From Saccharothrix sp. (GTDB taxonomy: Bacteria > Actinomycetota > Actinomycetes > Mycobacteriales > Pseudonocardiaceae), in NCBI RefSeq assembly GCF_031180885.1, contig NZ_JAPSLK010000007.1, positions 43,228-107,227 on the forward strand: a stretch of 64,000 nucleotides of DNA, read 5' to 3'. Below are positions 1 through 64,000 of this stretch, in pieces. Numbering within the stretch: position 1 is the stretch's first letter; every line of letters starts with the position of its first letter. The notes under the pieces are model-generated. The model searched no databases and had not been told where the DNA came from. It worked only from the letters and a program-made list of their open reading frames with translations. Made by a program: the position numbers and the translations under genes.

Positions 1-159
1 ATGCGGTGCGGCGCGTGCCCTTCTTCTCGTTCTCGAAGATCGATTGCGACAGGCGATCGATGCGCCCCTGGGCCCAGGGGTCGCCGGCCGGACGCCGGCA
101 CGCGTCGCGCGCGCTCCCCGGCCACCGTCGATCACAACCGACCGATGGAGGAACCCCCC

Positions 160-669
160 ATGACGACAACCACCCCGTTCCTGCCTGCTCGGCCGGAGGA
201 CCTGCCGACACCGCCCACGGGATGGCCGATCGGCTCCTACGCCACCTACGCCGAAGCCCAACGCGCCGTGGACCACCTGGCCGACCACGACTTCCCCGTG
301 CACGACGTCACCATCGTCGGCGTCGAGCCGATGGTCGTCGAACGGGTCACCGCACGGCTGACCTGGCGCCGCGTCCTGGCCGGCGGTGCGGCGTCCGGTG
401 CCTGGTTCGGCTTGTTCGTCGGCCTGCTGCTCGGCGTGTTCAGCACCGGACCGCTGTCCGCGCCGCTCCTGACCGGCTTGCTCACCGGCATCGTCTTCGG
501 CACGACGTTCGCCGCCGCCGGCTACGCGTCGCTGAGGGGCCAACGCGACTTCGCCTCCACCACCCAACTCGTCGCCGGCCGCTACGACGTGCTGTGCGAA
601 CCCCGCCACGCCGAGAAGGGCCGCGACCTGCTGGCCCGACTCGCCCTCACCGCGCCGTCAGCCGCCTGA
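160..669 (+). CDS. General stress protein 17M-like membrane-associated protein
   Basis: A 169-residue protein. The N-terminal half (about residues 22-60) has the pattern GSYATYAEAQRAVDHLADH followed by VTIVGVEP, typical of the general stress protein 17M (YflT-like) domain of actinobacteria. Residues about 70-125 are Gly- and Ala-rich and hydrophobic and probably form two membrane-embedded helices. The ATG at 160 was chosen over upstream starts because GGAGG lies about 8 bases before it and homology begins near it. The stop lies inside the debris of a minus-strand transposase. The family is known from stress regulons; its biochemical role is unknown. Nothing in the window ties it to its neighbours. 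Confidence 0.7.
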   Translation: MTTTTPFLPARPEDLPTPPTGWPIGSYATYAEAQRAVDHLADHDFPVHDVTIVGVEPMVVERVTARLTWRRVLAGGAASGAWFGLFVGLLLGVFSTGPLSAPLLTGLLTGIVFGTTFAAAGYASLRGQRDFASTTQLVAGRYDVLCEPRHAEKGRDLLARLALTAPSAA

Positions 670-960
670 GAACCGGAACCGGAGCCACAGCGCCGAACCG
701 AAAGGAGGTTTGCGCAGGGGCTTTCGGGGTGCGGCGCAGCTTCGTGCAGACGGCCTGGGCGACCGAGGCCAGCGTGACGTGGCGGTGCCAACCGACCCGG
801 GAACGGCCTTCGAAGTGGTCCAGGCCCGGGCCGTCCTTGAGTTCGCGGTAGTCCTGCTCGATGCGCCACCGCATCTTGGCCAGTTTCACCAGGTCCCGCA
901 GGCGGATGCCGTCGGGCAGGGTGGACAGCCAGTAGTCGGTGGGTTCGGCCGCGCGTCGCG
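647..960 (-). pseudogene. Truncated IS701-type transposase, C-terminal remnant
   Basis: Read on the minus strand, the sequence gives EPTDYWLSTLP, then LAKMRWRIEQDYRELKDG, then GLDHFEGRS and GWHRHVTL. This is the C-terminal DDE region (YREL signature with the last catalytic Glu) of IS701-type (DUF4338/NF033540) transposases common in actinomycetes. The N-terminal two thirds and a start codon are missing. The upstream edge meets an unrelated reading frame near 950-961. Similarity fades after the LRRTPKAPA segment, near 700, and the open frame then runs into the end of the stress-protein gene. I see no terminal inverted repeats. It is a dead fragment, not a mobile element. Confidence 0.75.
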
Positions 961-1119
961 GTGCTCGGCGTCGTAGGAACGCAGTGCCGCTGTCAGGGCA
1001 CGCACTTGGTGGACGTCGGTTGCGCCCACCCGCTCAGGAACCGGTGTGGTGGCAGGGCCTACGGCGAGCAGGTCCACCTCGGCTTGCGTAAGCGCCGCCC
1101 TCGGGTCGCCATCGAAGCT
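961..1119 (-). pseudogene. Fragment resembling an XRE/TPR-type regulator
   Basis: About 53 codons on the minus strand contain RVGATDVHQVRALTAALRSYD. This resembles the RVGxxDVxxVxxxTxxLRxLD stretch that follows the HTH domain in many actinobacterial XRE-family regulators. There is no start, no HTH and no C-terminal part, and the frame is joined directly to the transposase remnant. The assignment rests on one short motif. It could be chance, but the composition is protein-like and unlike its flanks. Confidence 0.35.
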
Positions 1120-1157
1120 CGGTGGTGGGTGTGCAGGAGCCGGCAGGTGGCGCGGTG

Positions 1158-2387
1158 TCAGCCGCGCGCCCTGCCGCGTGTCGCGATCGGCAGGCGCAAC
1201 GCCGCGACCAGCACCGCCGCTACCACCAAGGGCAGCGGGCTGCCGAAGGTCGCGAGCAAGTTGCCGACCGGCGTGGCCTGGTACCACAGTCCCGAGCCGT
1301 CGGGCAGGCGCTGGGCCGCCCAGTACACGGGCAGGCCGCACCACAACGCCACGACGAGTGCGGCCACCGCCGCGCGGGTCGAGTCCGCCGCCACCAGCCA
1401 CACCAGCGCGGGCACCACCCACACCAGGTGCGGTGGCCAGGTGACGGGCGAGACCAGCGCCGCGGTGCATCCCACCAGCACCGCGCCTGCCAACTCGTCA
1501 CCCCGCTGCCGGGCGGCCGCCGCGACCACCAGGCCTACCCCGGCGACCGCCGCGCACACCGGCAACGCGGGCCACGCCGACCCCGGGTCCCCCGTCAGCC
1601 GGGCGAACAGGCCGAACAACGAGTGGTTCACGCCGACCTCGTCGACCAGGACCCGTCCGGAATCGAGGAACAGCCCGTCCAGCCAGTAGCGCGCCGAGTC
1701 GCCGGGCAGGACGGCGAAGCCGAGGCCGATCGTGGCGACCACCGTGCCGACGGCCCACGCCGCGGCCACCCGGCGCCCGGTGAACCACAGATACCCGACG
1801 AACAGCAGCGGGGTGAGCTTGACCGCCGCGGCGAGCCCGATCGCGACGCCGCTCCACCGGGCCGGCACCGCCGGGTGCAGGCCGACCAGGACCAGCAGCA
1901 CGAGCAACACGTTGACCTGCCCGAGCACCGTGTTCGACAGCACCGGGTCCAGCGCGTGCGCGGCCACCGCCACGACCGCCGAGACGGCCCAGGGCAGCCT
2001 CGGGCGCAGGCCCGCCATCGACAGCGAGACCCGCACGACCCCGGCCAGGGCGACGAGGTCGAGCACCAGCCACGCCGCCTGCGCCACCGCCGCACCGAGC
2101 AGCGCCGGCACGGTGAACAGCAGCGCGGCGAACGGCGGATAGGTGAACGGCAGGCCGGACGCGATGTCGGCCGCGTCGACCTCCACGGCGTAGAGCGGTC
2201 GGCCGTCGAGGACCGCCGCGCCGCCCGCCCGGTACACCGCGAAGTCCGCCATCCACACGAACGACAGCCCCGGCGCCGTGGTGCGCAACGCCCATCCACC
2301 GACGACGCCGACCACGACCACCGCGACCGCGCAGCACCCGAACCACCGCCGACGCACCACCGCCTCGGCTCCGTGCACACCAACCAC
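1158..2387 (-). CDS. GT87 (DUF2029) polyprenol-phosphate mannosyltransferase-like membrane protein
   Basis: A 409-residue polytopic membrane protein with about ten hydrophobic helices. The first lies at residues 15-32. The loop sequence VYRAGGAAVLDGRPLY followed by GLPFTYPPFAALLF is the hallmark of glycosyltransferase family 87 (DUF2029), the GT-C group that includes PimE and other polyprenol-phosphate-mannose-dependent alpha-mannosyltransferases. Such enzymes add mannose to phosphatidylinositol mannosides or similar envelope glycans outside the membrane. GTG at 2387 is preceded by GGCGGAGGG. It is transcribed away from the methyltransferase-oxygenase group with only 82 bases between them, and no cluster role is apparent. 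The acceptor cannot be read from sequence. Confidence 0.8.
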   Translation of the reverse strand: MVGVHGAEAVVRRRWFGCCAVAVVVVGVVGGWALRTTAPGLSFVWMADFAVYRAGGAAVLDGRPLYAVEVDAADIASGLPFTYPPFAALLFTVPALLGAAVAQAAWLVLDLVALAGVVRVSLSMAGLRPRLPWAVSAVVAVAAHALDPVLSNTVLGQVNVLLVLLVLVGLHPAVPARWSGVAIGLAAAVKLTPLLFVGYLWFTGRRVAAAWAVGTVVATIGLGFAVLPGDSARYWLDGLFLDSGRVLVDEVGVNHSLFGLFARLTGDPGSAWPALPVCAAVAGVGLVVAAAARQRGDELAGAVLVGCTAALVSPVTWPPHLVWVVPALVWLVAADSTRAAVAALVVALWCGLPVYWAAQRLPDGSGLWYQATPVGNLLATFGSPLPLVVAAVLVAALRLPIATRGRARG

Positions 2388-2469
2388 CCCTCCGCCGAAC
2401 GGCGGTACCAGCAGGGCGGAGGTTACGACAGCTCGTCCGCGCGACGCGGTGTCCTCACACCATCGTGTA

Positions 2470-3291
2470 TCACCTCGATTTGCGTGCCGCGACGATCACG
2501 TACCCGATCTGGTCCTTCCTCGGCAGGAAGAAGCCGCGGTGCATCCTGGTGAACCCGTCCAGCGCCGCCTCCCCGAACCGCGCGGAGAAGCGGTCGCGCA
2601 CGCGCATCGCCTCCCTGAGGAACTTCCCCTTCATCCCGAACACCCGCGGCCCGCACTGGGTGTACTCCTCCACCGCGAACCCGGCGGCGCGGGTGTGGTC
2701 GAGCCACTCCGACGTCGTGGGCAGTTCCTTCAGCTTCAGGCTGTCCATGAACTGCCGCACCCGATCGGTCTCGTCGGCGCGTTCGAGGCTGAAGTCCGAG
2801 AAGGACAAGCGACCGCCCGGCTTGAGCACCCGGTGGAACTCGCGCAACGCCGCGTCCACGTCCGGGGCGTTCTGCAGCGACTCCAGGGCGAGCACGGCAT
2901 CGAAGGTGTCGTCCGGGAACGGCAGGGCCATGTAGTCGCCGTACCGGACCTCGACGAGATCACCCGCGCCGGCCGCCCGGATCCGCTCCCCCGCCGCGTC
3001 GATCTCGGCCCGGCTGACCGTCACCCCGGTGACGCGCACGCCGTGGGCGCGGGCCACGTGTATCGCCGTCTCACCGGGACCGCACCCGGCGTCGAGCAGG
3101 TGCTGTCCCGTCCGCAAGCCCAGCGTGTCGGTCACCTTGGTGGTGATCCGCAACAGGGCGTCGACCAGGGACGCCCCGTCCTCGTCGTCGTACCAGTACC
3201 ACATGTGCAGCCGACCGTCGCGCAACGCGTCGCCGATGGCCGCGCCCTCGTCGTAGTGCCGGCCGATCTCGGCCGCGTGGTCGTCCACCAC
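2470..3291 (-). CDS. SAM-dependent small-molecule methyltransferase
   Basis: About 273 residues. SAM motif I is clear (HLLDAGCGPGETAIHVA), followed by VTVSRAEI, a conserved acidic post-I segment, and the LKPGGRLSFSD strand. The segment LHMWYWYDDEDGASLVDAL before motif I is typical of the UbiE-like methyltransferases of natural-product clusters, for example rifamycin Orf14-type O-methyltransferases. GTG at 3291 sits 4 bases after the stop of the upstream oxygenase gene, so the pair is very likely co-transcribed; GTG at 3288 is an alternative. Proposed role: O- or N-methylation of the cluster product. The substrate is not inferable. Confidence 0.8.
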   Translation of the reverse strand: MVDDHAAEIGRHYDEGAAIGDALRDGRLHMWYWYDDEDGASLVDALLRITTKVTDTLGLRTGQHLLDAGCGPGETAIHVARAHGVRVTGVTVSRAEIDAAGERIRAAGAGDLVEVRYGDYMALPFPDDTFDAVLALESLQNAPDVDAALREFHRVLKPGGRLSFSDFSLERADETDRVRQFMDSLKLKELPTTSEWLDHTRAAGFAVEEYTQCGPRVFGMKGKFLREAMRVRDRFSARFGEAALDGFTRMHRGFFLPRKDQIGYVIVAARKSR

Positions 3292-3295
3292 GCTC

Positions 3296-4477
3296 TCACA
3301 GGTAGACGGTGTTGGGGCCGAGGCCCGACAACACCCGCCCGTACAGCTCGAAGTTGGTGTTCGGGTGCAGGATCGCGTGCAGGTGCATGGCGTGCATGTC
3401 CCGCTCGACCCGCTGGATGGGTGCGTCGTGGTAGATCGACGAGCCACCGCTCGCGGTCTTCAGCAACTCGACCGCCTGCTTGGCGCGCAGCGCCCCCGCG
3501 CCGAGGCCGAGCCGGACGCGGGCGCGCTCCTCGACGGTCCACTGCTCGCCGGCGACGGACTTCCGGTCGACGATCTCGGCGTTCCGGTCCAGGTGGAACG
3601 CGGCCTCGTCGGCCAGGGTGCGGGCCTCGCCGAGTTGGAGGTGGGTGATCGGCGCCTCGCGCTGCTCCTCGTAGTCGGTGTAGGTGATCTTGCGTCCGGG
3701 CAGGCGTTCGAGGAACAAGCTGAGGGCCGCCTCGGCGAGCCCGATCGCGGGCGCGCCGACGGTCGCGCACGCGACCGGCATGAACGGGACGCGATGGGCC
3801 GGCGACGCCGCACCCACCTGCTTCGGGTGCACACCCGCGAGCACGGGCCCGAGTGGCAGCACCCGGTGGTCGGGGACGAACAGGTCGCGCGCGACGGTGG
3901 TCACGCTGCCGCTGGCGCGCAGACCCGTCGTGTGCCAGTCGTCGATCACCTCCACGTCCGGCATGGGTACCGCGAGCATGACCGGCTCGTGCGTGCCGTC
4001 CGGCCGTGCCACCACCGCGGCGTTGGTGTTCCAGTGGCTCTGCAACGCGCCCGAGTTGAAGCGCCACTGCCCGTTGACGACGACGCCTCCGTCGACCGGC
4101 ACGGCCATCGCCGTGGGGCTGATGATGCCGCCGATCCGGACATCCGGCGTGGAGAAGACCTCCTCCTGGGTCTCGTCGGGGAAGAAACCCATCATCCAGG
4201 TCCCCATCGCCCACACGGTCGCCACCCACGCGGCGGAGCCGTCGCCCTTGCCGAGCTCGGCGAGCACTGAATGGGTGGTTCGCGCGTCGGCGGCGTAGCC
4301 GCCGAACCGTTCGGGCAGGCGGAGCTTCAACACACCGGCGTCCGCCATGGCGTCGACGACCTCGTCGTGCAACCGGCGGTGTTCCTCTCCCCAGACGGCG
4401 TGCTCGCGCAACACGGGGATGATGTGCGCGGTGCGCTCGGCCAGCGCGGAAGGCGTGGGCATCTCGACGGTACTCAT
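3296..4477 (-). CDS. Acyl-CoA-dehydrogenase-fold flavin-dependent oxygenase
   Basis: A 393-residue protein of the acyl-CoA dehydrogenase fold. It has an N-terminal helical domain with LPERFGGYA and LAELGKGDGSAAWVA, a middle beta domain (VVVNGQWRFNSGALQS, then DDWHTTGLRASGS) and a C-terminal helical domain. WHTTGLRASGS and the lack of an acyl-CoA catalytic Glu signature place it with the two-component hydroxylases (HsaA, NcnH/ActVA-Orf5 type). These use reduced flavin from a separate reductase to hydroxylate phenols or amines. No flavin reductase is visible in the window. ATG at 4477 was chosen because GGGAG lies just upstream. It forms an operon with the downstream methyltransferase. Confidence 0.75.
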   Translation of the reverse strand: MSTVEMPTPSALAERTAHIIPVLREHAVWGEEHRRLHDEVVDAMADAGVLKLRLPERFGGYAADARTTHSVLAELGKGDGSAAWVATVWAMGTWMMGFFPDETQEEVFSTPDVRIGGIISPTAMAVPVDGGVVVNGQWRFNSGALQSHWNTNAAVVARPDGTHEPVMLAVPMPDVEVIDDWHTTGLRASGSVTTVARDLFVPDHRVLPLGPVLAGVHPKQVGAASPAHRVPFMPVACATVGAPAIGLAEAALSLFLERLPGRKITYTDYEEQREAPITHLQLGEARTLADEAAFHLDRNAEIVDRKSVAGEQWTVEERARVRLGLGAGALRAKQAVELLKTASGGSSIYHDAPIQRVERDMHAMHLHAILHPNTNFELYGRVLSGLGPNTVYL

Positions 4478-4636
4478 GCGTATCTCCCGCATCAAAGGGG
4501 CGATGACAAGGGGGCGGGTGCCCTTCCGTGTGGTCGGCTCGCGCCCCGTTCCGACGCTGCCGGCCTCGCTCGGAATACCGCTACTTCCTGATTGCTTTGG
4601 TCTTGACGAAGGGTCCCGATCGTCCACATCGGACGC

Positions 4637-5635
4637 TCAGTCCACGACCGCCGGAAGGTTGAAGGACTCGAACAGGTTCACGTCCAGGAAGGCGTACACG
4701 TGACTGATACCCGCGTCCGTGAGCGTGAGCACCTGGAGGAATGCGGCGTGGTAGCGGCCGTCGGGCTCCAGGGTGTAGGTGGCGAACGCGGGCTGGCCGT
4801 TGGCGTCGGCGCGCACCAACCGCGCCTGGCCGGGGCGCACGGAGCAGCGGTGCGTCAGGTGGTGTGCGATGTGCTCGCGCCCGAGGTACCACTCCAGCAG
4901 CGGCGGCATCTCCCACGCCGCGTCCTGGGTCAGCAGGTCCACAATGGCCGGCACGTTCTTCTGCTCCCAGGCCGCGACGTACTCGTCGAGCAGCCTGCGG
5001 TGGGCCGCCGTGGTCGGCTCCATGACGTCCCCGCTGCGCGGGCTCAACCGATCCAGGTGGGCGCGGGCTCGTTGCAGCATGCTGTTGACCGCGGCGGTCG
5101 TGGTACCCAACGCCGCGGCCGTGTCCGCGGCGGGCCACATCAGCACCTCGCGCAGGACGAGCACGGCCCGCTGGCGCGGCGTGAGGTGCTGCAACGTGGC
5201 GACGAAGGCCAGCCGAACCGTCTCACGCGCCGCCACCAGGACAGCGGGGTCGGCGCTGTCGGACTGCGGCGAGTCGTCCGGGAGCGGTTCCAGCCACGGC
5301 ACTTCCGGCCGTTCCACGACGTCCTCGCTCGGGTCGGAGTTCGGCCCGAGACCCATCGGCAGGGGCCGCCTGCTGCGGCCCTCCAGGGCGTTGAGGCAGG
5401 CGGAGGTGGCGATCCGGTACATCCAGGTGCGCACCGACGAGCGGTTCTCGAACCGGTCGAAGGCTCGCCACGCGCGCAGGTAGGTCTCCTGGACCAGGTC
5501 CTCGGCCTCGTGCGCCGAGCCGACCATCCGGTAGCAGAAGGCCAGTAGCTCCCGCCGCAGACCCTCCGCACCCCGCAGGAAGTCGGTCTCGCGCCGCTGG
5601 TCCACTGCCTCCGTCACGTCCCGCCCTTTCGCCAT
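4637..5635 (-). CDS. ECF sigma factor with SnoaL-like C-terminal domain (SigJ/SigG type)
   Basis: A 332-residue RNA polymerase sigma factor. Region 2 is at the N terminus (LLAFCYRMVGSAHEAEDLVQETYLRAWRAFDRF) and region 4 in the middle (LTPRQRAVLVLREVLMWPAADTAAALG). A SnoaL/NTF2-like C-terminal domain covers about residues 205-330 (RLLDEYVAAWEQKNVPAIVDLL). This fused architecture is that of the TIGR02960 group, in which the C-terminal domain often replaces an anti-sigma partner and may sense a ligand. The gene is divergent from the MFS exporter, with 116 bases between starts, and lies upstream of the oxygenase-methyltransferase pair. It is a plausible cluster-specific activator. ATG at 5635 fits the domain boundary. 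Confidence 0.85.
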   Translation of the reverse strand: MAKGRDVTEAVDQRRETDFLRGAEGLRRELLAFCYRMVGSAHEAEDLVQETYLRAWRAFDRFENRSSVRTWMYRIATSACLNALEGRSRRPLPMGLGPNSDPSEDVVERPEVPWLEPLPDDSPQSDSADPAVLVAARETVRLAFVATLQHLTPRQRAVLVLREVLMWPAADTAAALGTTTAAVNSMLQRARAHLDRLSPRSGDVMEPTTAAHRRLLDEYVAAWEQKNVPAIVDLLTQDAAWEMPPLLEWYLGREHIAHHLTHRCSVRPGQARLVRADANGQPAFATYTLEPDGRYHAAFLQVLTLTDAGISHVYAFLDVNLFESFNLPAVVD

Positions 5636-5638
5636 AGC

Positions 5639-5661
5639 CACTCGACTCGCCCGTTCGAGTG
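5639..5661. promoter_or_regulatory. Inverted repeat just upstream of the sigma factor start
   Basis: CACTCGA and TCGAGTG form a perfect 7-base inverted repeat separated by 9 bases, within 26 bases of the sigma-factor start and inside the divergent promoter region shared with the exporter. It may be an operator or a translation-control hairpin for the sigma gene. No regulator is assigned. Confidence 0.3.
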
Positions 5662-5751
5662 AATCGCGGCACTCGCGACCGTTGACCCGATGATTCCACC
5701 CTCCGTGACCGGTCTGCACGGGTAGAGCCGTATGAGGCGGAAGGATAGCCG

Positions 5752-7353
5752 ATGGAAGACCGGATCGGGACCGGAGCCGAGCCACTGGCGGGCCGCCGCG
5801 AGTGGATCGGGCTCGCGGTACTCGCACTCCCGACTTTGTTGCTGTCGCTGGACATCAGCGTGTTGTACCTCGCATTGCCGCACCTGAGCGCGCAACTGGG
5901 CGCCGACAGCGCGGAACAGCTGTGGATCATGGACATCTACACGTTCCTGCTCGCCGGCTTCCTCATCACAATGGGCACGCTCGGCGACCGCATCGGCCGC
6001 CGGAAGCTCCTGCTCATCGGCGCCGCGGTGTTCGGCCTGGCGTCGGTGGTGGCAGCGTTCTCGACCAGCACGGAGATGCTGATCGTCGCCCGTGCCCTGA
6101 TGGGCGTTTCCGGCGCGACGCTGATGCCGTCGACGCTCGCCCTGATCACGAACATGTTCGCCAACCCGAAACAGCGCGGCGCGGCGATCGGCGTGTGGGC
6201 CAGCTGCATGATGGTGGGCGCGGCGCTGGGCCCGGTGATCGGTGGCGTGATGCTCGAACTGTGGTGGTGGGGCTCGGTGTTCCTGATGGGCGTGCCCGTG
6301 ATGCTGCTGCTGCTCGCGACCGGCCCCGCCCTGCTGCCCGAGTACAAGGACGCCGCCGCCGGCCGGGTCGACCTGCTCAGCGTGCTGCTGTCGCTGGCCG
6401 CGATCCTGCCCGTCATCTACGGGTTGAAGGACGCGGCGAAGGACGGCATCGGCGTCACGGCGATCGTCACCGTGCTGGTCGGTCTGGCGTTCGCCGCGGT
6501 CTTCGCCGTGCGCCAGTTGCGTTTGGACAGTCCACTCCTGGACCTGCGGCTGTTCCGCGTCCGCGCGTTCAGCGCCGCGCTGTCCATCATCATCCTGGGC
6601 GGCATCCCGCTCGCGGGGATCTTCCTGCTCGCCAGCATCCACCTGCAGACGGTCAAGGACCTGCCGCCCACGCAGGCCGGCCTGTGGCTGGCCCCGGTCG
6701 GCCTGGTGATCGCCGTGGGCGCGAGCGTGGCGCCCGCCATCGCGCAGAAGGTGCGGCCCGCCTACGTCATCGCGGTCGGCTTCGTCGGCTCGGTCATCGG
6801 CTTCCTGCTGCTGACGCAGGCCGACAGCACCACGGCGACGGTGGTGATCCTCATCGCCATGCTCCTGGTCTACCTCGGCGTCGGGCCGTCGATGGCGCTG
6901 GGCGTCGACATGGTCGTGGGCTCCGCACCGCCCGAGAAGGCCGGCTCGGCGTCGGCGACCTCGGAGACCAGCACCGAGTTGGGCGTGGCGCTGGGCATCG
7001 CCCTGGTGGGCAGCCTCGGCACGGCCGTGTACCGCGAGGCGGTCGAGGTGCCGTCCGGCGTCACCGGGGACCAGGCGCAGCAGGCGAAGGACAGCATCAG
7101 CGGGGCGTCCGCCGTCGCGGACGACCTGCCCCCGGACGTCGGTGCCCAACTGCTGGGCAGCGCGCGCGACGCGTTCGACACGGCGCTCAACGCGGGAGCG
7201 GTGTTCGGCGCGGTCATGTTCGCCTTGTGCGCGCTGATCGCGATCACGCTGCTGCGGCACGTCCCCCCGAGTGGCGCGAGCCAGACGGAGGAAGCCCCGG
7301 AGGGCGATCGGGCGACCGAGCCCGGCCTCACCCCGCTCGAATCGCGAGAATAA
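5752..7353 (+). CDS. DHA2-family (14-TM) MFS drug exporter
   Basis: A 533-residue major facilitator protein with about 14 predicted membrane segments. Motif A of the family is visible as GTLGDRIGRRKLLLIG, the DHA2 motif D1 as LDISVLYLALPHL in helix 1, and motif C as GAALGPVIGG in helix 5. Best matches by motif are the LfrA/QacA/SmvA group of cation and antibiotic exporters. It is transcribed divergently from the ECF sigma factor and towards the biosynthetic genes, so it probably exports the cluster product or gives self-resistance. ATG at 5752 follows GGAAGGA. A strong terminator follows the stop, so it is probably a monocistronic unit. Confidence 0.85.
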   Translation: MEDRIGTGAEPLAGRREWIGLAVLALPTLLLSLDISVLYLALPHLSAQLGADSAEQLWIMDIYTFLLAGFLITMGTLGDRIGRRKLLLIGAAVFGLASVVAAFSTSTEMLIVARALMGVSGATLMPSTLALITNMFANPKQRGAAIGVWASCMMVGAALGPVIGGVMLELWWWGSVFLMGVPVMLLLLATGPALLPEYKDAAAGRVDLLSVLLSLAAILPVIYGLKDAAKDGIGVTAIVTVLVGLAFAAVFAVRQLRLDSPLLDLRLFRVRAFSAALSIIILGGIPLAGIFLLASIHLQTVKDLPPTQAGLWLAPVGLVIAVGASVAPAIAQKVRPAYVIAVGFVGSVIGFLLLTQADSTTATVVILIAMLLVYLGVGPSMALGVDMVVGSAPPEKAGSASATSETSTELGVALGIALVGSLGTAVYREAVEVPSGVTGDQAQQAKDSISGASAVADDLPPDVGAQLLGSARDAFDTALNAGAVFGAVMFALCALIAITLLRHVPPSGASQTEEAPEGDRATEPGLTPLESRE

Positions 7354-7382
7354 CCCACGATATTCCCCGCCAGTTAGCCAAC

Positions 7383-7421
7383 GGCCCGCAGGAACCATTC
7401 GGTCCTGCGGGCCACTCTTTT
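7383..7421 (+). terminator. Rho-independent terminator after the MFS exporter
   Basis: GGCCCGCAGGA (7383-7393) and TCCTGCGGGCC (7403-7413) form a perfect 11-base stem with a 9-base loop, followed by CTCTTTT. This separates the exporter transcript from the FAD monooxygenase that follows. Confidence 0.85.
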
Positions 7422-7619
7422 GCCCGCTTTCCGCGACATCGGGAAGCCGGCTAATCGACCAGCGCATCCTGGAAGATGCGTCGAGGCCACCTCACCTGGC
7501 ATCGTCGAATTGCACGCCACCACAGTCGACCTGCCGGCTCCGCGCGCATCTTCTCCCGCACGCGGGCGATGCCCGGCGCGGTCCGCGGCCTTTCCAGACG
7601 ATTCCAGGAGTGCGCCACG

Positions 7620-8993
7620 ATGCGAAAACATGTCGGAGATCGCGCCGTCGTGCTCGGTGGCGGCATGGGCGGCCTGCTCGCCACCAGAGTGCTCACCGAG
7701 TTCTTCGCCGAGGTCGTGCTGGTCGACCGGGACCGGCTGGTCGGGGTGACGAGCGCTCGGCGCGGTGTGCCCCAGGGCAGGCACGCCCACGGCCTGGTCG
7801 CCCGCGGCCACCAGATCCTGGAGTCGCTGTTCCCCGGCCTCACCGACCAGTTGATCGGCGCGGGCATCGAGCCCGGTGACCTCAACGGCGACATCCGGTG
7901 GTACTTCAACGGCGTGCGCCTGCGCCCGGTGCGCACGGGCCTGCTCTCCATCCCCGCCACCCGCCCGGTGCTGGAGCACCACGTCCGGCTGCGGGTGCTC
8001 GACTTGCCCAACGTCCGGCTCCTGGAGGAGCACGACATCGCGGGTCTGGCCACGACGCCGGACCACCGCCGGGTCACCGGCGTCGTGCTGCGCGCCGAGG
8101 GCGGGCGGGAGGTCGAACTGGACGCCGACCTCGTCCTCGACACCAGCGGACGCGGCTCGCGCACCCCGGTGTGGCTGGAACAGCTCGGCTACCGGCCGCC
8201 CGAGCAGGACCGGGTGAAGATCGACCTCGCCTACACCACCCAGCACTTCCGGATCCCGCACGACCCGCTCGGCCGGGACGTGGCGATCATCCCGGCGGCC
8301 ACGCCCGCCAACCCCCGCGGCGCGTTCTTCTACCGGTTGCCCGGCGGCGACGGCCGCATCGAGCTGTCCCTGACCGGAATGCTCGGCGACCACCCGCCGG
8401 TCGACCAGGACGGATTCCTCGAATACACCCGTTCGCTGCCCGTCAACACCATATACGACGCCGTCCGGCGCGGTGAGCCGATCGACGACCCGGTACAGTT
8501 CAAATTTCCCGCGAGCGTGCGTCGCAAATACGAGAAGCTGGATCGGTTCCCCCAGCGGCTCCTCGTCGCGGCTGACGCCGTGTGCAGTTTCAACCCGCTT
8601 TACGCGCAAGGCATGACAGTCGCGGCACTGGGCGCGCTGACCCTGCGCCGCCACCTTTCCCGCGGCACCGTGCCGGAACCGCTGGAATTCTTCCGCGACA
8701 TCGCGCGCGACGTCGACATGCCGTGGCAGTTCTCCGCCACCGCCGACCTCGGCTACGCCGGCGTCGAGGGCACCCGGACGCTGCGGACCCGGGTGGTGAA
8801 CGCCTACCTGCCGCGCCTGCAGGCAGCCGCCGCGCACGACGCCGCGCTGAGCACCGCCTTCATCCGCACCGCGGGTTTGGTGGACCCGCCGGCGCGCCTG
8901 CTGCGGCCCGGCACCGTCGCCCGCGTCCTCTGGCACTCGCGCCGCGGGTCGGCCACCGCCCCCGCCCCCGCGCAGACCGGCGTGCACCACTGA
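7620..8993 (+). CDS. FAD-dependent monooxygenase/oxidoreductase (UbiH-like)
   Basis: A 457-residue flavoprotein. The Rossmann dinucleotide motif is at the N terminus ([17 protein letters not shown], about residues 9-25), followed by [10 protein letters not shown] later segment, [23 protein letters not shown], replaces the usual GDAAH motif of group A flavin monooxygenases with ADAVCSFNP. This variant is seen in the tryptophan-halogenase/geranylgeranyl-reductase-like branch of the superfamily. No halogenase WxWxIP motif is seen. ATG at 7620 follows AGGAG and fits the Rossmann fold. It is the first gene of the main plus-strand biosynthetic run and ends 25 bases before the epoxide hydrolase-carrier gene, suggesting co-transcription. 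Likely role: oxidation of a cluster intermediate, possibly epoxidation upstream of the hydrolase (inference). Confidence 0.75.
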
Positions 8994-9018
8994 CCCCACG
9001 GCCCACTTGGAGGACATC

Positions 9019-10443
9019 ATGCGCCCGTTCCGCATTGACATCCCGCAGGCCGACCTGGACGACCTGCACCGGCGGCTGGCGGCCACCCGGTGGCCCGACG
9101 AGTTGCGCGGCCAGGGGTGGAGCCGCGGCGTACCGGTGGGGCACCTCCGGGACCTCGTCGAGCACTGGCGCACCCGGTTCCGGTGGCGCGAGGTCGAGGC
9201 GCGGCTGAACCTCCTGCCCCAGTTCACCACCGAGATCGACGGGACGCTCATCCACTTCCTGCACGTCCGCTCCCTCGAGCCCGACGCGGTACCGCTGGTG
9301 CTCACGCACGGTTGGCCCAGCTCCTTCCTGGAGTTCCTGGACGTGATCGGGCCGCTGACCGACCCGGCGGCGCACGGCGGCGACCCCGCCGACGCCTTCC
9401 ACCTCGTGATCCCGTCCCTGCCCGGCTACGCGTTCTCCGACCCGCCGGCCGAACCCGGGTGGGACACGGTGCGGGTCGCCCGGGCGTGGGCGGAGCTGAT
9501 GCGGCGGCTGGGCTACGACCGCTACGTGGCGCAGGGCGGCGACTGGGGTTCGGCGATCTCGCTGCACCTGGGCCTGGTCGACCCGGACCACGTCGCGGCG
9601 GTGCACACCAGCATGCTCGTCACCTTCCCGCCCGAGGACCCCGAACTGCTGGCCTCGCTCGACGAGGCCGACCGGCGGCGGCTGGCGTTCGCGGCGGCGT
9701 TCGAACAGGACGGCGCCGGCTGGCGGCTGCTCCAGTCGACCCGCCCGCAGACCCCGGCCTACGCGCTGACCGACTCCCCCGCCGGGCAGCTCGCCTGGAT
9801 GGCGGAGAAGTTCGTCGAGTGGAGCGACCCGGCGGCGGGCCTGCCCGACGGGATCGACCGGGACCTGCTGCTGGCCACCGCCTCGATCTACTGGCTGACC
9901 GCCAGCGCCTGGTCCAGCGCGCAGATCTACTACGAGTCCAACCGCACCCGCGAAGCGTTCCTGCGCACATGGGGCGGTCCGTGGCCGCTGCGCATGCCCG
10001 TCGGCGTCGCGGCGTTCCCCGCGGACGTCGTGCGGCCGATCCGCGCGTTCGCCGAACGGATCCTCCCCACGCTGGAGCACTGGAGCGAGTTCGAGCGCGG
10101 CGGCCACTTCCCCGCGCTGGAGCAGCCCGTGTCGTTCGTCGACGACCTGCGGCGCTTCGTCCGCCGCCACCGCGCGCCGCGCCCGCTCGACCGCGCCGCG
10201 CCGGGCGGCACCGTCGCCGCGCGGGTGGCCGAGATCTGGCGGGAGGTGCTGGGTGTCACGGAAGAACAGGACGGCCAGACCTTCTTCGACCTGGACGGCC
10301 AGTCGATCTCGGCGGTGCGGATCACCGCGCTGATCAAAGACCGGCTCGGGATCGAGGTCGACATAGCCGACCTGTTCGAGGACCCGGACCTCGCCGGCTT
10401 CGTGCGGCTGGTCACCGCTCGGTCCACCAGGCCTGCCGCGTGA
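9019..10443 (+). CDS. Epoxide hydrolase fused to a C-terminal carrier protein domain
   Basis: A 474-residue fusion. Residues 1-105 are an epoxide-hydrolase N-terminal (EHN) domain. Residues about 90-380 are an alpha/beta hydrolase with HGWP (97-100, oxyanion loop), nucleophile Asp175 in QGGDWGSA, the lid Tyr pair in YYESNR, and catalytic His363 in RGGHFPALE. Residues about 396-466 are a peptidyl/acyl carrier domain whose phosphopantetheine Ser429 lies in [10 protein letters not shown]; the usual GGHS is altered to DGQS. Stand-alone epoxide hydrolases of this family (SgcF, NcsF2) open enediyne-core epoxides to diols. A cis carrier is unusual. ATG at 9019 is preceded by GGAGG. The stop overlaps the NRPS start by 4 bases, so the two are translationally coupled. 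Confidence 0.9.
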
Positions 10444-13400
10444 GAGCGGTGGCGGTGGTCGACGACGACGAAGCGCCCGCCGGCAGCGCCCAAGCCGGAC
10501 TGTGGTTCCTCGACCGCCTGCACGACCACTCGCCCGCGGGCGCGGTGGCCCGGGTGTACGAAGTGGACGGTGCGCTCGACCCGGCCGCGCTGCGTGCCGC
10601 CTGGGCGGTCGTCGTGGACCGGCACCGCGTCCTGCGCACCACGCTGGTCGAGCGGGACGGGTCGCCGGTGCGGAAGGTCGAGCGGTCCGCGCCGGAATCC
10701 TTCACCTGGGTCGACCTGTCGTCGCTGCCCGGTGACCTGGCGCGCGAGCGGGCGGATGCGCTGTGCCACGCGTGGACGGCGGAGCCCGTGGACCTGTCCG
10801 CGCTGCCGGTGGCGTGGCTGCGCGCGGTCCGGGTGGCCAAGGACGAGCACCGGCTCGTCCTCATTACGCACGGGGCGGTGGCGGACCGCACGTCGGTGGC
10901 GGTGCTGCTCGACGAGGTGAGCCTCGTGTACCGCACCGGGCCGACCGCACTGCCAAACGACCCACCGCAGTACGAGACCCACACCCGAGCCGAACGCGAC
11001 CTCGACCACGGTGCCGCGCTGCGCTGGTGGCGCCACACGATGCCGCACACCGTCCCGCCACCGGACCTCGTGGTCGACGCGGCACCACCGGTCCCCCGCG
11101 CCCGCGACGGCGTCGTCCGCTTCGCCTGGGGTGCGCGGGTCGCCGCGCAGGCCGCGCGGATCGCGGCCGAGGCCGGGGGTGCCCTGGTCGACGTCCTGGC
11201 GGCGGCGGTGCAGTGCCTGATCGCCCGCCACGCCGCGGCGGAGCACGTCGTCGTCGGAGTGCCCGGCACACGGCCGGCGGGGTTCGAGCGGGCGGTGGGG
11301 CCGTTCGGCGACCTCCTGCCCCTCCCCGCCGACCTGGGCGGACGCCCGACCTTCCGCACGCTGGTCGACCGCACCGCGACGCTGCGCCGGGAGGCCGAGC
11401 GCCACCGGGTGCCCTACGACGTGCTCGTGCGCGAACTCGCGCCGCCGCGCGACCCGGCACGCCCGCCGTGGCACGACGCGCTCGTCGCCGTCGAAGACCC
11501 CGCCGCACGGCTGGACCTGCGGACCGCCACCGCCCGGCCGGTGTCGGTCCACGACGGCTCCCGTTGGGCGTTGCTGGCGGTCGTCGTCGACGACCCCGAC
11601 TACCTGCACGGCGCGCTGCACCACGAGGCGGGCACCCTGCACCCCTCGTCGGCCCGCCGGCTGCTTGACCAGCTCCACACCCTGCTGACCGCCGCGCTGG
11701 AGGACCCGGACACCGCGGTGGACCGGCTACCCCTGCACCGGCCCGACCGGCAGCGCTACGGGCACCTGGACACGCCGTCGACACCCCTGGTCCACGAGTC
11801 GGTGCTGCGCCACGCGTCGAGCGCGCCCTCCGCCGTCGCGGTGCGATGGGAGGGCGCCGCGGTGACCTACGACGAGTTGGCCGGGCGCGCGGCGCGCATG
11901 GCGCACGTCTTGGCGACACCGACCGGCGGGCCGGTCGCAGTGCGGCTGCCACCGGGACCCGCCCTGGTCGCCTCACTCCTCGGTGCGTGGGCCGCCGGAC
12001 GGCACGTGGTCTGCCTGGAGACCGAGGACCGCGGCGAACGATCCCGTGCCGTGCTCGCCGAACTGCGCCCGGAGGACCTGGTGTGCGCGGACGAGGACGC
12101 GCTGACCCGCTGGTACGCCGACGCGGTCGGCGGCCGGCTCATCGCCCCTTCGGCGGACGACCCGGCGCCGGGCCACCCCGGCCACACGGTCGACCACACC
12201 GACCTCGCCTACATCGCCCACACCTCCGGATCAACCGGCACGCCCAAGGCGATCCCGCACCACCACGCCACCTTGGCCCAGTTCACACGCTGGTTCGCCG
12301 ACGAGTTCCGCATCGGCCCCGGCGACCGGATCGCGCACTGGTCCAACCCCGCCTACGACGCCAGCCTGGGTGAGATCTTCGCCGCGCTCGTCGCCGGCGC
12401 GACCGTGCACCCGGCGCCCCTGGCGGCCCGCATGAACCCGGACCGCCTCGTCGACTGGCTGGCCGCCGAACGCATCTCGCATTTCCAGACGGTGCCCAGC
12501 TTCGCCCGCGAAGTGCTGCGCGCCCTCAGCGGGCGGCGGCTGCCCGCGCTGACGCATCTGCTGCTCGCGGGCGAGCCGCTGCCGGGTGACCTCGTCGCCC
12601 GCGTCCACGCGGCCCTGCCGGGCACGAGGCTGGTCAACCTCTACGGGCCCACGGAGACCATCCTCGCGACCTGGCAGCCGGTCGCCGACCCGGTGGCGGG
12701 GACGGCGCCGATCGGCCGGCCCATCCCCGGGCGGCAGGTGCTGGTGGTCGACGGCAGGGACGAGCCGTGCGCACCGGGGGTGACGGGCGAGGTCGTGGTC
12801 CGTGGACCACATGTCACCGCAGGCTACGTCGGCGCCGGATCGACCGACGCGTTCCGCCCCATCGACGGGGTCCCCGCGGTTGCGGGCAGCACCTACCGGA
12901 CCGGCGACCTCGCGCGTGAGCGGTGGGACGGCGCGCTGGAGTTCCGAGGTCGTCGCGACCAGCAGGTCAAGGTCGCGGGCAAGCGGCTGGAACTCGCCGA
13001 GGTCGAGGCTGCGCTGGCCGCCGACGCCTCGGTCGCGGAGTGCGCCGTCGTGCCCGTCACCGACGCGCAAGGCCTCGTCACGCGGCTGGCCGCGTTCGTG
13101 GTGCCGCGCGCCGGGCCGGACGGCCTCCCGCTCGGCTCGGCCGCCGTCTGGCGCGACCGGATCCGGCGGTGGTTCGGGTCCTCGACCCTCGCCGTCTCGG
13201 TCAAGCCGCTGCAACGGTTGCCGCGCAACACCGGGGGCAAGGTCGACCGACGTGCCCTGGCCGATCCCGGCCGCGTGACACGCGGCGTGCACCGGGAACC
13301 CGCGACCGCCGGGGAACGGGCCGTCGCGGACGCGTGGTCGTCCGTGCTGGGACTGGACCGGATCGGCCGCGACGACGACTTCTTCCGACTGGGCGGCCAT

Positions 13401-13583
13401 TCGCTGCTGCTGCCCCGCGTGACCCAACGGATCCGCGAACGGTGTGGCGTGCGGCTGCACCCGCGCGACCTCCTGGCGCATCCGGTGCTGGCCGACCTGG
13501 CCGCCCTGGTCGAGCGGCTCGCGCCGCTCGGGAGCAACGACACCGACGACAACGACGGGGTGAGGAACCTTGACCACTCTTGA
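10440..13583 (+). CDS. Single-module NRPS, C(degenerate)-A-PCP
   Basis: 1047 residues. A condensation-type domain covers about residues 10-420. Its HHxxxDG motif reads HGAVADR (144-150), so the catalytic second His is Gly and the Gly is Arg. The adenylation domain covers about 440-930: A3 [13 protein letters not shown]4 YDASLGE, A5 [10 protein letters not shown]7 YRTGDLA, A8 [15 protein letters not shown] and A10 [11 protein letters not shown] with the catalytic Lys. The carrier domain has Ser988 in FFRLGGHS. There is no thioesterase or epimerase. A hand-read binding-pocket code is D-A-G-T-L-A-L-L-A-K; I cannot assign a substrate from it, but context suggests beta-tyrosine. GTG at 10440 overlaps the preceding stop (GTGA). 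The 3' end overlaps the aminomutase gene by 14 bases. Confidence 0.9.
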
Positions 13584-15183
13584 GCAGGCAACACCGGTCA
13601 ACTTCGACGGCGGCACCGTGCGCACCTCCGACGTGCGAGCGGTGGCCGAACGCCGGGCGCGCTGCGAGGTCGGCACCGAGGTGTTGGCCAAGACAGCCAA
13701 GTCGCGGAAGCTGTTCGAGGACATCGTCGGCGAGGGCGTGCCGGTGTACGGCGTGACGACCGGCTACGGCGAGATGATCTACATGCAGGTGGGCATCGCG
13801 AACGAGGTCGAACTGCAGACGAACCTGGTCCGCAGCCACAGCGCGGGCGTGGGCCCGCTGTTCTCCGACGAGGAGGCCAGGGCGATCGTCGCGGCCCGGC
13901 TCAACGCGCTCGCGAAGGGCTACTCGGCCGTGCGGCCGGAGATCCTGGAACGCCTGGCCCTCTACCTGAACCTGGGCCTGACGCCCGCGATCCCGGAGAT
14001 CGGGTCGCTGGGCGCCAGCGGCGACCTGGCCCCGCTCTCGCACATCGCCGTCACGCTCATCGGCGAGGGCTACCTGCTGCGCGACGGCGTCCGCGTGCCG
14101 ACCGGCGACGTGTTGCGCCACCACGGGATCGAGCCGTTGACGCTGCGGTTCAAGGAAGGCCTCGCGCTGATCAACGGCACCTCCGCGATGACCGGCCTGG
14201 GCTGCCTGGTGGTCGAGCGCGCGCTCGACCAGGTCCGGCAGGCGGAGATCATCACCGGTCTCGTCCTGGAGGCGCTGCGCGGCTCGACCAGCCCGTTCAT
14301 GCCGGAAGGGCACGACGTGGCCCGGCCGCACCAGGGCCAGATCGACACCGCCGCGAACATGCGCGCGCTGCTGAACGACAGCCTGCTGGCGATGCGGCAC
14401 GAGGACCTGCGGGCGATGGCCGAGAAGCAGGCGGGCAAGCTGACCGGCGACCAGGTCGCGCGCACGGACGTCTACTTGCAGAAGGCGTACACCCTGCGGG
14501 CGATCCCCCAGGTCGTCGGCGCCGTGCGCGACGCGCTGCGCCACGCGCACGAGAAGTTGTCGGTGGAGCTCAACTCCGCCAACGACAACCCGCTGTTCTT
14601 CGAAGGCCACGAGGTGTTCCACGGCGCCAACTTCCACGGGCAGCCGATCGCCTTCGCGATGGACTACACCACGATCGCGCTCACCCAGCTCGGCGTGTTC
14701 TCCGAGCGCCGGACCAACCGGCTGCTCAACCGGCACCTCAGCGACGGCCTGCCGGAGTTCCTGGTGGCCGGCGACCCCGGTCTCAACAGCGGCTTCGCCG
14801 GCGCCCAGTACCCGGGCACCGCGCTGGTCGCGGAGAACCGGACGATCGGGCCCGCCAGCACGCAGAGCGTGCCGTCCAACGGGGACAACCAGGACGTCGT
14901 CAGCATGGGCCTCATCGCCGCCCGCAACGCGCGCCGCGTGCTGACCAACAACAACCACATCCTGGCCGTGGAGCTGCTCGCCGCCGCCCAGGCGGTGGAC
15001 CTCTCCGGCCGGCAGGCGGGCCTGGGCCCGGCCGGGCGCGCCGCGTACGACCTCGTCCGGTCGCTGGTGCCCACGCTCGACCGCGACCGCTACATGAGCG
15101 ACGAGCTCGAACTGGTCTCGGACGCGCTGGCCTCCGGACGGCTGCTCGAGGCCGTGCGGGCGGCGGGCGTCGAGCTGCGGTGA
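13570..15183 (+). CDS. MIO-dependent tyrosine 2,3-aminomutase (SgcC4-type)
   Basis: A 537-residue member of the aromatic amino acid ammonia-lyase/aminomutase family. The MIO cofactor would form from Ala149-Ser150-Gly151 in GSLGASGDLAPLSH. The catalytic Tyr is Tyr60 in VYGVTTGYGEM, and His90 in NLVRSHSAGVG is the residue linked to recognition of the tyrosine phenol. Long stretches (IYGVTTGYGEMIYMQV-like, ELNSANDNPLFFEG, RTIGPASTQSVPSNGDNQD) match what I recall of SgcC4 from the C-1027 cluster, which makes (S)-beta-tyrosine. The start is TTG at 13570: an in-frame stop lies just upstream, GAGG is correctly placed, and the SgcC4 N terminus aligns there. It overlaps the NRPS end by 14 bases. A plain tyrosine ammonia-lyase (coumarate-forming) activity is the main alternative. 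Confidence 0.88.
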   Translation: MTTLEQATPVNFDGGTVRTSDVRAVAERRARCEVGTEVLAKTAKSRKLFEDIVGEGVPVYGVTTGYGEMIYMQVGIANEVELQTNLVRSHSAGVGPLFSDEEARAIVAARLNALAKGYSAVRPEILERLALYLNLGLTPAIPEIGSLGASGDLAPLSHIAVTLIGEGYLLRDGVRVPTGDVLRHHGIEPLTLRFKEGLALINGTSAMTGLGCLVVERALDQVRQAEIITGLVLEALRGSTSPFMPEGHDVARPHQGQIDTAANMRALLNDSLLAMRHEDLRAMAEKQAGKLTGDQVARTDVYLQKAYTLRAIPQVVGAVRDALRHAHEKLSVELNSANDNPLFFEGHEVFHGANFHGQPIAFAMDYTTIALTQLGVFSERRTNRLLNRHLSDGLPEFLVAGDPGLNSGFAGAQYPGTALVAENRTIGPASTQSVPSNGDNQDVVSMGLIAARNARRVLTNNNHILAVELLAAAQAVDLSGRQAGLGPAGRAAYDLVRSLVPTLDRDRYMSDELELVSDALASGRLLEAVRAAGVELR

Positions 15184-15194
15184 GGACGCCACCG

Positions 15195-16565
15195 ATGACG
15201 ACCGCCGGAGCACCACCCAGCACAGGGGAACTGGTCCTCCACCCCCTGTCGCTGCAACAGGAGTTCCTGTGCCTGTTCGACCGGGGCGACGAGGCCGGAC
15301 CGTTCGGGCCGCGCTACCACGTCGTGGACGGGTGGCGGCTGACCGGGCACGTGGACGTGCCCGCGTTGCGCGCGGCGCTGGCCGACGTGGTGGAGCGGCA
15401 CGAGTCGCTGCGCACCGAGGTGGTCCGCGGCGACGGCGCCCGCGGCCAGGTGGTCCACCCGCCGAGCGAGCCGGTGCTGACCACGCACGACCTGCCGGGA
15501 GTCCCGGCGGAGCAGCGCGCCCACCGGGCCGAGGAGTTCATGAACGACATCGAGGCCGGTGTGTTCGAGCTGGGCCGCAGGCCGTTGCTGCGCGCGGCTC
15601 TCGGGCGCTTCGACGACCAGGACGCCGTGCTGGTGCTGAACTCCCACCACGCGGCGGTGGACGCCTGGTCGATGCAGGTGATCATGCGGGACGTGGCCGT
15701 GTTCTACGCGAGACGAACCGGCCACGCCGTCGCGGACCTGCCGCCGGTGGAGCAGTACCGCGAGCACGCCGTGCGCCAGCGGACGAGCGCCGACACCCCG
15801 GAGGTCCGCGCGCGGCGCGCGTACTGGGGCCGCAAGCTGGCCGGCGCGGAACTGCTCACGGTGGCCGTCGACCGGAAGCCCGATCCGCACGAGCGACCGG
15901 TCACCTCGTGGCGGCGCTTCGCCTACGACGCCGCCACCCGCGCCGCCGTGGAGCGCACGGCGCGCACCCACCGGGCGACGCCGTTCATGGTGCTGACCGC
16001 GGCGTTCGCCGTGCACTGCCTGCGCACGACCGGGGTGGCCGACGTGGTCGTGCCGACCTTCACGCCCGGCCGCGAGGACGCGCGGACCCATGATTCGGTC
16101 GGGTCCTACTTCAACTTCGTCCCGCTGCGGGTGGACCTGCGCGACTGCGCGTCGTTCTCGGACGCGCTCGCGCGGGCCCGCACCACCTGCCTGGAGAGCT
16201 ACGCCAACGAACTCCCGCTGAGCCTGGTCCTGGGCGAGGCCCCGGGTCTGATGGCGTCCACGGCGCGCGAGGGCCAGGTGCCGTTCGTGTTCCAGGTGGT
16301 GCAGTCGCCGTTCACGATGGAACGCGAGCGCGTCGGCGGCCTGGAGTACACGTCCATCTGGGACCGCAGGATGTCCCAGGAGATCGGATCGGAGGCCCCC
16401 GACGGGATGATCTGGTCGTTCCACTTCGGACCGTCCGACGACATCGCGGGCCTGCTCGGGTACAGCAGGCACCTGTTCACCGAGGCCACCGTGACCCGCG
16501 CCATCACCGGGTTCGGTGCCGCGCTGGAGGAGCTGTCGACCAGGCCGGACACCCCGGTTCGCTGA
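15195..16565 (+). CDS. Free-standing NRPS condensation enzyme (SgcC5-like)
   Basis: A 456-residue stand-alone condensation-fold protein with an intact active site: His151-His152-x3-Asp156-Ala157 in NSHHAAVDAWS (HHxxxDA instead of HHxxxDG). YFNFVPLRVD matches the later floor motif. SgcC5 and its relatives are discrete condensation enzymes that join a carrier-bound beta-amino acid to an alcohol or amine of a second substrate. Here the enzyme follows the aminomutase by 11 bases, and the NRPS next door has a broken C domain and no thioesterase, so this enzyme is the likely bond-forming and chain-releasing step. ATG at 15195 (GAGG upstream) is preferred to the GTG at 15180, which would overlap the previous stop. 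Confidence 0.85.
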   Translation: MTTAGAPPSTGELVLHPLSLQQEFLCLFDRGDEAGPFGPRYHVVDGWRLTGHVDVPALRAALADVVERHESLRTEVVRGDGARGQVVHPPSEPVLTTHDLPGVPAEQRAHRAEEFMNDIEAGVFELGRRPLLRAALGRFDDQDAVLVLNSHHAAVDAWSMQVIMRDVAVFYARRTGHAVADLPPVEQYREHAVRQRTSADTPEVRARRAYWGRKLAGAELLTVAVDRKPDPHERPVTSWRRFAYDAATRAAVERTARTHRATPFMVLTAAFAVHCLRTTGVADVVVPTFTPGREDARTHDSVGSYFNFVPLRVDLRDCASFSDALARARTTCLESYANELPLSLVLGEAPGLMASTAREGQVPFVFQVVQSPFTMERERVGGLEYTSIWDRRMSQEIGSEAPDGMIWSFHFGPSDDIAGLLGYSRHLFTEATVTRAITGFGAALEELSTRPDTPVR

Positions 16566-16616
16566 CACCCCAACGACAACCCGCACGCCCACACCGCTCA
16601 CCGTCGGAGGCACACC

Positions 16617-18038
16617 ATGCGTCGACTCCGCGCGCTCGCGGTCGCGTCACTGGCGATCGCGACCACGCTCACCGGGTCCACCCAGGTCACCGCGGACACC
16701 CGGGACAAGATCACCATCAACGTCTGGCTCAACGACTACCCGATCCCCGGTTACCTGGCCGCCCGGGTCAAGGCCGCCGAGGACTTCAACCGGCTCTACC
16801 CGCGCTACCACGTCAACGTCGTGCCCTACGACTACACCAAGCTGCCCGCAGACCTTTCGAAGGCGGCGAAGGAGGGCAAGCACCCGACGATCGCGAACTA
16901 CTACTCCAACGCCGTCCAGGTGGCGCTGGACACCGGGGACCGGCGCGGGAAGCCGCTGTTCAAGTCCGTCGAGAAGGCCATCGGCAAGCGCGACCACGTA
17001 CTGGGGCAGCAGAACGTCCTGCCCGACCTCGTTCCCGCCTACCGGTCCTACTACACCCGTCGCGGCGACCTCACGTCCATGCCCACGACCGCCATGACGA
17101 GCCTGCTGTTCGCCAACACGACGGTCCTGGCGGCGGCCGGCATCACCGAGGTGCCGCGCACCTGGGCCGCGCTGGAGGCCGCCTGCGACGCCATCGCGAA
17201 GCTGCCCGACGGGCCGCCGCACTGCGCGACCTGGGCCAACCACAACTGGTTCCCGCAGCAGGCGGTGCTGCAACAGGACGCGCCGCTGGCCAACCACGGC
17301 AACGGCAGGTTCGGCCGGGCCACCCGGGTCGACCTCGACTCGGCCGCCCTGCGCTCGTACGTGAGCTGGCTCGACGGCCTGCACGACAAGGGCCACTTCC
17401 TCTACACCACCAACGCCGACCAGACCTGGGAAGGCGTCTTCCAGGCCTTCGGCTCGCAGCAGGTCGCGTTCGCGCTCAGTTCGGCCAACACCGCCGGGCT
17501 GTTCGCCTCGATGGGGCAGCAGGGCGGGTTCCAGACCGCCGCCGGCCGGATGCCGTACAACGACGCCGTACCCCTGTCGGGCAACCTGGTCACCGGCGAC
17601 TCGCTGTGGCTGGCCGACGGCCTCGACAAGGCCACCGAGGACGGCGCGCTGGCGTTCATGCTGTTCCTCAACAACCCCGACAACGCCGTGGCGTGGCACA
17701 AGAGCAACCACTACCTGCCCATGACGCGCACCGCGGTGCGGCGGCTGGAAGCGGAGGGGTGGTTCACGGCCAACCCGGCCGACCGCATCGCGATCGACCA
17801 GGTGAACGCGAACACCGGGACACCCGCCGCGCTCGGGCCCGTCCTCGGTGACTTCCACGGTGTGCAGACCGCCCTGACCTCCGCCGTGCACGACGTGCTC
17901 GTCGGCGGCGCCGACCCGGCGACCAGGTTGCGGCAGGCCGACCACGAGGCCCAACGGCACCTGTCGACCTACAACGCCTGGTGCGCCTCGGGGGGCCAGC
18001 GCCACGCGAACTGCTTCCGCATCTACCCGCTGGGCTGA
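16617..18038 (+). CDS. Secreted extracellular solute-binding protein (family 1, UgpB-like)
   Basis: A 473-residue protein with a Sec-type signal peptide (RR, a hydrophobic stretch at residues 6-20, cleavage near ADT). There is no lipobox Cys. The mature part has the family 1 solute-binding layout: ITINVWLNDYPIPGY at the N terminus, LTSMPTTAMTSLLFANTTVLAAAG (the UgpB-like PFNSSTPVLYYN region) and AFMLFLNNPDNAVAWHKSNHYLPM near the hinge. Such proteins normally feed sugars or glycerol phosphodiesters to ABC importers, but no permease or ATPase is nearby. It sits between the condensation enzyme and the multicopper oxidase, with its own GGAGG ribosome site. Possible roles are extracellular binding of the product or a borrowed scaffold. 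It is not an obvious biosynthetic enzyme. Confidence 0.8.
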   Translation: MRRLRALAVASLAIATTLTGSTQVTADTRDKITINVWLNDYPIPGYLAARVKAAEDFNRLYPRYHVNVVPYDYTKLPADLSKAAKEGKHPTIANYYSNAVQVALDTGDRRGKPLFKSVEKAIGKRDHVLGQQNVLPDLVPAYRSYYTRRGDLTSMPTTAMTSLLFANTTVLAAAGITEVPRTWAALEAACDAIAKLPDGPPHCATWANHNWFPQQAVLQQDAPLANHGNGRFGRATRVDLDSAALRSYVSWLDGLHDKGHFLYTTNADQTWEGVFQAFGSQQVAFALSSANTAGLFASMGQQGGFQTAAGRMPYNDAVPLSGNLVTGDSLWLADGLDKATEDGALAFMLFLNNPDNAVAWHKSNHYLPMTRTAVRRLEAEGWFTANPADRIAIDQVNANTGTPAALGPVLGDFHGVQTALTSAVHDVLVGGADPATRLRQADHEAQRHLSTYNAWCASGGQRHANCFRIYPLG

Positions 18039-18044
18039 CGGTCG

Positions 18045-18084
18045 CGGGCGCGGCCGACCGCCGGACCGGGCTCGGCCGCGCCCG
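18045..18084 (+). terminator. Strong GC hairpin between solute-binding protein and multicopper oxidase genes
   Basis: GGGCGCGGCCGA (18046-18057) and TCGGCCGCGCCC (18072-18083) form a perfect 12-base stem, extended by one C-G pair, with a 14-base loop. No T-run follows. It could attenuate or end transcription inside the operon, or protect an upstream mRNA end. Confidence 0.5.
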
Positions 18085-18108
18085 TCGCCACACCGAAGTG
18101 GAGGGCAC

Positions 18109-19557
18109 ATGTTGAACCGACGAGCGCTGCTCGGCGCGGGCGGCGTGACCGGCGCCGGCGCACTGCTGACGATGATCGCCCGCATGGACGGCGCGAGCGC
18201 CCGTCCCGCGCACCACCACGGCACCGCGCCGGCGTCCGGTCCTCCGCTGCGCACGGAACCGTTCGCGGTGCGGATGCCCGTGCCCGAGGTGCTGCGCCCC
18301 AAGCGCTCGAACCACGGCGGTGACCTGTACGAGCTCGACATCCGCCCGGCGGAGGTGGAGATCGTGCCCGGCCTGCGCACGCCCGTGCTGACCTACGGCG
18401 GCACGTTCGTCGGCCCCACGATCCGCGCGCGGCGGGGACGACACGCGCTCGTGCGCTTCCGCAACACGATGGGCGCGGACGCCAACGTGCACCTGCACGG
18501 CGGTCACGTGCCGCCGCACAGCGACGGCTACCCCACCGACGTCATCCCGCACGGCGGGCAGCGGGTGTACCACTACCCGAACTCGCAGCAAGGCGCGACG
18601 CTGTGGTACCACGACCACACCCACCACCGCGAGGCCGAGCACGTCTACCGGGGTCTGCACGGGTTCTACCTGCTGGAGGACGAGGACGAGCGCGCGCTGC
18701 GCCTGCCCGGCGGCCCCTACGACGTGCCGGTGATGCTGTCCGACGCGCACCTGGACGCGTCCGGGGCGCTGGTGTGGAACCCGTTCGGCGGCTGGTTCGA
18801 GCGCACCACGCTGCTGGCCAACGGGCGGCCCCAGCCGTACTTCCCGGTCGAGGCGCGCCGCTACCGGTTCCGGCTGCTCAACGCCGCCACCCACCGGCAC
18901 TTCCGGCTCGACCTCGACGGGGAGCAGATGGTGCAGATCGCGTCCGACGGCGGGCTGCTGCCGCGGCCGGTCGCGCTCACCGAGCTGGTCCTCTCCCCCG
19001 GCGAACGCGCCGAGGTGATCGTCGACTTCGGCCGCCACCGCCCCGGCACGCGACTGGTGCTGTCCGACGTCTCCGGGCCGGTGCTGCGGTTCGACGTCGA
19101 GCGGCACGCGCGCGACGACAGCCGCGTCCCCGACGAGCTGCGGCCCGCGCCCGCCCCGCTGCGCTCGTCGGTGGAACGGCACCTGGTCCTGAGCACCGAC
19201 CTGGCCGAGGTCCGGTCGCTGATCAACGGCCGGGTCTTCGACGCCGACCGGGTCGACTTCCGGATCCGGCACGGCGCCACGGAGACGTGGCGGATCTCCA
19301 ACGCCGACACCGATCCGGTCGCGGGCCACGTCGACCACAACTTCCACATCCACCTCGTCCAGTTCCGCGTGCTCGACCGCGACGGTCGGCCACCGCGGCC
19401 CGGTGAGGAGGGCTGGAAGGACACCGTCGTCGTGCCGCCCGGCGAGTCGGTGCGCGTCCAGGCGACGTTCCGCGGCTACCGCGGCCGGTACGTCCACCAC
19501 TGCCACATCCTCGAACACTCGCAGTTCGGGATGATGGGCCAGTTCGAGGTCGTGTGA
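18109..19557 (+). CDS. Secreted multicopper oxidase (CotA/phenoxazinone-synthase type)
   Basis: 482 residues. The N terminus [14 protein letters not shown] is a likely twin-arginine signal. All four copper-binding motifs are present in order: HLHGGH (trinuclear), [14 protein letters not shown], and [14 protein letters not shown], which carries the type 1 Cys with Met as axial ligand. The three-cupredoxin size and the DGYP/HGGQ spacing resemble the CotA, bilirubin-oxidase and phenoxazinone-synthase group. These enzymes oxidise phenols, o-aminophenols and catechols with oxygen. Next to a hydroxylase that would create a catechol, it may carry out oxidative coupling or quinone formation of the product after export (inference). 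It is followed after 8 bases by the hydroxylase gene. Confidence 0.87.
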
Positions 19558-19565
19558 GGACTGCG

Positions 19566-21122
<1,557 letters not shown>

Positions 21123-21160
21123 GCGGCACGCGCGCCAACGGCCGCTGAAAGGGGTGGACG

Positions 21161-21832
21161 ATGTCCCGACCGACAACGCACGAGCCGACCACGCATCCTC
21201 CCCGCCGACCACGCGCGCCGTGGCGAAGGCCGTGGGTCGTGCCACTGGCGCTGGTGCTGCTGGGTTTCCTGGTCTATTCGCTGCCGCCGTACTCGACCCT
21301 GGACCCCGCCACCGCGCGAACCGTGCTCAACGAGGGTTTCGCCGCGCACTACCCGTTGCTGGTCCTCCACATCGCCACCGGCACGATCGCGATGCTCACC
21401 GTCGTGCTTCAAGTGTGGCCGTGGCTGCGCGCCCGACATCCGCGCGTGCACCGCGTCAGCGGACGGCTGTACGTCTTCGCAGGCGTGCTGCCCAGCGCGG
21501 TGATCGCCCTGGTGATACTGCCCTACACCGCGGTGCTGCCCGGCGCCGTGGGAGCGGCGGTGACCGCCGTGCTGTGGCTGGTCACCACCGCCGCGGGGTT
21601 CGTGCGCGCCAGACAACGCCGCTTCGCCGAGCACCGCCGGTGGATGATCTACAGCTTCGCGCTGACCGCCAGCATCGTGTGGGGCCGCGTCATCGGGATC
21701 GGGCTGGGCGGCGTGCTCGGGGGCATGGGCCTCGACCTGGTGGTGGTCGCCGAGATGGCGGGCTGGATGGGCACTGTGATCAACCTCGTGCTGGCGCAGT
21801 GGTGGTTGGCCCGCACGTCGCGGGCCGACTAG
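21161..21832 (+). CDS. DUF2306 membrane protein
   Basis: A 223-residue protein. A basic, Pro/His-rich cytoplasmic N terminus (about 30 residues) is followed by about six transmembrane helices. AAHYPLLVLHIATGTIAMLTVVLQ and the conserved HRVSGRLYVFAGVLPSA and HRRWMIYSFALTASIVWGR match DUF2306, whose paired His residues suggest heme or metal binding. The family is uncharacterised but often near oxidases and exporters. It is the last gene of the plus-strand cluster run, 38 bases after the hydroxylase, with AAAGGGG upstream of the ATG. Its function in the cluster is unknown. Confidence 0.75.
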   Translation: MSRPTTHEPTTHPPRRPRAPWRRPWVVPLALVLLGFLVYSLPPYSTLDPATARTVLNEGFAAHYPLLVLHIATGTIAMLTVVLQVWPWLRARHPRVHRVSGRLYVFAGVLPSAVIALVILPYTAVLPGAVGAAVTAVLWLVTTAAGFVRARQRRFAEHRRWMIYSFALTASIVWGRVIGIGLGGVLGGMGLDLVVVAEMAGWMGTVINLVLAQWWLARTSRAD

Positions 21833-22147
21833 GTCGGCAAGTCCCAGTGGGTGCGGTATCGGTCGGGCGGCGCGTCACCACGACGTCGCCCGGCCGAGCC
21901 ATGCGATCGCACCGAGCAGGTGGCCACCCGCCAACCTCGACGCCGACCGGGCACGGAGTACGGCCACCGCGTCCGGCGACCACACCCCGCGCCCGGCCCG
22001 GCTCGATCTGGAACAGCGCGGTGACCGCACCATCGAGGGCGTCGCCGCGCGGCACCTGCTCGCCGTGACCAACGCCACCCGGGACAAGCAGGCCACCGGC
22101 CGATCCGTCACCCGATCACCGATCGCCTACCTGCACTGATCAGGATC
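21833..22147. other. Region without a recognisable gene
   Basis: On the plus strand a frame ending near 22140 has a protein-like tail (RLDLEQRGDRTIEGVAARH, then LLAVTNATRDKQATG) with no start or ribosome site and no family I recognise. It may be the remnant of a decayed gene. Nothing else is supported. Confidence 0.4.
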
Positions 22148-22618
22148 TCACCGACGTGGTTCGGCGGGGCTGTTCTGATAGGCGGCGAGCAGCCACCGTC
22201 CGTCCCGCTTGACCACCACCCACGAGGCATGCACCGCTCGTTCCGGGGAGGGCTTCGTCTCGCCGGGGGCGAGCACACCACCCGACGTGATCACCACTCC
22301 CCAGTCCGGGGCGAAGAAGCGCACGTGGATCGGTTCGCCGGTCACCCTGGTGCCGCGGTAGGCGCCGGCGAACGCGTCCTGCATGAAGGAGGAAATCTCA
22401 CCCCTACCCTTCTTGAACACACCGGGGAGAATCATCGTACCATTATCGGTGAACACCTCGGAAAAGGCGACGTGGTCATGCTTTTCCCACGCCGCCACAA
22501 CTCGATTCATAACTGCTGCGACGGCACTCTGATCGCCCGCCGACAAGGCGACACCAACATCGACTGCCACTATCCCGACCTTTCTGGAGGAAGCGTCCAT
22601 CGGAGTGCCCGGAATCAT
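22148..22618 (-). CDS. SgcJ/EcaC-family SnoaL-like protein
   Basis: About 156 residues of the NTF2/SnoaL-like fold. The pattern VVAAWEKHDHVAFSEVFTDNGTMILPG, then GRGEISSFMQDAFAGAYRGTRV and a terminal RDGRWLLAAYQNSP, is that of the SgcJ/EcaC family (TIGR02246), named after SgcJ of the C-1027 enediyne cluster. SgcJ-type proteins assist enediyne-core processing in those clusters; elsewhere the role is obscure. Three ATGs (22624, 22618, 22600) are possible. 22618 was chosen because GGA lies 9 bases upstream. It is convergent with the DUF2306 gene across the gap and marks the right edge of the cluster. It supports a link to enediyne-type tailoring although no enediyne PKS is present. Confidence 0.8.
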   Translation of the reverse strand: MIPGTPMDASSRKVGIVAVDVGVALSAGDQSAVAAVMNRVVAAWEKHDHVAFSEVFTDNGTMILPGVFKKGRGEISSFMQDAFAGAYRGTRVTGEPIHVRFFAPDWGVVITSGGVLAPGETKPSPERAVHASWVVVKRDGRWLLAAYQNSPAEPRR

Positions 22619-23203
22619 GGGCATAATTCCACGATGACAGCACGAATGGGGGTCGCACACCTTCGAAGATGCGATTTTCGAAAATTTCGATCGCCGCCGT
22701 CCGGAGGGCGACGTCACCCGCTCCGCCGCACCCACGGCGGCACCGGGCTTCACACTGCCGGTACCACCACGCCCGACCATCTGCCGCAGGTGCTTGAACC
22801 AATGCCTCGGTGAAGTGCCTCTTGCCGCCCTGGCGGGCGGGTCGAGGTAGCGGCCGATGATGGCGCGGATCAGGCGGTGGACGCAGGCGGCGCAGACGCG
22901 CCCGGTGGGCGAAGTCCTGGGCAGCGTCACGCCGGCGCGGACGCATTCGGCACACCGCGACCCTCAAAAGTCGCCGCCGGCTCCCCGGCCGACGACTCGG
23001 ATGCGTCAGCCCTCGGGGAACTCGATGGCCGAGGGCGGAGTGGAGGTGGCCGAGGACTTCCAGTGCGTAGGCGGCGAAGTAGGTGCTGCCGTAGCCGCGG
23101 TGACACCAGGCAATGTCGTGATCGACCCACAGTCACACGGAACGTCACGCGTCTCGATACTGTGATGACCTGAACGCGTTCGAGGGGGCGGGGTGATCGG
23201 GGG
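22619..23203. other. Region without a confident gene
   Basis: About 585 bases between the SgcJ-like gene and the CHAT gene. On the minus strand, near 23131-23009, a short stretch reads LWVDHDIAWCHRGYG followed by STYFAAYALEVLGH. It looks protein-like, but it has a stop immediately upstream and no start. Near 22930-22800 a second frame has a CAAC pair (GRVCAACVHRLI). These may be fragments of decayed genes. The promoter of the CHAT gene should lie at the right end. Confidence 0.4.
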
Positions 23204-26200
23204 GTGGCGGATCGGCTCTTTGTGGATCTTGACGCCGTTGAGTCGGATCGGCCGTTGAGTGGAGCCGAGCTCGAGGATTTGCGCTGGTACCTCGAGGACT
23301 ACCTGCGGGCGCCGTACGGGGTGTACGAAACCATGGGTGCTCGGATCGCCGATCTGCTCCCCGCATGGGGCGAGAACATGTTCACCGCCCTGTTCGGGTC
23401 CGGTGCGGGGCGGGAGGCGTATCTGGGGTTTCGGACGCGGGCCGTGGGCGAGTTGGAGATCGTGTTGTGCTCGGGGGCGCCGCGGCGGTTGGGGATGCCG
23501 TGGGAGTTGCTCCGCGACCCGCACCTGCCCAGGCCGTTGGCGTTGGACGGGGTGCGGTTCACGCGGACGCTTCCGGGGCAGCACCGGGGCGACCCGTTCG
23601 TCGTCCAGGGGCAGAGCCTGCGGGTGCTGATGGTGATCGCCCGCCCGCGCGGGGCCTCGGACGTGGGCTACCAGATGATCGCCCGCCCGTTGCTGCGCCG
23701 GCTGGCGGTGGTGCGCGGCCCGGTGGAGTTGGAGGTGCTGCGCCCGCCGACGCTGGAAGCGTTGCGTTCGGCGTTGCACGCCGCCCAGCGGGCCGGCAGG
23801 CCCTTCCAGGTCGTGCACTTCGACGGGCACGGCGCGCTGACCGGCGAAACCGGGGTGCTGCACTTCGAAAAGCGCAGCGAACCCGCTCAGCGGGTCGCCG
23901 AGGTGCTCAACGAGGCGAACGTGCCGGTCGTCGTGCTCAACGCGTGCCAGTCCGGGGCGCTCGGCAAGCACCTGGAAGCGGCCGTGGCCACCCAACTCCT
24001 CGCCGGCGGCGCGATGGCCGTGGTCGCCATGGCCTACAACGTGTACGCGGTGGCCGCGGCCGAATTCATGACGGCCTTCTACGAGCGGCTGTTCACCGGC
24101 GGCACGATCGGCGACGCCGTGCGCGCGGGCCGGGCGCGCCTGGCGCAGCGGCCGGGGCGCCCCAGCCCGAAGGGCGAGCTGCCGCTGGAGGACTGGACCG
24201 TCCCGGTGCTCTACGCGCGCTGTGACGTCCGGTTCCCGCACCTGCGCGCGCGGCCCGAGGTCGAGGCGGGACCGTCGTTGCCGGACGCCCTGGACCGCCT
24301 CCGCACCCGGCACCCCGACCGGCAGGACGACCCGCTGGACCCCGCCGAGCAGTTCGTCGGCCGGGACAGCCTGTTCCACGCGCTGGAGACGGCCGCGGGC
24401 ACGAGTCGGGTGATCCTGCTGCACGGCCCGGCCGGCACCGGGAAGACCGAGCTGGCCAAGGCTTTCGGCCGCTGGTGGCGCGACACCGGCGGCGTCGACC
24501 GGCCGGAGTGGGTGCTGTGGCACTCCTTCGAGCCCGGCGCCGGGTCCTTCGGCCTGGCGGGCCTGATCTCCGCGATCGGGTTGCGCGCCGCGGGCCCCGA
24601 CTTCGCCGTCCACGACCCGGACCGGCGCCGCGAGTTGGTCCACGACCTGTTGCGCACCAACCGTTTCCTGCTGATCCTGGACAACTTCGAGTCGGTCCGC
24701 TCCATGGCCGACCCCGCCGCTCCCCCGGTTGACGCCACCGAGCTGAAGACCTTCCTGGAGCAGGTCGCCGACGGTCGCAGCACCGTGCTGATCACCAGCC
24801 GGACCGCGGAGGACTGGTTGGGAGACCTGCGCCGGATCAAGGTCGGCGGGCTGACCCGGGACGAGGCCGTCGAGTACGCCGACCAACTGCTCGCGCCCCT
24901 GCCCGCCGCCACGCTCCGGCGCGCCGACCCCGCGTTCGGCGATCTGCTGGAGTGGCTGCACGGCCACCCGCTGAGCATGCGCCTGACCCTGCCGCACCTG
25001 GAGGTCGCCGACGCCGCGACCCTGCTGTCCGGCCTGCGCGGGACCGTCCCCCTGCCCGAAGTGCCGGGCACCGAGGGGCGGTTGCCGGCCGGCATCGCGT
25101 ACTCGATCAACCACCTCGACGCCGTCGACCGCCGCCTGCTGGTCGCGGTCGGGCTGTTCGACAGCCTGGTCGTCTCGGACATGCTCGCCGCGTTCTCCAA
25201 GATCCGCACGACCCCGCAGCGGTTCCGCGGCGTCGACGGCGGCGGGTGGACCGCGACACTGGACCGGGCCGCCCACGTCGGGCTGCTGACCACGCTCGGT
25301 GTCGGCGCGTACGGCGTCCACCCGGCGTTGCCCGCCTACCTCGCCGAACAGTGGCGCGCCGAGGACCCCGACGGCTACCCGGAACAACGCGCCGCCGCGG
25401 AACGCGCGCTGCTCGACGCCTACACCGCCTTGTGCGCGTTGATGGGCAAGGAGGTCCGGTCTCGCACGGCCGCCGAGAGCTACCAGGTCATCCGGCTGCA
25501 CAGCAGGATGCTGCGCCACCTGCTCGGCTACGCCGTCGACCACCGCCTGTGGTCGCACGCGGGAACGATCTTCTCCGCCCTCAAGCAGTTCTGGGACCGC
25601 CGCGGTCTGACCGCGGAGACCCGCGCCTGGACCGAGCGCATGATGCTCGCGCTGAGGCCACCGGACGAGCCGCCACCACCGCTCGACGAGTTCTCCGGGA
25701 AGGTGTGGCTGCTCCTGGTCGATGCCCGAGCCGACGACCTGACCCGCACCGGCCAACTCGACGCCGCCGAAGCCCTGTGCGCCGAAGCGCTCGACCTGCT
25801 CACCACCGGCGACCGGGACGCCGTGAAAGGCGACGGCCTCACCGGCATCTACTACCGCCTCGGCCAGTTGGCGCAGCAGCGCGGGCATCGGGAGTCGGCG
25901 GAACGGTGGCACCGCGAAGCCCTAGCCATCCACGAAGCGACCGGCGACCGGCTCGGCATGGCCATGGCGCTGACCGAACTCGGCGGTATCGCAAGGCAAT
26001 GGGCGCGCTGGGACGAAGCGGAGCACCACCTCACCAGGTCCCTCGCCTTGCGGGAGGAGTTGGGCGACCGGCGCGGCATGGCCCTCACCCTCGACAAACT
26101 CGGCGATGTGGCCCAGGCCCTGGGACACTGGGACGACGCCGAGGACCGCTATCGCAAGGCTCTCGACGCCATGGCCGAACTGGGCGACCTCGACGGCCGC

Positions 26201-27295
26201 GGCCGCGCGTACCACCACCTCGGCATGGTCGCGATCCGGCGCATGCGGTTCGACGTGGCCGCGCAGTGGTTCCACCAAGCCCTTGAGATCGCCGAGCAGC
26301 TGAACGACCGACGCGCACGGGCAGCCGCGTACCACCAGCTCGGCATGGTGGCCCAGGTGCGCGGCCAGTTCGACGCCGCCGAGCAGTGGTACCACCAATC
26401 CTTCGAACTCAAGCAGCAACTCGGCGACCGGCCCGGCACGGCCACGTACTACCAGGCACTCGCAACCCTGGCGATGCAACGCAAGCAGCTCGACAACGTC
26501 GTGTCGCACATGCGACAAGCGGTCACCATCTGGGAGGAGCAAGGCGATCAGCGCAACATAGCCAGCTCGAACCTCCTCCTGGGACAGGCGATGCAGGAGC
26601 ACGGGCGCTGGGACGAGGCTGAGCGGTACATCCGCCAGGCCATCGCGGTCCAAGAGAAGCTGAACGACCACGTGCCCATGGCCGCCGCCTACGGAATGCT
26701 GGGCCGGATCGCCGGCGACCGGGGCGACCTGGACGGCGCGCTGGAGTGGAGCATCCGCAGCATCGCGCTGTTCAACCAGTTGCCGCACCAGAGGATCACC
26801 CCGGCACACCACCAATTGGCGCACCTGGACCGACGGCTCGGCAGGCCCGCGCTGGCCCGACGCTGGACGGAGATCGTCGGCAGCCCACTACCGGGGCGAG
26901 TACAGGACTTTCTGGAGTCATTGGTCCAAGGAGGACAGTTGAGTCAGCAGGAACCGTTGAACGGCAGCACGATCGGCCGCAGCGCACGAGCCGCAGCCCG
27001 GCGACTCGCCACCAACCACGGCCCCGAAGTGGAGGCCCAGGTCGAAGCCGCCCTCTACGCCCGAAGCACCAAGCAGTACTTCGACCCGATCGCGCTCGGT
27101 TCCCTGATCGTCAGCGTCGCCACGCTGGCGTGGACCGTCTACACCGACCTGCGCAAGAAGACACCGCAACCGCCACGGGACACCATCGCCGAACTGGTCC
27201 GGGCCGAGCTGAACTCCGACGACCTGCCGCCGGCCGACCTGGACAAGATCATCGACCTGGTCGTGGAAGAGATGACCAAAGACACCGACGACTGA
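23204..27295 (+). CDS. CHAT protease-STAND ATPase-TPR protein with C-terminal membrane segment
   Basis: 1363 residues. Residues about 1-340 are a CHAT (caspase-like) protease domain with catalytic His209 in HFDGHGAL and Cys248 in LNACQSG. Residues about 385-700 are a STAND/NB-ARC-type ATPase with P-loop HGPAGTGKTELAK (about 407-419), Walker B RFLLILDNFES and sensor TVLITSR. About 835-1235 is a run of ten or so tetratricopeptide repeats (DRxGxAxxxxxLGxxA pattern). Residues about 1292-1315 are one hydrophobic segment, followed by a charged tail. Proteins of this plan act as bacterial caspase/NLR-like sensors: the TPRs sense, the ATPase oligomerises, and the protease cuts a target. GTG at 23204 has a G-rich ribosome site. 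No obvious substrate gene adjoins it. Confidence 0.88.
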   Translation: MADRLFVDLDAVESDRPLSGAELEDLRWYLEDYLRAPYGVYETMGARIADLLPAWGENMFTALFGSGAGREAYLGFRTRAVGELEIVLCSGAPRRLGMPWELLRDPHLPRPLALDGVRFTRTLPGQHRGDPFVVQGQSLRVLMVIARPRGASDVGYQMIARPLLRRLAVVRGPVELEVLRPPTLEALRSALHAAQRAGRPFQVVHFDGHGALTGETGVLHFEKRSEPAQRVAEVLNEANVPVVVLNACQSGALGKHLEAAVATQLLAGGAMAVVAMAYNVYAVAAAEFMTAFYERLFTGGTIGDAVRAGRARLAQRPGRPSPKGELPLEDWTVPVLYARCDVRFPHLRARPEVEAGPSLPDALDRLRTRHPDRQDDPLDPAEQFVGRDSLFHALETAAGTSRVILLHGPAGTGKTELAKAFGRWWRDTGGVDRPEWVLWHSFEPGAGSFGLAGLISAIGLRAAGPDFAVHDPDRRRELVHDLLRTNRFLLILDNFESVRSMADPAAPPVDATELKTFLEQVADGRSTVLITSRTAEDWLGDLRRIKVGGLTRDEAVEYADQLLAPLPAATLRRADPAFGDLLEWLHGHPLSMRLTLPHLEVADAATLLSGLRGTVPLPEVPGTEGRLPAGIAYSINHLDAVDRRLLVAVGLFDSLVVSDMLAAFSKIRTTPQRFRGVDGGGWTATLDRAAHVGLLTTLGVGAYGVHPALPAYLAEQWRAEDPDGYPEQRAAAERALLDAYTALCALMGKEVRSRTAAESYQVIRLHSRMLRHLLGYAVDHRLWSHAGTIFSALKQFWDRRGLTAETRAWTERMMLALRPPDEPPPPLDEFSGKVWLLLVDARADDLTRTGQLDAAEALCAEALDLLTTGDRDAVKGDGLTGIYYRLGQLAQQRGHRESAERWHREALAIHEATGDRLGMAMALTELGGIARQWARWDEAEHHLTRSLALREELGDRRGMALTLDKLGDVAQALGHWDDAEDRYRKALDAMAELGDLDGRGRAYHHLGMVAIRRMRFDVAAQWFHQALEIAEQLNDRRARAAAYHQLGMVAQVRGQFDAAEQWYHQSFELKQQLGDRPGTATYYQALATLAMQRKQLDNVVSHMRQAVTIWEEQGDQRNIASSNLLLGQAMQEHGRWDEAERYIRQAIAVQEKLNDHVPMAAAYGMLGRIAGDRGDLDGALEWSIRSIALFNQLPHQRITPAHHQLAHLDRRLGRPALARRWTEIVGSPLPGRVQDFLESLVQGGQLSQQEPLNGSTIGRSARAAARRLATNHGPEVEAQVEAALYARSTKQYFDPIALGSLIVSVATLAWTVYTDLRKKTPQPPRDTIAELVRAELNSDDLPPADLDKIIDLVVEEMTKDTDD

Positions 27296-27324
27296 CGGTC
27301 CCACACGCCGACCTCCGGACGCGA

Positions 27325-27343
27325 ACCCGGTCTCCGACCGGGT
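27325..27343. terminator. Hairpin between convergent genes
   Basis: ACCCGGT and ACCGGGT form a perfect 7-base stem with a 5-base loop between the end of the CHAT gene and the end of the opposite small gene, followed on the plus strand by CCGTTTC. Probable terminator for the CHAT transcript. Confidence 0.5.
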
Positions 27344-27348
27344 CCGTT

Positions 27349-27693
27349 TCACTTCTCTGCCAGTTCACCAGCGGTGTCCGACCGGCGGCCGGCCGGGAGG
27401 TCCTTGGTCACGGCGCGGAGCAGGTCGGCGGCGGCCCGCTGCGCCCGCCCCTCCGGCACCACCTCCAGCAACGCGACGAGTTCGAGCAGCCGGTACCGGT
27501 CGAACGCCGAGAAGAACGCCGCAAGGTTCGGGTTCCACTGGCTGTTCAACCGCAACAGCACCTCGTCGCCCTCGACGTCGACCAGTACGGGCCGGCCGTC
27601 GTGCTCGTCCACCGTCCAGTACGGCAGCGAGCCGACCACACGACGCAACCGGTCGACCATGTCCTCGTACTCGCGCCGTTCCCGCCAGTCCAT
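27349..27693 (-). CDS. Small hypothetical protein beside RHS remnants
   Basis: 114 residues. It begins MDWRERREYEDMVDRLRR; the centre has GRPVLVDVEGDEVLLRLNSQWNP, and the helical C terminus ends with an acidic tail. No signal peptide or known domain was recognised. ATG at 27693 follows GGGGA. It lies just downstream of the decayed RHS gene on the same strand, the usual place for an immunity or accessory gene of a polymorphic toxin, but this is only positional evidence. Confidence 0.6.
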   Translation of the reverse strand: MDWRERREYEDMVDRLRRVVGSLPYWTVDEHDGRPVLVDVEGDEVLLRLNSQWNPNLAAFFSAFDRYRLLELVALLEVVPEGRAQRAAADLLRAVTKDLPAGRRSDTAGELAEK

Positions 27694-27799
27694 GATCGTT
27701 CCCCTTCCGTCAGCGTCGGACGCGCCGTGGCCGAGCGTCCGCGGCGGCCGGGGAGAGCCGCCGATTCCACTCGAACACAAGTTCGATTCCACGTCAAGT

Positions 27800-28020
27800 C
27801 GACCAGGGGCGTCGCCACCGCAGTCCTTCGCCGGCAGCGGCGTGGGCACGAAGGACGACAGCCAGAGGCGATGGCGGAGACGCTCGGCGAGTCCGCGGAA
27901 CAGTTCCTGATCGGCGATGGCGGTCGGATCCGGCTTCCCGGCGTGCGTCCGCGACGCAATCGGCCACGACGTCCAACGGCCCGTCCAAATAGACCGCCCG
28001 ACCATCCGCGTGCGCATATC
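27800..28020 (-). pseudogene. Frameshifted coding debris after the RHS core
   Basis: Two adjacent minus-strand frames look protein-like and appear to belong together: AVYLDGPLDVVADCVADAR in one frame, then AIADQELFRGLAERLRHRLW and LSSFVPTPLP in another. A single-base indel near 27935 would join them. It is probably the decayed C-terminal toxin or immunity part of the adjacent RHS locus. No family was recognised. Confidence 0.35.
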
Positions 28021-29440
28021 TCGTCGGCGACGTTGAGGTTGTAGACGGCCTTGGCGTAGTTCCCGGTCGCCGCGTAGGCCACGGCGGACACCGCGCCCGC
28101 CACCGCCCCGATCGGGCCCGGGATGTAGGAGACGACCTCGGCGACCTTGGCCACCACGTTGGCGATCTTCTTCAGCCAACCCCACCGGCCGTCGAGGTCG
28201 GCGCAGTTGACCGGGTCGCCCGCGCGGTAGTCGTAGGCCGAGGCGTTGCCGCCCTCCTCGGGGTCGGGCTGCCAGAACCGGCCCGTGCCCGGGTGGTACA
28301 GCCGGACGCCCATGAGGACGACCCCGCCGAGGGCTTCGGCCGAGCGCTGCTTGCCGCCCAGCGGTGTAGCGGGTCAGGCGGCCGAGGCGGTCGAACTCGC
28401 GGGTCAGCTTCGTGCCGTCGGCGAACTTCGTGGTCGTCGCGTCGCCGGACACCGGGTCGTAGTCGGTGCCGACCTCCCCGATCGCCTCGCCGAGGTCGCC
28501 GGTGATGCGGGTGCCGGTCAGCCGATCGGCCGCGTCGTAGGTGTTGACCGTGGTGCGGGTCTTGCCCGCGACGGTCTCCGTGATGCGGTCCGGCTCGCCG
28601 AACCGGGTGTAGGACTCGACGCGGCGCACCGGGACCTCGCCGACCATGCGGGCGGCGTCGTGGCCGGTGATCGCCCCGGCCGCGCGCACGACGCACGCCT
28701 GGCCGGCCCATTCGGGGCGGTTGCCGCACGCGGGGTCGTCGGGGTTGGCGCCCGCCGTGTAGAAGACCGAGCGCACCGTGCCGGCGTCCGAGCCGGTGGA
28801 GTCGATCTCGCGGGACTCGCGGGCCCGGCCCTGGTCGTCGTACTTGGTCGCGGCCTCCAGCGGTGCCGCGGTCTCGGCGGCGGTGATCACCTTGGTGGGC
28901 TTGCGCAGCACCCAGCCGGACACGCCGCCGTTGACCGGGCCGTACTCGTCGCGGTCCACGCGGACGTCCTGGTCGCCGTCCACGCCCACGACGCGCGCGC
29001 CGGTGCGGGTGGTCGTCGGCAGGCGGTAGGCGACGCCGTCGGGCTTGCCCTCGTCGTAGGTCGTCGTCGTCACCGCGCGGGCGTTGACCAGGCGGCTCGC
29101 GTCGTTCGCCAGCGCGATGCGGTGCAGCGGCCCGAGCGTTTCGAGGACGTCCAGGCCGTCGGCGCTGTACGTGCTGCGGCTGTCCAGCCACGTCGCCCGC
29201 AGGTGTTGGGGTCGCCGCTGCCGGCGGTGCCGAAGTCGAACTTCCACGGCAGGTCGCCGGGCTGGCCGATCTCGGTGACGTGGCCGGCGTCGTCGCTTTA
29301 GGAGGTCTTCAGCGGCTGGGCCAGGCGCGGGTCCCAGACCTCGCGCAGTCGGCCCTTGTCGTCGTAGGCGTACCGGACAGCGTCCACTTTGGACACCGTG
29401 CGGGTGGCCGGGCCACCCGACCGGGACGGGTCCACGCCGA
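28021..29440 (-). pseudogene. RHS-repeat protein pseudogene
   Basis: Minus-strand frames carry typical RHS features: YD-repeats (TVNTYDAADRLTGTRITGD, EFDRLGRLTRYTA, VRYAYDDKGRLREVWDPRL) and the core closing motif GVRLYHPGTGRFWQPDPEEGG followed by NASAYDYRAGDPVN. These pieces fall in at least three frames. An in-frame stop interrupts the segment near 29298. A frame change occurs near 29190, and another near 28370, where many repeats are missing before the core. The N terminus and signal are absent. Intact RHS proteins deliver C-terminal toxins; this copy cannot be translated as one protein. Confidence 0.8.
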
Positions 29441-29547
29441 CCGCCGACCGCCGACCACCAGTCCTGCCGTTGGGCCGTCAGAGCGCGGGCGGTGCTCGTG
29501 TCCGTTGCCGCGTCCTGCTGAGGGCTCAATAGGGCTGCCTGCCGGGG

Positions 29548-30075
29548 TCAGGGGTCACTGGACGGCAGCGGCTTGGTGCAGTCCTCGCTGAAGGCGGCGA
29601 GAACGACGTCATCGGTTGCGTGGACAGGATCGATGTACGCGGGCTGCCCCGGCCGCAGGGCGCAGAACGTCACGTTTCCGGTGAAGCGATGAGGGTCCAT
29701 GAGGATCGGTGCCACAGAGACGTATGCGGCCAAGCGCGTGCTCGGCATTTCACGGTTGGCTTGGTGGAGGGCAGCCCACGCGAAGGCCGCACCTCGCCGC
29801 AGCAAGGCCGCCGCGCGTGCCTCGCCCTCGTACGTCAGGTCGAGATCCGGGATGCCGCGCCCGTTGACGGCGATCTCGTAGTCCAGTGTCTCGCTGAACG
29901 TGGACCGCTCGCCGAAGTAGCTCTCGTACCAGGCTCTGAGGAGGACCGCGTCGTCGACGACCATCCAGCCGCGTTCGGCGACCGGGCCGAGGACAGGGGG
30001 CAAGTCCGCGCGAGTCAGGGTGTCGAACATGGTCCGGCCCGCGATCCGCGCGGCCTCGGTGCTCATCCATGCCAT
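29548..30075 (-). CDS. Hypothetical protein, possible RHS-locus immunity or accessory factor
   Basis: 175 residues, soluble, no signal peptide. Features are a helical N terminus (STEAARIAGRTMFDTLTRAD), a central GERSTFSETLDYEIAVNGRG, and an acidic end with many Asp/Pro. No domain was recognised. ATG at 30075 or 30066 gives similar products. It lies upstream of the RHS remnant on the same strand, with only about 100 bases between. Single-copy genes of this size next to RHS genes are often immunity proteins, but the toxin part is not preserved here, so the role is open. Confidence 0.55.
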   Translation of the reverse strand: MAWMSTEAARIAGRTMFDTLTRADLPPVLGPVAERGWMVVDDAVLLRAWYESYFGERSTFSETLDYEIAVNGRGIPDLDLTYEGEARAAALLRRGAAFAWAALHQANREMPSTRLAAYVSVAPILMDPHRFTGNVTFCALRPGQPAYIDPVHATDDVVLAAFSEDCTKPLPSSDP

Positions 30076-30237
30076 AGTCGGTCAACCGCCTCCAAGCGCG
30101 GGTCGGTGGAGGAGCCTCTCATGGACCAACCTCCTGCCGCACCGGCGATTCGAACTTGCTCACCTGACCAGCACCACAGGCCGGTGTCGGTGAAACCCGG
30201 GTGCTTCGACCGGCGCGGGTCGGGTAGCGTGCGGGGC

Positions 30238-30303
30238 ATGTCGAGTCCCGAGTCGGACGAGGTGGGGGCTTTCGGTCACGCCGTCAGCCCCCTGAACCGC
30301 TGA
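30238..30303 (+). promoter_or_regulatory. Putative leader peptide and attenuator of the chloramphenicol exporter gene
   Basis: A 21-codon open frame (ATG 30238, stop 30301-30303; it begins MSSPESDEVG and ends VSPLNR) lies about 100 bases before the exporter start. Inside it GGGGGCT (30264-30270) can pair with AGCCCCC (30286-30292) or with AGCCCC at 30310-30315. A second hairpin ACCGC/GCGGT lies at 30318-30332. Short coding leaders with alternative hairpins are known upstream of cmx/cmr-type exporters and make them inducible by ribosome stalling. The arrangement is seen here; its operation is inferred. Confidence 0.45.
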
Positions 30304-30407
30304 ACCCCTAGCCCCGCACCGCTTTCCGCGGTGGAACGGGTGTGCGCTCAGGGCTGGCCGCGGTGACGAGAAGACCTTCTCCTCATCTCCTCACCTCGGA
30401 GCACTCG

Positions 30408-31589
30408 ATGCCTCTCCCCCTGTACCTGCTCGCCCTGGCGGTCTTCGCCATGTGCACCTCGGAGTTCATGCTCGCCGGCCTCCTGCCGGACATCGCCTCC
30501 GACCTCGACGTCACAGTCGGGACAGCAGGCGTCCTCACCTCGGCCTTCGCCATCGGCATGGTCGTCGGCGCCCCGCTGGTGGCGGCGCTCGCCCGCAACT
30601 GGCCCCGGCGCTCCAGCCTTCTCGGGTTCATCGTCGCTTTCGCGGCGGCTCACGCCGTGGGTGCCATCACCACGAGCTTCCCCGTCCTGTTCGCCACCCG
30701 GGTCGTCGCCGCGCTCGCGAACGCCGGTTTCCTCGCCGTTGCCCTGACCGCTGCGGCCACGCTGGTCCCGCCCGACCGGAAGGGACGGGCGCTGGCCGTG
30801 CTGCTGTCGGGCACGACCGCGGCCACGGTCGCGGGTGTCCCCGGCGGGTCGGTCCTCGGCGCGGTGTTCGGCTGGCGGGCGACGTTCTGGGCGGTGGCCG
30901 CTCTCTGCCTGCCGGCGGCACTCGGCATCCTGAAAGGGATTCCGGCGGGACGTGAGGACAACCCCGCGACCGGCCGTCCGGCGCTGCGAGCGGAACTCGG
31001 TCAGCTCACCCGGCCGCGGTTGGTCCTGGTGATGCTGCTCGGCGCGCTGGTGAACGCGGCCACCTTCGCGAGCCTCACCTTCCTCGCCCCCGTCGTGACC
31101 GGCGCCGGACTGGGCGAGTTGTGGATCCCCGTCGCCCTGGTGCTCTTCGGCGTCGGCTCCTTCCTGGGCGTCACCGTCGCCGGCCTGCTGTCCGACCGGC
31201 GTCCCGGTGCGGTCGTCGCGGTCGGCGGTCCGTTGCTGCTCATCGGCTGGCCGACCCTCGCGATGCTGTCCAAAGAGCCGGTCGCACTGCTCATCCTCGT
31301 GTTCGTGCAGGGCGCGCTGTCGTTCGCGCTGGGCAGCACGCTGATCACGCGGGTCCTCTACGAGGCCGCGCAAGCCCCCACCATGTCCGGCTCGTACGCG
31401 ACCGCCGCGCTCAACGCGGGCGCCACCGCCGGCCCCGTCATCGCCGCCGCCACCCTCGGCACCGAAGCCGGAAACCTCGGCCCGCTCTGGGCAAGCGGAC
31501 TCCTCGTCGCGGTGGCGCTGCTCATCGCGTTCCCCTTCCTCAACGTCATCACGGCCGACCGGAGCACCGAGCCGGTCGGCTCCCGCTGA
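30408..31589 (+). CDS. cmx: Cmx/CmrA-family chloramphenicol efflux MFS transporter
   Basis: 393 residues, 12 predicted membrane helices. The N terminus MPLPLYLLALAVFAMCTSEF followed by MLAGLLPDIASDLDVTVGTAG, and LARNWPRRSSLLGFIVAF, match the Cmx/CmrA/CmlR group of MFS exporters that confer chloramphenicol resistance in corynebacteria, rhodococci and streptomycetes. ATG at 30408 has GGAG upstream and begins at the conserved N terminus; GTG at 30342 is unlikely. The gene is preceded by a possible leader peptide and followed by a hairpin shared with the convergent subtilase gene. Resistance by efflux is expected; other phenicols or related inhibitors could also be substrates. Confidence 0.85.
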   Translation: MPLPLYLLALAVFAMCTSEFMLAGLLPDIASDLDVTVGTAGVLTSAFAIGMVVGAPLVAALARNWPRRSSLLGFIVAFAAAHAVGAITTSFPVLFATRVVAALANAGFLAVALTAAATLVPPDRKGRALAVLLSGTTAATVAGVPGGSVLGAVFGWRATFWAVAALCLPAALGILKGIPAGREDNPATGRPALRAELGQLTRPRLVLVMLLGALVNAATFASLTFLAPVVTGAGLGELWIPVALVLFGVGSFLGVTVAGLLSDRRPGAVVAVGGPLLLIGWPTLAMLSKEPVALLILVFVQGALSFALGSTLITRVLYEAAQAPTMSGSYATAALNAGATAGPVIAAATLGTEAGNLGPLWASGLLVAVALLIAFPFLNVITADRSTEPVGSR

Positions 31590-31641
31590 CGGCGCTGTCA
31601 CCCCGCGCTGGGCGATCGCCCCGGGGGGCACGGAAGCCACC

Positions 31642-31679
31642 GGTGGCGGGTGGGCCGCACAGGACGGCCCACCCGCACC
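31642..31679. terminator. Bidirectional hairpin between exporter and subtilase genes
   Basis: CGGGTGGGCCG and CGGCCCACCCG form a perfect 11-base stem, extended outward by GGTG/CACC with one bulged G, between two convergent stop codons. It probably serves both transcripts. Confidence 0.65.
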
Positions 31680-31682
31680 GAC

Positions 31683-34600
31683 TCAGCGGAACCTGGCGCG
31701 CACCGAGTGGCGGGCGACTTCCCGGTCACCGTCCACCAAGCGCGTGACGATGGTCTTGGCACCCGACCCGTAGGTCGCGGTGTCGAAGGTGAACCGCCAG
31801 GTCGACACGCCCTCGGCCGGGCGCCAGGCGTCCGGGACCGGTGTCCGGTTGCGGTCGACGATTTGCCATTGCACCTGGGCCCGGGGTGTCACGGTGAACT
31901 CGCTCGACGCCGCCTGCGAGGTCGTGCGGTCCTGTGTGGCGCGCGCGTACAGCGTGTGCCTGCCCGGTGTCAGGGTGCCCAGCGGCGCGGTCCACGTGCC
32001 CGTCCTGCCGTCCAGGGTGGCCTCGATCGGCGAGCCGAAGTCCGGGTCGTCCACGGACACCTCGACGCGTCGCAGGGTCGGGTGGTCGCCCGCGCCGGTC
32101 GGGTCGTCGCCGAGGTCGGGGAAGGCGTAGCCGCCGCCCGCGACGACCTTGTCGCCCTCGGCCACCGACGAGCCGGCCGCCGGTTCGGTGATCGTCACGC
32201 CGAACTCCAAGCCCGTGGGCGGCAGCGCGGCGGGTCGGATGCGCACCTTCGACGCGTGCGCGCCCTCGAAGCCGAACGCCCACGAACGCGCGCCGAGCAA
32301 CTGGACCTGGAAGGTCAGGTGCTCCCCGGTGAACGCGGGACGGGTGGTCTCGAAGGAGAACACGTACCTGGTCCAACACCCCTCGCCGAGCGTGGCGCAC
32401 ACCGCGCCGCCGGGACCGCCTGCCGTCACGGGCCGGATGGGGCCGACGCCGGTGCCGATCTCCCGGTCGGTGGCCATCAGGACGCCGGTGGGACGGACCG
32501 CGGACGGCGTCTCGCCCGCCAGGTACAGCTCGACCTCCACCTTCGAGCCCCGGGGCAGCGGCGCGGACAGCGTCTCGGCGGACGGGAAGATGCCCAGGGG
32601 CCGGTAGGCGGCGACCACGCTGGTCACCCTGGAGTCGAAGCACGGTTCCAGGTCGCCGGTGCGGTCGGTGGTGTCGAGGTAGTGCTCGTTGTCGGTCGTG
32701 CCGCACGCGGCGCTCGGGTCGGCCGCGGTGTCCCGCCGGTGCAGGTACAGCGTCAGCGGGTTGTCCGAGCCCAGGACCTGCGCGGGCGCTTCGGGCGCGA
32801 CCTTGCGCAGCGCGGCCAGCGATCCCTCCACAGTGGACACTTCGGCCGTGGTCAGCGCCGTGGTGGCCGCGCTGTCCCGCGTGCCGTCGCCGTCGCGGTC
32901 GTAGCCGCCGTACACGCCGTCGCGGACGGCGCGGTCGAGCGCGAAGAACTCGTCCTCGAACGACCGGTCCGGCATGGTGCGGCGGCCCAGCAGCACGTCC
33001 ACCGCCCGCCGAGCGCTCTCCGGGGTCGCCGCGCCGTAGCCCTCGAACAGCACGTTCGACTCGCCCGCGTAGGGGGCGGTGAGCGGGTACGGGTACGTCG
33101 ACGGCGTGTTGTCGGTGTTGAGCGGGTAGGCGGTCTTGAGCACCGCTTCCCGCAACTCGGCGCGGGTGAGCTTGCCGTCGGCGAGCTGGTCGCTGTGCTC
33201 GACCGGCACGCCCTGCGCGACGACCTGTCCCGCCTTCTGCCCGGCCTGGCCGTCGCCCACCGCGCGGCGGACCTCGGTCAGCACGGTGCCGAAGACGCCC
33301 GCGGTGTACGGCGTCGCGGCGGACGTGCCGCCGAACGCGCACTGGCCGACCGTGCCGGTGCGGCAGGCCGACGGCAGGTTCCCGTCGCCCCACGACGACA
33401 GGTGCACGGGGATGCCGTCACCGACCACAGCGCGCTGGTTGTCGCGGCGCAGCGCGCCGACGGTGATGTTCCAGTCCGGGCCGGTCTGGTCGGAGCCGTA
33501 CGTGCTGATCGGCACGTCGAACGCGTTGCCCACGCCGTTGCCCGCGGCGAACAGCGTGGTCTGGCCGCGCTCGGCCGCCGTCCTGGTGTCCGCGTTGGGC
33601 CCGACGACCGGTCCCAGCGGCAGGCCGCCGACGTAGCCGAAGCTGTTGGAGCTGATGTCCACCCACGGCATCGCCGCGGCGGGGGTCTCGTCCAGCGCCT
33701 CCACCACGACCAGCAGGCAGGTCGGGCAGTAGCCGTAGCGGTTGCCCACCGACACCGACGCCGAACCGCTGCCGTGCCCGTTGTCGTCGAGGATCGGGTG
33801 CGGGTCGTCGCCGGAGGTCACGCCGGTCGAGCCGCCCGCGTCCACGGCGCCGACGATCTTGGTGCCGGGGATCCAGTGCAGCTTGCCGGCCTCGATGGTG
33901 GTGTTGCCGTCCCACAGCGGCTTGTCCTCGGCGGGCAGGTAGCCCTTGCCGTGCGTGATGGGCAGCGCCTTGGCGTCGGCCGGGTAGCCGGGGATGTACT
34001 CGGCCGGGTGGCGGGTGAAGTTCGCGGTCAGCGCCAGGACGTCCGGGTCGGGGTAGGTCTGGGCGGAGAACTCCAGGTGGTACGGGTTGATGCCGGTGTC
34101 GTTGATCGCGACGACGGTGACCGGCGTGGTGTTCTGCGGCAGCCGGGCCGGGTCGGCGACCAGCACGGACGTCGTCTGCCGGCGTTCGAGGCCCGCGCCG
34201 TCGGCGGCCTTCGCCGTGACCAGGTGCCGGCCTTCGGGCAGCGTGACCACGGCCTCGGCGCCCGGCGCGTCGAGGACGCCGTCGGAGTCGGTGTCCCAGC
34301 CGGTGCTCACCGGGCCGGTGCCGCCGCTGACGGTGGCGCGCAGCAGCTGCCGCTGCCCGAGCTGGAAGGTGTAGGGGCCGCCCGCCGACACCGAGGGCCG
34401 GGGGTCGGGCCGCTGGGTGCCGGTGACCACGACGGTCACCGTGTCGGCGACGGTGGAGAACTTGTCGACGGCCACGGTCCACCGGCCCGCGTCGATCCCG
34501 CCCGCCACCGCGGCGCTCTCGGTGGTGCCCGGGGCCGCGCCGCCGCTGCTCGCGCGCTGCGTGCCGTCGGGGTCCAGGACGCGCAGGTCGTAGTCGTTCA

Positions 34601-35204
34601 CGCCCGCGGTCCACGACACGTCGACCTTCAGGCCGGTCACGTCGACGGGCACGTCGACGTCGAAGCGCAGCGAGTCGCTGCCCAGCGCGCCCGGCGTGGT
34701 GTCCTGCTGGGTGGTCTTGAGCAGCTCCAGGGTCCGCGCGGTGCGGACGGCGACCTTGACGGTGTCCGTGGCGGTGGCGCCGGTCGAGTCCGTGACCTGG
34801 AGCGACACCTCGTGGTCGCCGTCGGGCAGGCCCGTGGTGTCGAGCTGCGCGGTCGGCGCGTCGGCTCCCTCCAGCGTGCCCGCCGACGTGCGCCACGCGA
34901 ACGTGTACGGCGCCGCGCCGCCGAAGCCGGAGCCGAGCAGGGTCGCCTTCTCGCCGGGACCGGCCAGGGGGCTGTCACCCGCGTCGGCGACGAGCCGGTC
35001 GGGTTGCGGTGCCGTCCCGCCTGGTGAGGCCGTGCCGGTCACCTCAACGCGGCCGGACAGCGGTCCGCCGACCGCTCCGTCCTTGACCTGTTGACCGCCC
35101 ACCGTGCTGATCTCGACACCGCCGGCGGTCGCCGTGGCCGGGACCCCGGACGCCACCAGGGCGGCCAGCACGAATGGCGCCACCACTACCGGTCTGGATC
35201 TCAA
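31683..35204 (-). CDS. Large secreted S8 (subtilisin-family) peptidase
   Basis: 1173 residues. The start is TTG at 35204 with AGGAGG 5 bases upstream, followed by a Sec signal (RSRPVVVAPFVLAALVASG). PKD/Ig-like and pre-peptidase C-terminal-type beta domains occupy roughly residues 70-350 (DPDGTQRASS, GPYTFQLGQRQ). The catalytic triad is Asp in VVAINDTGIN, His in DDNGHGSGSASV, and Ser in GGTSAATPYTAGV. The C-terminal 450 residues are further beta-rich modules, ending in an Ig-like domain (PGRHTLYARATQDRT). It is probably an extracellular protease for nutrient scavenging. It is divergent from an M14 carboxypeptidase with 167 bases between, suggesting joint control. Confidence 0.87.
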   Translation of the reverse strand: MRSRPVVVAPFVLAALVASGVPATATAGGVEISTVGGQQVKDGAVGGPLSGRVEVTGTASPGGTAPQPDRLVADAGDSPLAGPGEKATLLGSGFGGAAPYTFAWRTSAGTLEGADAPTAQLDTTGLPDGDHEVSLQVTDSTGATATDTVKVAVRTARTLELLKTTQQDTTPGALGSDSLRFDVDVPVDVTGLKVDVSWTAGVNDYDLRVLDPDGTQRASSGGAAPGTTESAAVAGGIDAGRWTVAVDKFSTVADTVTVVVTGTQRPDPRPSVSAGGPYTFQLGQRQLLRATVSGGTGPVSTGWDTDSDGVLDAPGAEAVVTLPEGRHLVTAKAADGAGLERRQTTSVLVADPARLPQNTTPVTVVAINDTGINPYHLEFSAQTYPDPDVLALTANFTRHPAEYIPGYPADAKALPITHGKGYLPAEDKPLWDGNTTIEAGKLHWIPGTKIVGAVDAGGSTGVTSGDDPHPILDDNGHGSGSASVSVGNRYGYCPTCLLVVVEALDETPAAAMPWVDISSNSFGYVGGLPLGPVVGPNADTRTAAERGQTTLFAAGNGVGNAFDVPISTYGSDQTGPDWNITVGALRRDNQRAVVGDGIPVHLSSWGDGNLPSACRTGTVGQCAFGGTSAATPYTAGVFGTVLTEVRRAVGDGQAGQKAGQVVAQGVPVEHSDQLADGKLTRAELREAVLKTAYPLNTDNTPSTYPYPLTAPYAGESNVLFEGYGAATPESARRAVDVLLGRRTMPDRSFEDEFFALDRAVRDGVYGGYDRDGDGTRDSAATTALTTAEVSTVEGSLAALRKVAPEAPAQVLGSDNPLTLYLHRRDTAADPSAACGTTDNEHYLDTTDRTGDLEPCFDSRVTSVVAAYRPLGIFPSAETLSAPLPRGSKVEVELYLAGETPSAVRPTGVLMATDREIGTGVGPIRPVTAGGPGGAVCATLGEGCWTRYVFSFETTRPAFTGEHLTFQVQLLGARSWAFGFEGAHASKVRIRPAALPPTGLEFGVTITEPAAGSSVAEGDKVVAGGGYAFPDLGDDPTGAGDHPTLRRVEVSVDDPDFGSPIEATLDGRTGTWTAPLGTLTPGRHTLYARATQDRTTSQAASSEFTVTPRAQVQWQIVDRNRTPVPDAWRPAEGVSTWRFTFDTATYGSGAKTIVTRLVDGDREVARHSVRARFR

Positions 35205-35371
35205 GGCCGCCTCCTGTTCGTCGTGTGCGCACCGGTAACGACCAACACCGAGTAATGGATACGCCCTGTCGAGTAACACCCGTTAGCGTGAATGGCGGCG
35301 TGGAGGTGGGGCGTAACGGCACGGCGAACCGATCGTTGAGCCGTCCACACCCCTGCCCAGGAGGAGCCACC
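35205..35371. promoter_or_regulatory. Divergent promoter region of two secreted peptidases
   Basis: These 167 bases separate the S8 and M14 peptidase starts and must hold both promoters. CGAGTAA occurs twice (near 35248 and 35269), about 21 bases apart, which could be tandem half-sites for a regulator. GAGGAG ribosome sites flank both ends. Confidence 0.4.
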
Positions 35372-37465
35372 GTGAACCACCGCTCCGCGTTCACCAGGCT
35401 GACGTTGACAGCGGCAGCCGCGACCGCCCTCGCCGTCACCGTCAGCCCGGCGCAAGGCGACACCACCACCGAGGCGTTCCCGGTCCAGCTGGTCACCGTG
35501 GACACCCCGACCCGATCCCACAAGGACCTGCTCACCGGGCTGGGCCTGGACCTGACCGAGCACGCGGGCCACGACTACGTCGAGGTCGTCCTGCACACCG
35601 CCGCCGACGCCGACGTGCTGCGCCGAGCCGGACTGACCTGGACCGTCCGCATCCCCGACATGGTCGCCCGCGAAGCGCAGATCAACGCCGCGAACAAGGC
35701 CTACGCCGACGCCACGGAGCGCTCGCCGCTGCCCAGCGGCCGCGACACCTACCGCACGCTCGCCGACTACGACAACGACCTGCGCCAGATCGAAGCGATG
35801 AAACCCGACATCGCCAGGGTGTTCGCCCTGCCGCACAAGTCCCTCGACGGCAACACCGTCCACGGCGTCGAACTGGGCCGCGACGTCCGGTCCGCCGAGG
35901 ACGGCCGCCCGGTGTTCGCCATCATGGGTCTGCACCACGCCCGTGAGTGGCCCTCGGGCGAACACACCATCGAGTTCGCCTACGACCTGGTGCAGAACTA
36001 CGGCAGCGACCCGCGCATCACCGGTCTGCTGGACAAGGCGCGCGTGCTGGTGGTGCCGGTGGTCAACGTCGACGGGTTCGACCGCTCCCGCACCGACGGC
36101 GCGCTGATCGACCTGCGCGAGGTCGACGACGGCGGCACGGCGTCGATCCTGGGCACGCCGGGCAACGCCTACAAGCGCAAGAACTGCCGCCTCGTCGACG
36201 GCCAGGACACCCCGGACGGCACGTGCGCGGTCGCGGGCGCCACCAGCCCCGGCGGCTTCGGCGTCGGCGTCGACCCGAACCGCAACTACGGCGGCTTCTG
36301 GGGCGGTCCCGGGGCGTCGGCCACCTTCGCCGACCCGACCTACCGCGGCGCGGGCCCGTTCAGCGAGCCGGAGACGCAGAACATCCGCGAGCTGGTCAGC
36401 ACGCGGCAGGTGACCACGCTGATCACCAACCACACCTTCTCCAACCTGGTGCTGCGCCCCAACGGCGTCCACCCGACGACCATCGGCCCCGACGGGCTGC
36501 CGGTCGGCGACGCCCCGGACGAGGAGGCGCTCAAGGCGCTCGGCGAGCGGATGACCGCGCAGAACGGCTACCGCAACCAGCACGGCTGGGAGCTGTACGA
36601 CACCACGGGCACCACCGAGGACTGGTCCTACAACGCCACCGGCGGCTTCGGCTACACCTTCGAGATCGGCCCGGACGAGTTCCACCCGCCGTTCCCGAAG
36701 GTCGTCGACGAGTACCTGGGCGCCGGGCAGCACGCGGGCAAGGGCAACCGCGAGGCGTACCTGGTCGCCCTGGAGAACGCGGTGGACACCGCGACGCACT
36801 CGGTGATCGCCGGCAAGGCCCCCGCGGGCGCGACGCTGCGGCTGCGCAAGGACTTCGCCACGCCCACGTGGTCGGGCGCGATCCGGGACGAGCTGAACAC
36901 CAGCATGGTCGTCGGCCCGGCCGGCCGCTACACCTGGCACGTCAACCCCTCGACGCGGCCGGTGGTGCGGTCCAAGCAGTACCAGGTGGTCAACTCCGAG
37001 CCGCTCAAGCAAGAGGTGCTCACCGGCAGCACGCTCCCGCTCATGGAGACCACGCGGGAATTCACCGTCGACCGCCCGGCCGACCTGTTCGAAGCCGAGC
37101 TGGACTGGGCGACCCCGGACGACCTGGACCTGTACGCGTACCTGAAGAACGCGGACGGGTCGCTCACCGAGGTCGGCAAGTCCACGGCGTTCCTCGGCGT
37201 GAAGGACCGGGTCCTGCTGCAGAACCCGGCGCAGGGCACCTACGTGCTCAAGGTCGTCAACGCCTCCTCGGTCGCGCCGAACTGGACGCTGACCGCGTCG
37301 CTGTTCGACGCCGACACCGCGACCACCGGCGGCCTGGTCGAGAACTGGACGTTGACCTGCGAGAAGAACGGCAAGGTGCTGGAAACCGCGTCGGTCGTGG
37401 TCGAGCGCGGCCAGCAGGTCAAGGCCGACCTGAAGGCGTGCGCGGCGAAGTGGGCCACCGCCTGA
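35372..37465 (+). CDS. Secreted M14-family zinc carboxypeptidase
   Basis: 697 residues. GTG at 35372 follows CAGGAGGAG, and a signal peptide covers residues 1-30 (cleavage near AQG). The peptidase domain covers about residues 120-460. The zinc motif is HHAREWPSGEH (HxxE), the third ligand His is in ITNHTFSNL, the substrate-binding segment is DPNRNYGGFWGG, and the catalytic Glu is in GYTFEIGPDEFHPP. The C-terminal 230 residues form one or two beta-sandwich domains (FEAELDWATPDDLDLYAYLKN) similar to pre-peptidase C-terminal domains. It would trim C-terminal residues from peptides outside the cell, matching the endopeptidase encoded divergently. Confidence 0.88.
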   Translation: MNHRSAFTRLTLTAAAATALAVTVSPAQGDTTTEAFPVQLVTVDTPTRSHKDLLTGLGLDLTEHAGHDYVEVVLHTAADADVLRRAGLTWTVRIPDMVAREAQINAANKAYADATERSPLPSGRDTYRTLADYDNDLRQIEAMKPDIARVFALPHKSLDGNTVHGVELGRDVRSAEDGRPVFAIMGLHHAREWPSGEHTIEFAYDLVQNYGSDPRITGLLDKARVLVVPVVNVDGFDRSRTDGALIDLREVDDGGTASILGTPGNAYKRKNCRLVDGQDTPDGTCAVAGATSPGGFGVGVDPNRNYGGFWGGPGASATFADPTYRGAGPFSEPETQNIRELVSTRQVTTLITNHTFSNLVLRPNGVHPTTIGPDGLPVGDAPDEEALKALGERMTAQNGYRNQHGWELYDTTGTTEDWSYNATGGFGYTFEIGPDEFHPPFPKVVDEYLGAGQHAGKGNREAYLVALENAVDTATHSVIAGKAPAGATLRLRKDFATPTWSGAIRDELNTSMVVGPAGRYTWHVNPSTRPVVRSKQYQVVNSEPLKQEVLTGSTLPLMETTREFTVDRPADLFEAELDWATPDDLDLYAYLKNADGSLTEVGKSTAFLGVKDRVLLQNPAQGTYVLKVVNASSVAPNWTLTASLFDADTATTGGLVENWTLTCEKNGKVLETASVVVERGQQVKADLKACAAKWATA

Positions 37466-37489
37466 GCCCAACGCGCCCAGGCGCTCCGG

Positions 37490-38554
37490 TCAGGGTGCGA
37501 GGGCGCCGGCGGAGATCAGCTCGCGGCGGCTGTGGACGCCGGTCTTGGCGAACACGGCCTTGAGGTGGTCCTGGACGGTGTACGGGGAGAGGCACAGCAT
37601 CCGCGCGATCTCCCGGGTGGAGTAGCCGCGGGTCACGAGGCCGGCCACCTCGTGCTCGCGGTCGGACAGGCCGCTCGCCCTGAGCAGGAGTTCCCTGCGC
37701 GAACCGGGTGACGCCGAGTCCAGGACCACCGAGATGCGCAGCTCGGGTGAGCCGTGCAGCGGGGAGCCGTGCAGGGCCACCCAGCCGTGGGAGCGGGACG
37801 GTACGCGGGCACTCGCGGTCCGGGTGTCCGCCGGCTTCTCCCCGTGGGCCGCGCGGCGCGCCCGCGCGGCCACCGCCAACACCGACCAGGGCAGCCGACC
37901 GGTGGACGCGTCGACACCGCCGGGCAGTCCGGACATCCAGCGCTCGGCTTCCGCGGTCGCCGACACCACGTCGAGGTGTTCGTCCAGCAGCACCACCCCC
38001 GGTGCCTCATCGCGGGGCGAACAGGAGGCCGGGGCGGTGCGGAGCGCTCGCCTGGTGCCCCGCGCGAGCAGGGGTGCGATCCGGGCGAGGAAGTCGACCT
38101 CCTCCCCGTCGAACGGCCGGTTGGCCGTCGCCCGGTGCAGGGTGACGGCGCCCCAGCAGGTCGAGTTCTCCCGCAGCAAGGCGGTCAGCTCGTGCTCGGC
38201 GTCCTCGGCGGCGAGCAGGCTCCGGTAGGTCGACCAGCGACGCGGATCGCCCGGTGCGGCCTGCTCGGTGGTGCTCACGGTCGGGAGGTGGTGGATCGTG
38301 GCCGGGTCGTACCGGTCCTCGAGGTAGTCGGTGATGACCGGAACCTCGTGGTCGGCGACGGGCAGTTGCGCGTTGTAGTGCCCGGTGAGCAGCAGCGACA
38401 CCGTGTCCAGCGTGTACCAGCACGGGAAGAAGTCGAACGGCACGACACGCCGGACCCACGTCGTGGCCGCCTGCCAGAACGACGTGAGTGCCAGGCCGGA
38501 GCCCGCCAGGCGGTCCAGCCCGTCGACCGCGCGGTCCGCCACGTCTGCCCGCAC
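37490..38554 (-). CDS. LuxR-family regulator
   Basis: 354 residues. The C-terminal 65 residues are a GerE/LuxR helix-turn-helix (LSDREHEVAGLVTRGYSTREI, then MLCLSPYTVQDHLKAVFAKTG). The N-terminal 280 residues have a GAF-like alpha/beta layout (GAVTLHRATANRPFDGEEVDF) with no receiver aspartate. GTG at 38554 was taken as start because it opens the first conserved helix; an upstream ATG would add 41 low-complexity residues. The gene is divergent from the MBL-fold gene across 121 bases and convergent with the carboxypeptidase gene. It may control the divergent neighbour. Confidence 0.8.
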   Translation of the reverse strand: MRADVADRAVDGLDRLAGSGLALTSFWQAATTWVRRVVPFDFFPCWYTLDTVSLLLTGHYNAQLPVADHEVPVITDYLEDRYDPATIHHLPTVSTTEQAAPGDPRRWSTYRSLLAAEDAEHELTALLRENSTCWGAVTLHRATANRPFDGEEVDFLARIAPLLARGTRRALRTAPASCSPRDEAPGVVLLDEHLDVVSATAEAERWMSGLPGGVDASTGRLPWSVLAVAARARRAAHGEKPADTRTASARVPSRSHGWVALHGSPLHGSPELRISVVLDSASPGSRRELLLRASGLSDREHEVAGLVTRGYSTREIARMLCLSPYTVQDHLKAVFAKTGVHSRRELISAGALAP

Positions 38555-38675
38555 AGGGGGAGGGTAGGTCCGTCCCGCCCGGTCGGCCAGTTTCCGGCAA
38601 GGATCCCAGAGTCGTGGGATCGACCTCCGGCGTCCGGGGCTCCTAGCGTGACGCACGACTGCTGAAGGAGGCGTC

Positions 38676-39389
38676 ATGCCCGAGGTGGACGAAATAGCCG
38701 ACGGTGTCTACCGCATCGCCACGTTCGTCGAGGACGACGACCTGAGCCTGAACCAGTTCCTGATCCTCGACGACGAGCCGCTGCTGTTCCACACCGGCCC
38801 GAGGGCGATGTTCCGGGAAACCCTCGACGGCATCGCGCGCGTGCTCGACCCGGAGCGGCTGCGGTGGGTCTCGTGGTCCCATTTCGAGGCCGACGAGACC
38901 GGGGCGCTCAACGAGTTCCTGGAGTTCGCGCCCCACGCGCTGCCGGTGCACACCGAATTCGGGGCCGCGCTCAACGCCGACGACTTCGCCGTCAAGCCGA
39001 CCCGCACCGTGCCGGACGGTGGAGCGGTGGACCTCGGCCGGCACCGGCTGCGCCTGCTCGCCACGCCGCACGTGCCGCACTGCTGGGACGCCGTCATGGC
39101 GTTCGAGACGACCACCGCGACGCTGTTCACCAGCGACCTGCTCGCCCAGCTCGGACACCGACCACCGGTCACCGACAGTGACGTGGTGGAACCCGCTCTG
39201 TCGCTGATGCGGGCGTTCCCGGACGTCATCCCGATCGGCGGCCACACCTTCGCCGCCCTCGACCGGCTCGTCGCGCTCGAACCCGCGACCCTGGCGATCC
39301 ACCACGGCGGAGCCTGCAACGGCCACGCGACCCGGGCGCTCGTCGACTTCGGCACCGGCCTGCGGGACATGGCAGGAACACCACGATGA
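38676..39389 (+). CDS. Flavodiiron-like MBL-fold protein (oxygen/NO-binding di-iron domain)
   Basis: 237 residues of the metallo-beta-lactamase fold. The metal-ligand segment is SHFEADETGALNEF (HxExD), as in the di-iron domain of flavodiiron proteins rather than the HxHxDH of hydrolases. Later ligands are in ATPHVPHCWDAVM, FTSDLL and HHGGAC. It lacks the flavodoxin domain, so any redox reaction would need an external partner. Such lone ODP-domain proteins occur in actinobacteria, some as oxygen or NO sensors. ATG at 38676 follows AGGAGG. The divergent LuxR gene suggests dedicated control. Confidence 0.75.
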   Translation: MPEVDEIADGVYRIATFVEDDDLSLNQFLILDDEPLLFHTGPRAMFRETLDGIARVLDPERLRWVSWSHFEADETGALNEFLEFAPHALPVHTEFGAALNADDFAVKPTRTVPDGGAVDLGRHRLRLLATPHVPHCWDAVMAFETTTATLFTSDLLAQLGHRPPVTDSDVVEPALSLMRAFPDVIPIGGHTFAALDRLVALEPATLAIHHGGACNGHATRALVDFGTGLRDMAGTPR

Positions 39390-39502
39390 CCACCACGGTC
39401 ACGTCCCGCTCGGCGGCGGCGAGCGGCCCTCGGAACGATCGGGCGGCCGGTCGGCGGGGCTCGGGCCGGCGGTCGCGCCCGAACCCGCCGACGAAATCGG
39501 GG

Positions 39503-39943
39503 CTATCCCGAGGTGGTCTCGGCCGTGACGGCCTGGTCGGGGACGCCCGGTTCGGGTTCGGCCGGGGCTTCGGGCACGGTTCCCGTCACCTCGTAGAAGT
39601 ACCCGTCCTGCGCCGACTGGTCCATGGCCTGGCGCACGGCGGCGACCACGGCGGCCTGGTCGATCGGGTTCACGGCGTTGCCGAGCGTGTTGGCCAGGAG
39701 AACGCCGGCGATGCTGGTGTTGCCCATCTGCGCCTGGATGTTCTGGCCCGGGCCCGCGCTCCACGGTCCCTGGTTGTCGATGCGGACGACGCCGTACTGG
39801 GAGATCGTCGTCCGTTGGCGCCACAGGTCGGCGTACTGGGCCAGCTCCAGCGCGGAGTCCATGTCGCGGATCTGCCTTTTGTTGGGCGCGGTCCGGTTCC
39901 TCATCTTCTCGCCCCGGGCGATGGTGATCGGCATGACGATCAC
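39503..39943 (-). CDS. Hypothetical protein coupled to the upstream unknown gene
   Basis: About 146 residues starting at GTG 39943, which overlaps the previous stop in a GTGA quartet (ATG at 39934 is an alternative). The basic N terminus (ARGEKMRNRTAPNKRQIR) leads into helices (DMDSALELAQYADLWRQR), a Gly/Asn-rich middle (GPGQNIQAQMGNTSIAGVLL) and a Pro/Glu-rich tail. No signal peptide or known fold was recognised. Overlapping stop and start indicate translational coupling, so it probably works with the 402-residue protein before it. Confidence 0.6.
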   Translation of the reverse strand: MIVMPITIARGEKMRNRTAPNKRQIRDMDSALELAQYADLWRQRTTISQYGVVRIDNQGPWSAGPGQNIQAQMGNTSIAGVLLANTLGNAVNPIDQAAVVAAVRQAMDQSAQDGYFYEVTGTVPEAPAEPEPGVPDQAVTAETTSG

Positions 39944-41148
39944 CCGAACTGGGCCGACGAGGGTGTGACGATCACACCGAGCACGACTTCGACGCCGTCG
40001 GGCACCGTGGAGGTCACGCTCATCTGCCCCTCGTCGTTGAACGTGAAGTCGTGCTGCCAGCCGCCCGAGGACTCGGCTTCGAAGAACGGGAAGAACCCGA
40101 CCTCCGCGGACGACTTGATCGACTCCTGCTGGCTGGAGTCGAACGTGGCCGCCGACTCGATGGTCACCGTCACGCCGCTGACCACCACGAGCGCCGTGGT
40201 CACGTACTGGAGGTTGCCGCTGGGCCCGAAGGTGCCCTGCCAGGTGGGCGGGTTCTGGTTCCAGACGTAGTAGTTGTCGTTCTGGTAGGCCAGGCTGATG
40301 GCCTCGCTGTCGTACCACGGCTGGTACTTCGACAGCAGCGGGTTGGTGCTGGGCTGCGCCAGGGGCCCGGTGACGAAGGTGACGAAGTGGTTGAACTTCG
40401 CCTGGATCTCGACGCCCGCCTGCGCCACCGTCGTGGTGAGCTTGTCCCAGTCGCCCGCCGAGTGGCCGAGGAAGAAGTCGACGGCGCCGCCGACCTCGCC
40501 GCTCGCCCACGTGTGGTTGACGTCGCTGGACTCCGTGGCGCTGTCCATGGTGACCTGCTTGCTCAACGGCGTGTTGTTGAGCTGGTTGTTCAGGTCCTCG
40601 ATCGTGTTGCTGTACGCCTTGACGCCGCCGGTGCCGCCGCCCGCGTTCAGCCACATCTGCACCGCGACGGGCACGACGCCCTGCGACACCTGCTGGTACT
40701 CGGTGTACGCGGCCTGGCCCTGCCCGGGCGGCATGTTCAGCTGCTCCCACTGGTGGAACAGCTCGAGGATGCCGCCGGGGTTGGGGATGACCGGTGGCGG
40801 TGTCGAGTGCAGGTACTCCACCCACTGGGGGTAGTAGTCGCCCATGGTTCTCTGGAACTGGCCCGAGTCCTGGGGGATCAGGTTGTTGATCACCCCGCCG
40901 TAGGTCGCGGCGAAGCTGTTGTACTGCGTGGGGTTCCAGTAGTGGGTGAGGGAGACGGGCGGCACGGCGTCGAACGTCTGCCACAGCGCTTGGGACGTCG
41001 TGCCGAGCTGCATGAACCCTTGCGCCAGCTGGAAGGTCTGCGGGTCCAGGCCGCAGCCGGCGGTCACGGCGTTGTACCACTGCGCGGTGAGGGTGTTCAT
41101 CGCCTGTGCCGCCGCCGAGTTCGAGGTCGTGGTGGTGGGGGCTGCCAT
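39940..41148 (-). CDS. Unknown 402-residue protein with beta-rich C-terminal half
   Basis: 402 residues; ATG at 41148 with GGAG upstream. No signal peptide: the N terminus is Ala/Thr/Ser-rich. The first half is helical with many Gln, Trp and Tyr (QTFQLAQGFMQLG, FHQWEQLNMPPGQGQ). The second half alternates short Ser/Thr-rich strands (VTMDSATESSDVNHTW, VTIESAATFDSSQQ, GQMSVTSTVPDG). This is the kind of pattern found in some beta-pore-forming or surface-lattice proteins, but no motif proves it. I do not recognise the family. It is coupled to the small downstream gene. Confidence 0.55.
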   Translation of the reverse strand: MAAPTTTTSNSAAAQAMNTLTAQWYNAVTAGCGLDPQTFQLAQGFMQLGTTSQALWQTFDAVPPVSLTHYWNPTQYNSFAATYGGVINNLIPQDSGQFQRTMGDYYPQWVEYLHSTPPPVIPNPGGILELFHQWEQLNMPPGQGQAAYTEYQQVSQGVVPVAVQMWLNAGGGTGGVKAYSNTIEDLNNQLNNTPLSKQVTMDSATESSDVNHTWASGEVGGAVDFFLGHSAGDWDKLTTTVAQAGVEIQAKFNHFVTFVTGPLAQPSTNPLLSKYQPWYDSEAISLAYQNDNYYVWNQNPPTWQGTFGPSGNLQYVTTALVVVSGVTVTIESAATFDSSQQESIKSSAEVGFFPFFEAESSGGWQHDFTFNDEGQMSVTSTVPDGVEVVLGVIVTPSSAQFG

Positions 41149-41323
41149 CGTCGGCTCCGTTTCCGTGAAATGGGGGATCAGCCGATTCGACGGAAGCACG
41201 TTCCCTTGGATCGAGTCCGCGAAACCCACCCATCGAGTGAGCCGGAATGACCCGGACGTATTGCCCGGTGACCCCGCGTTTCCGCAGGAATGCGGAATGC
41301 CCGTGGCAACGACCCCGGCCTGG

Positions 41324-42664
41324 TTACTTCCAGCGGTGCCACTGGGCGAGGGCGTCGGACTGGTAGAGCACCACGTTGGAGTCGTTCTGCACGACCAGGC
41401 GGTCGGACGTGGTGTTCCACGTGTTGGTGTGCCACTTGGCGACGCCTGCGGGTGTGTAGAGGACGAAGTTGCCGTCGGGTTGGAGGACCGCGTAAGTGGC
41501 GCCGGAGCCGTGGGTGTGGGTGTGCCACAGCGCCTCGCCGGTCGCGGTGTAGAGCACCAGGTTGCCGTCCGACTGCATGACCAGCCGGAACCTGCCGTCC
41601 CGCGACGTCCGGTACTGGCCGGCGGTCAGGCGCTCGCCGCGCACCACGCGGTCGCTGCCGGGTGCGGGCGCGCCGTTCGCGTCGTGGACCGAGATGTACT
41701 GGCCCGCGTCCTGGATCAGGTAGTACTCCGTGCCGTCCGGCGTGAAGGCCACGTGCGACGGGTGGACGCCGACCGGTTCGGTGGAGGCGATCGTGTTGGT
41801 GGCCACGTCGATCGCCAGCAGGGTGTGCCCGTAGTGGCTGGTGACGAGGACCTGGCGACCGTTCGGCGCGGCGGCGAGACCCCTGGGCGACCCGGCCACG
41901 TCGATGGTGGCTCCGACGTAGTTGCCCGCCGTGGCGATCATGTACACCTTGTTGTCCATGTAGCTGGTGACGTACACACGTCGGCCGTCCGGCATGATGG
42001 CGAGTCGGCTGGGGGTGGTGGGCAGCTGCACCGTGGCGATCACGCTGTCGGTCGCGGTGCTGAGCACCACGATGCTGCGGGTGCGGTAGTCCGTGAGGTA
42101 GACGCGTGAGCCGTCGGGCGTGACCGCCACGTCCGTCAAGGTGACGTAGCCGATGTCGAGCGCGCGGGGGACGTTGGTCGCGGTGTCGATCACCGACAGG
42201 TGGTTGGCGCCGGTGACGTAGGCCTTCTTCCCGTCCGGGGTGACGGCGACGGCGTTCGGGCTGACCAGCGGCTGCACCGAGATCCTGGTGACCGCCCTGG
42301 TCGCGGTGTCGATCGCCAGCACCGTGCCCTTGTCGGTGTTGAGGTCTCCCCCGTCGGTGAGGTACGCGGTGCGACTGTCCGGGGTGAACGCGATGTTGCC
42401 GGCCCGCGCGCCGACGTTGATGACGCCGCTGATCGTCCTGCTCGCGGTGTCGATGACCGTGACCGTCCGGTCCTCCGCGCTGGTGGCGTACGCGAAGAAC
42501 CCGTTCGGGCTGACCTCGACCGCGACCGGGTACCTGCCGACGCTGAGGTACGCCGGCCGGTCGGCGGCCACCGCCACGGCCGGCGTCGACGCGACCAGAG
42601 CCGCGACCGCGAGCAGGCCGACTGCCACCGATCTCGACCGGATTCTTCGTGTGTGACCGTTCAT
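41324..42664 (-). CDS. Secreted YVTN beta-propeller with C-terminal B-lectin domain
   Basis: 446 residues. A signal peptide (RRIRSRSVAVGLLAVAALVAS, cleavage near VAA) precedes seven or so YVTN/YncE-type blades spread over residues 40-325, with repeated VAVTPDGxxxYVT and VIDTAT units. The last 110 residues are a bulb-type mannose-lectin domain with QSDGNLVLY, QPDGNFVLY and QNDSNVVLY, the three QxDxNxVxY sugar-binding sites (the third is altered). Both parts are common in secreted actinobacterial proteins; the combination suggests a cell-surface or glycan-binding protein. Its partner and function are unknown. It is a single gene with no evident operon. Confidence 0.82.
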   Translation of the reverse strand: MNGHTRRIRSRSVAVGLLAVAALVASTPAVAVAADRPAYLSVGRYPVAVEVSPNGFFAYATSAEDRTVTVIDTASRTISGVINVGARAGNIAFTPDSRTAYLTDGGDLNTDKGTVLAIDTATRAVTRISVQPLVSPNAVAVTPDGKKAYVTGANHLSVIDTATNVPRALDIGYVTLTDVAVTPDGSRVYLTDYRTRSIVVLSTATDSVIATVQLPTTPSRLAIMPDGRRVYVTSYMDNKVYMIATAGNYVGATIDVAGSPRGLAAAPNGRQVLVTSHYGHTLLAIDVATNTIASTEPVGVHPSHVAFTPDGTEYYLIQDAGQYISVHDANGAPAPGSDRVVRGERLTAGQYRTSRDGRFRLVMQSDGNLVLYTATGEALWHTHTHGSGATYAVLQPDGNFVLYTPAGVAKWHTNTWNTTSDRLVVQNDSNVVLYQSDALAQWHRWK

Positions 42665-42872
42665 GGCGCACTACCCCCTTGACCCGTTCGTCGCACGCAA
42701 CCGCGGTCGTCGACAACGCGCGCCGCTGCGCCCTCGTTGCGCGGATTTTGCCAGAGGAGCGTGCTCGTCCGGGGCGGATTGCGCTACTGGGCAACGACAG
42801 GGCCGGGGTGCGATGGCCCGGCCGCCGCAGCAGCTCCCTCCATTGTGGACTGTCGATGCCGGGCGAGGCGGA
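42665..42872. other. Intergenic region
   Basis: 208 bases between the start of the propeller gene and the end of the EI gene, both on the minus strand. It should hold the propeller-gene promoter. No terminator, repeat or small gene was recognised. Confidence 0.4.
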
Positions 42873-44555
42873 TCAGGGAAGTCGCGGGCCGCACTGGTCG
42901 CGGACGAGGTCCCAGACCTCCTCCGCCGTGGAGAGGGTGAGGGCGTGGCGGGCCACCTCGGCGCAGGTCGTGTGGTCGAGGCGGCGGATGGTGGCGCGGA
43001 CCTGGTCGAGGTGGGCCGGCGCGGTGGACAGGACGTCGCAGTCGAGGCCGGTCAGCAAGGGCACGACCAGCGGGTGCGCGGCGGCGTCGCCGCAGATCGA
43101 AACGCGTTGGCGGTGGCGGTGGGCGGCGGCGATGGTGTCGGCGATGGCGCGCAGCACGGCCGGGTGCGCGGCGAGTTGCGGTGTCAACGCGGGGTCGCGG
43201 CGGTCCAGGCCGAGGACCTGGCCGGTGAGGTCGTTGCTGCCGATGGACAGGAAGTCGGCGCGGGCGGCGATGTCCTCGACCGCGGCGACGGCCTCGGGCA
43301 GTTCGATCATCGCCCCCAGCGGGGGCGCCGGGGTGCCGAGTTCACGGGCGACGCGGGTGAGCATGTCGCGGCAGGCGTCCAGTTCGCCGGCTGTCGCCAC
43401 CATCGGGATCATGATGCGGACGTGGCTCTCCCCCGCGCTCGCCAGGATCGCCCGGAACTGGCGGGCGAACGCGTCGGGCTCGGCCAGCATGAGCGGCAGG
43501 CCCCGCCCCAACCGGCCGGTCCGGCCCCCGGACAGGAAGGGCGGCAGCTTGTCGTCGGCGTAGTCGAGCGTGCGCACGGTGACCGGGTGCCCGGCCAGCA
43601 CGCGCAGCACGGGCCGCAGGACGCTGCTGTGCTGCGCCTCGCTCGGCCACTCGCGGGCGTCGAGGAAGGGCAGTTCGGTGCGCAGCAGGCCCACCCCGTC
43701 CGCGTTGGCCTTGACCGCGGCGCGGGCCTCGACGGTGGTGGCGATGTTGGCGCGCAACGTGATCGTGTGGCCGTCACGGGTCTGCGCGGGCAGATGTCGT
43801 TCCGCGGCAAGGGCTTCCCGGTGCCGCTGGGCGGCGCGCATCGCCCCGAGCGCGGCGGCCTGCTCGGCCGAACCGGGGTTGACGACGATCTTGCCCTGGA
43901 CGCCGTCGACCGCGACGGGTGCGCCGTCGGCGTGCTCCAGCACCGCGGGGTGGACGCCGACGAGCAGCGGGATGCCCAGTGAGCGCGCCACGATCGCGGC
44001 GTGGGAGCTGAAGCCGCCGGTGACCGAGACCGCCGCGGCGACCGCGGTGGCCGGTTCGAGCAGGTCGGCCGCGCCGATCTCGTGGGCCACCAGGACCACC
44101 GGGCCGTCGGGGTCGTGCCCGCGGTCGTGGTCGTGCAGCCGGGCGATCACGCGCTTGCCGACCTGGCGGACGTCGGCCGCGCGTTCGGCGAGGGTGGGGT
44201 CGGACAGGGCCGCGAGCGCCGAGGCGTGGTGGTCCACGGCCTGCTGCACGGCCGTCGCGAGCGGCAGGCCGCTCTTGGCGTGCTGGACGGCCAGCGCGCG
44301 CAGCTCGGTGTCCATCGCCAGGTAGCTGATGACCTCCAGGATGTCGGCGTCCTCGGCGCGGTCTTCGGCGCGCAGTCGCTCCGATGTGGACAGCAGGTCG
44401 GCGGCAACGGCTTGGAAGGCCTCGGTGATCCGGGTGACGGGGTTGCCGATCACGTTCCAGGGCAGTGCGGTGGGCAGGGGTCGGTCGGTGCGGCGGAGCA
44501 CGCCGACGGCGGTGCCGGGGCTGGCCGCGCGTCCGGTGAAGCGCCGGCGGCTCAT
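42873..44555 (-). CDS. ptsI: PTS enzyme I (phosphoenolpyruvate-protein phosphotransferase)
   Basis: 560 residues. The phosphorylated His185 lies in VTGGFSSHAAIVARSLGIP. The PEP-binding TIM-barrel domain has TLDYADDKLPPF, LRTELPFL, IMIPMV and SIGSNDLTGQVLGLDRR, with the active Cys in SICGDAAAHP. It takes phosphate from PEP and passes it to HPr. It is the last gene of the minus-strand dha operon; its ATG overlaps the dhaL stop by 4 bases. With the HPr and DhaM genes across the regulator, the locus carries every phosphotransfer step needed to power DhaK/DhaL. The sequence cannot tell whether it also serves other PTS systems. Confidence 0.9.
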   Translation of the reverse strand: MSRRRFTGRAASPGTAVGVLRRTDRPLPTALPWNVIGNPVTRITEAFQAVAADLLSTSERLRAEDRAEDADILEVISYLAMDTELRALAVQHAKSGLPLATAVQQAVDHHASALAALSDPTLAERAADVRQVGKRVIARLHDHDRGHDPDGPVVLVAHEIGAADLLEPATAVAAAVSVTGGFSSHAAIVARSLGIPLLVGVHPAVLEHADGAPVAVDGVQGKIVVNPGSAEQAAALGAMRAAQRHREALAAERHLPAQTRDGHTITLRANIATTVEARAAVKANADGVGLLRTELPFLDAREWPSEAQHSSVLRPVLRVLAGHPVTVRTLDYADDKLPPFLSGGRTGRLGRGLPLMLAEPDAFARQFRAILASAGESHVRIMIPMVATAGELDACRDMLTRVARELGTPAPPLGAMIELPEAVAAVEDIAARADFLSIGSNDLTGQVLGLDRRDPALTPQLAAHPAVLRAIADTIAAAHRHRQRVSICGDAAAHPLVVPLLTGLDCDVLSTAPAHLDQVRATIRRLDHTTCAEVARHALTLSTAEEVWDLVRDQCGPRLP

Positions 44556-45178
44556 CCGGCTGCCACCACGGCGGCCAGCGCGGTGAAGATCAACGCGGTG
44601 GAGGTCGCGCCCGGGTCCTGGTGACCGATGCTGCGCGGTCCCAGGTAGGACGCGCGACCCTTGCGGGCTTGCAGCGGGGTGGTGGAGTGCGCCCCGTCCT
44701 GCGCCGCCTTGGCGGCGGCCTCGGTCGCGGCGGCCAGGTCGGCGCCGTGGAAGAGGGTTTCCTCCAGCGCGGTCACCGCCGGCGCGAGGGCGTCGAGCAT
44801 GGTCTTGTCACCGGGGGTGGCCGCGCCGAGCTGGGTCACCGCGGCCGTGGCCGCGTGCAGGGCGGCGACGAGCTGGTCCGGGGAGGCCGTCGGTCCGGTC
44901 AGCGCCTTGCCCGCGGCGCGGAACGCCGCGCCGTACAGCGGACCGGACGCTCCGCCCACAGTGGACATCAGCGTGCTGCCGGTCTTGACCAGCACATCGC
45001 CGACGGTCTTCGGCTGGAAGTCGTCGAGCGTGGCGACGACGGCGGTGAAGCCGCGGGACATGTTGGCGCCGTGGTCGGCGTCCCCGATCGCGGCGTCGAG
45101 CTGGGTGAGCTGGTCGCGGTGCTCCTCGACCGCCGCGGCGACCGCCCGGATCCACGCGTTGACCATGGTGACGTCCAC
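44552..45178 (-). CDS. dhaL: Dihydroxyacetone kinase ADP-binding subunit DhaL
   Basis: 208 residues. The nucleotide-binding Asp/His cluster is in QLDAAIGDADHGANMSRGF, followed by STVGGASGPLYGAAFRAAG and the C-terminal GHQDPGATSTALIF. DhaL holds ADP as a permanent cofactor that DhaM rephosphorylates, and passes phosphate to dihydroxyacetone bound by DhaK. GTG at 45178 was chosen because GAGGAGG lies 5 bases upstream and the family begins at this point; an ATG at 45241 would overlap the dhaK stop. It is in an operon with dhaK before it and EI after it. Confidence 0.92.
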   Translation of the reverse strand: MDVTMVNAWIRAVAAAVEEHRDQLTQLDAAIGDADHGANMSRGFTAVVATLDDFQPKTVGDVLVKTGSTLMSTVGGASGPLYGAAFRAAGKALTGPTASPDQLVAALHAATAAVTQLGAATPGDKTMLDALAPAVTALEETLFHGADLAAATEAAAKAAQDGAHSTTPLQARKGRASYLGPRSIGHQDPGATSTALIFTALAAVVAAG

Positions 45179-45240
45179 CGGATCCTCCTCGTTGCGAACG
45201 GCGATGCCGCCATCGTGCCCGGTGCGCGAATGGTGCGTCA

Positions 45241-46239
45241 TCAGTTCCCCCACCGCAGCCCCGGCGTCGTCACCGGCGCAGCCCACAGGTCGAGCATCTC
45301 GTCGTCGGCGCGGCAGACGGTGATCGAGACCCCGGCCATGTCGAGGCTGGTCACGTAGTTGCCGACCAGGCTCGCGCCGATGCGCACCCCGCGCGCGGCG
45401 AGCACGGCGGCGACCTCGGCCGCCGCCACGTAGAGTTCGATGAGCGGGGTGCCGCCGAGGCCGTTGACCAGCACGATGACCTTGTCGCCGGCGTCCAGCG
45501 GCTGGTCGGTGAGGATCGCGTCCATGGCGAGGCCGACGAGTTCCCGGGCCGGCGCGAGCTTGCCGCGGCTGCGGCCGGGTTCGCCGTGGATGCCCACGCC
45601 GATCTCGATCTCGTCCGCGGGCAGGTCGAAGCCGGGCCGCCCGGCCGCCGGCGTGGTGCAGGCGGTGAGCGCGACGGCGAACGACCGCGACGCCGCGTTG
45701 ACCTTCTCCGCCATCTCGGCGACCTTGTCCAGGTCCGCGCCCCGGTCGGCGAGCGCGCCGGCGATCTTCTCCACGAACACGGTGGCGCCGGTGCCGCGCC
45801 TGCCCGCCGTCCACGTGGAGTCCTGCACGGCGACGTCGTCGTCGACCAGCACGGTGCGCACCGCGATGCCCTCGTCGGCGGCCAGTTCGGCGGCGAGCCG
45901 GAAGTTCATCACGTCGCCGGTGTAGTTCTTGACCACGAACAGCACGCCCGCGCCGCCGTCGACGGCCTTGGCCGCGGCCAGGACCTGGTCGGGCACCGGG
46001 GAGGTGAAGACCTCGCCGGGGCAGGCGGCGTCGAGCATGCCCGGCCCGACGAACCCGCCGTGCAGCGGCTCGTGGCCGGAACCGCCGCCGGAGACCAGCG
46101 CGACCTTCCCCGTTCTCGGCGCGTCGGCCCGGACGATGATCCGCCGGTCGTGGTCGACCCTCAGTTCGGGGTGCACCGCGGCGATGCCGGCCAGCGCGTC
46201 GGTCAGCACCGACTCGGGCGAGTTGATGAGCTTCTTCAC
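45241..46239 (-). CDS. dhaK: Dihydroxyacetone kinase substrate-binding subunit DhaK
   Basis: 332 residues, the usual length. KKLINSPESVLTDALAGIA opens the protein, the GGGSGHEPLHGGFVG loop binds substrate, and His218 in GVGIHGEPG forms the covalent hemiaminal with dihydroxyacetone. GTG at 46239 overlaps the stop of the facilitator gene (GTGA), so the two are translationally coupled. Together with DhaL and DhaM it turns dihydroxyacetone into its phosphate for glycolysis, here probably from glycerol or dihydroxyacetone brought in by the facilitator. Confidence 0.93.
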   Translation of the reverse strand: MKKLINSPESVLTDALAGIAAVHPELRVDHDRRIIVRADAPRTGKVALVSGGGSGHEPLHGGFVGPGMLDAACPGEVFTSPVPDQVLAAAKAVDGGAGVLFVVKNYTGDVMNFRLAAELAADEGIAVRTVLVDDDVAVQDSTWTAGRRGTGATVFVEKIAGALADRGADLDKVAEMAEKVNAASRSFAVALTACTTPAAGRPGFDLPADEIEIGVGIHGEPGRSRGKLAPARELVGLAMDAILTDQPLDAGDKVIVLVNGLGGTPLIELYVAAAEVAAVLAARGVRIGASLVGNYVTSLDMAGVSITVCRADDEMLDLWAAPVTTPGLRWGN

Positions 46240-46991
46240 GACAGGACTCCTTCGGCCCGGACCGGCGCCGGCTGCCCGGCGACGCGCCGGGTGGTGGCGA
46301 TGAGGTGGTAGACGGCGGCGGCGACGAGCCCGCCGGCGATCTCGGCGGCCAGGTACACCGGCAACTGTCCCCAGTGGACGGTCCCGCCGAACAGCTGCCC
46401 GGTCAGCATCGGCCCGAACGTGCGGGCCGGGTTGATCGACGCGCCGGTGGCCGGGGCGATCGGGATGATGATCGCGAAGACCGCCAGTCCGATGGCCACG
46501 CCCGCGAAGCCCTGCGGCGCGCGCCGGTCGATCGCGCCGAGCACCACCAGCACGAGCAGGAACGTGCCGATCGCCTCGGCGGTGAACGCCTGGCCCGCGC
46601 CGACGTCGGCGCTGTAGGAGGCGATGCCGAGCCCGACGTCGACGGCCTTGCGACCGAGCACGGCGACGATGGCGAGCGCCCCCAGCGTCGCGCCGGCGAG
46701 TTGCGCGGCGAGGTAGCCGGGCACGTGCCGCCACGGCATCCGCCCGCTCGCGGCCAGCGCGAGCGTGACGGCCGGGTTGATCTGGCAGCCGGAGACGTGC
46801 CCGATCGTGTGGACCATCGCGACCACGGCGGTCGCGAAGGCCAGGGAGATCATGCCCAACTGGGCCATGGTGAACGGTGCGTCGCCACCCACGATCAGGG
46901 TGGCGGGGACCGATCCGACGCCGATGAACACCAGCGCCGCGGTGCCGAGCGCCTCGGCGGTCAATGCCTGGGGGGATGGGTTGTCGGCCAT
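46236..46991 (-). CDS. Glycerol/dihydroxyacetone facilitator (MIP family)
   Basis: 251 residues, six membrane helices plus two half-helices carrying the twin NPA motifs (QINPAVTLALA and SINPARTFGP). The Asp after the second NPA typical of glyceroporins is absent (NPARTFGP), which fits the aquaporin-like or small-polyol branch. Its place as first gene of the dihydroxyacetone kinase operon argues for glycerol or dihydroxyacetone uptake. It follows a shared operator sequence 53 bases upstream. Confidence 0.87.
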   Translation of the reverse strand: MADNPSPQALTAEALGTAALVFIGVGSVPATLIVGGDAPFTMAQLGMISLAFATAVVAMVHTIGHVSGCQINPAVTLALAASGRMPWRHVPGYLAAQLAGATLGALAIVAVLGRKAVDVGLGIASYSADVGAGQAFTAEAIGTFLLVLVVLGAIDRRAPQGFAGVAIGLAVFAIIIPIAPATGASINPARTFGPMLTGQLFGGTVHWGQLPVYLAAEIAGGLVAAAVYHLIATTRRVAGQPAPVRAEGVLS

Positions 46992-47043
46992 GCGGGACCG
47001 CCCGCGACAGTGCGGGCGTCACCTCCTCGGCGGGAACCAGTGT

Positions 47044-47076
47044 CCAGAATACTGAACGGCGGTCGTTATTGCTGAA
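47044..47076 (-). promoter_or_regulatory. Operator upstream of the facilitator-dha operon (IclR-type)
   Basis: Read on the minus strand this site has TTCAGCAAT, then CGACCG, then GTTCAGTAT, with the two TTCAG half-sites 20 bases apart start to start. The same order and spacing recurs at 47915-47947 on the other side of the iclR gene. It probably binds the IclR regulator encoded between the two sites and controls the minus-strand operon. Confidence 0.7.
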
Positions 47077-47128
47077 CGCGAGGAAAGATAGGCGTGGCCC
47101 AGGTCACTGTCAAGGGGTCCGCCCGCCG

Positions 47129-47905
47129 TCAGGCCGGCGCGCGACCCACCGCGGCACGGCCCGCGCCCAGTTCACGGGACAGCTGGCGGGCCACTTCCCG
47201 CACCTGGACGGCCAGGTCCCGGCTCCGCCCGTCGGCCAGCAGCCGCTCGACCGGTCCGACCACGCCGATGGCGCCGGCCAGGCCGGACCGGTCGAACACC
47301 GGCGCGGCGATCCCCGCGTCGCCGAGCGTGGACTCCTGGTCCTCGACCGCGTAGCCGGTGGTTCGGACCTGCGCCAACTGGGCGTCGAGGGCGTCCGGGT
47401 CGGTCAGGCTCTGGCCGGTCAGGGGCGGCAGCGGCGCGGCGAGCAGTTCCGCCTGCCGCTGCTCCGGCAGGAACGCCGCGATCGCCTTGCCCAGCGCACA
47501 CGTGTGCCACGGGATGCTCGCGCCGACCTCGAGGATCTGCACCGCGCCCTCCGGGCGGAAGGCGTGGTGCACGACCAGGACGTGGTCACCGGTCAGCACG
47601 GCGACCCAGACCGCCTCGCCCACGCGCGCGGCCAGGAGATCGGCCCAGGTCAGCGACCTCATCCGCAGCTCGTGCGTCTCCAGGAACGCGTTGCCGAGCG
47701 CGAGCACGCCCGGCCCCAGCACGTACCTGCCGGTCTGCCGGTCCTGCGCGACCAGCCCTTCCGCCTCCAGCGTGCGCAACAGCGCGTGCACCGTGGGCTT
47801 GGCGACCCCGACCCGCTCGGCCAGTTCCGCCAGTCCCAGCCGCGGCCCTCCCGCGCTCAGCAGCCGCAGGATCTGGACCGCCCGCTGCACCGACTGGACC
47901 ACCAC
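47129..47905 (-). CDS. IclR-family regulator of the dihydroxyacetone kinase locus
   Basis: 258 residues. The N-terminal winged helix-turn-helix is VQRAVQILRLL, then LAELAERVGVAKPTVHALLRT. The C-terminal IclR effector domain (about residues 75-250) has GEAVWVAVLTGDHVLVVHH, WHTCALGKAIAAFL and the GYAVEDQESTLGDAGIAAPVF signature. GTG at 47905 or 47902 is the start; a GAGG lies 3-6 bases upstream. It is flanked by two copies of one operator, one before each dha transcription unit, so it probably represses or activates both and its own gene. The ligand is likely a three-carbon metabolite (inference). Confidence 0.88.
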   Translation of the reverse strand: MVVQSVQRAVQILRLLSAGGPRLGLAELAERVGVAKPTVHALLRTLEAEGLVAQDRQTGRYVLGPGVLALGNAFLETHELRMRSLTWADLLAARVGEAVWVAVLTGDHVLVVHHAFRPEGAVQILEVGASIPWHTCALGKAIAAFLPEQRQAELLAAPLPPLTGQSLTDPDALDAQLAQVRTTGYAVEDQESTLGDAGIAAPVFDRSGLAGAIGVVGPVERLLADGRSRDLAVQVREVARQLSRELGAGRAAVGRAPA

Positions 47906-47914
47906 AGACCTCGA

Positions 47915-47947
47915 TTCAGTATTGCTGACCGTTGTTCAGCATGACAG
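47915..47947 (+). promoter_or_regulatory. Operator between iclR and dhaM genes
   Basis: Contains TTCAGTATT, then TGACCG, then GTTCAGCAT, the same arrangement as the site at 47044-47076 read on the opposite strand. It lies 11 bases before the dhaM start and 10 bases before the iclR start, so a bound regulator would act on both divergent genes. Confidence 0.7.
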
Positions 47948-47957
47948 TATCCCGTTC

Positions 47958-48347
47958 ATGAAGCCTGTCGGGATCGTACTCGTGTCGCACAGCGCGGAGC
48001 TGGCCTCCGGACTGCGCGCCCTGCTCGACCAGCTCGGTGTCCAGCCGGGTTCGGTGATCGCCGCCGGGGGCACCGCCGACGGCCGGATCGGCACCAGCTA
48101 CGACGCGATCGCCGCGGCCGTGAAGGACGCCGACCACGGCCGCGGTGTCGTCGTCCTGCCCGACCTCGGCAGCTCGGTCATCACCGCCCGCGCGGTGCTG
48201 GAGGACCACGCCCAGGACGACGTGGTGCTCGTGGACGCCCCGTTCGTCGAGGGCGCCGTCGCCGCCGCCGTCACGGCCGCGAGCGGCGCCGACCTCGCCA
48301 CCGTCACCACCTCGGCCCGGGAGGCCCGCCATGCCACCAAGTTCTGA
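47958..48347 (+). CDS. dhaM: PTS-dependent dihydroxyacetone kinase phosphotransfer subunit DhaM
   Basis: 129 residues of the EIIA-mannose fold. The phosphorylated His11 lies in IVLVSHSAELASG; conserved IAAGGTADGRIGTSYDAI and VVLPDLGSSVITARAVLED follow. DhaM receives phosphate from HPr and passes it to ADP bound by DhaL. It is a short form without fused HPr or EI parts, which are separate genes here. No ribosome site is evident before ATG 47958, so the mRNA may be leaderless, with the start only 11 bases from the operator. Confidence 0.92.
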   Translation: MKPVGIVLVSHSAELASGLRALLDQLGVQPGSVIAAGGTADGRIGTSYDAIAAAVKDADHGRGVVVLPDLGSSVITARAVLEDHAQDDVVLVDAPFVEGAVAAAVTAASGADLATVTTSAREARHATKF

Positions 48348-48612
48348 CACCTCTCGGCACACCGCCGAGACCGAAGTCGTGCTTCCCGCGCACCTGCACG
48401 CGCGCCCCGCGGGCCGGCTGGCCAGGGCAGCGGCCCGACTGGGGTGCGGGCTCGAAATCTCCCACGAGGGCAGGACGGTCGACGCGACCGGCATCCTCGC
48501 CGTGATGGGCCTGGGCGCGACCGCCGGCACCACCGTCACCGTCCGCGCCCACGGCGACGGCGCGCGCGACGCCGTGGCCGAGATCAGCCGACTGCTGAGC
48601 ACGATCGACTGA
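48331..48612 (+). CDS. ptsH: PTS phosphocarrier protein HPr
   Basis: 93 residues. The active His23 is in LHARPAGRLA. The later segment GILAVMGLGATAGTTVTV replaces the usual SIMGVM(S/T)L motif, and no regulatory Ser46 equivalent is evident. ATG at 48331 overlaps the dhaM end by 17 bases and has GGGAGG upstream. It transfers phosphate from EI to DhaM, and with EI encoded on the other strand makes the locus self-sufficient. Confidence 0.9.
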   Translation: MPPSSDTSRHTAETEVVLPAHLHARPAGRLARAAARLGCGLEISHEGRTVDATGILAVMGLGATAGTTVTVRAHGDGARDAVAEISRLLSTID

Positions 48613-48824
48613 CCGGCCGGCGCACGCTCATGGCGGGCCGGCTCCGGTCACGCGCCGGAACGCGGGTCAGGGCGCACGAGGCGCACCCCGGTTCGGCCGT
48701 TTCGACCTGTCCCCTGCCCGAAGGTGCGCCCATGTGGGCAAACCAGTGACTTCGCTGCCCCTGGTGGATAGCGTGCGGTAAGAGCCCGGGCGCGGTCGAT
48801 GCGCACAAGCAGCGGGAGGGCGGG

Positions 48825-51800
48825 GTGCCCGAGCAGCAGCGACCGGACGTCCTCGAGGCGGCGGAGAACGAGTCTCCGGCGCGAAGGCCCCTCGAACCCG
48901 CGCGGCAGCCGGAAACCTTGCCACAGACCGGAAACCCGGAGCAGCCGCGGGCCGTGATCACGCCCGGCGTGACCCGGCGGTTGCAGCGGTCGGCCGGCAA
49001 CCGGGCGGTCGCCACCCTGCTCCGCCAGACAGACCAGGACGCCGGACCCCGCCCCGACGGGCGTGAGCAGGACGCGCCGACGGGCGATCGGACGGCCGGT
49101 CGAGCGGGAGGAACCGGGCCGGGCGGAACGAGGAGCCTGGCCGTTGCCGCGCCTCCGGAGTCCGGGCCGCGCGGCGACGGGCCGGTCGGCACAAGAACAG
49201 CGGGAGCGGAAACCGGTTCCAACGGTCCTGCACCCGGGCCGGCCGTCGTCCCCGCGGCCGAGCAGACCGGCGGGGAACTGGCGAGCGCTCCTGGCACCGT
49301 GCGCGGTGATGCCGGACCGCAGTCGGATGCCCCTGGAGCCGCCGGAGGTGAAAGCGACGCCACGGGTGTCCTGGCCGGCGCCCTGGCCACGCTCCACCGG
49401 AAGCGGGCCGGTGTGGTCGAGGGTGCGGCGCGGCGGCGGGCTCGGATCGAGCAGGTCGCGCGTGCCTACCGGGAGTCGGTCGGCCGCAGTTTCACCACGC
49501 AGGCCCAGAACGTCGGACGCGAGTACGACGCCACCATCGAGCAGATCAACCGGGAACTCGCCGACCGCATCCAGCAGGTCCGCTCGGCGGAGACCGAACA
49601 CCTCGCCCAGGCGGCGGCCGACGCGGGCACCGAGCGGGACGAGTTGAGCGGGCTCACCCGCGCGCGCACCGCGAGTCTGGACGACTCCGCCCGCACCAAC
49701 GCCGGCCAGGTCCGCGACACCGCCGCGAGCGAGGCGACCCGGGCGGTGGCCGGGGGCGAGGAACGGGCCCGCCGGGCGGCCGAGATGGTCGACGAGCGGG
49801 CCGGGCCGGCCGCCGGCAACGAGGGCACCGCGCAGTTCATCCGCGAGGTCCGCGGTCGCCGGCTCCCCCAGGTCCAGCAACGCCTGCGCACCTCGGCCCA
49901 GGAGGTCGCCACCGGCGTGCGGCAGCAGGGCGCCGACGTGGCCGGGCACATCACCGGCGAGGCCGTGGACGGGCGCCGGGAGTTGACCGGCTTCTTCGTC
50001 CGGGCCACGAACGCGGTCGGCGACAGCCACACCGAGACGACCCGGGCGATCCGGGAAGCGGCGACCGCCGCCGTGACGAGCCTGCAGGACGCGGTGCGGG
50101 CGGTCACCACCCGGCTCGCCCGGGACCGGGACGCCAAGGTCCGGGAGCTGCGGTCCGGCGAGGCCGCGATGGCGTCCGCGATCGACCAGCAGGTCACCGA
50201 CACGCTCGGCCGGTTCGACCAGGCCACGCGAAGAGACCTGGCCGAACTCGACTGGGCGATCGAACGGGTGCACGAGGGCGGCGGGGACCCGGACAGCACG
50301 AACCAGGCGGTCTCCGACATCGCCGCGGAGATCGACCGAGCGGACGGCGAGCACCAGTCGACCGCGGAGCAGTTCGCGACGTCCGTCGACCAGGCGGCGA
50401 CCGAGGCCGACACCCAGGTCGCGACCCGCGCGGCCCAGGTCACGAGCGGGCTCGCGACCGTCCGCCAGGAGCTGGGCGGCCGGTTGACGCAGTCCGTCGA
50501 CACGGCCCGCCGGGAGATGGACCGGGTCCTCGGCGAGGGCACCGCCCAGATGCGCGCGCCGCGCCGGGAGGCGGACACGGCCTCGGCCACGGCGGTGCGG
50601 GACACCGCCGCGGGCTGGGCGCGCCGGGTCGAGGACGAGCGCGGCCGGATGGCGGGGCAGGTCGACGACGGCCTGGCCCGGCAGGACACCCAGCTGACCA
50701 AGTTCGGCGCCGACCTCGACGGGGCACTGCGGGAGGCCAGGACCAGCAGCAGCGAGGGCGGTTTCCTCAGCTCCGTCGGCTCGTTCTTCAGCAACCTCGG
50801 CGACTTCCTGCTCGGCGTCCTCGAAGGCGTCGGGCTGGCCGTGCTCGACCTGCTGAAGGGCCTGTGGACGCTGGTCACCACCGTGGTCGGCTGGGTGATC
50901 ATCGCCGTCGTCGTGATCGTCGCGGTGGTCGTCGTCGTGCTCTTCGGCTGGGAGGCGCTGCTCGTCGGCCTGCTCGTGATCGGGCTGGTGGTCGGCCTGT
51001 CGATGGGGGCCTACTACGTCTACCTCGCCATCACCCAGCCGAACCTGACGTGGCGGGAGCGGGGCCGCCTGGTCGGGCGGGCGCTGTTCGAGTTCGCGCT
51101 CGCCGCGCTGAGCGCGGCCGAGCTGCGCGGGCTGACGTCGATCACGAAGCTCGGGCTGGTCGCGCAGCTGGCCCGACGGCTGGGCGGGCTGGGTGAGGCG
51201 GTCCGGGCGATCCGGGTCCTCGGCAGCGTCGAACGGGCCCTGCTGATCCTGGACCGGGTCGGCGACGCGGGCTTGGCGATGCGGCTCATCAACTCGGTCC
51301 GCCGGTTCGAGGACATCGTCCGGCTCCTGGACGAGCTGGGCACCGCCGCCCGGGTGCTGGAGCTGATCGGGAACTTCGGCAGTGCCAGGGCGTTGCTGGC
51401 GGCTCTCGACGCCCTGGGCTCCGGCGCCCGGCTGGAAGCGTGTGCCACCGCGTTCGGCGGCGCGGCCCGGCTCGCGGAGGTGATGCGGGCGGTCGGCGGC
51501 GCGGATCGCTTCGCCCGGTACCTCGGTCAGCTCGGGGACGACGTGGGCCGGCTCGCCGCGCTGGTCAACGACGTGGGCGGCGCCCCCGCCTTCACCCGCT
51601 ACGTCCGCGCCCTGGGCGACGACGCCGCCCGCCTGGCCGGTCTGGTCAACGACGTCGGCGGCGCCCCCGCGTTCCTGCGCGACGTCCGCGCCCTCGGTGA
51701 CGACGCCGCCCGCCTGCGCCGGCTCGTCGACGGCTGCCGCAGCGCCGAAGACTTCCGCGCCCTGCGGCGGGCGGTCGGGGACGACGTGGTCCGCCTGGAG

Positions 51801-52580
51801 ACCATGCTGCGCAACGCCGGTGACGACCCCGCTCTGCTGATGGACCTGCTCACCCAGCCCGGCGCGGCGACCGTCGACGACATCGCACGCCTGCTGGAAC
51901 TCGCCGCCCGGGACACCGCGGCGCTGGCCCGGCTGCGCGGGCACGTGCCGGACCTGGCACGGCTGGTGCGCTACATGGAGCAGGCCGGCGCGGGCAACGC
52001 GGGGGCGTTGGCGGACCTGATGGACCTGGCCGTGGCACGTGGTTTTCCGGTCGAACGGATCGAACGGATGCTCGCCCTGGCGAACGGGGTGCCGGCCGAG
52101 TTCCGCCGGCTGGCCCAGGCGCTCAACCGCTTCCCGTTCCCCATGCCCGGGGCGGCCCCGAACGCGCCCGTGCCCACGTCCATCGCCACCGGCCGGTTCT
52201 CCATCGGCGCCGCCCGGATCGTCATGCACCGGATGTCGCACTACCTCGAACGCCACGTCGACCTGTTCTTCCGCTTCACCGCGGGGAACATGAACGTCGA
52301 CAACACGCTGTGGCCGCCGGGCACCAGCGCGGGCGACGTCGCCACGTTCCTGGACGAGGCGCTCGGGCTGCTGCAGGCGCAGGGACGGCTGACCGCGTCG
52401 AACCTGGGGCAGTTCTTGGAAGTCACCCTCGGGAACGGGGTCACCGCGCGGGTCATGGTCGACTCGGTCGGCGGCAACCTGTCCGTCGTGTCGTTCCACC
52501 CGGTCCGCGGGCCGGGCGTCGTAAACTTCGTGCTGGACGAGATGCGTGCGTTCCGGGCGCTGATCACGGGGGTGCAGTGA
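48825..52580 (+). CDS. Large toxin-like protein with LQRSAGN motif, coiled coil and membrane segments
   Basis: 1251 residues; GTG at 48825 follows GGGAGGG. Residues about 52-65 read LQRSAGNRAVATLL, a motif found near the N terminus of many DUF4157 and other proteins associated with extracellular contractile injection systems. A Pro/Gly-rich stretch follows to about residue 180, then a long Ala/Glu/Arg-rich coiled coil (about 185-670) and two adjacent hydrophobic helices (about 679-735). Helical repeats (about 750-1110) include two near-identical 27-residue units. The C-terminal domain (about 1115-1251) has VMHRMSHYLERHVDLFF and LEVTLGNGVTARVMVDSVGG, a His-rich layout like BECR/EndoU-type toxins, not proven. 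Two small overlapping genes follow and may encode immunity. Confidence 0.7.
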   Translation: MPEQQRPDVLEAAENESPARRPLEPARQPETLPQTGNPEQPRAVITPGVTRRLQRSAGNRAVATLLRQTDQDAGPRPDGREQDAPTGDRTAGRAGGTGPGGTRSLAVAAPPESGPRGDGPVGTRTAGAETGSNGPAPGPAVVPAAEQTGGELASAPGTVRGDAGPQSDAPGAAGGESDATGVLAGALATLHRKRAGVVEGAARRRARIEQVARAYRESVGRSFTTQAQNVGREYDATIEQINRELADRIQQVRSAETEHLAQAAADAGTERDELSGLTRARTASLDDSARTNAGQVRDTAASEATRAVAGGEERARRAAEMVDERAGPAAGNEGTAQFIREVRGRRLPQVQQRLRTSAQEVATGVRQQGADVAGHITGEAVDGRRELTGFFVRATNAVGDSHTETTRAIREAATAAVTSLQDAVRAVTTRLARDRDAKVRELRSGEAAMASAIDQQVTDTLGRFDQATRRDLAELDWAIERVHEGGGDPDSTNQAVSDIAAEIDRADGEHQSTAEQFATSVDQAATEADTQVATRAAQVTSGLATVRQELGGRLTQSVDTARREMDRVLGEGTAQMRAPRREADTASATAVRDTAAGWARRVEDERGRMAGQVDDGLARQDTQLTKFGADLDGALREARTSSSEGGFLSSVGSFFSNLGDFLLGVLEGVGLAVLDLLKGLWTLVTTVVGWVIIAVVVIVAVVVVVLFGWEALLVGLLVIGLVVGLSMGAYYVYLAITQPNLTWRERGRLVGRALFEFALAALSAAELRGLTSITKLGLVAQLARRLGGLGEAVRAIRVLGSVERALLILDRVGDAGLAMRLINSVRRFEDIVRLLDELGTAARVLELIGNFGSARALLAALDALGSGARLEACATAFGGAARLAEVMRAVGGADRFARYLGQLGDDVGRLAALVNDVGGAPAFTRYVRALGDDAARLAGLVNDVGGAPAFLRDVRALGDDAARLRRLVDGCRSAEDFRALRRAVGDDVVRLETMLRNAGDDPALLMDLLTQPGAATVDDIARLLELAARDTAALARLRGHVPDLARLVRYMEQAGAGNAGALADLMDLAVARGFPVERIERMLALANGVPAEFRRLAQALNRFPFPMPGAAPNAPVPTSIATGRFSIGAARIVMHRMSHYLERHVDLFFRFTAGNMNVDNTLWPPGTSAGDVATFLDEALGLLQAQGRLTASNLGQFLEVTLGNGVTARVMVDSVGGNLSVVSFHPVRGPGVVNFVLDEMRAFRALITGVQ
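51561..51722 (+). repeat. Tandem 81-base repeat inside the toxin-like gene
   Basis: Two adjacent 81-base units encode LVNDVGGAPAF followed by VRALGDDAARL, nearly identical at the protein level. Weaker copies precede them. They are helical repeat units of the protein, not a mobile repeat. Confidence 0.75.
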
Positions 52581-53071
52581 TGCGGGTGGCGCTGGAACTG
52601 GGGTTCGAGCCGGACCCGGACGCCGACGACCTGACCTACGTCCCGCTGGACGACCTGGCCGCGGGGCAGCCCGATCAGCCCACGGGACGCGACCTCGGGT
52701 TCGAAGCCGGTGCCGTGGTCATCGACCCGGGCACCGGGCAGCAGGCCCGGATCCAGGACGCGTTGCGCTACGCCGTGTCCGGGCTGTGCCTGCGATCGGT
52801 CCCGATCCTCGTGGCCGGCGGCTCCCACACCTACCGCTGCTTCGACTCGCTGGCCGAGGTGCGGCTCGTCGTCGACGGCGACACGGTTCTGGTGTCCGGG
52901 CAGGGCGTTCACCCCGTCGTGTGCCCCCGGGCCGGGCTGCTCGACGGCTTCGTGGCCGCGGGGACGAGGTTCCTGGAGCTGATGCCCCGGATCATGCCCG
53001 GGTACGAGCCCTACCTCGACACCGTCCAACGGGAACTCGACGAGGCCCGCGACGCCCTCGCACGCCGGTGA
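52580..53071 (+). CDS. Hypothetical protein, possible immunity partner of the toxin-like protein
   Basis: 163 residues. An acidic, Asp-rich N terminus (GFEPDPDADDLTYVPLDDL) is followed by beta-type segments (SVPILVAGGSHTYRCFDSLAE) and a helical C terminus. No signal peptide or known domain was recognised. Its ATG shares one base with the stop of the large gene (TGATG), the tight coupling expected of toxin-immunity pairs. The acidic surface would suit blocking a nuclease (inference). Confidence 0.6.
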   Translation: MRVALELGFEPDPDADDLTYVPLDDLAAGQPDQPTGRDLGFEAGAVVIDPGTGQQARIQDALRYAVSGLCLRSVPILVAGGSHTYRCFDSLAEVRLVVDGDTVLVSGQGVHPVVCPRAGLLDGFVAAGTRFLELMPRIMPGYEPYLDTVQRELDEARDALARR

Positions 53072-53484
53072 CCCCGTTCGCCGACGCCGCCGGCGCCGCC
53101 CTGCTCCGGGCGGTGGCCGACCTGGCGACCGCCCACGACATCCCACCCGACGCGCCGGCCCTCGAACGCGTCCAAGCCCTCGCCCGCTCACTTCAACTCG
53201 CCTGCGCCTACTACGAATCCGGCTCCGAGTCCGCCGAGCCGGTTGCGCCGGCCACGCCCCCTGAGGCCCCGTCTCCCCCAGCCGGACTGGGCCTTGACGA
53301 GTACCGGCGCATCGCGGCGGCCGGCGGCGACGCGGTCCTGGTCGCCCGCATCCTCCACGGCGCGGACGTCGACCTGATCGACCGGCTGAAGGTGCTCCGG
53401 ACGGTGTTCGACCTGCCGCTGGACGAGGCCCGGACCATCGACGACCTCGCCCGTGAGCCCGCTCCACGCTCCCCGAGGGCCTGA
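53068..53484 (+). CDS. Hypothetical small protein, third gene of the toxin-like operon
   Basis: 138 residues. GTG at 53068 overlaps the preceding stop (GTGA). A helical N terminus (FADAAGAALLRAVADLATAHD) is joined by a Pro/Ser/Glu-rich linker to a second helical part (LIDRLKVLRTVFDLPLDEAR). The latter resembles the helical ribosomal-L7/L12-like ClpS-adaptor-type tail found in some small actinobacterial proteins, but this is weak. Function unknown. It is followed by a strong terminator. Confidence 0.55.
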   Translation: MTPFADAAGAALLRAVADLATAHDIPPDAPALERVQALARSLQLACAYYESGSESAEPVAPATPPEAPSPPAGLGLDEYRRIAAAGGDAVLVARILHGADVDLIDRLKVLRTVFDLPLDEARTIDDLAREPAPRSPRA

Positions 53485-53524
53485 CGCTCGCGCGCGGACC
53501 GCGCGACCGTGTCCACAGTGGACC

Positions 53525-53564
53525 CGGGTCCGCCCACCACGGTGAACGGTGGTGGGCGGACCCG
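53525..53564. terminator. Bidirectional terminator between the toxin-like operon and the LPMO gene
   Basis: GGGTCCGCCCACCAC (53526-53540) and GTGGTGGGCGGACCC (53549-53563) form a perfect 15-base stem, plus one outer C-G pair, with an 8-base loop, between convergent stops. Confidence 0.85.
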
Positions 53565-53571
53565 CGGGTGA

Positions 53572-54696
53572 TCAGGCCGGGGTGCAGGTGGGGGTGGGTG
53601 TGCCGGCGGTCCCCGAGGCGACGAAGCCGAAGGCCGTGCCGGCTCCCGCGCCCAGCGAGCCGTTGTAGGCGGCGTTGCGGGCGGTGACGGTGGACCCGCT
53701 GGTGGTCAGCGTCGCGCTCCACGAGGAGTTGATCTGCTCACCGTTGGTGAACGTCCAGTTCACCGTCCAGCCGTTGATCGGCGCGGCGCCCGCGGTGACG
53801 CGCACCTCGGCCTGGAAGCCGCCGTTCCACTGGGAGACGACCCGGAACGCGGCCGAGCAGCCCGCCGACGGGTTGGTCGTCGTGGTCGTGGTGGTCGTCG
53901 TGGTGGTCGTGGTGGTCGTGGTCCTTGTGGTGCTGGGCAGCGTGGTGGTGGTCGTGGTGGTGGTCGTGGTGCCGCCGTCGGTGAAGGTCACGTCGCTGCA
54001 CGCGTAGTAGCTCTGGTCGAGGTGGCTGGCCTGCCACACGGTGAACAGGACGTGGTGGCCGCTGCGGCCGGGCGCGTTGATCTCGACGGGCGTCCGGTTG
54101 CCGGTGGGGATCCTGCCGGTCTGGCCGACCAGTTCCAGGTCGCTCCACTTCAGGGCCTGCGTCTTGGGGTCGAAGCCCTGCTTGGTGGCGTAGACGCGGA
54201 TGTAGTCGGCGCCGTGCGAGGAGGTGTCGTTGAGGTTGAGCGTGAACCGGCTGGGCTTGTTCGGTGCGATCCACGCGCCGACCTTGTCCATCGCGGCGTA
54301 GCGGCCGTTGAAGGTCAGGCCGCCGCTGCACAGCTGCCCGTCGGGAACGGCCGCCTGGTGGTTGCCGGCGACGCCTTCGCGCAGCAGGCCGTTCCAGTTG
54401 TACATAGCCGAGGGGTCGGCCTGCCACGCCTGGTAGCACATGGGGTCTTCGCTGGCCATCTGCGGCGACGGGCCGTTGGGCCAGCGGTGGTAGCAGCCGT
54501 AGTGGCGCGACGGCGGGTCGCTGACGGCGCCGTGGGCCGCGGCGTTGCCCGCGCCGAAGGTCACCACCAGCAGGGTCGTCAGCAGCGACAGGCAGGCGCC
54601 GAAGACCGCCGACACCCGCCAGACCCGGGCGCGGGGTGACGCGGGCGGGCGCGTGGCTTCCGGTCGGTGGGCGGGGTTCTCCGTGAAGCGGGGCAT
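53572..54696 (-). CDS. AA10 lytic polysaccharide monooxygenase with CBM2 cellulose-binding domain
   Basis: 374 residues. A long signal peptide ends at AAA, so the mature protein begins with His55 (HGAVSDPPSRHYGC), the N-terminal copper ligand. The second ligand is His161 in NDTSSHGADYI. The AA10 catalytic domain spans about residues 55-230. A Thr-rich linker (positions about 53866-53975, mostly ACC/ACG codons) leads to a CBM2 domain (FRVVSQWNGGFQAEVRV, then INGWTVNWTF), which binds cellulose or chitin. It cleaves crystalline polysaccharide oxidatively outside the cell. A perfect CebR box lies 63 bases upstream, tying it to cellulose use. ATG at 54696 is favoured; 54750 is possible. Confidence 0.92.
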   Translation of the reverse strand: MPRFTENPAHRPEATRPPASPRARVWRVSAVFGACLSLLTTLLVVTFGAGNAAAHGAVSDPPSRHYGCYHRWPNGPSPQMASEDPMCYQAWQADPSAMYNWNGLLREGVAGNHQAAVPDGQLCSGGLTFNGRYAAMDKVGAWIAPNKPSRFTLNLNDTSSHGADYIRVYATKQGFDPKTQALKWSDLELVGQTGRIPTGNRTPVEINAPGRSGHHVLFTVWQASHLDQSYYACSDVTFTDGGTTTTTTTTTTLPSTTRTTTTTTTTTTTTTTTTNPSAGCSAAFRVVSQWNGGFQAEVRVTAGAAPINGWTVNWTFTNGEQINSSWSATLTTSGSTVTARNAAYNGSLGAGAGTAFGFVASGTAGTPTPTCTPA

Positions 54697-54758
54697 GTGT
54701 ACCGCCAAATCCTCGTTGATCGACGACAGGGGTCCGGTCGGGCGCATCACCAGATTTC

Positions 54759-54772
54759 TGGGAGCGCTCCCA
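54759..54772. promoter_or_regulatory. CebR/CelR operator upstream of the LPMO gene
   Basis: TGGGAGCGCTCCCA is a perfect 14-base palindrome identical to the CebR/CelR box known from Streptomyces and Thermobifida cellulase genes, where a LacI-family repressor is released by cello-oligosaccharides. It sits 63 bases before the LPMO start. No cebR gene is in the window. Confidence 0.88.
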
Positions 54773-54942
54773 GGCCGCTGTCAGTGTCCGTTCACGACAC
54801 CCCTTCGGCATCCGCCATTCGAGTTACCGTTGCGCGAACCGACCGAGTGCCCGCTGCGGCGGGAGGCGAACCGGACGCTCCGGTTGCCGCCCTTCGGCGT
54901 CTTGCGCCATCTCCCAGGCGTGCCGGCAGTCCTCAGCGTGGG

Positions 54943-55608
54943 TCACGTGTTGTCGGACAGGCCCCGGATGACCAGTTCGACCGCCGCGGCGACGTCTTCA
55001 CGGTGCCGGCGCAGGGTTTCCGAGGTGATGCCCGCCGCCGTGACGTGGGCCAGGTGGTCGGTCGCCACCTTCAGCACCGCGCTCATCGCCGCCGCCTGCA
55101 CGCGGATCTCGACGGAGTCGGGTGCGGCGCCTGAGCGTTCGGCGAGCACTTCGGCGAAGGTGTCCTCCGAGCGTTCGCGGAGCATGAGGTAGGCGGCGCG
55201 CAGGGCCGGCTCGTCACGGGTCATCCGGACCACGGCGAGCACCGCCTCCAGGTCCGCGTCCGACGCCGAGTCCAGGACGGGCGTGTACGCCGCCCGCAGG
55301 TGCTCGGTCAGTTCCAGTTCGGCGGGCCAAGCGCGCAGGACCGCGCGGAAGGCGTCGATCGCGTTGGCCAGCAAGGGTTCCACGCAGCTCTCCTTGCTGC
55401 GGAAGTAGCGCCACAGCGTGCGTTCGGAGACGCCGGCGGCGCGGGCGATCTGCTCGCCCGAGGTGGCGGCCACGCCGTGCTCGGCGAACAGGCGGACCGC
55501 GTGGCGGGAGATGTCGAGGCGCTGCCGCTGCCGCTGCCGGTCGCTCACCGGCGGCCGGCCCCGGCGGGGCCGCACCGCCTGCTCCCGGTCGATCGCGACG
55601 TCGTCCAC
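54943..55608 (-). CDS. TetR-family regulator
   Basis: 221 residues. The N-terminal helix-turn-helix is HAVRLFAEHGVAATSGEQI, then RAAGVSERTLWRYFRSKES; the rest is a helical ligand-binding domain of the AcrR/MftR-like type. GTG at 55608 was taken as start because it precedes the basic extension (RRGRPPVSDRQRQRQ). The gene is divergent from the P450 with 104 bases between, holding a clear palindromic operator, so it probably represses the P450-ferredoxin operon and itself until a ligand binds. Confidence 0.87.
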   Translation of the reverse strand: MDDVAIDREQAVRPRRGRPPVSDRQRQRQRLDISRHAVRLFAEHGVAATSGEQIARAAGVSERTLWRYFRSKESCVEPLLANAIDAFRAVLRAWPAELELTEHLRAAYTPVLDSASDADLEAVLAVVRMTRDEPALRAAYLMLRERSEDTFAEVLAERSGAAPDSVEIRVQAAAMSAVLKVATDHLAHVTAAGITSETLRRHREDVAAAVELVIRGLSDNT

Positions 55609-55643
55609 CGGGCGATTCAAACACGTCCACCCGGGCCGGCCAA

Positions 55644-55670
55644 CTTTACCGGCAGCCACTGCCAATAAAG
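55644..55670. promoter_or_regulatory. Palindromic TetR operator between regulator and P450 genes
   Basis: CTTTACCGGCAG, a CCA spacer, and CTGCCAATAAAG form a 12-base inverted repeat with two mismatches, centred in the divergent region. Size and symmetry match TetR-family sites. Confidence 0.75.
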
Positions 55671-55712
55671 CTGCTACGGTCGGGAGTGCTTGAGGATCAC
55701 GGGAGGAGAGCC

Positions 55713-56924
55713 ATGAGCATTGCCGCGGAGCGCCCGCAATTACCGTTCGCCAGGCCGAACGTCCTCGACCTCGCGCCGCTGTACGACACGTTGCGCCGGG
55801 AGGCGCCCGTCGCGCGGGTCACCACGCCGACCGGGGACCCCGCCTGGCTGGTCACCCGCTACGAAGAGGTCCGCGACCTGCTCGGCGACAAGCGGCTCGG
55901 CCGGTCCCACCCCGAGCCGGAACGGGCCGCGCGCCTGTCGACCGCCGCGATCCTGGACGGGCCCACCGGCAACTACGAGACCGAGGAAGCCGACCACGCC
56001 CGCATGCGTCGGCTGCTGACCCCCGCGTTCTCCGCCAAGCGGATGAACCTGCTGTCCGGATACATGCACGAACTGGTCGACGGCTACATCGACCAGCTGG
56101 TGGCCGAGCACGCCGCCTCCCCCGACGGGGTGGTCGACCTGCACGCCGGGTTGGCGTTCCCGCTGCCGGTCGCGGTCATCTGCCGACTGCTCGGCGCGCC
56201 GGAGAGCGACCGCGAGTACTTCCACTCGCTGTCCGAGCGCATGTCCAACCTCGCCATCGGCGAGGACGCCCACCGGGCGTTCGGGGAGTTCAGCCAGTAC
56301 ATGATCGGGCTCGTCGAGGCCAAGCGCGCGCGACCGGGCGAGGACGTGATCTCCGACCTGGTGGCCGCCCAGAGCGCCGACGCGTCGTTCGACTACCTGG
56401 AGATGGTCAAGCTCTGCGTCGGGCTGCTGTTCGCCGGCCACGAGACCACGGTCAACCGCATCGGCCTGGGCACGCTGTTCCTGCTCACCCACCGCGACCA
56501 GTGGGAGGCGCTGACCGCCGACCCCGACGGCCGGGTCAACGCCACCGTCGAGGAGATCATGCGGTTGGGCGCGCCCGGCGACCTCGGGCTGCTGCGGTAC
56601 GCGCACGTCGACGTCGACGTCGCCGGTGTCACCATCAAGCGCGGCGACGCCGTGGTCCTGTCGATCAACGCCGCCAACCGCGACGCGTCGGTCTACAGCG
56701 ACGCCGAGGTGTTCAACCCCGACCGCCCGGAACGCACCCACCTGGGCTTCGGGCACGGCGGGCACTTCTGCATCGGCGCGAGCCTGGCCCGCACCGAGTT
56801 GCGCGTCGTGTTCGCCGCCCTCGCCCGCCGCGTGCCCGGTCTGCGGCTGGTCAAGCGGGTCGAGGACCTGGAGGTCCGCACCACCATCACCGGTGGCGTG
56901 ACCGAACTTCCCGTGACGTGGTGA
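55713..56924 (+). CDS. Cytochrome P450
   Basis: 403 residues. The I-helix oxygen-activation motif is AGHETT (about residues 241-246), the K-helix ExxR is in VEEIMRLG, and the heme-binding loop FGHGGHFCIGASLAR carries Cys353. The size and lack of a membrane anchor are those of soluble actinobacterial class I P450s (CYP105/107 style). ATG at 55713 follows GGGAGGAGAG. A ferredoxin gene follows after 73 bases and would supply electrons; a reductase must come from elsewhere. Substrate unknown. Control by the divergent TetR suggests xenobiotic or secondary-metabolite induction. Confidence 0.92.
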   Translation: MSIAAERPQLPFARPNVLDLAPLYDTLRREAPVARVTTPTGDPAWLVTRYEEVRDLLGDKRLGRSHPEPERAARLSTAAILDGPTGNYETEEADHARMRRLLTPAFSAKRMNLLSGYMHELVDGYIDQLVAEHAASPDGVVDLHAGLAFPLPVAVICRLLGAPESDREYFHSLSERMSNLAIGEDAHRAFGEFSQYMIGLVEAKRARPGEDVISDLVAAQSADASFDYLEMVKLCVGLLFAGHETTVNRIGLGTLFLLTHRDQWEALTADPDGRVNATVEEIMRLGAPGDLGLLRYAHVDVDVAGVTIKRGDAVVLSINAANRDASVYSDAEVFNPDRPERTHLGFGHGGHFCIGASLARTELRVVFAALARRVPGLRLVKRVEDLEVRTTITGGVTELPVTW

Positions 56925-56997
56925 GGGTTCCCGGACCCCGGCGGCGGGTCGACCGGCCGTCGGGGCCTTGTTCGTCTCGGACGTGGAGGAGGACGTC

Positions 56998-57192
56998 GTG
57001 AGGGTGATCGTCGACCAGGACAGGTGCGTCGGCTCCGGGCAGTGCGCGCTGACCGCGGACGACGTCTTCGACCAGCGGGACGAGGACGGCATCGTGGTGC
57101 TGCTGGACGCCGCGCCGCCCGCCGAGCGGCTGGCGGACGTGCGGCAGGCCGCGGTGATGTGCCCGGCGCTGGCGATCACCGTCGAGGAGTAG
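56998..57192 (+). CDS. [3Fe-4S]-type ferredoxin
   Basis: 64 residues. DRCVGSGQCALTA (C-x5-C) and a terminal VMCPALAI provide the three Cys ligands of [3Fe-4S] ferredoxins that accompany actinobacterial P450s. GTG at 56998 follows GGAGGAGG; an upstream start would add ten residues without similarity. It is the second gene of the P450 operon and donates electrons to it. Confidence 0.9.
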   Translation: MRVIVDQDRCVGSGQCALTADDVFDQRDEDGIVVLLDAAPPAERLADVRQAAVMCPALAITVEE

Positions 57193-57244
57193 CCCGCCGG
57201 TCCCGCGCCAGCCGCGGCGGCGTTCGTCGCCGCGGCCGGCGGGC
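57192..57244. terminator. Nested hairpin between ferredoxin and secreted-protein genes
   Basis: GCCCGCCGG pairs with CCGGCGGGC as an outer stem, and CCGCGGCGG with TCGCCGCGG nearby as an inner stem around TTCG. It lies between convergent stops and probably terminates both. Confidence 0.65.
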
Positions 57245-57249
57245 GTGAA

Positions 57250-57711
57250 TCAGCAGAACTCGACGCCGGTCGGTCCGGGGCAGGCCGCCAACGCCCAGGC
57301 GTCGGACGTGAACCGACTGGTCTGCCCGCCGCCCGAGACCTGGACGACGGCGGTGACGAAGCGGTCCGACCGCGTGGTGTTCACCGTGACGCTGCACGTG
57401 GACGCCGTCGTGGTGCAACTCGACGGCAACGGCGCACCGCTCATCGACCACGAGTAGGTGTAGCCGGGCGACGGCGCCTGCACTCGGAACTCGATGGTGG
57501 AGGTGTACGACGGCCGCGGCGAGCTACAGGAGTTGCTGTAGACCGGCGGATAGGTCCAGTACGGGTAGACGGTGCACTCCAAGCCACCTCCGACCATGAC
57601 GCCGACCCCGGAGTCGGTGGCCGGCGCGGTTGCCGCTTGGGCGGTCGGGGGCAGGAGGACCAGGAACAGAGCGCTCACGATCGCCACGGAGGCGTGTAAC
57701 AGTCTTCGCAC
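57250..57711 (-). CDS. Small secreted protein, unknown
   Basis: 153 residues. A clear Sec signal peptide (RRLLHASVAIVSALFLVLL, cleavage after AQA) precedes a mature Ser/Thr/Pro/Cys-rich part with six Cys (ECTVYPYW, NSCSSPRPSY, SSCTTTASTCSVTVN, ACPG, FC terminus), probably an Ig-like fold with disulfides. No known domain was recognised. GTG at 57711 has AGGGG upstream. Confidence 0.65.
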   Translation of the reverse strand: MRRLLHASVAIVSALFLVLLPPTAQAATAPATDSGVGVMVGGGLECTVYPYWTYPPVYSNSCSSPRPSYTSTIEFRVQAPSPGYTYSWSMSGAPLPSSCTTTASTCSVTVNTTRSDRFVTAVVQVSGGGQTSRFTSDAWALAACPGPTGVEFC

Positions 57712-58192
57712 GGATGGGATCCCCTCGGATGATGTTGTCCGACACGGATCCAGCCAGCATCACGCCTCGGGGTGGCCCGGGATAGCGACCGAACGGTGCC
57801 AGCGGGTCCGTCCCTTCCGCCCCTCGGACGGGAATCGTCGTCGCGGTGCTACCACCGGGCAGTGATCCCACTCACCCGGGTGCGCCCGGGAACCGCACCA
57901 CGACCGGAGCACAGGCCGGTCGCAACCCGCCGTCCGTGGACCTTTCCCCGAAGACGATCGCCCGATCGTCCACGACAGAGAGGTCCCTCGGATGAAGACA
58001 CCACCGCGCACCGGCTTTCCGGGTCTGCGCCGCCGGCCGTGCCCGCGCACGCGGTCGCCGGGCCGGCCGGCGCGGCCGTCGCGGCGTGCCCGCGCAGGCG
58101 CCGGCCGTGCCCGCCTGTGACAGCACAGCGCGGTGGTCGGCCTCGGCGGCCGGCCACGGCGCCGCGTCGCCTCCCGGCCGCCTTCGCGGGTG
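57712..58192. other. Region without a confident gene
   Basis: About 480 bases between a minus-strand start and the end of the SARP gene. It should hold the promoter of the secreted protein at its left end. An Arg-rich 42-codon frame starts at ATG 57992 but has no good ribosome site and no similarity. No repeats or RNA genes were recognised. Confidence 0.4.
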
Positions 58193-61111
58193 TCAGGTGG
58201 CGCGCAGCGGTCGAGGCTCGTCGTCCAGCGTCAACGGCGTCTCGCCGCCTTCGCCGTACGCCACGTGGTACGCGTCCTCACCGAGCGTCGAGCGCGTGCG
58301 GGCGACGGTCTGCTCGCGGTCGGCGCGTTCCTGCGCCGGGACGGGGATGCCGTGCGGCTCGCGCAGGGAGTCGGCGAAGCCGAGGAGCCGCGCCGCGGTG
58401 GACGGCTGCCCGGTGGCCAGGTGGGCGGCGGCCAGGGTGTCGGCCACGCTCGCCTGCCGCCAGCGGTCGCCGACCGCGCCGTGGATCTCCAGGCCCGCGC
58501 GCAGCCGCGCGATGGCCTCCTCCGCGCTGCCCGTCCGGAGGTCCACCAGCCCGAGCACGTCGTGGGCGTAGCCGAGCCCTTCCCGGAACCCCAGTTCCCG
58601 GAAGGTGTTCAGCGCCTGCTCCGCCAGCCTGCGGGCCCGCGCGTTGTGTCCTTTGTGGACGGCGGTCAGCGCGAGCTGGATGCGCGTGGACGCGACGCCT
58701 TCTTCGTCCCGCGCGAACCGGTAGTGGCGCAGCGCCTCGCCCAGCAGCGCCTCGGCCTCGTCCAGCTCGCCCGCCGCCCACGCGGTGAAGCCCGCCATCT
58801 GGCGGATGTCCGCGACGGCGGCCGGGTCGTCGGCCCGCGCGACCAGGGCCTGGTCGTAGTGCGCGCGGGCCTCGTCGTAGTGACCTCGTTCCCGGGCGAT
58901 GGAACCGAGCAGCCGCAGCGCCCTCGCCTCGCCCGTCCGGTCGCCGAGCGCGCGGCACCCGGCCAGCGCCCTGGTCGCGTGCGCCGCCGAATCGGCGTAG
59001 GCCAGCTGGAAGTAGGCGAGGAACGCGGCGGCGACCCGGGCCGAGGTCACCAGGGGGACCGGCGTGCCGTCGCTCGTGCCGGCGAGCGCGTCGTCGAGCC
59101 AGCGCCGGCCGCGCCGGTAGTGGCCGCTGAGCCGGTGGTACCTGGCCGTGGCGACGGCCAGGCGCAGCCCCGCCACGTCGTCGCCGCGGGCGGCGAACCA
59201 CTCCTTGGCCGCCCAGAGGTTCTCGGCCTCCGCCGCGAACCGGCGCATCGACTCGACCTGCCGGGGTCCGCGCAGGCCGGCGTCCGCGTCCTCGGCCGCG
59301 GCGAGGTGGAACCGGGCGTGCAGGTCGCGCACCCGGTCGGCCTCGGCGGGCCGCCCGGCCAGCTCGCCGACCGCGAAGTGCCGGATCACCTCCAGCAGCC
59401 GGTACCGGACGCCCGCCGGGCGGTGGTCGACCACGACCAGCGACTTCGCCGCGAGGCCGGCGAGGGCGTCCAGGGTGCTCGGCCCGTCCTCCTCCCACAC
59501 CGCTTGCGCGGCGTCGAGGTCGAACCCGCCGTGGAACACGCCCAAGCGGCGCAACCTGGTCCTGGCGGCGTCGTCGAGCAGGTCGTAGCTGAAGGAGATG
59601 GTCGCGTCCATCGCCTGGTGGTGGGACCGCCCGCCGGGTTGGGCGGTGTGCAGCAGCGCGGGGTCGTGGACCCGGTCGGCGATCTGGGCGATGGAGAGCA
59701 CGTTCGTGCGCGCGGCGGCCAGTTCGAGCGCCAGCGGCAGGCCGTCCAGCCGTCGGCAGAGGCGGGCCAGCGCGGCGGCGTCGTCGTCGGTGAGGGCGCG
59801 CACGGCGGGCGGCGCCGCGCGGGCGAGGAACAGCCGGACGGCGGCGTACCCGCGCACCTCGTCCAGACCGGCCGCCTCGATGGGCGGCGTCGCCAGGCCC
59901 GCCACCGGCCGGATCGCCTCGCCGAGCAGGCCGAAGGCCTCCCTGCTGGTCGCCAGCACCCGCAACCGGGGGCAGGAGCGCAGCAGGCGGTCGACCACCG
60001 GCGCGCAGGAGTCGAGCACGTGCTCGCAGTTGTCGAGCACCAGCGTGACGGGTCGTGCCCTCAGGTGGCGGACCGCCGTGTCGACCGGGTCGACGCCCGG
60101 GTCCTCGCGGACGCCGAGCCCGTCGCACAGCACCTGCGGCAGCCGGTGCGGGTCGGACAGCGGCGCGAGGTCGACGAAGACCGCCTCCGGCCGGTTCGCG
60201 CAGACCGCGAGGGCGAGCCTGGTCTTGCCGACCCCGCCCATGCCCACCAGGGTGACCAGGCGGTGGTCTTCGAGCAGCGCGGCCAGCTCGGCGACCTCCT
60301 CGGCCCGGCCGACCAGGGGCGTCACCGGGGCGGGGAAGTCGCGTTCCGCCGGTCGCGGCGCCTCCTCGACGCCCGCGGCCAGCACGGTGGCCTCCAGCCG
60401 GCGCAGCCGGGCGCCCGGTTCCAGGCCGAGCTGGTCGACCAGGGTGGCCCGGGCCCGGCGATAGGTGTTCAGCGCGTCGCTGCGGCGCCCGCCCTCGGCG
60501 AGCGCGAGCATCAACAGCTCCCAGAACCGCTCCCGCAGCGGGTGGTCGGCGACCAGCCCTTCGAGTTCGGCGACGACGTGCGCGCCGCGGCCGAGCTCGA
60601 TCTCGGCCGCCAGCAGCTCCTCCACCGCCGAGAGCCGGACCTCGCGCAACCGCGCCACCTCGGCGTGTCCCCATTCGTGGACCGGGCAGTCGGCCAGCGC
60701 GTCCCCGCGCCACAGCGCCAGCCCTTCGCGCAAGTGGGTTGCGATCTCGCCGGGCGTCCCGGCGCCGCGAGCGCGGCGGACGAGTTCCTCGAACCGCCTG
60801 CTGTCGACCGCCTCCGGCCGCACGTCGAGGGCGTAGCCGGGGGCGCGGGTGACGATCAGGTCGCCCAGGTCGGCGCGGGCGAGCGAGCGCCGCAGGTAGG
60901 CCATGTGGGCGTGCAGGTTCCGCGTGCCCGACGGCGGCGGGTCCTCGCCCCAGACCCCGTCGAGCAGCGCCTCCTGCGACACCACGCGGGGCGCCCGCAG
61001 GGCGAGCAGGCCGAACATGGTGCGGGGCCGCGGGCCGCCGAGCCCGACCGGGCCCGCCGGCCCGATCAACTCCAGGTTGCCCAGCAACCTGATGTCGGCC
61101 TCCGCGGTCAT
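58193..61111 (-). CDS. AfsR/SARP-family regulator with NB-ARC and TPR domains
   Basis: 972 residues. A winged-helix DNA-binding domain (about residues 8-95, IRLLGNLELIGPAG with GVWGEDPPPSG and HAHMAYLRRSLAR) is followed by a BTAD domain (about 100-245), an NB-ARC ATPase with P-loop GMGGVGKTRLAL (290-301) and LVLDNCEHV, and tetratricopeptide repeats to the C terminus. This is the large AfsR-type regulator plan; members activate secondary metabolism or stress genes. ATG at 61111 fits the winged-helix start. It lies downstream of the RTX-like gene on the same strand. Its targets are unknown; the nearest biosynthetic cluster in the window is over 35 kb away. Confidence 0.9.
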   Translation of the reverse strand: MTAEADIRLLGNLELIGPAGPVGLGGPRPRTMFGLLALRAPRVVSQEALLDGVWGEDPPPSGTRNLHAHMAYLRRSLARADLGDLIVTRAPGYALDVRPEAVDSRRFEELVRRARGAGTPGEIATHLREGLALWRGDALADCPVHEWGHAEVARLREVRLSAVEELLAAEIELGRGAHVVAELEGLVADHPLRERFWELLMLALAEGGRRSDALNTYRRARATLVDQLGLEPGARLRRLEATVLAAGVEEAPRPAERDFPAPVTPLVGRAEEVAELAALLEDHRLVTLVGMGGVGKTRLALAVCANRPEAVFVDLAPLSDPHRLPQVLCDGLGVREDPGVDPVDTAVRHLRARPVTLVLDNCEHVLDSCAPVVDRLLRSCPRLRVLATSREAFGLLGEAIRPVAGLATPPIEAAGLDEVRGYAAVRLFLARAAPPAVRALTDDDAAALARLCRRLDGLPLALELAAARTNVLSIAQIADRVHDPALLHTAQPGGRSHHQAMDATISFSYDLLDDAARTRLRRLGVFHGGFDLDAAQAVWEEDGPSTLDALAGLAAKSLVVVDHRPAGVRYRLLEVIRHFAVGELAGRPAEADRVRDLHARFHLAAAEDADAGLRGPRQVESMRRFAAEAENLWAAKEWFAARGDDVAGLRLAVATARYHRLSGHYRRGRRWLDDALAGTSDGTPVPLVTSARVAAAFLAYFQLAYADSAAHATRALAGCRALGDRTGEARALRLLGSIARERGHYDEARAHYDQALVARADDPAAVADIRQMAGFTAWAAGELDEAEALLGEALRHYRFARDEEGVASTRIQLALTAVHKGHNARARRLAEQALNTFRELGFREGLGYAHDVLGLVDLRTGSAEEAIARLRAGLEIHGAVGDRWRQASVADTLAAAHLATGQPSTAARLLGFADSLREPHGIPVPAQERADREQTVARTRSTLGEDAYHVAYGEGGETPLTLDDEPRPLRAT

Positions 61112-61201
61112 CTCGCGACCAGCAGACCACGAGGCCCGGATCGGGCACCACCGCCTTTCGGGCGGCCGGCGATCCGGGCCTCGGCGATCACTCGTGAGCG
61201 G

Positions 61202-62191
61202 TCACTGCTCGCAGGCGGTCACGCGCTCGCCATTCGTGCACGTGTCCGTGCCGGCGCCGCCGTCCAGGACGTCTGCGCCCGATCCGCCTTCCAGGACGTC
61301 GTCCCCCGGACCGCCGAGCAGCGTGGCGGGCAGGTCGGTGCCGTTGGTGAGCCGATCGTTGCCGCCCTCGCCGACGTGGGTGACGCGCCGGCCCCCGTCG
61401 CAGGCGACCACCGACAGGTCGGACGGATCGAGGTGCCGACAACCGACGCCGGCCATGATCGGCGCCACGTCGCGCACGAGGTGGCGCCCACCGCCGGGCA
61501 GCGGCGAGACCAGGACGGAGTTCGCCTTGTCCGGCGCGGCGGTGTGCCGGAGTTCCGCGTCGTGGACCTTGACGTGGGCCGCCGCCTCGACGACCCAGAG
61601 CACCGTGTACGGGCCCGGGTCGCCGGTGATGCTCTCGACGTCGTTGTAGACGAAGTCGCCCGGGGGCGTGCCGGACCCGGAAAGGTATTCGACCGTGTCG
61701 TAGTCGTCGTCGCCCTTGATCGTGTCGCTGCCACTGCCCTCTTGCCAGGTGAGGATCTTGTCGTAGCCGGGTCCCGCGAACACCGTGTCGTCCGACATCC
61801 CGATCTTGATCACATCGTCCCCGGGGCCGCCCAGGACGGTCGACATCGGCTCTCGCACGTAAAGCTCGTCGTTCTCGTCGCCCAGGTCGATGTGGACCGC
61901 CGTGACCCCGTCTCCGCACGTCACGGCGTTCTCGGCGAACGGGCTCGCCCAGCAACCGCTGTTGATCCCCAACTCGATCGGGTTGTTGCGATCCACGATC
62001 AGCATCTCCCCTTCCTTTTGCGCGTCCACGATGTTCACGGAGTCCTGGTAGGCGACGAAGTGGATGGTGTTCCCCACCCGGTACACCTGCCCGCCGTAGG
62101 TGTCGGCCTCCGCGCTCGCACCCGTGATCGTCCCCGCCGTGATCGCCACAACCGCCGCGACGACCACGCCCCCTCGTGTCCTGCCTCGCAT
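61202..62191 (-). CDS. Secreted RTX-like calcium-binding repeat protein
   Basis: 329 residues. A signal peptide (GRTRGGVVVAAVVAITAG, cleavage near ASA) comes first. The body has several GGxGxDxxx nonapeptides: LGGPGDDVIKIG and AGPGYDKIL in the middle, LLGGPGDDVLEGGSGADVLDG near the end. These bind calcium in the RTX/hemolysin-type repeat family. The repeats are few and partly degenerate, and no enzyme domain is seen. ATG at 62191 follows GGGAGAGG. Such actinobacterial proteins are extracellular and mostly uncharacterised. Confidence 0.82.
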   Translation of the reverse strand: MRGRTRGGVVVAAVVAITAGTITGASAEADTYGGQVYRVGNTIHFVAYQDSVNIVDAQKEGEMLIVDRNNPIELGINSGCWASPFAENAVTCGDGVTAVHIDLGDENDELYVREPMSTVLGGPGDDVIKIGMSDDTVFAGPGYDKILTWQEGSGSDTIKGDDDYDTVEYLSGSGTPPGDFVYNDVESITGDPGPYTVLWVVEAAAHVKVHDAELRHTAAPDKANSVLVSPLPGGGRHLVRDVAPIMAGVGCRHLDPSDLSVVACDGGRRVTHVGEGGNDRLTNGTDLPATLLGGPGDDVLEGGSGADVLDGGAGTDTCTNGERVTACEQ

Positions 62192-63624
62192 ACCTCTCCC
62201 CCACTCCTGCGTGCCCGGGCTTCCCGGTTCGCCGATGGTTGTAGGGCAGCAGGCTTGTGATCGGGTTGTGGTGCCGCCGACGCGCGGCAACGTGGGCGAG
62301 GTGGCGATCGGGCGAATGCCCGCCGGAGCGCCGGCCGAGGCGCCGGCGGAGCACCGCCACCGTGCTGCGGCACCCGCCCGGCGAGCTACGGCCCGCCCGT
62401 GGCGACCACGGCGGCAGCCGCCCCAGCCGCGGCACCCGCCTGCACCACCGCCGCCTGAACTCCCCGCCGCACGTCACTTCACCGGCGCGCGGCGTGGTGC
62501 GGCGCGCCGGTGACCGGCGTTCACAGCTGACGGCGGCCTCGGCCCCGCAGGCGGGCGCGGAGCACCGCATACCGGGTGCCTGCGCCCATCCGCCGCTCCC
62601 GCCGGGCTCGCACTCGGCCTTGCCGCGTGGCGTGGCGTGGCGGCCGCGGCCGGACGACGGGCCGTGGACGTGCTCGCCGCCCTCGAACAACCGCCGCCGA
62701 TCGCGTTCGACCAGCGGGACGTGGATGCGTTCGCGGATGGGCGTCCTCGGCGTGTGGGCGGTGGGCAGGCCGAGGTCGGCGACCACCCAGAGCGCTTCGC
62801 GGTCGATGCCGGACCAGGCGCGTTCGGCGGGCAGGGCGGTGCGGCGGAGTTCGCTCATGGTTTCGGTGGACTCCAGTGCTCCTGCAGGGAGGCGGGGTGC
62901 GTCGCCTCGGGACCAGTGGGTGTGGGGCCCGCACCGGTCACGCGGCGCGGGCTTCGAGCGGCACGGCGGAGGACGGCGGTGTGTTGCTCGAACCCGCCGT
63001 CGACCCGATCCGGACGCCACTGGTCACTGCTGCACGTCGGCCATGATCTTCAGCCCGCCGACCGCCGGTCAACCGATTTTCGACAACGCACCGGGACCGG
63101 TAGGCGCTTCATCGCTTCATGCCGAACGAACGAGGCGCGAGGTACGAAGTCCGGTTCGACGCGGTCTCGACCCGTGTCGTTTTCCGCGCAGATTTTACCA
63201 ATGAGCAATGGATACGTCGATCGAGCATTCAAGAGTATGGGGAACAACACTCCCGACGACTTCCACCAACGTCACCCGGCCGCGTGATTGCGGTATTCCG
63301 CAGAAACGTGGCCCCACCGGCCCCTGATCGGCCGTTCGGGGGTGTCGACCGGGCAGTTCGGTGACGACAATGGCACACGGCGGCGCGCGGGTGACTGGGG
63401 GGTTACGTCCGCAACCGGCTTGATCGATCTCGGGGAACACCACCGGTTACCGGCACGCCTCGGCCACGTGTCCGAGCGTCTCTTCGGCACGGGCGCCGGA
63501 GCCCGGCGAAGCGTCCTGCTTGGCGATGACCGCGATCTGGGGGAAATTGTGAACGAGAACGTTGTGCCACTCGCGCCTGCCGCGTGCTCGGCGGCGGTCA
63601 ACGGCAGAGTGGCGTAGATCAGCC
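62192..63624. other. 1.4-kb region without a recognisable gene
   Basis: Both strands were read. On the minus strand near 62858-62640 a frame begins SELRRTALPAERAWSGIDRE and continues ALWVVADLGLP then ERIHVPLVERDRRRLFEGG. It looks protein-like but has no ribosome site and runs into low-complexity sequence, so it may be a truncated gene. The stretch 63090-63260 is less GC-rich than its surroundings and may hold the promoter of the SARP gene that starts at 63625. No RNA gene or repeat was recognised. Confidence 0.4.
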
Positions 63625-64000
63625 GTGACGTACTTCAAGATCCTGGGACCTCTAGAGGTCGTGCACGGCGACGAACTGGTCGACCTCGGCGGCACCCGGC
63701 AACGGGCCGCCCTCGGGCTCCTGCTGCTCAACCGCAACCGCGTCGTGGCGAGCAGCCAGATGGTGGACTCGTTGTGGCCCAAGGACAAGGTGCCGCTGTC
63801 CGCCCGGAAGATCGTGCAGAACTCGGTCTGGCGGCTGCGCCGGGCGCTGTCGGCCAACGGCGGCGGGTCCGCGGTGCTGCTCAGCCAGCCGCCCGGGTAC
63901 ATGCTGCGCGTCGGACCCGGGCAGACCGACGTGCAGGACTTCCACCACAAGGTCGAACAGGGCCGGGCCAGGTTCGCCGAGGGCGACCTGGCGGCGGCGT
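63625..64000 (+). CDS. AfsR/SARP-family regulator, N-terminal part (cut by window end)
   Basis: About 125 residues are visible. The protein opens TYFKILGPLEVVHGDELVDL, then GTRQRAALGLLLLNRNRVVAS, SLWPKDKVPLSARKIVQNSV and WRLRRALS, then LSQPPGYMLRVGPGQTDVQDF. This is the winged-helix domain and the first BTAD residues of a streptomycete antibiotic regulatory protein. GTG at 63625 is the likely start; no strong ribosome site is seen. The rest, including any ATPase part, lies beyond the window. It may control genes to the right. Confidence 0.85.
   Translation, partial: MTYFKILGPLEVVHGDELVDLGGTRQRAALGLLLLNRNRVVASSQMVDSLWPKDKVPLSARKIVQNSVWRLRRALSANGGGSAVLLSQPPGYMLRVGPGQTDVQDFHHKVEQGRARFAEGDLAAA

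Follow-up and report, generated by a model that had tools for sequence, protein, structure and literature searches.

Enediynes are natural products that cut DNA. The locus analysed here, which lies in a 64,000-nucleotide stretch of DNA (the window) from Saccharothrix sp., is most likely the peripheral half, arm-making and core-tailoring, of a split C-1027-like pathway predicted to yield a 9-membered enediyne, with the core half on another contig of the same genome. That genome (G000) is a draft assembly of 125 contigs, in which the window belongs to contig C95 and the polyketide synthase (PksE) cassette to contig C73. This reading is carried by the genes themselves, their orthology with C-1027 genes, the complementary division of functions between the two contigs, the loss of a core block relative to another Saccharothrix genome and the dependence of SgcC5-like genes on PksE. 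The two loci would accordingly be functionally coupled. What is unusual in the window is the place of the genes, the degree of their separation from the core and the fusion of an epoxide hydrolase to a carrier domain.

Gene content of the window locus

A preliminary description had proposed a beta-tyrosine cluster with enediyne-style tailoring genes, and profile and PDB matches recovered all the gene types that it named, at or near the positions where it had placed them. The names SgcC, SgcC1, SgcC2, SgcC4, SgcC5, SgcF, NcsF2 and UnbU for proteins and PDB entries, like the E9/E10 numbers, are our assumed assignments; SgcD, SgcE6, SgcG and SgcJ are taken from the C-1027 record. Percentages refer to reciprocal best hits in C-1027 unless stated otherwise. 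On the reverse strand lie a SAM methyltransferase (2470..3291; Pfam Methyltransf_11, E 1.7e-23; reading frame from 3447, start uncertain) with 57-65% homologs at the arm loci of some relatives, an HsaA-like flavin-dependent monooxygenase of the acyl-CoA dehydrogenase fold (3296..4627; WQO_RS33900, 57%) and, by profile match, an ECF sigma factor with a SnoaL-like C-terminal domain (4637..5827). Our guess is that the sigma factor regulates the locus; an ECF41-type promoter motif, written from recall, had no match in the window or in loci L049 and L050. An MFS exporter (5752..7353; WQO_RS33830, 51%) opens the forward-strand genes and is followed by an FAD epoxidase-like enzyme (7476..8993, start possibly 7665; WQO_RS33815, 57%), whose best PDB matches, Lsd18/LasC (168 bits) and MonCI (160 bits), make it polyether-epoxidase-like. 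The HsaA-like protein and this enzyme are the 'two other flavin oxygenases' of the preliminary description.

The next forward-strand reading frame (9007..10443, likely ATG at 9019) encodes an epoxide hydrolase to about residue 390 and a peptidyl carrier domain (PCP) at about 400-470 (PF00550, E 1.6e-13; motif FFDLDGQS). The hydrolase part (EHN plus alpha/beta hydrolase) scores 510 bits to 5f4z and 446 to 4i19, against 217 for the next entry, but unlike the presumed SgcF/NcsF2 type it is not a single-domain protein. The two parts are reciprocal best hits (64% and 52%) of two genes that are separate in C-1027. G000 has five epoxide hydrolase matches; the one on contig C48 reaches 59% and the other three 50% or less. 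The C48 gene was rejected as the enediyne one: a 91% identical gene in the Saccharothrix relative G232 lies far from the PksE of that genome, and its own neighbours include no labelled enediyne gene.

Downstream, also on the forward strand, is a C-A-PCP nonribosomal peptide synthetase (NRPS; 10449..13583; PCP motif FFRLGGHS), whose A domain is a 50% reciprocal best hit of WQO_RS33880. The C domain is degenerate, with HGAVAD in place of HHxxxDG and thus no second His, and for this reason the enzyme would be a poor peptide synthetase; a count of degenerate C domains gave 24 of 35. The tyrosine 2,3-aminomutase (TAM; 13618..15183, +) exceeds the cut-off of NCBIfam TIGR03832 (501) with 932.7 bits, matches the solved tyrosine aminomutase 2qve/2ohy at 802 bits, shares 74% identity with WQO_RS33875, and carries the MIO triad Ala-Ser-Gly at 133-135, invariant across 19 aligned sequences. 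The free-standing SgcC5-type condensation enzyme (15195..16565, +; motif HHAAVD; WQO_RS33865, 44%) scores 393 bits to 4znm, which we take to be an SgcC5 relative, versus 127 for the next PDB chain. The remaining forward-strand genes encode an extracellular solute-binding protein (16617..18038; 43% to the C-1027 plasmid gene at 20093-21469), a multicopper oxidase (18109..19557; N-terminus twin-arginine-like by eye) with homologs at some other arm loci, an HpaB/SgcC-type hydroxylase (19566..21122; 868 bits to 4oo2; WQO_RS33845, 73%) and a DUF2306 membrane protein (21239..21832) of uncertain membership of the locus, overlapped in another frame by a longer reading frame (21154-22068) with no Pfam match. 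An SgcJ/SnoaL-type protein closes the locus on the reverse strand (22148..22618; frame running to 22930), with its domain in the last 125 residues (TIGR02246, 126 bits; 57% over 113 aa to WQO_RS33855). The preliminary description had listed the multicopper oxidase, exporter and methyltransferase correctly; the hydrolase-carrier fusion, the C-A-PCP architecture with its altered C motif, the ECF sigma factor and the solute-binding protein were absent from it.

The core cassette and its probable partner locus

No ketosynthase (KS) or acyltransferase (AT) domain was found by Pfam in the 20 proteins scanned within the 64-kb window, in agreement with the preliminary description, which saw no PKS and supposed the acceptor to be something else or to be encoded elsewhere. 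The second option gained support from the genome search that it had recommended, which found a single PksE (E <= 1e-150), on C73; the first option gained no support. Further KS candidates were gene-called on C27, C70 and C124. The C73 PksE shows KS, AT, KR and DH domains, its ACP and PPTase parts not being seen by Pfam, and is accompanied by two DUF1702 genes, UnbV, a P450, GMC/DUF5987, a thioesterase and a flavin reductase. Each DUF1702 paralog is the reciprocal best hit of one C-1027 DUF1702 gene, and presumably they are E2 and E3. The E2 gene marks 9- versus 10-membered enediyne cores, according to one publication (PMC5181780). On the similarity to C-1027 and the two DUF1702 genes, a 9-membered core is predicted.

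The division between the two loci is complementary: the scored core genes are all missing from the window locus, and the scored peripheral genes are all missing from C73. The SgcE6-like flavin reductase lies on C73 and the HpaB-type oxygenase in the window, and the two would form a pair. Positions 30-66.6 kb of C73 are collinear with 167.6-213.9 kb of contig C1 of G232 (PksE 95-97%), except for about 7 kb that C73 lacks, comprising an epoxidase, a GMC oxidoreductase, an epoxide hydrolase and an aminotransferase. The missing epoxidase and epoxide hydrolase have counterparts in the window; G232, unlike G000, keeps both at the core and has no TAM or SgcC5-like match. In the pathway that we predict from these enzymes, the aminomutase would make beta-tyrosine, the A domain would load it onto a carrier domain, and the hydroxylase, fed by the C73 reductase, would turn it into a beta-DOPA-type unit. 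The C73 enzymes would build the core, on which the epoxidase and epoxide hydrolase would make a diol, to be esterified with the carrier-bound beta-amino acid by the SgcC5-type enzyme. The fusion may bring the acyl donor next to the fresh diol.

It is unlikely that the locus instead attaches beta-tyrosine to an acceptor other than an enediyne, giving a product of its own (e.g. an NRPS-derived ester or amide, multicopper-oxidised), with the C73 PksE serving another compound. The locus does have its own NRPS, exporter and oxidases, and nothing in C-1027 corresponds to its multicopper oxidase and methyltransferase. Related PksE genes also occur without TAM or SgcC5 in many Saccharothrix genomes, so that a core like that of C73 can exist without an arm; an enediyne cluster has been reported in Saccharothrix espanaensis (PMC3469384). 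Against this stand the degenerate C domain, the match of the window epoxidase and epoxide hydrolase to C-1027 genes together with their absence from C73, and the distribution of SgcC5-like genes. In a survey of 297 family genomes, with thresholds chosen after data inspection and P-values that ignore kinship, an SgcC5-like gene was found in 41, of which 39 had a close PksE, versus 71/297 overall; in plasmid-collection records, all 29 with an SgcC5-like gene also had PksE. SgcC5 was taken as the marker because epoxide hydrolase was too widespread (21/25 genus genomes positive at E <= 1e-80). TAM alone was also dropped, since several TAM loci have no SgcC5, HpaB or epoxidase gene next to them, an observation that favours the stand-alone reading. 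An earlier, smaller test, replaced by the SgcC5 test, found PksE in 7/7 genomes with unlinked SgcC5-bearing TAM loci versus 2/6 of those whose TAM loci were all of the other kind (Fisher p 0.02, kinship ignored).

Separation of core and arm

In 12 of the 41 genomes the SgcC5-like gene was unlinked from PksE (linked range up to 72 kb), and all 12 contained PksE. Six relatives carry core and arm on a single contig, where their coordinates differ by 0.27 to 6.4 Mb, and the division was seen in six genus labels. In G205 the SgcC5-like gene has an enediyne apoprotein gene 4 kb away, and this apoprotein gene is separated from PksE by 3 Mb. The apoprotein family PF00960 was not found in G000, nor in G054, G190 or G228; of the 14 genomes scanned besides G000, 6 had no match, so the gene is not always kept. 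Several observations count against the split-pathway reading: besides the missing apoprotein genes, the G009 apoprotein lies about 480 kb from its own SgcC5-like gene, the arm locus of G009 carries an E6-like gene, and in two of the 12 unlinked genomes (G268 and G143) the distant locus has no further peripheral gene. A search for an empty site with flanks from both sides of the window locus gave patchy matches and no clean empty site. A split pathway nevertheless most likely recurs in the family.

In G000 itself, the core and peripheral genes are not in one cluster, though a large distance does not follow from the contigs alone. One end of C73 is 9.6 kb from PksE, and one end of C95 is 58 kb from the SgcC5-like gene; since the contigs are unjoined, the coordinates of this 125-contig draft leave room for as little as about 68 kb between the two genes, which would fall in the linked range. 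The split could then stem from the assembly: C73 and C95 would be neighbours in the organism, with about 55 kb inserted between the halves or a break there. We regard this as very improbable. Gene calling revealed nothing obviously enediyne-related in the 40 kb at the left of C95 (3.2-43.2 kb), which also have no match to G232:140-240 kb, which includes the region right of the G232 core, and the six relatives are divided on single contigs. The functional reading stays even if the cluster is contiguous. It is hardly credible that the locus is a relic whose arm genes outlasted an otherwise partly lost enediyne cluster and do not work with C73: differing core and arm trees, and the lack of apoprotein, sugar and benzoxazolinate genes in the compared set of G000 genes, would fit it, but the reading frames are intact, the motifs conserved and the division recurrent, and the C73 core has no epoxidase/epoxide hydrolase block of its own.

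Taking the split pathway as the preferred reading, we lean towards a more general proposal, that the enediyne pathway of this family commonly consists of two separately placed and inherited chromosomal modules, a core and an exchangeable arm-and-tailoring module, so that different arms can be paired in trans with one core, and that here the epoxidase and epoxide hydrolase steps passed to the arm as well, with the hydrolase fused to the arm carrier. Genome mining often reads the PksE neighbourhood, e.g. in the neighbourhood network of PMC5181780. With 12 of 41 SgcC5 genomes unlinked, such mining would misjudge products and class loci of this kind among orphan NRPS clusters. Should the two loci cooperate, one could test whether enediyne cores and arms are exchanged in nature.

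Comparison with C-1027 and other loci

Among the literature matches listed (titles and abstract openings, with few subscription journals covered), there was no description of an enediyne pathway over two loci. Two-place loci with the core apart from SgcC5-like and other peripheral genes, as here, occur in a Pseudonocardiaceae group (G009, G031, G054, G085, G099, G190, G205, G228, which is Actinokineospora xionganensis, and G287). These relatives, known from sequence alone, differ from the window in lacking the hydrolase-carrier fusion, in having TAM only in part, and in gene order and content. One-place TAM loci in Streptomyces verrucosisporus, Streptomyces sp. CNQ085 and Sphaerisporangium melleum (L113, L114 and L134) share the window's order of epoxidase, NRPS or A domain, TAM and SgcC5-like gene. 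The two Streptomyces loci differ from it by a GMC core gene within 10 kb, and the Sphaerisporangium locus by a carrier domain fused to the condensation enzyme.

The closest known system is the C-1027 cluster of Streptomyces globisporus C-1027, in which all genes lie on one plasmid (SGLP1, NZ_CP013739.1) within about 70 kb, whereas G000 has them on two contigs. A comparison of 32 G000 modules (window plus C73) with 51 selected C-1027 genes gave reciprocal best hits for 11 modules of the window and 11 genes of C73, the C-1027 partners being different genes. The C-1027 halogenase, chromoprotein, sugar and benzoxazolinate genes are unmatched among the G000 genes compared, which include no halogenase. 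The 11 window matches bear out the assignment of the set to the beta-tyrosine and tailoring genes of a C-1027-like pathway; they also leave unsupported the earlier statement that no described cluster is known with this exact set, although four window proteins (methyltransferase, ECF sigma factor, multicopper oxidase and membrane protein) have no match in the C-1027 set. Likeness to C-1027 is 74% for the aminomutase, 73% for the hydroxylase, 79% for the presumed E10, 77% for GMC and 55% for PksE.

Enediyne genes in the window and on a second contig

Gene calling and family scans confirmed the gene list that the preliminary description had given for window positions 2470-22618, and placed a carrier domain (PCP) in the same open frame as the epoxide hydrolase (EH). 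The locus also contains an ECF sigma factor with a SnoaL-like domain and a solute-binding protein (SBP) gene, and its FAD enzyme (7476-8993) is similar to the polyether epoxidases Lsd18 and MonCI. The SBP (16617-18038) and the secreted-looking multicopper oxidase (18109-19557) are repeatedly present at enediyne arm loci. Just past the locus (23204-27295) lies a large CHAT - NACHT/STAND - TPR protein, possibly of a defence type.

The window corresponds to positions 43228-107227 of contig C95. No enediyne PKS (PksE) had been seen in it, and a search of the whole genome (G000; 9.46 Mb, 125 contigs) had been suggested; that search located one, on contig C73. It was one of 30 ketosynthase matches, its KS being divergent and lying in an open frame of 1960 codons; this PksE ORF (1907 aa; KS, AT, KR and DH by Pfam) is the single match in the genome at E ≤ 1e-150. 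Beside it are two DUF1702 proteins, an UnbV/ASPIC protein, a P450, a GMC oxidoreductase with DUF5987, a thioesterase and a flavin reductase. By the thresholds used, none of the scored peripheral genes was found at C73 and none of the scored core genes at the window locus; C73 has SnoaL and MFS genes of its own. A large multi-gene NRPS cluster (C73:2568-29776; L081, L082) directly adjoins the core cassette. Because close PksE is common in the genus without tyrosine 2,3-aminomutase (TAM) or SgcC5, its presence in this genome alone is weak proof, and the weight of the case lies with a family-wide test, the mapping onto C-1027 and a block missing from the core.

Co-occurrence of SgcC5-like genes and PksE in the family

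In a sample of 297 genomes of the family, TAM was found in 24 (E ≤ 1e-200), a KS in 114 (E ≤ 1e-100; 71 genomes at ≥ 75% identity, taken as close PksE) and an SgcC5-like gene, encoding a free-standing condensation enzyme, in 41 (E ≤ 1e-75). Close PksE occurred in 39 of these 41 (Fisher p 1e-26, with kinship ignored and thresholds set after looking); the exceptions are G027, with PksE at 66%, and G011 (74% complete), with none. In 28 genomes an SgcC5-like gene and PksE share a contig, no more than 72 kb apart, and two of these (G066 and G115) carry an additional SgcC5-like copy on a different contig; in 12 genomes the two are unlinked. Six of the latter have both genes on a single contig, 1.9 to 6.4 Mb apart in contig coordinates in G205, G054, G190, G268 and G085, and 269 kb apart in G099. 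In the remaining six they are on different contigs, with minimum separations, reckoned from contig ends, of at least 100 kb (G009, G031, G143, G287), about 82 kb (G228) and about 68 kb (G000). PksE was present in 12/12 unlinked genomes versus 44/269 genomes without linked SgcC5 (p about 1e-9, with G011 scored as a failure, kinship ignored across six genus labels and thresholds set after looking).

At least two further peripheral genes accompany the distant locus in 10 of the 12 unlinked genomes; in G268 and G143 it consists of the condensation gene alone, and HpaB and HsaA sit at the core. In G205 an apoprotein gene is only 4 kb away from the SgcC5-like gene, with PksE at a distance of 3 Mb, which ties the distant locus to enediynes. 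The apoprotein gene of G009 is about 480 kb from its SgcC5-like gene, and none was found in G000, G054, G190 or G228. In a marker check of the plasmid collection, PksE was present in 29/29 records with an SgcC5-like gene, many of them near relatives of one another. The core/periphery split is seen repeatedly in this family; searches of an open-access library gave no description of a two-locus split of an enediyne pathway, which is not proof of absence.

Trees of 16 PksE proteins (seven split genomes among them) and 11 TAM rows are small, with several weak forks. Split genomes are scattered in the PksE tree (G000 with its Saccharothrix relative G232, G228 with G190, G205 with G054, and also G009 and G099), and the TAM tree is not congruent with it, G205 and G054 being sisters for PksE and not for TAM. 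Such a pattern fits arm modules that were inherited separately or exchanged. TAM also occurs at L070, L119, L120, L123, L142 and L185, and likewise at L187-L190 and L192 (Cupriavidus/Ralstonia), with no SgcC5, HpaB or epoxidase gene nearby in the sequence examined; seemingly, these loci serve other beta-tyrosine pathways.

The missing core block, the NRPS and the fusion

C73:30015-66630 is collinear with G232:C1:167.6-213.9 kb, in blocks mostly of 84-92% identity and of 76 and 79% beside a gap. At this gap (C73:34.94-35.90 kb), G000 has one SnoaL gene versus about 7 kb in G232, encoding an epoxidase-like FAD enzyme, a GMC oxidoreductase, an epoxide hydrolase and a class-III aminotransferase. 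An epoxidase and epoxide hydrolase likewise sit beside the core in G292, and neither G232 nor G292 gave an SgcC5-like match. Since the C73 core is without the epoxidase and epoxide hydrolase of the G232 core, these two activities are absent there and encoded in the window, whose copies, at 54% and 66% identity to those of G232, are regarded as counterparts. That the window pair is a block moved from the core was rejected, because these identities are too low.

The window NRPS (10449-13583; C-A-PCP) has a degenerate C domain with the motif HGAVAD. Of the other NRPS rows at the TAM/enediyne-type loci compared, 35 include a C domain (a few being one locus counted twice); H-x-x-x-A-D occurs in 24 of these, the search pattern was unmatched in 10, and HHxxxDG appears in one, from the NRPS cluster on C73. 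Judged from these motifs, degeneracy of the C domain is a trait of the family and not peculiar to the window. Because the catalytic second His is missing from the window and 24/35 other rows, the retention of a dead C domain ahead of the beta-tyrosine A domain seems purposeful. Aligned A-domain pocket regions of the window and its relatives fall into two types, PEHDP...LMGEA...IAATW at C-1027-type loci and PGYDA...LAGEA...ILATW in the window, which perhaps read different beta-amino acids.

Among the gene calls compared, the window is the only case of an EH-PCP fusion. None was found in 24 other genomes of the genus, where the EH matches listed stop by query residue 410; of 492 plasmid records with an EH match, the 12 that were listed cover the hydrolase part alone. 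In Sphaerisporangium melleum (L134), the same carrier type is joined to the SgcC5-like condensation enzyme (566-aa ORF) rather than to EH.

Comparison with C-1027

The comparison set 32 modules (17 of the window and 15 of C73, two ORFs being split into domains) against 51 chosen annotated genes from two plasmid stretches of the C-1027 record (NZ_CP013739.1), hypothetical and beyond-cluster plasmid genes omitted. On the C-1027 side, 26/51 genes are without a counterpart here, including halogenase, chromoprotein, sugar and benzoxazolinate genes. Against the 51 genes, no match was obtained for the window methyltransferase, ECF sigma factor, multicopper oxidase and membrane protein, nor for two C73 genes. 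Matches of the degenerate C domain and of the SnoaL and MFS genes of C73 were non-reciprocal, and the PCP of the NRPS itself, a weak reciprocal match (36%), was left out of the counts.

Eleven window modules have reciprocal best hits in C-1027: the aminomutase (74%), hydroxylase (73%), epoxide hydrolase (64%), epoxidase-like, HsaA-like and SgcJ proteins (57% each), PCP of the EH fusion (52%), MFS (51%), A domain (50%), condensation enzyme (44%) and SBP (43%). Eleven C73 genes do so as well, namely E10 (79%), GMC (77%), UnbU (70%), P450 (64%), DUF5987 (62%), the two DUF1702 proteins (59% and 58%), UnbV (58%), PksE (55%), E6 (54%) and AhpD-like (46%). The enediyne-type gene set of the preliminary description is upheld, and its interpretation in part. 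We do not regard the set as a new kind of cluster and read it as most likely the peripheral portion of an enediyne pathway, separated from its core.
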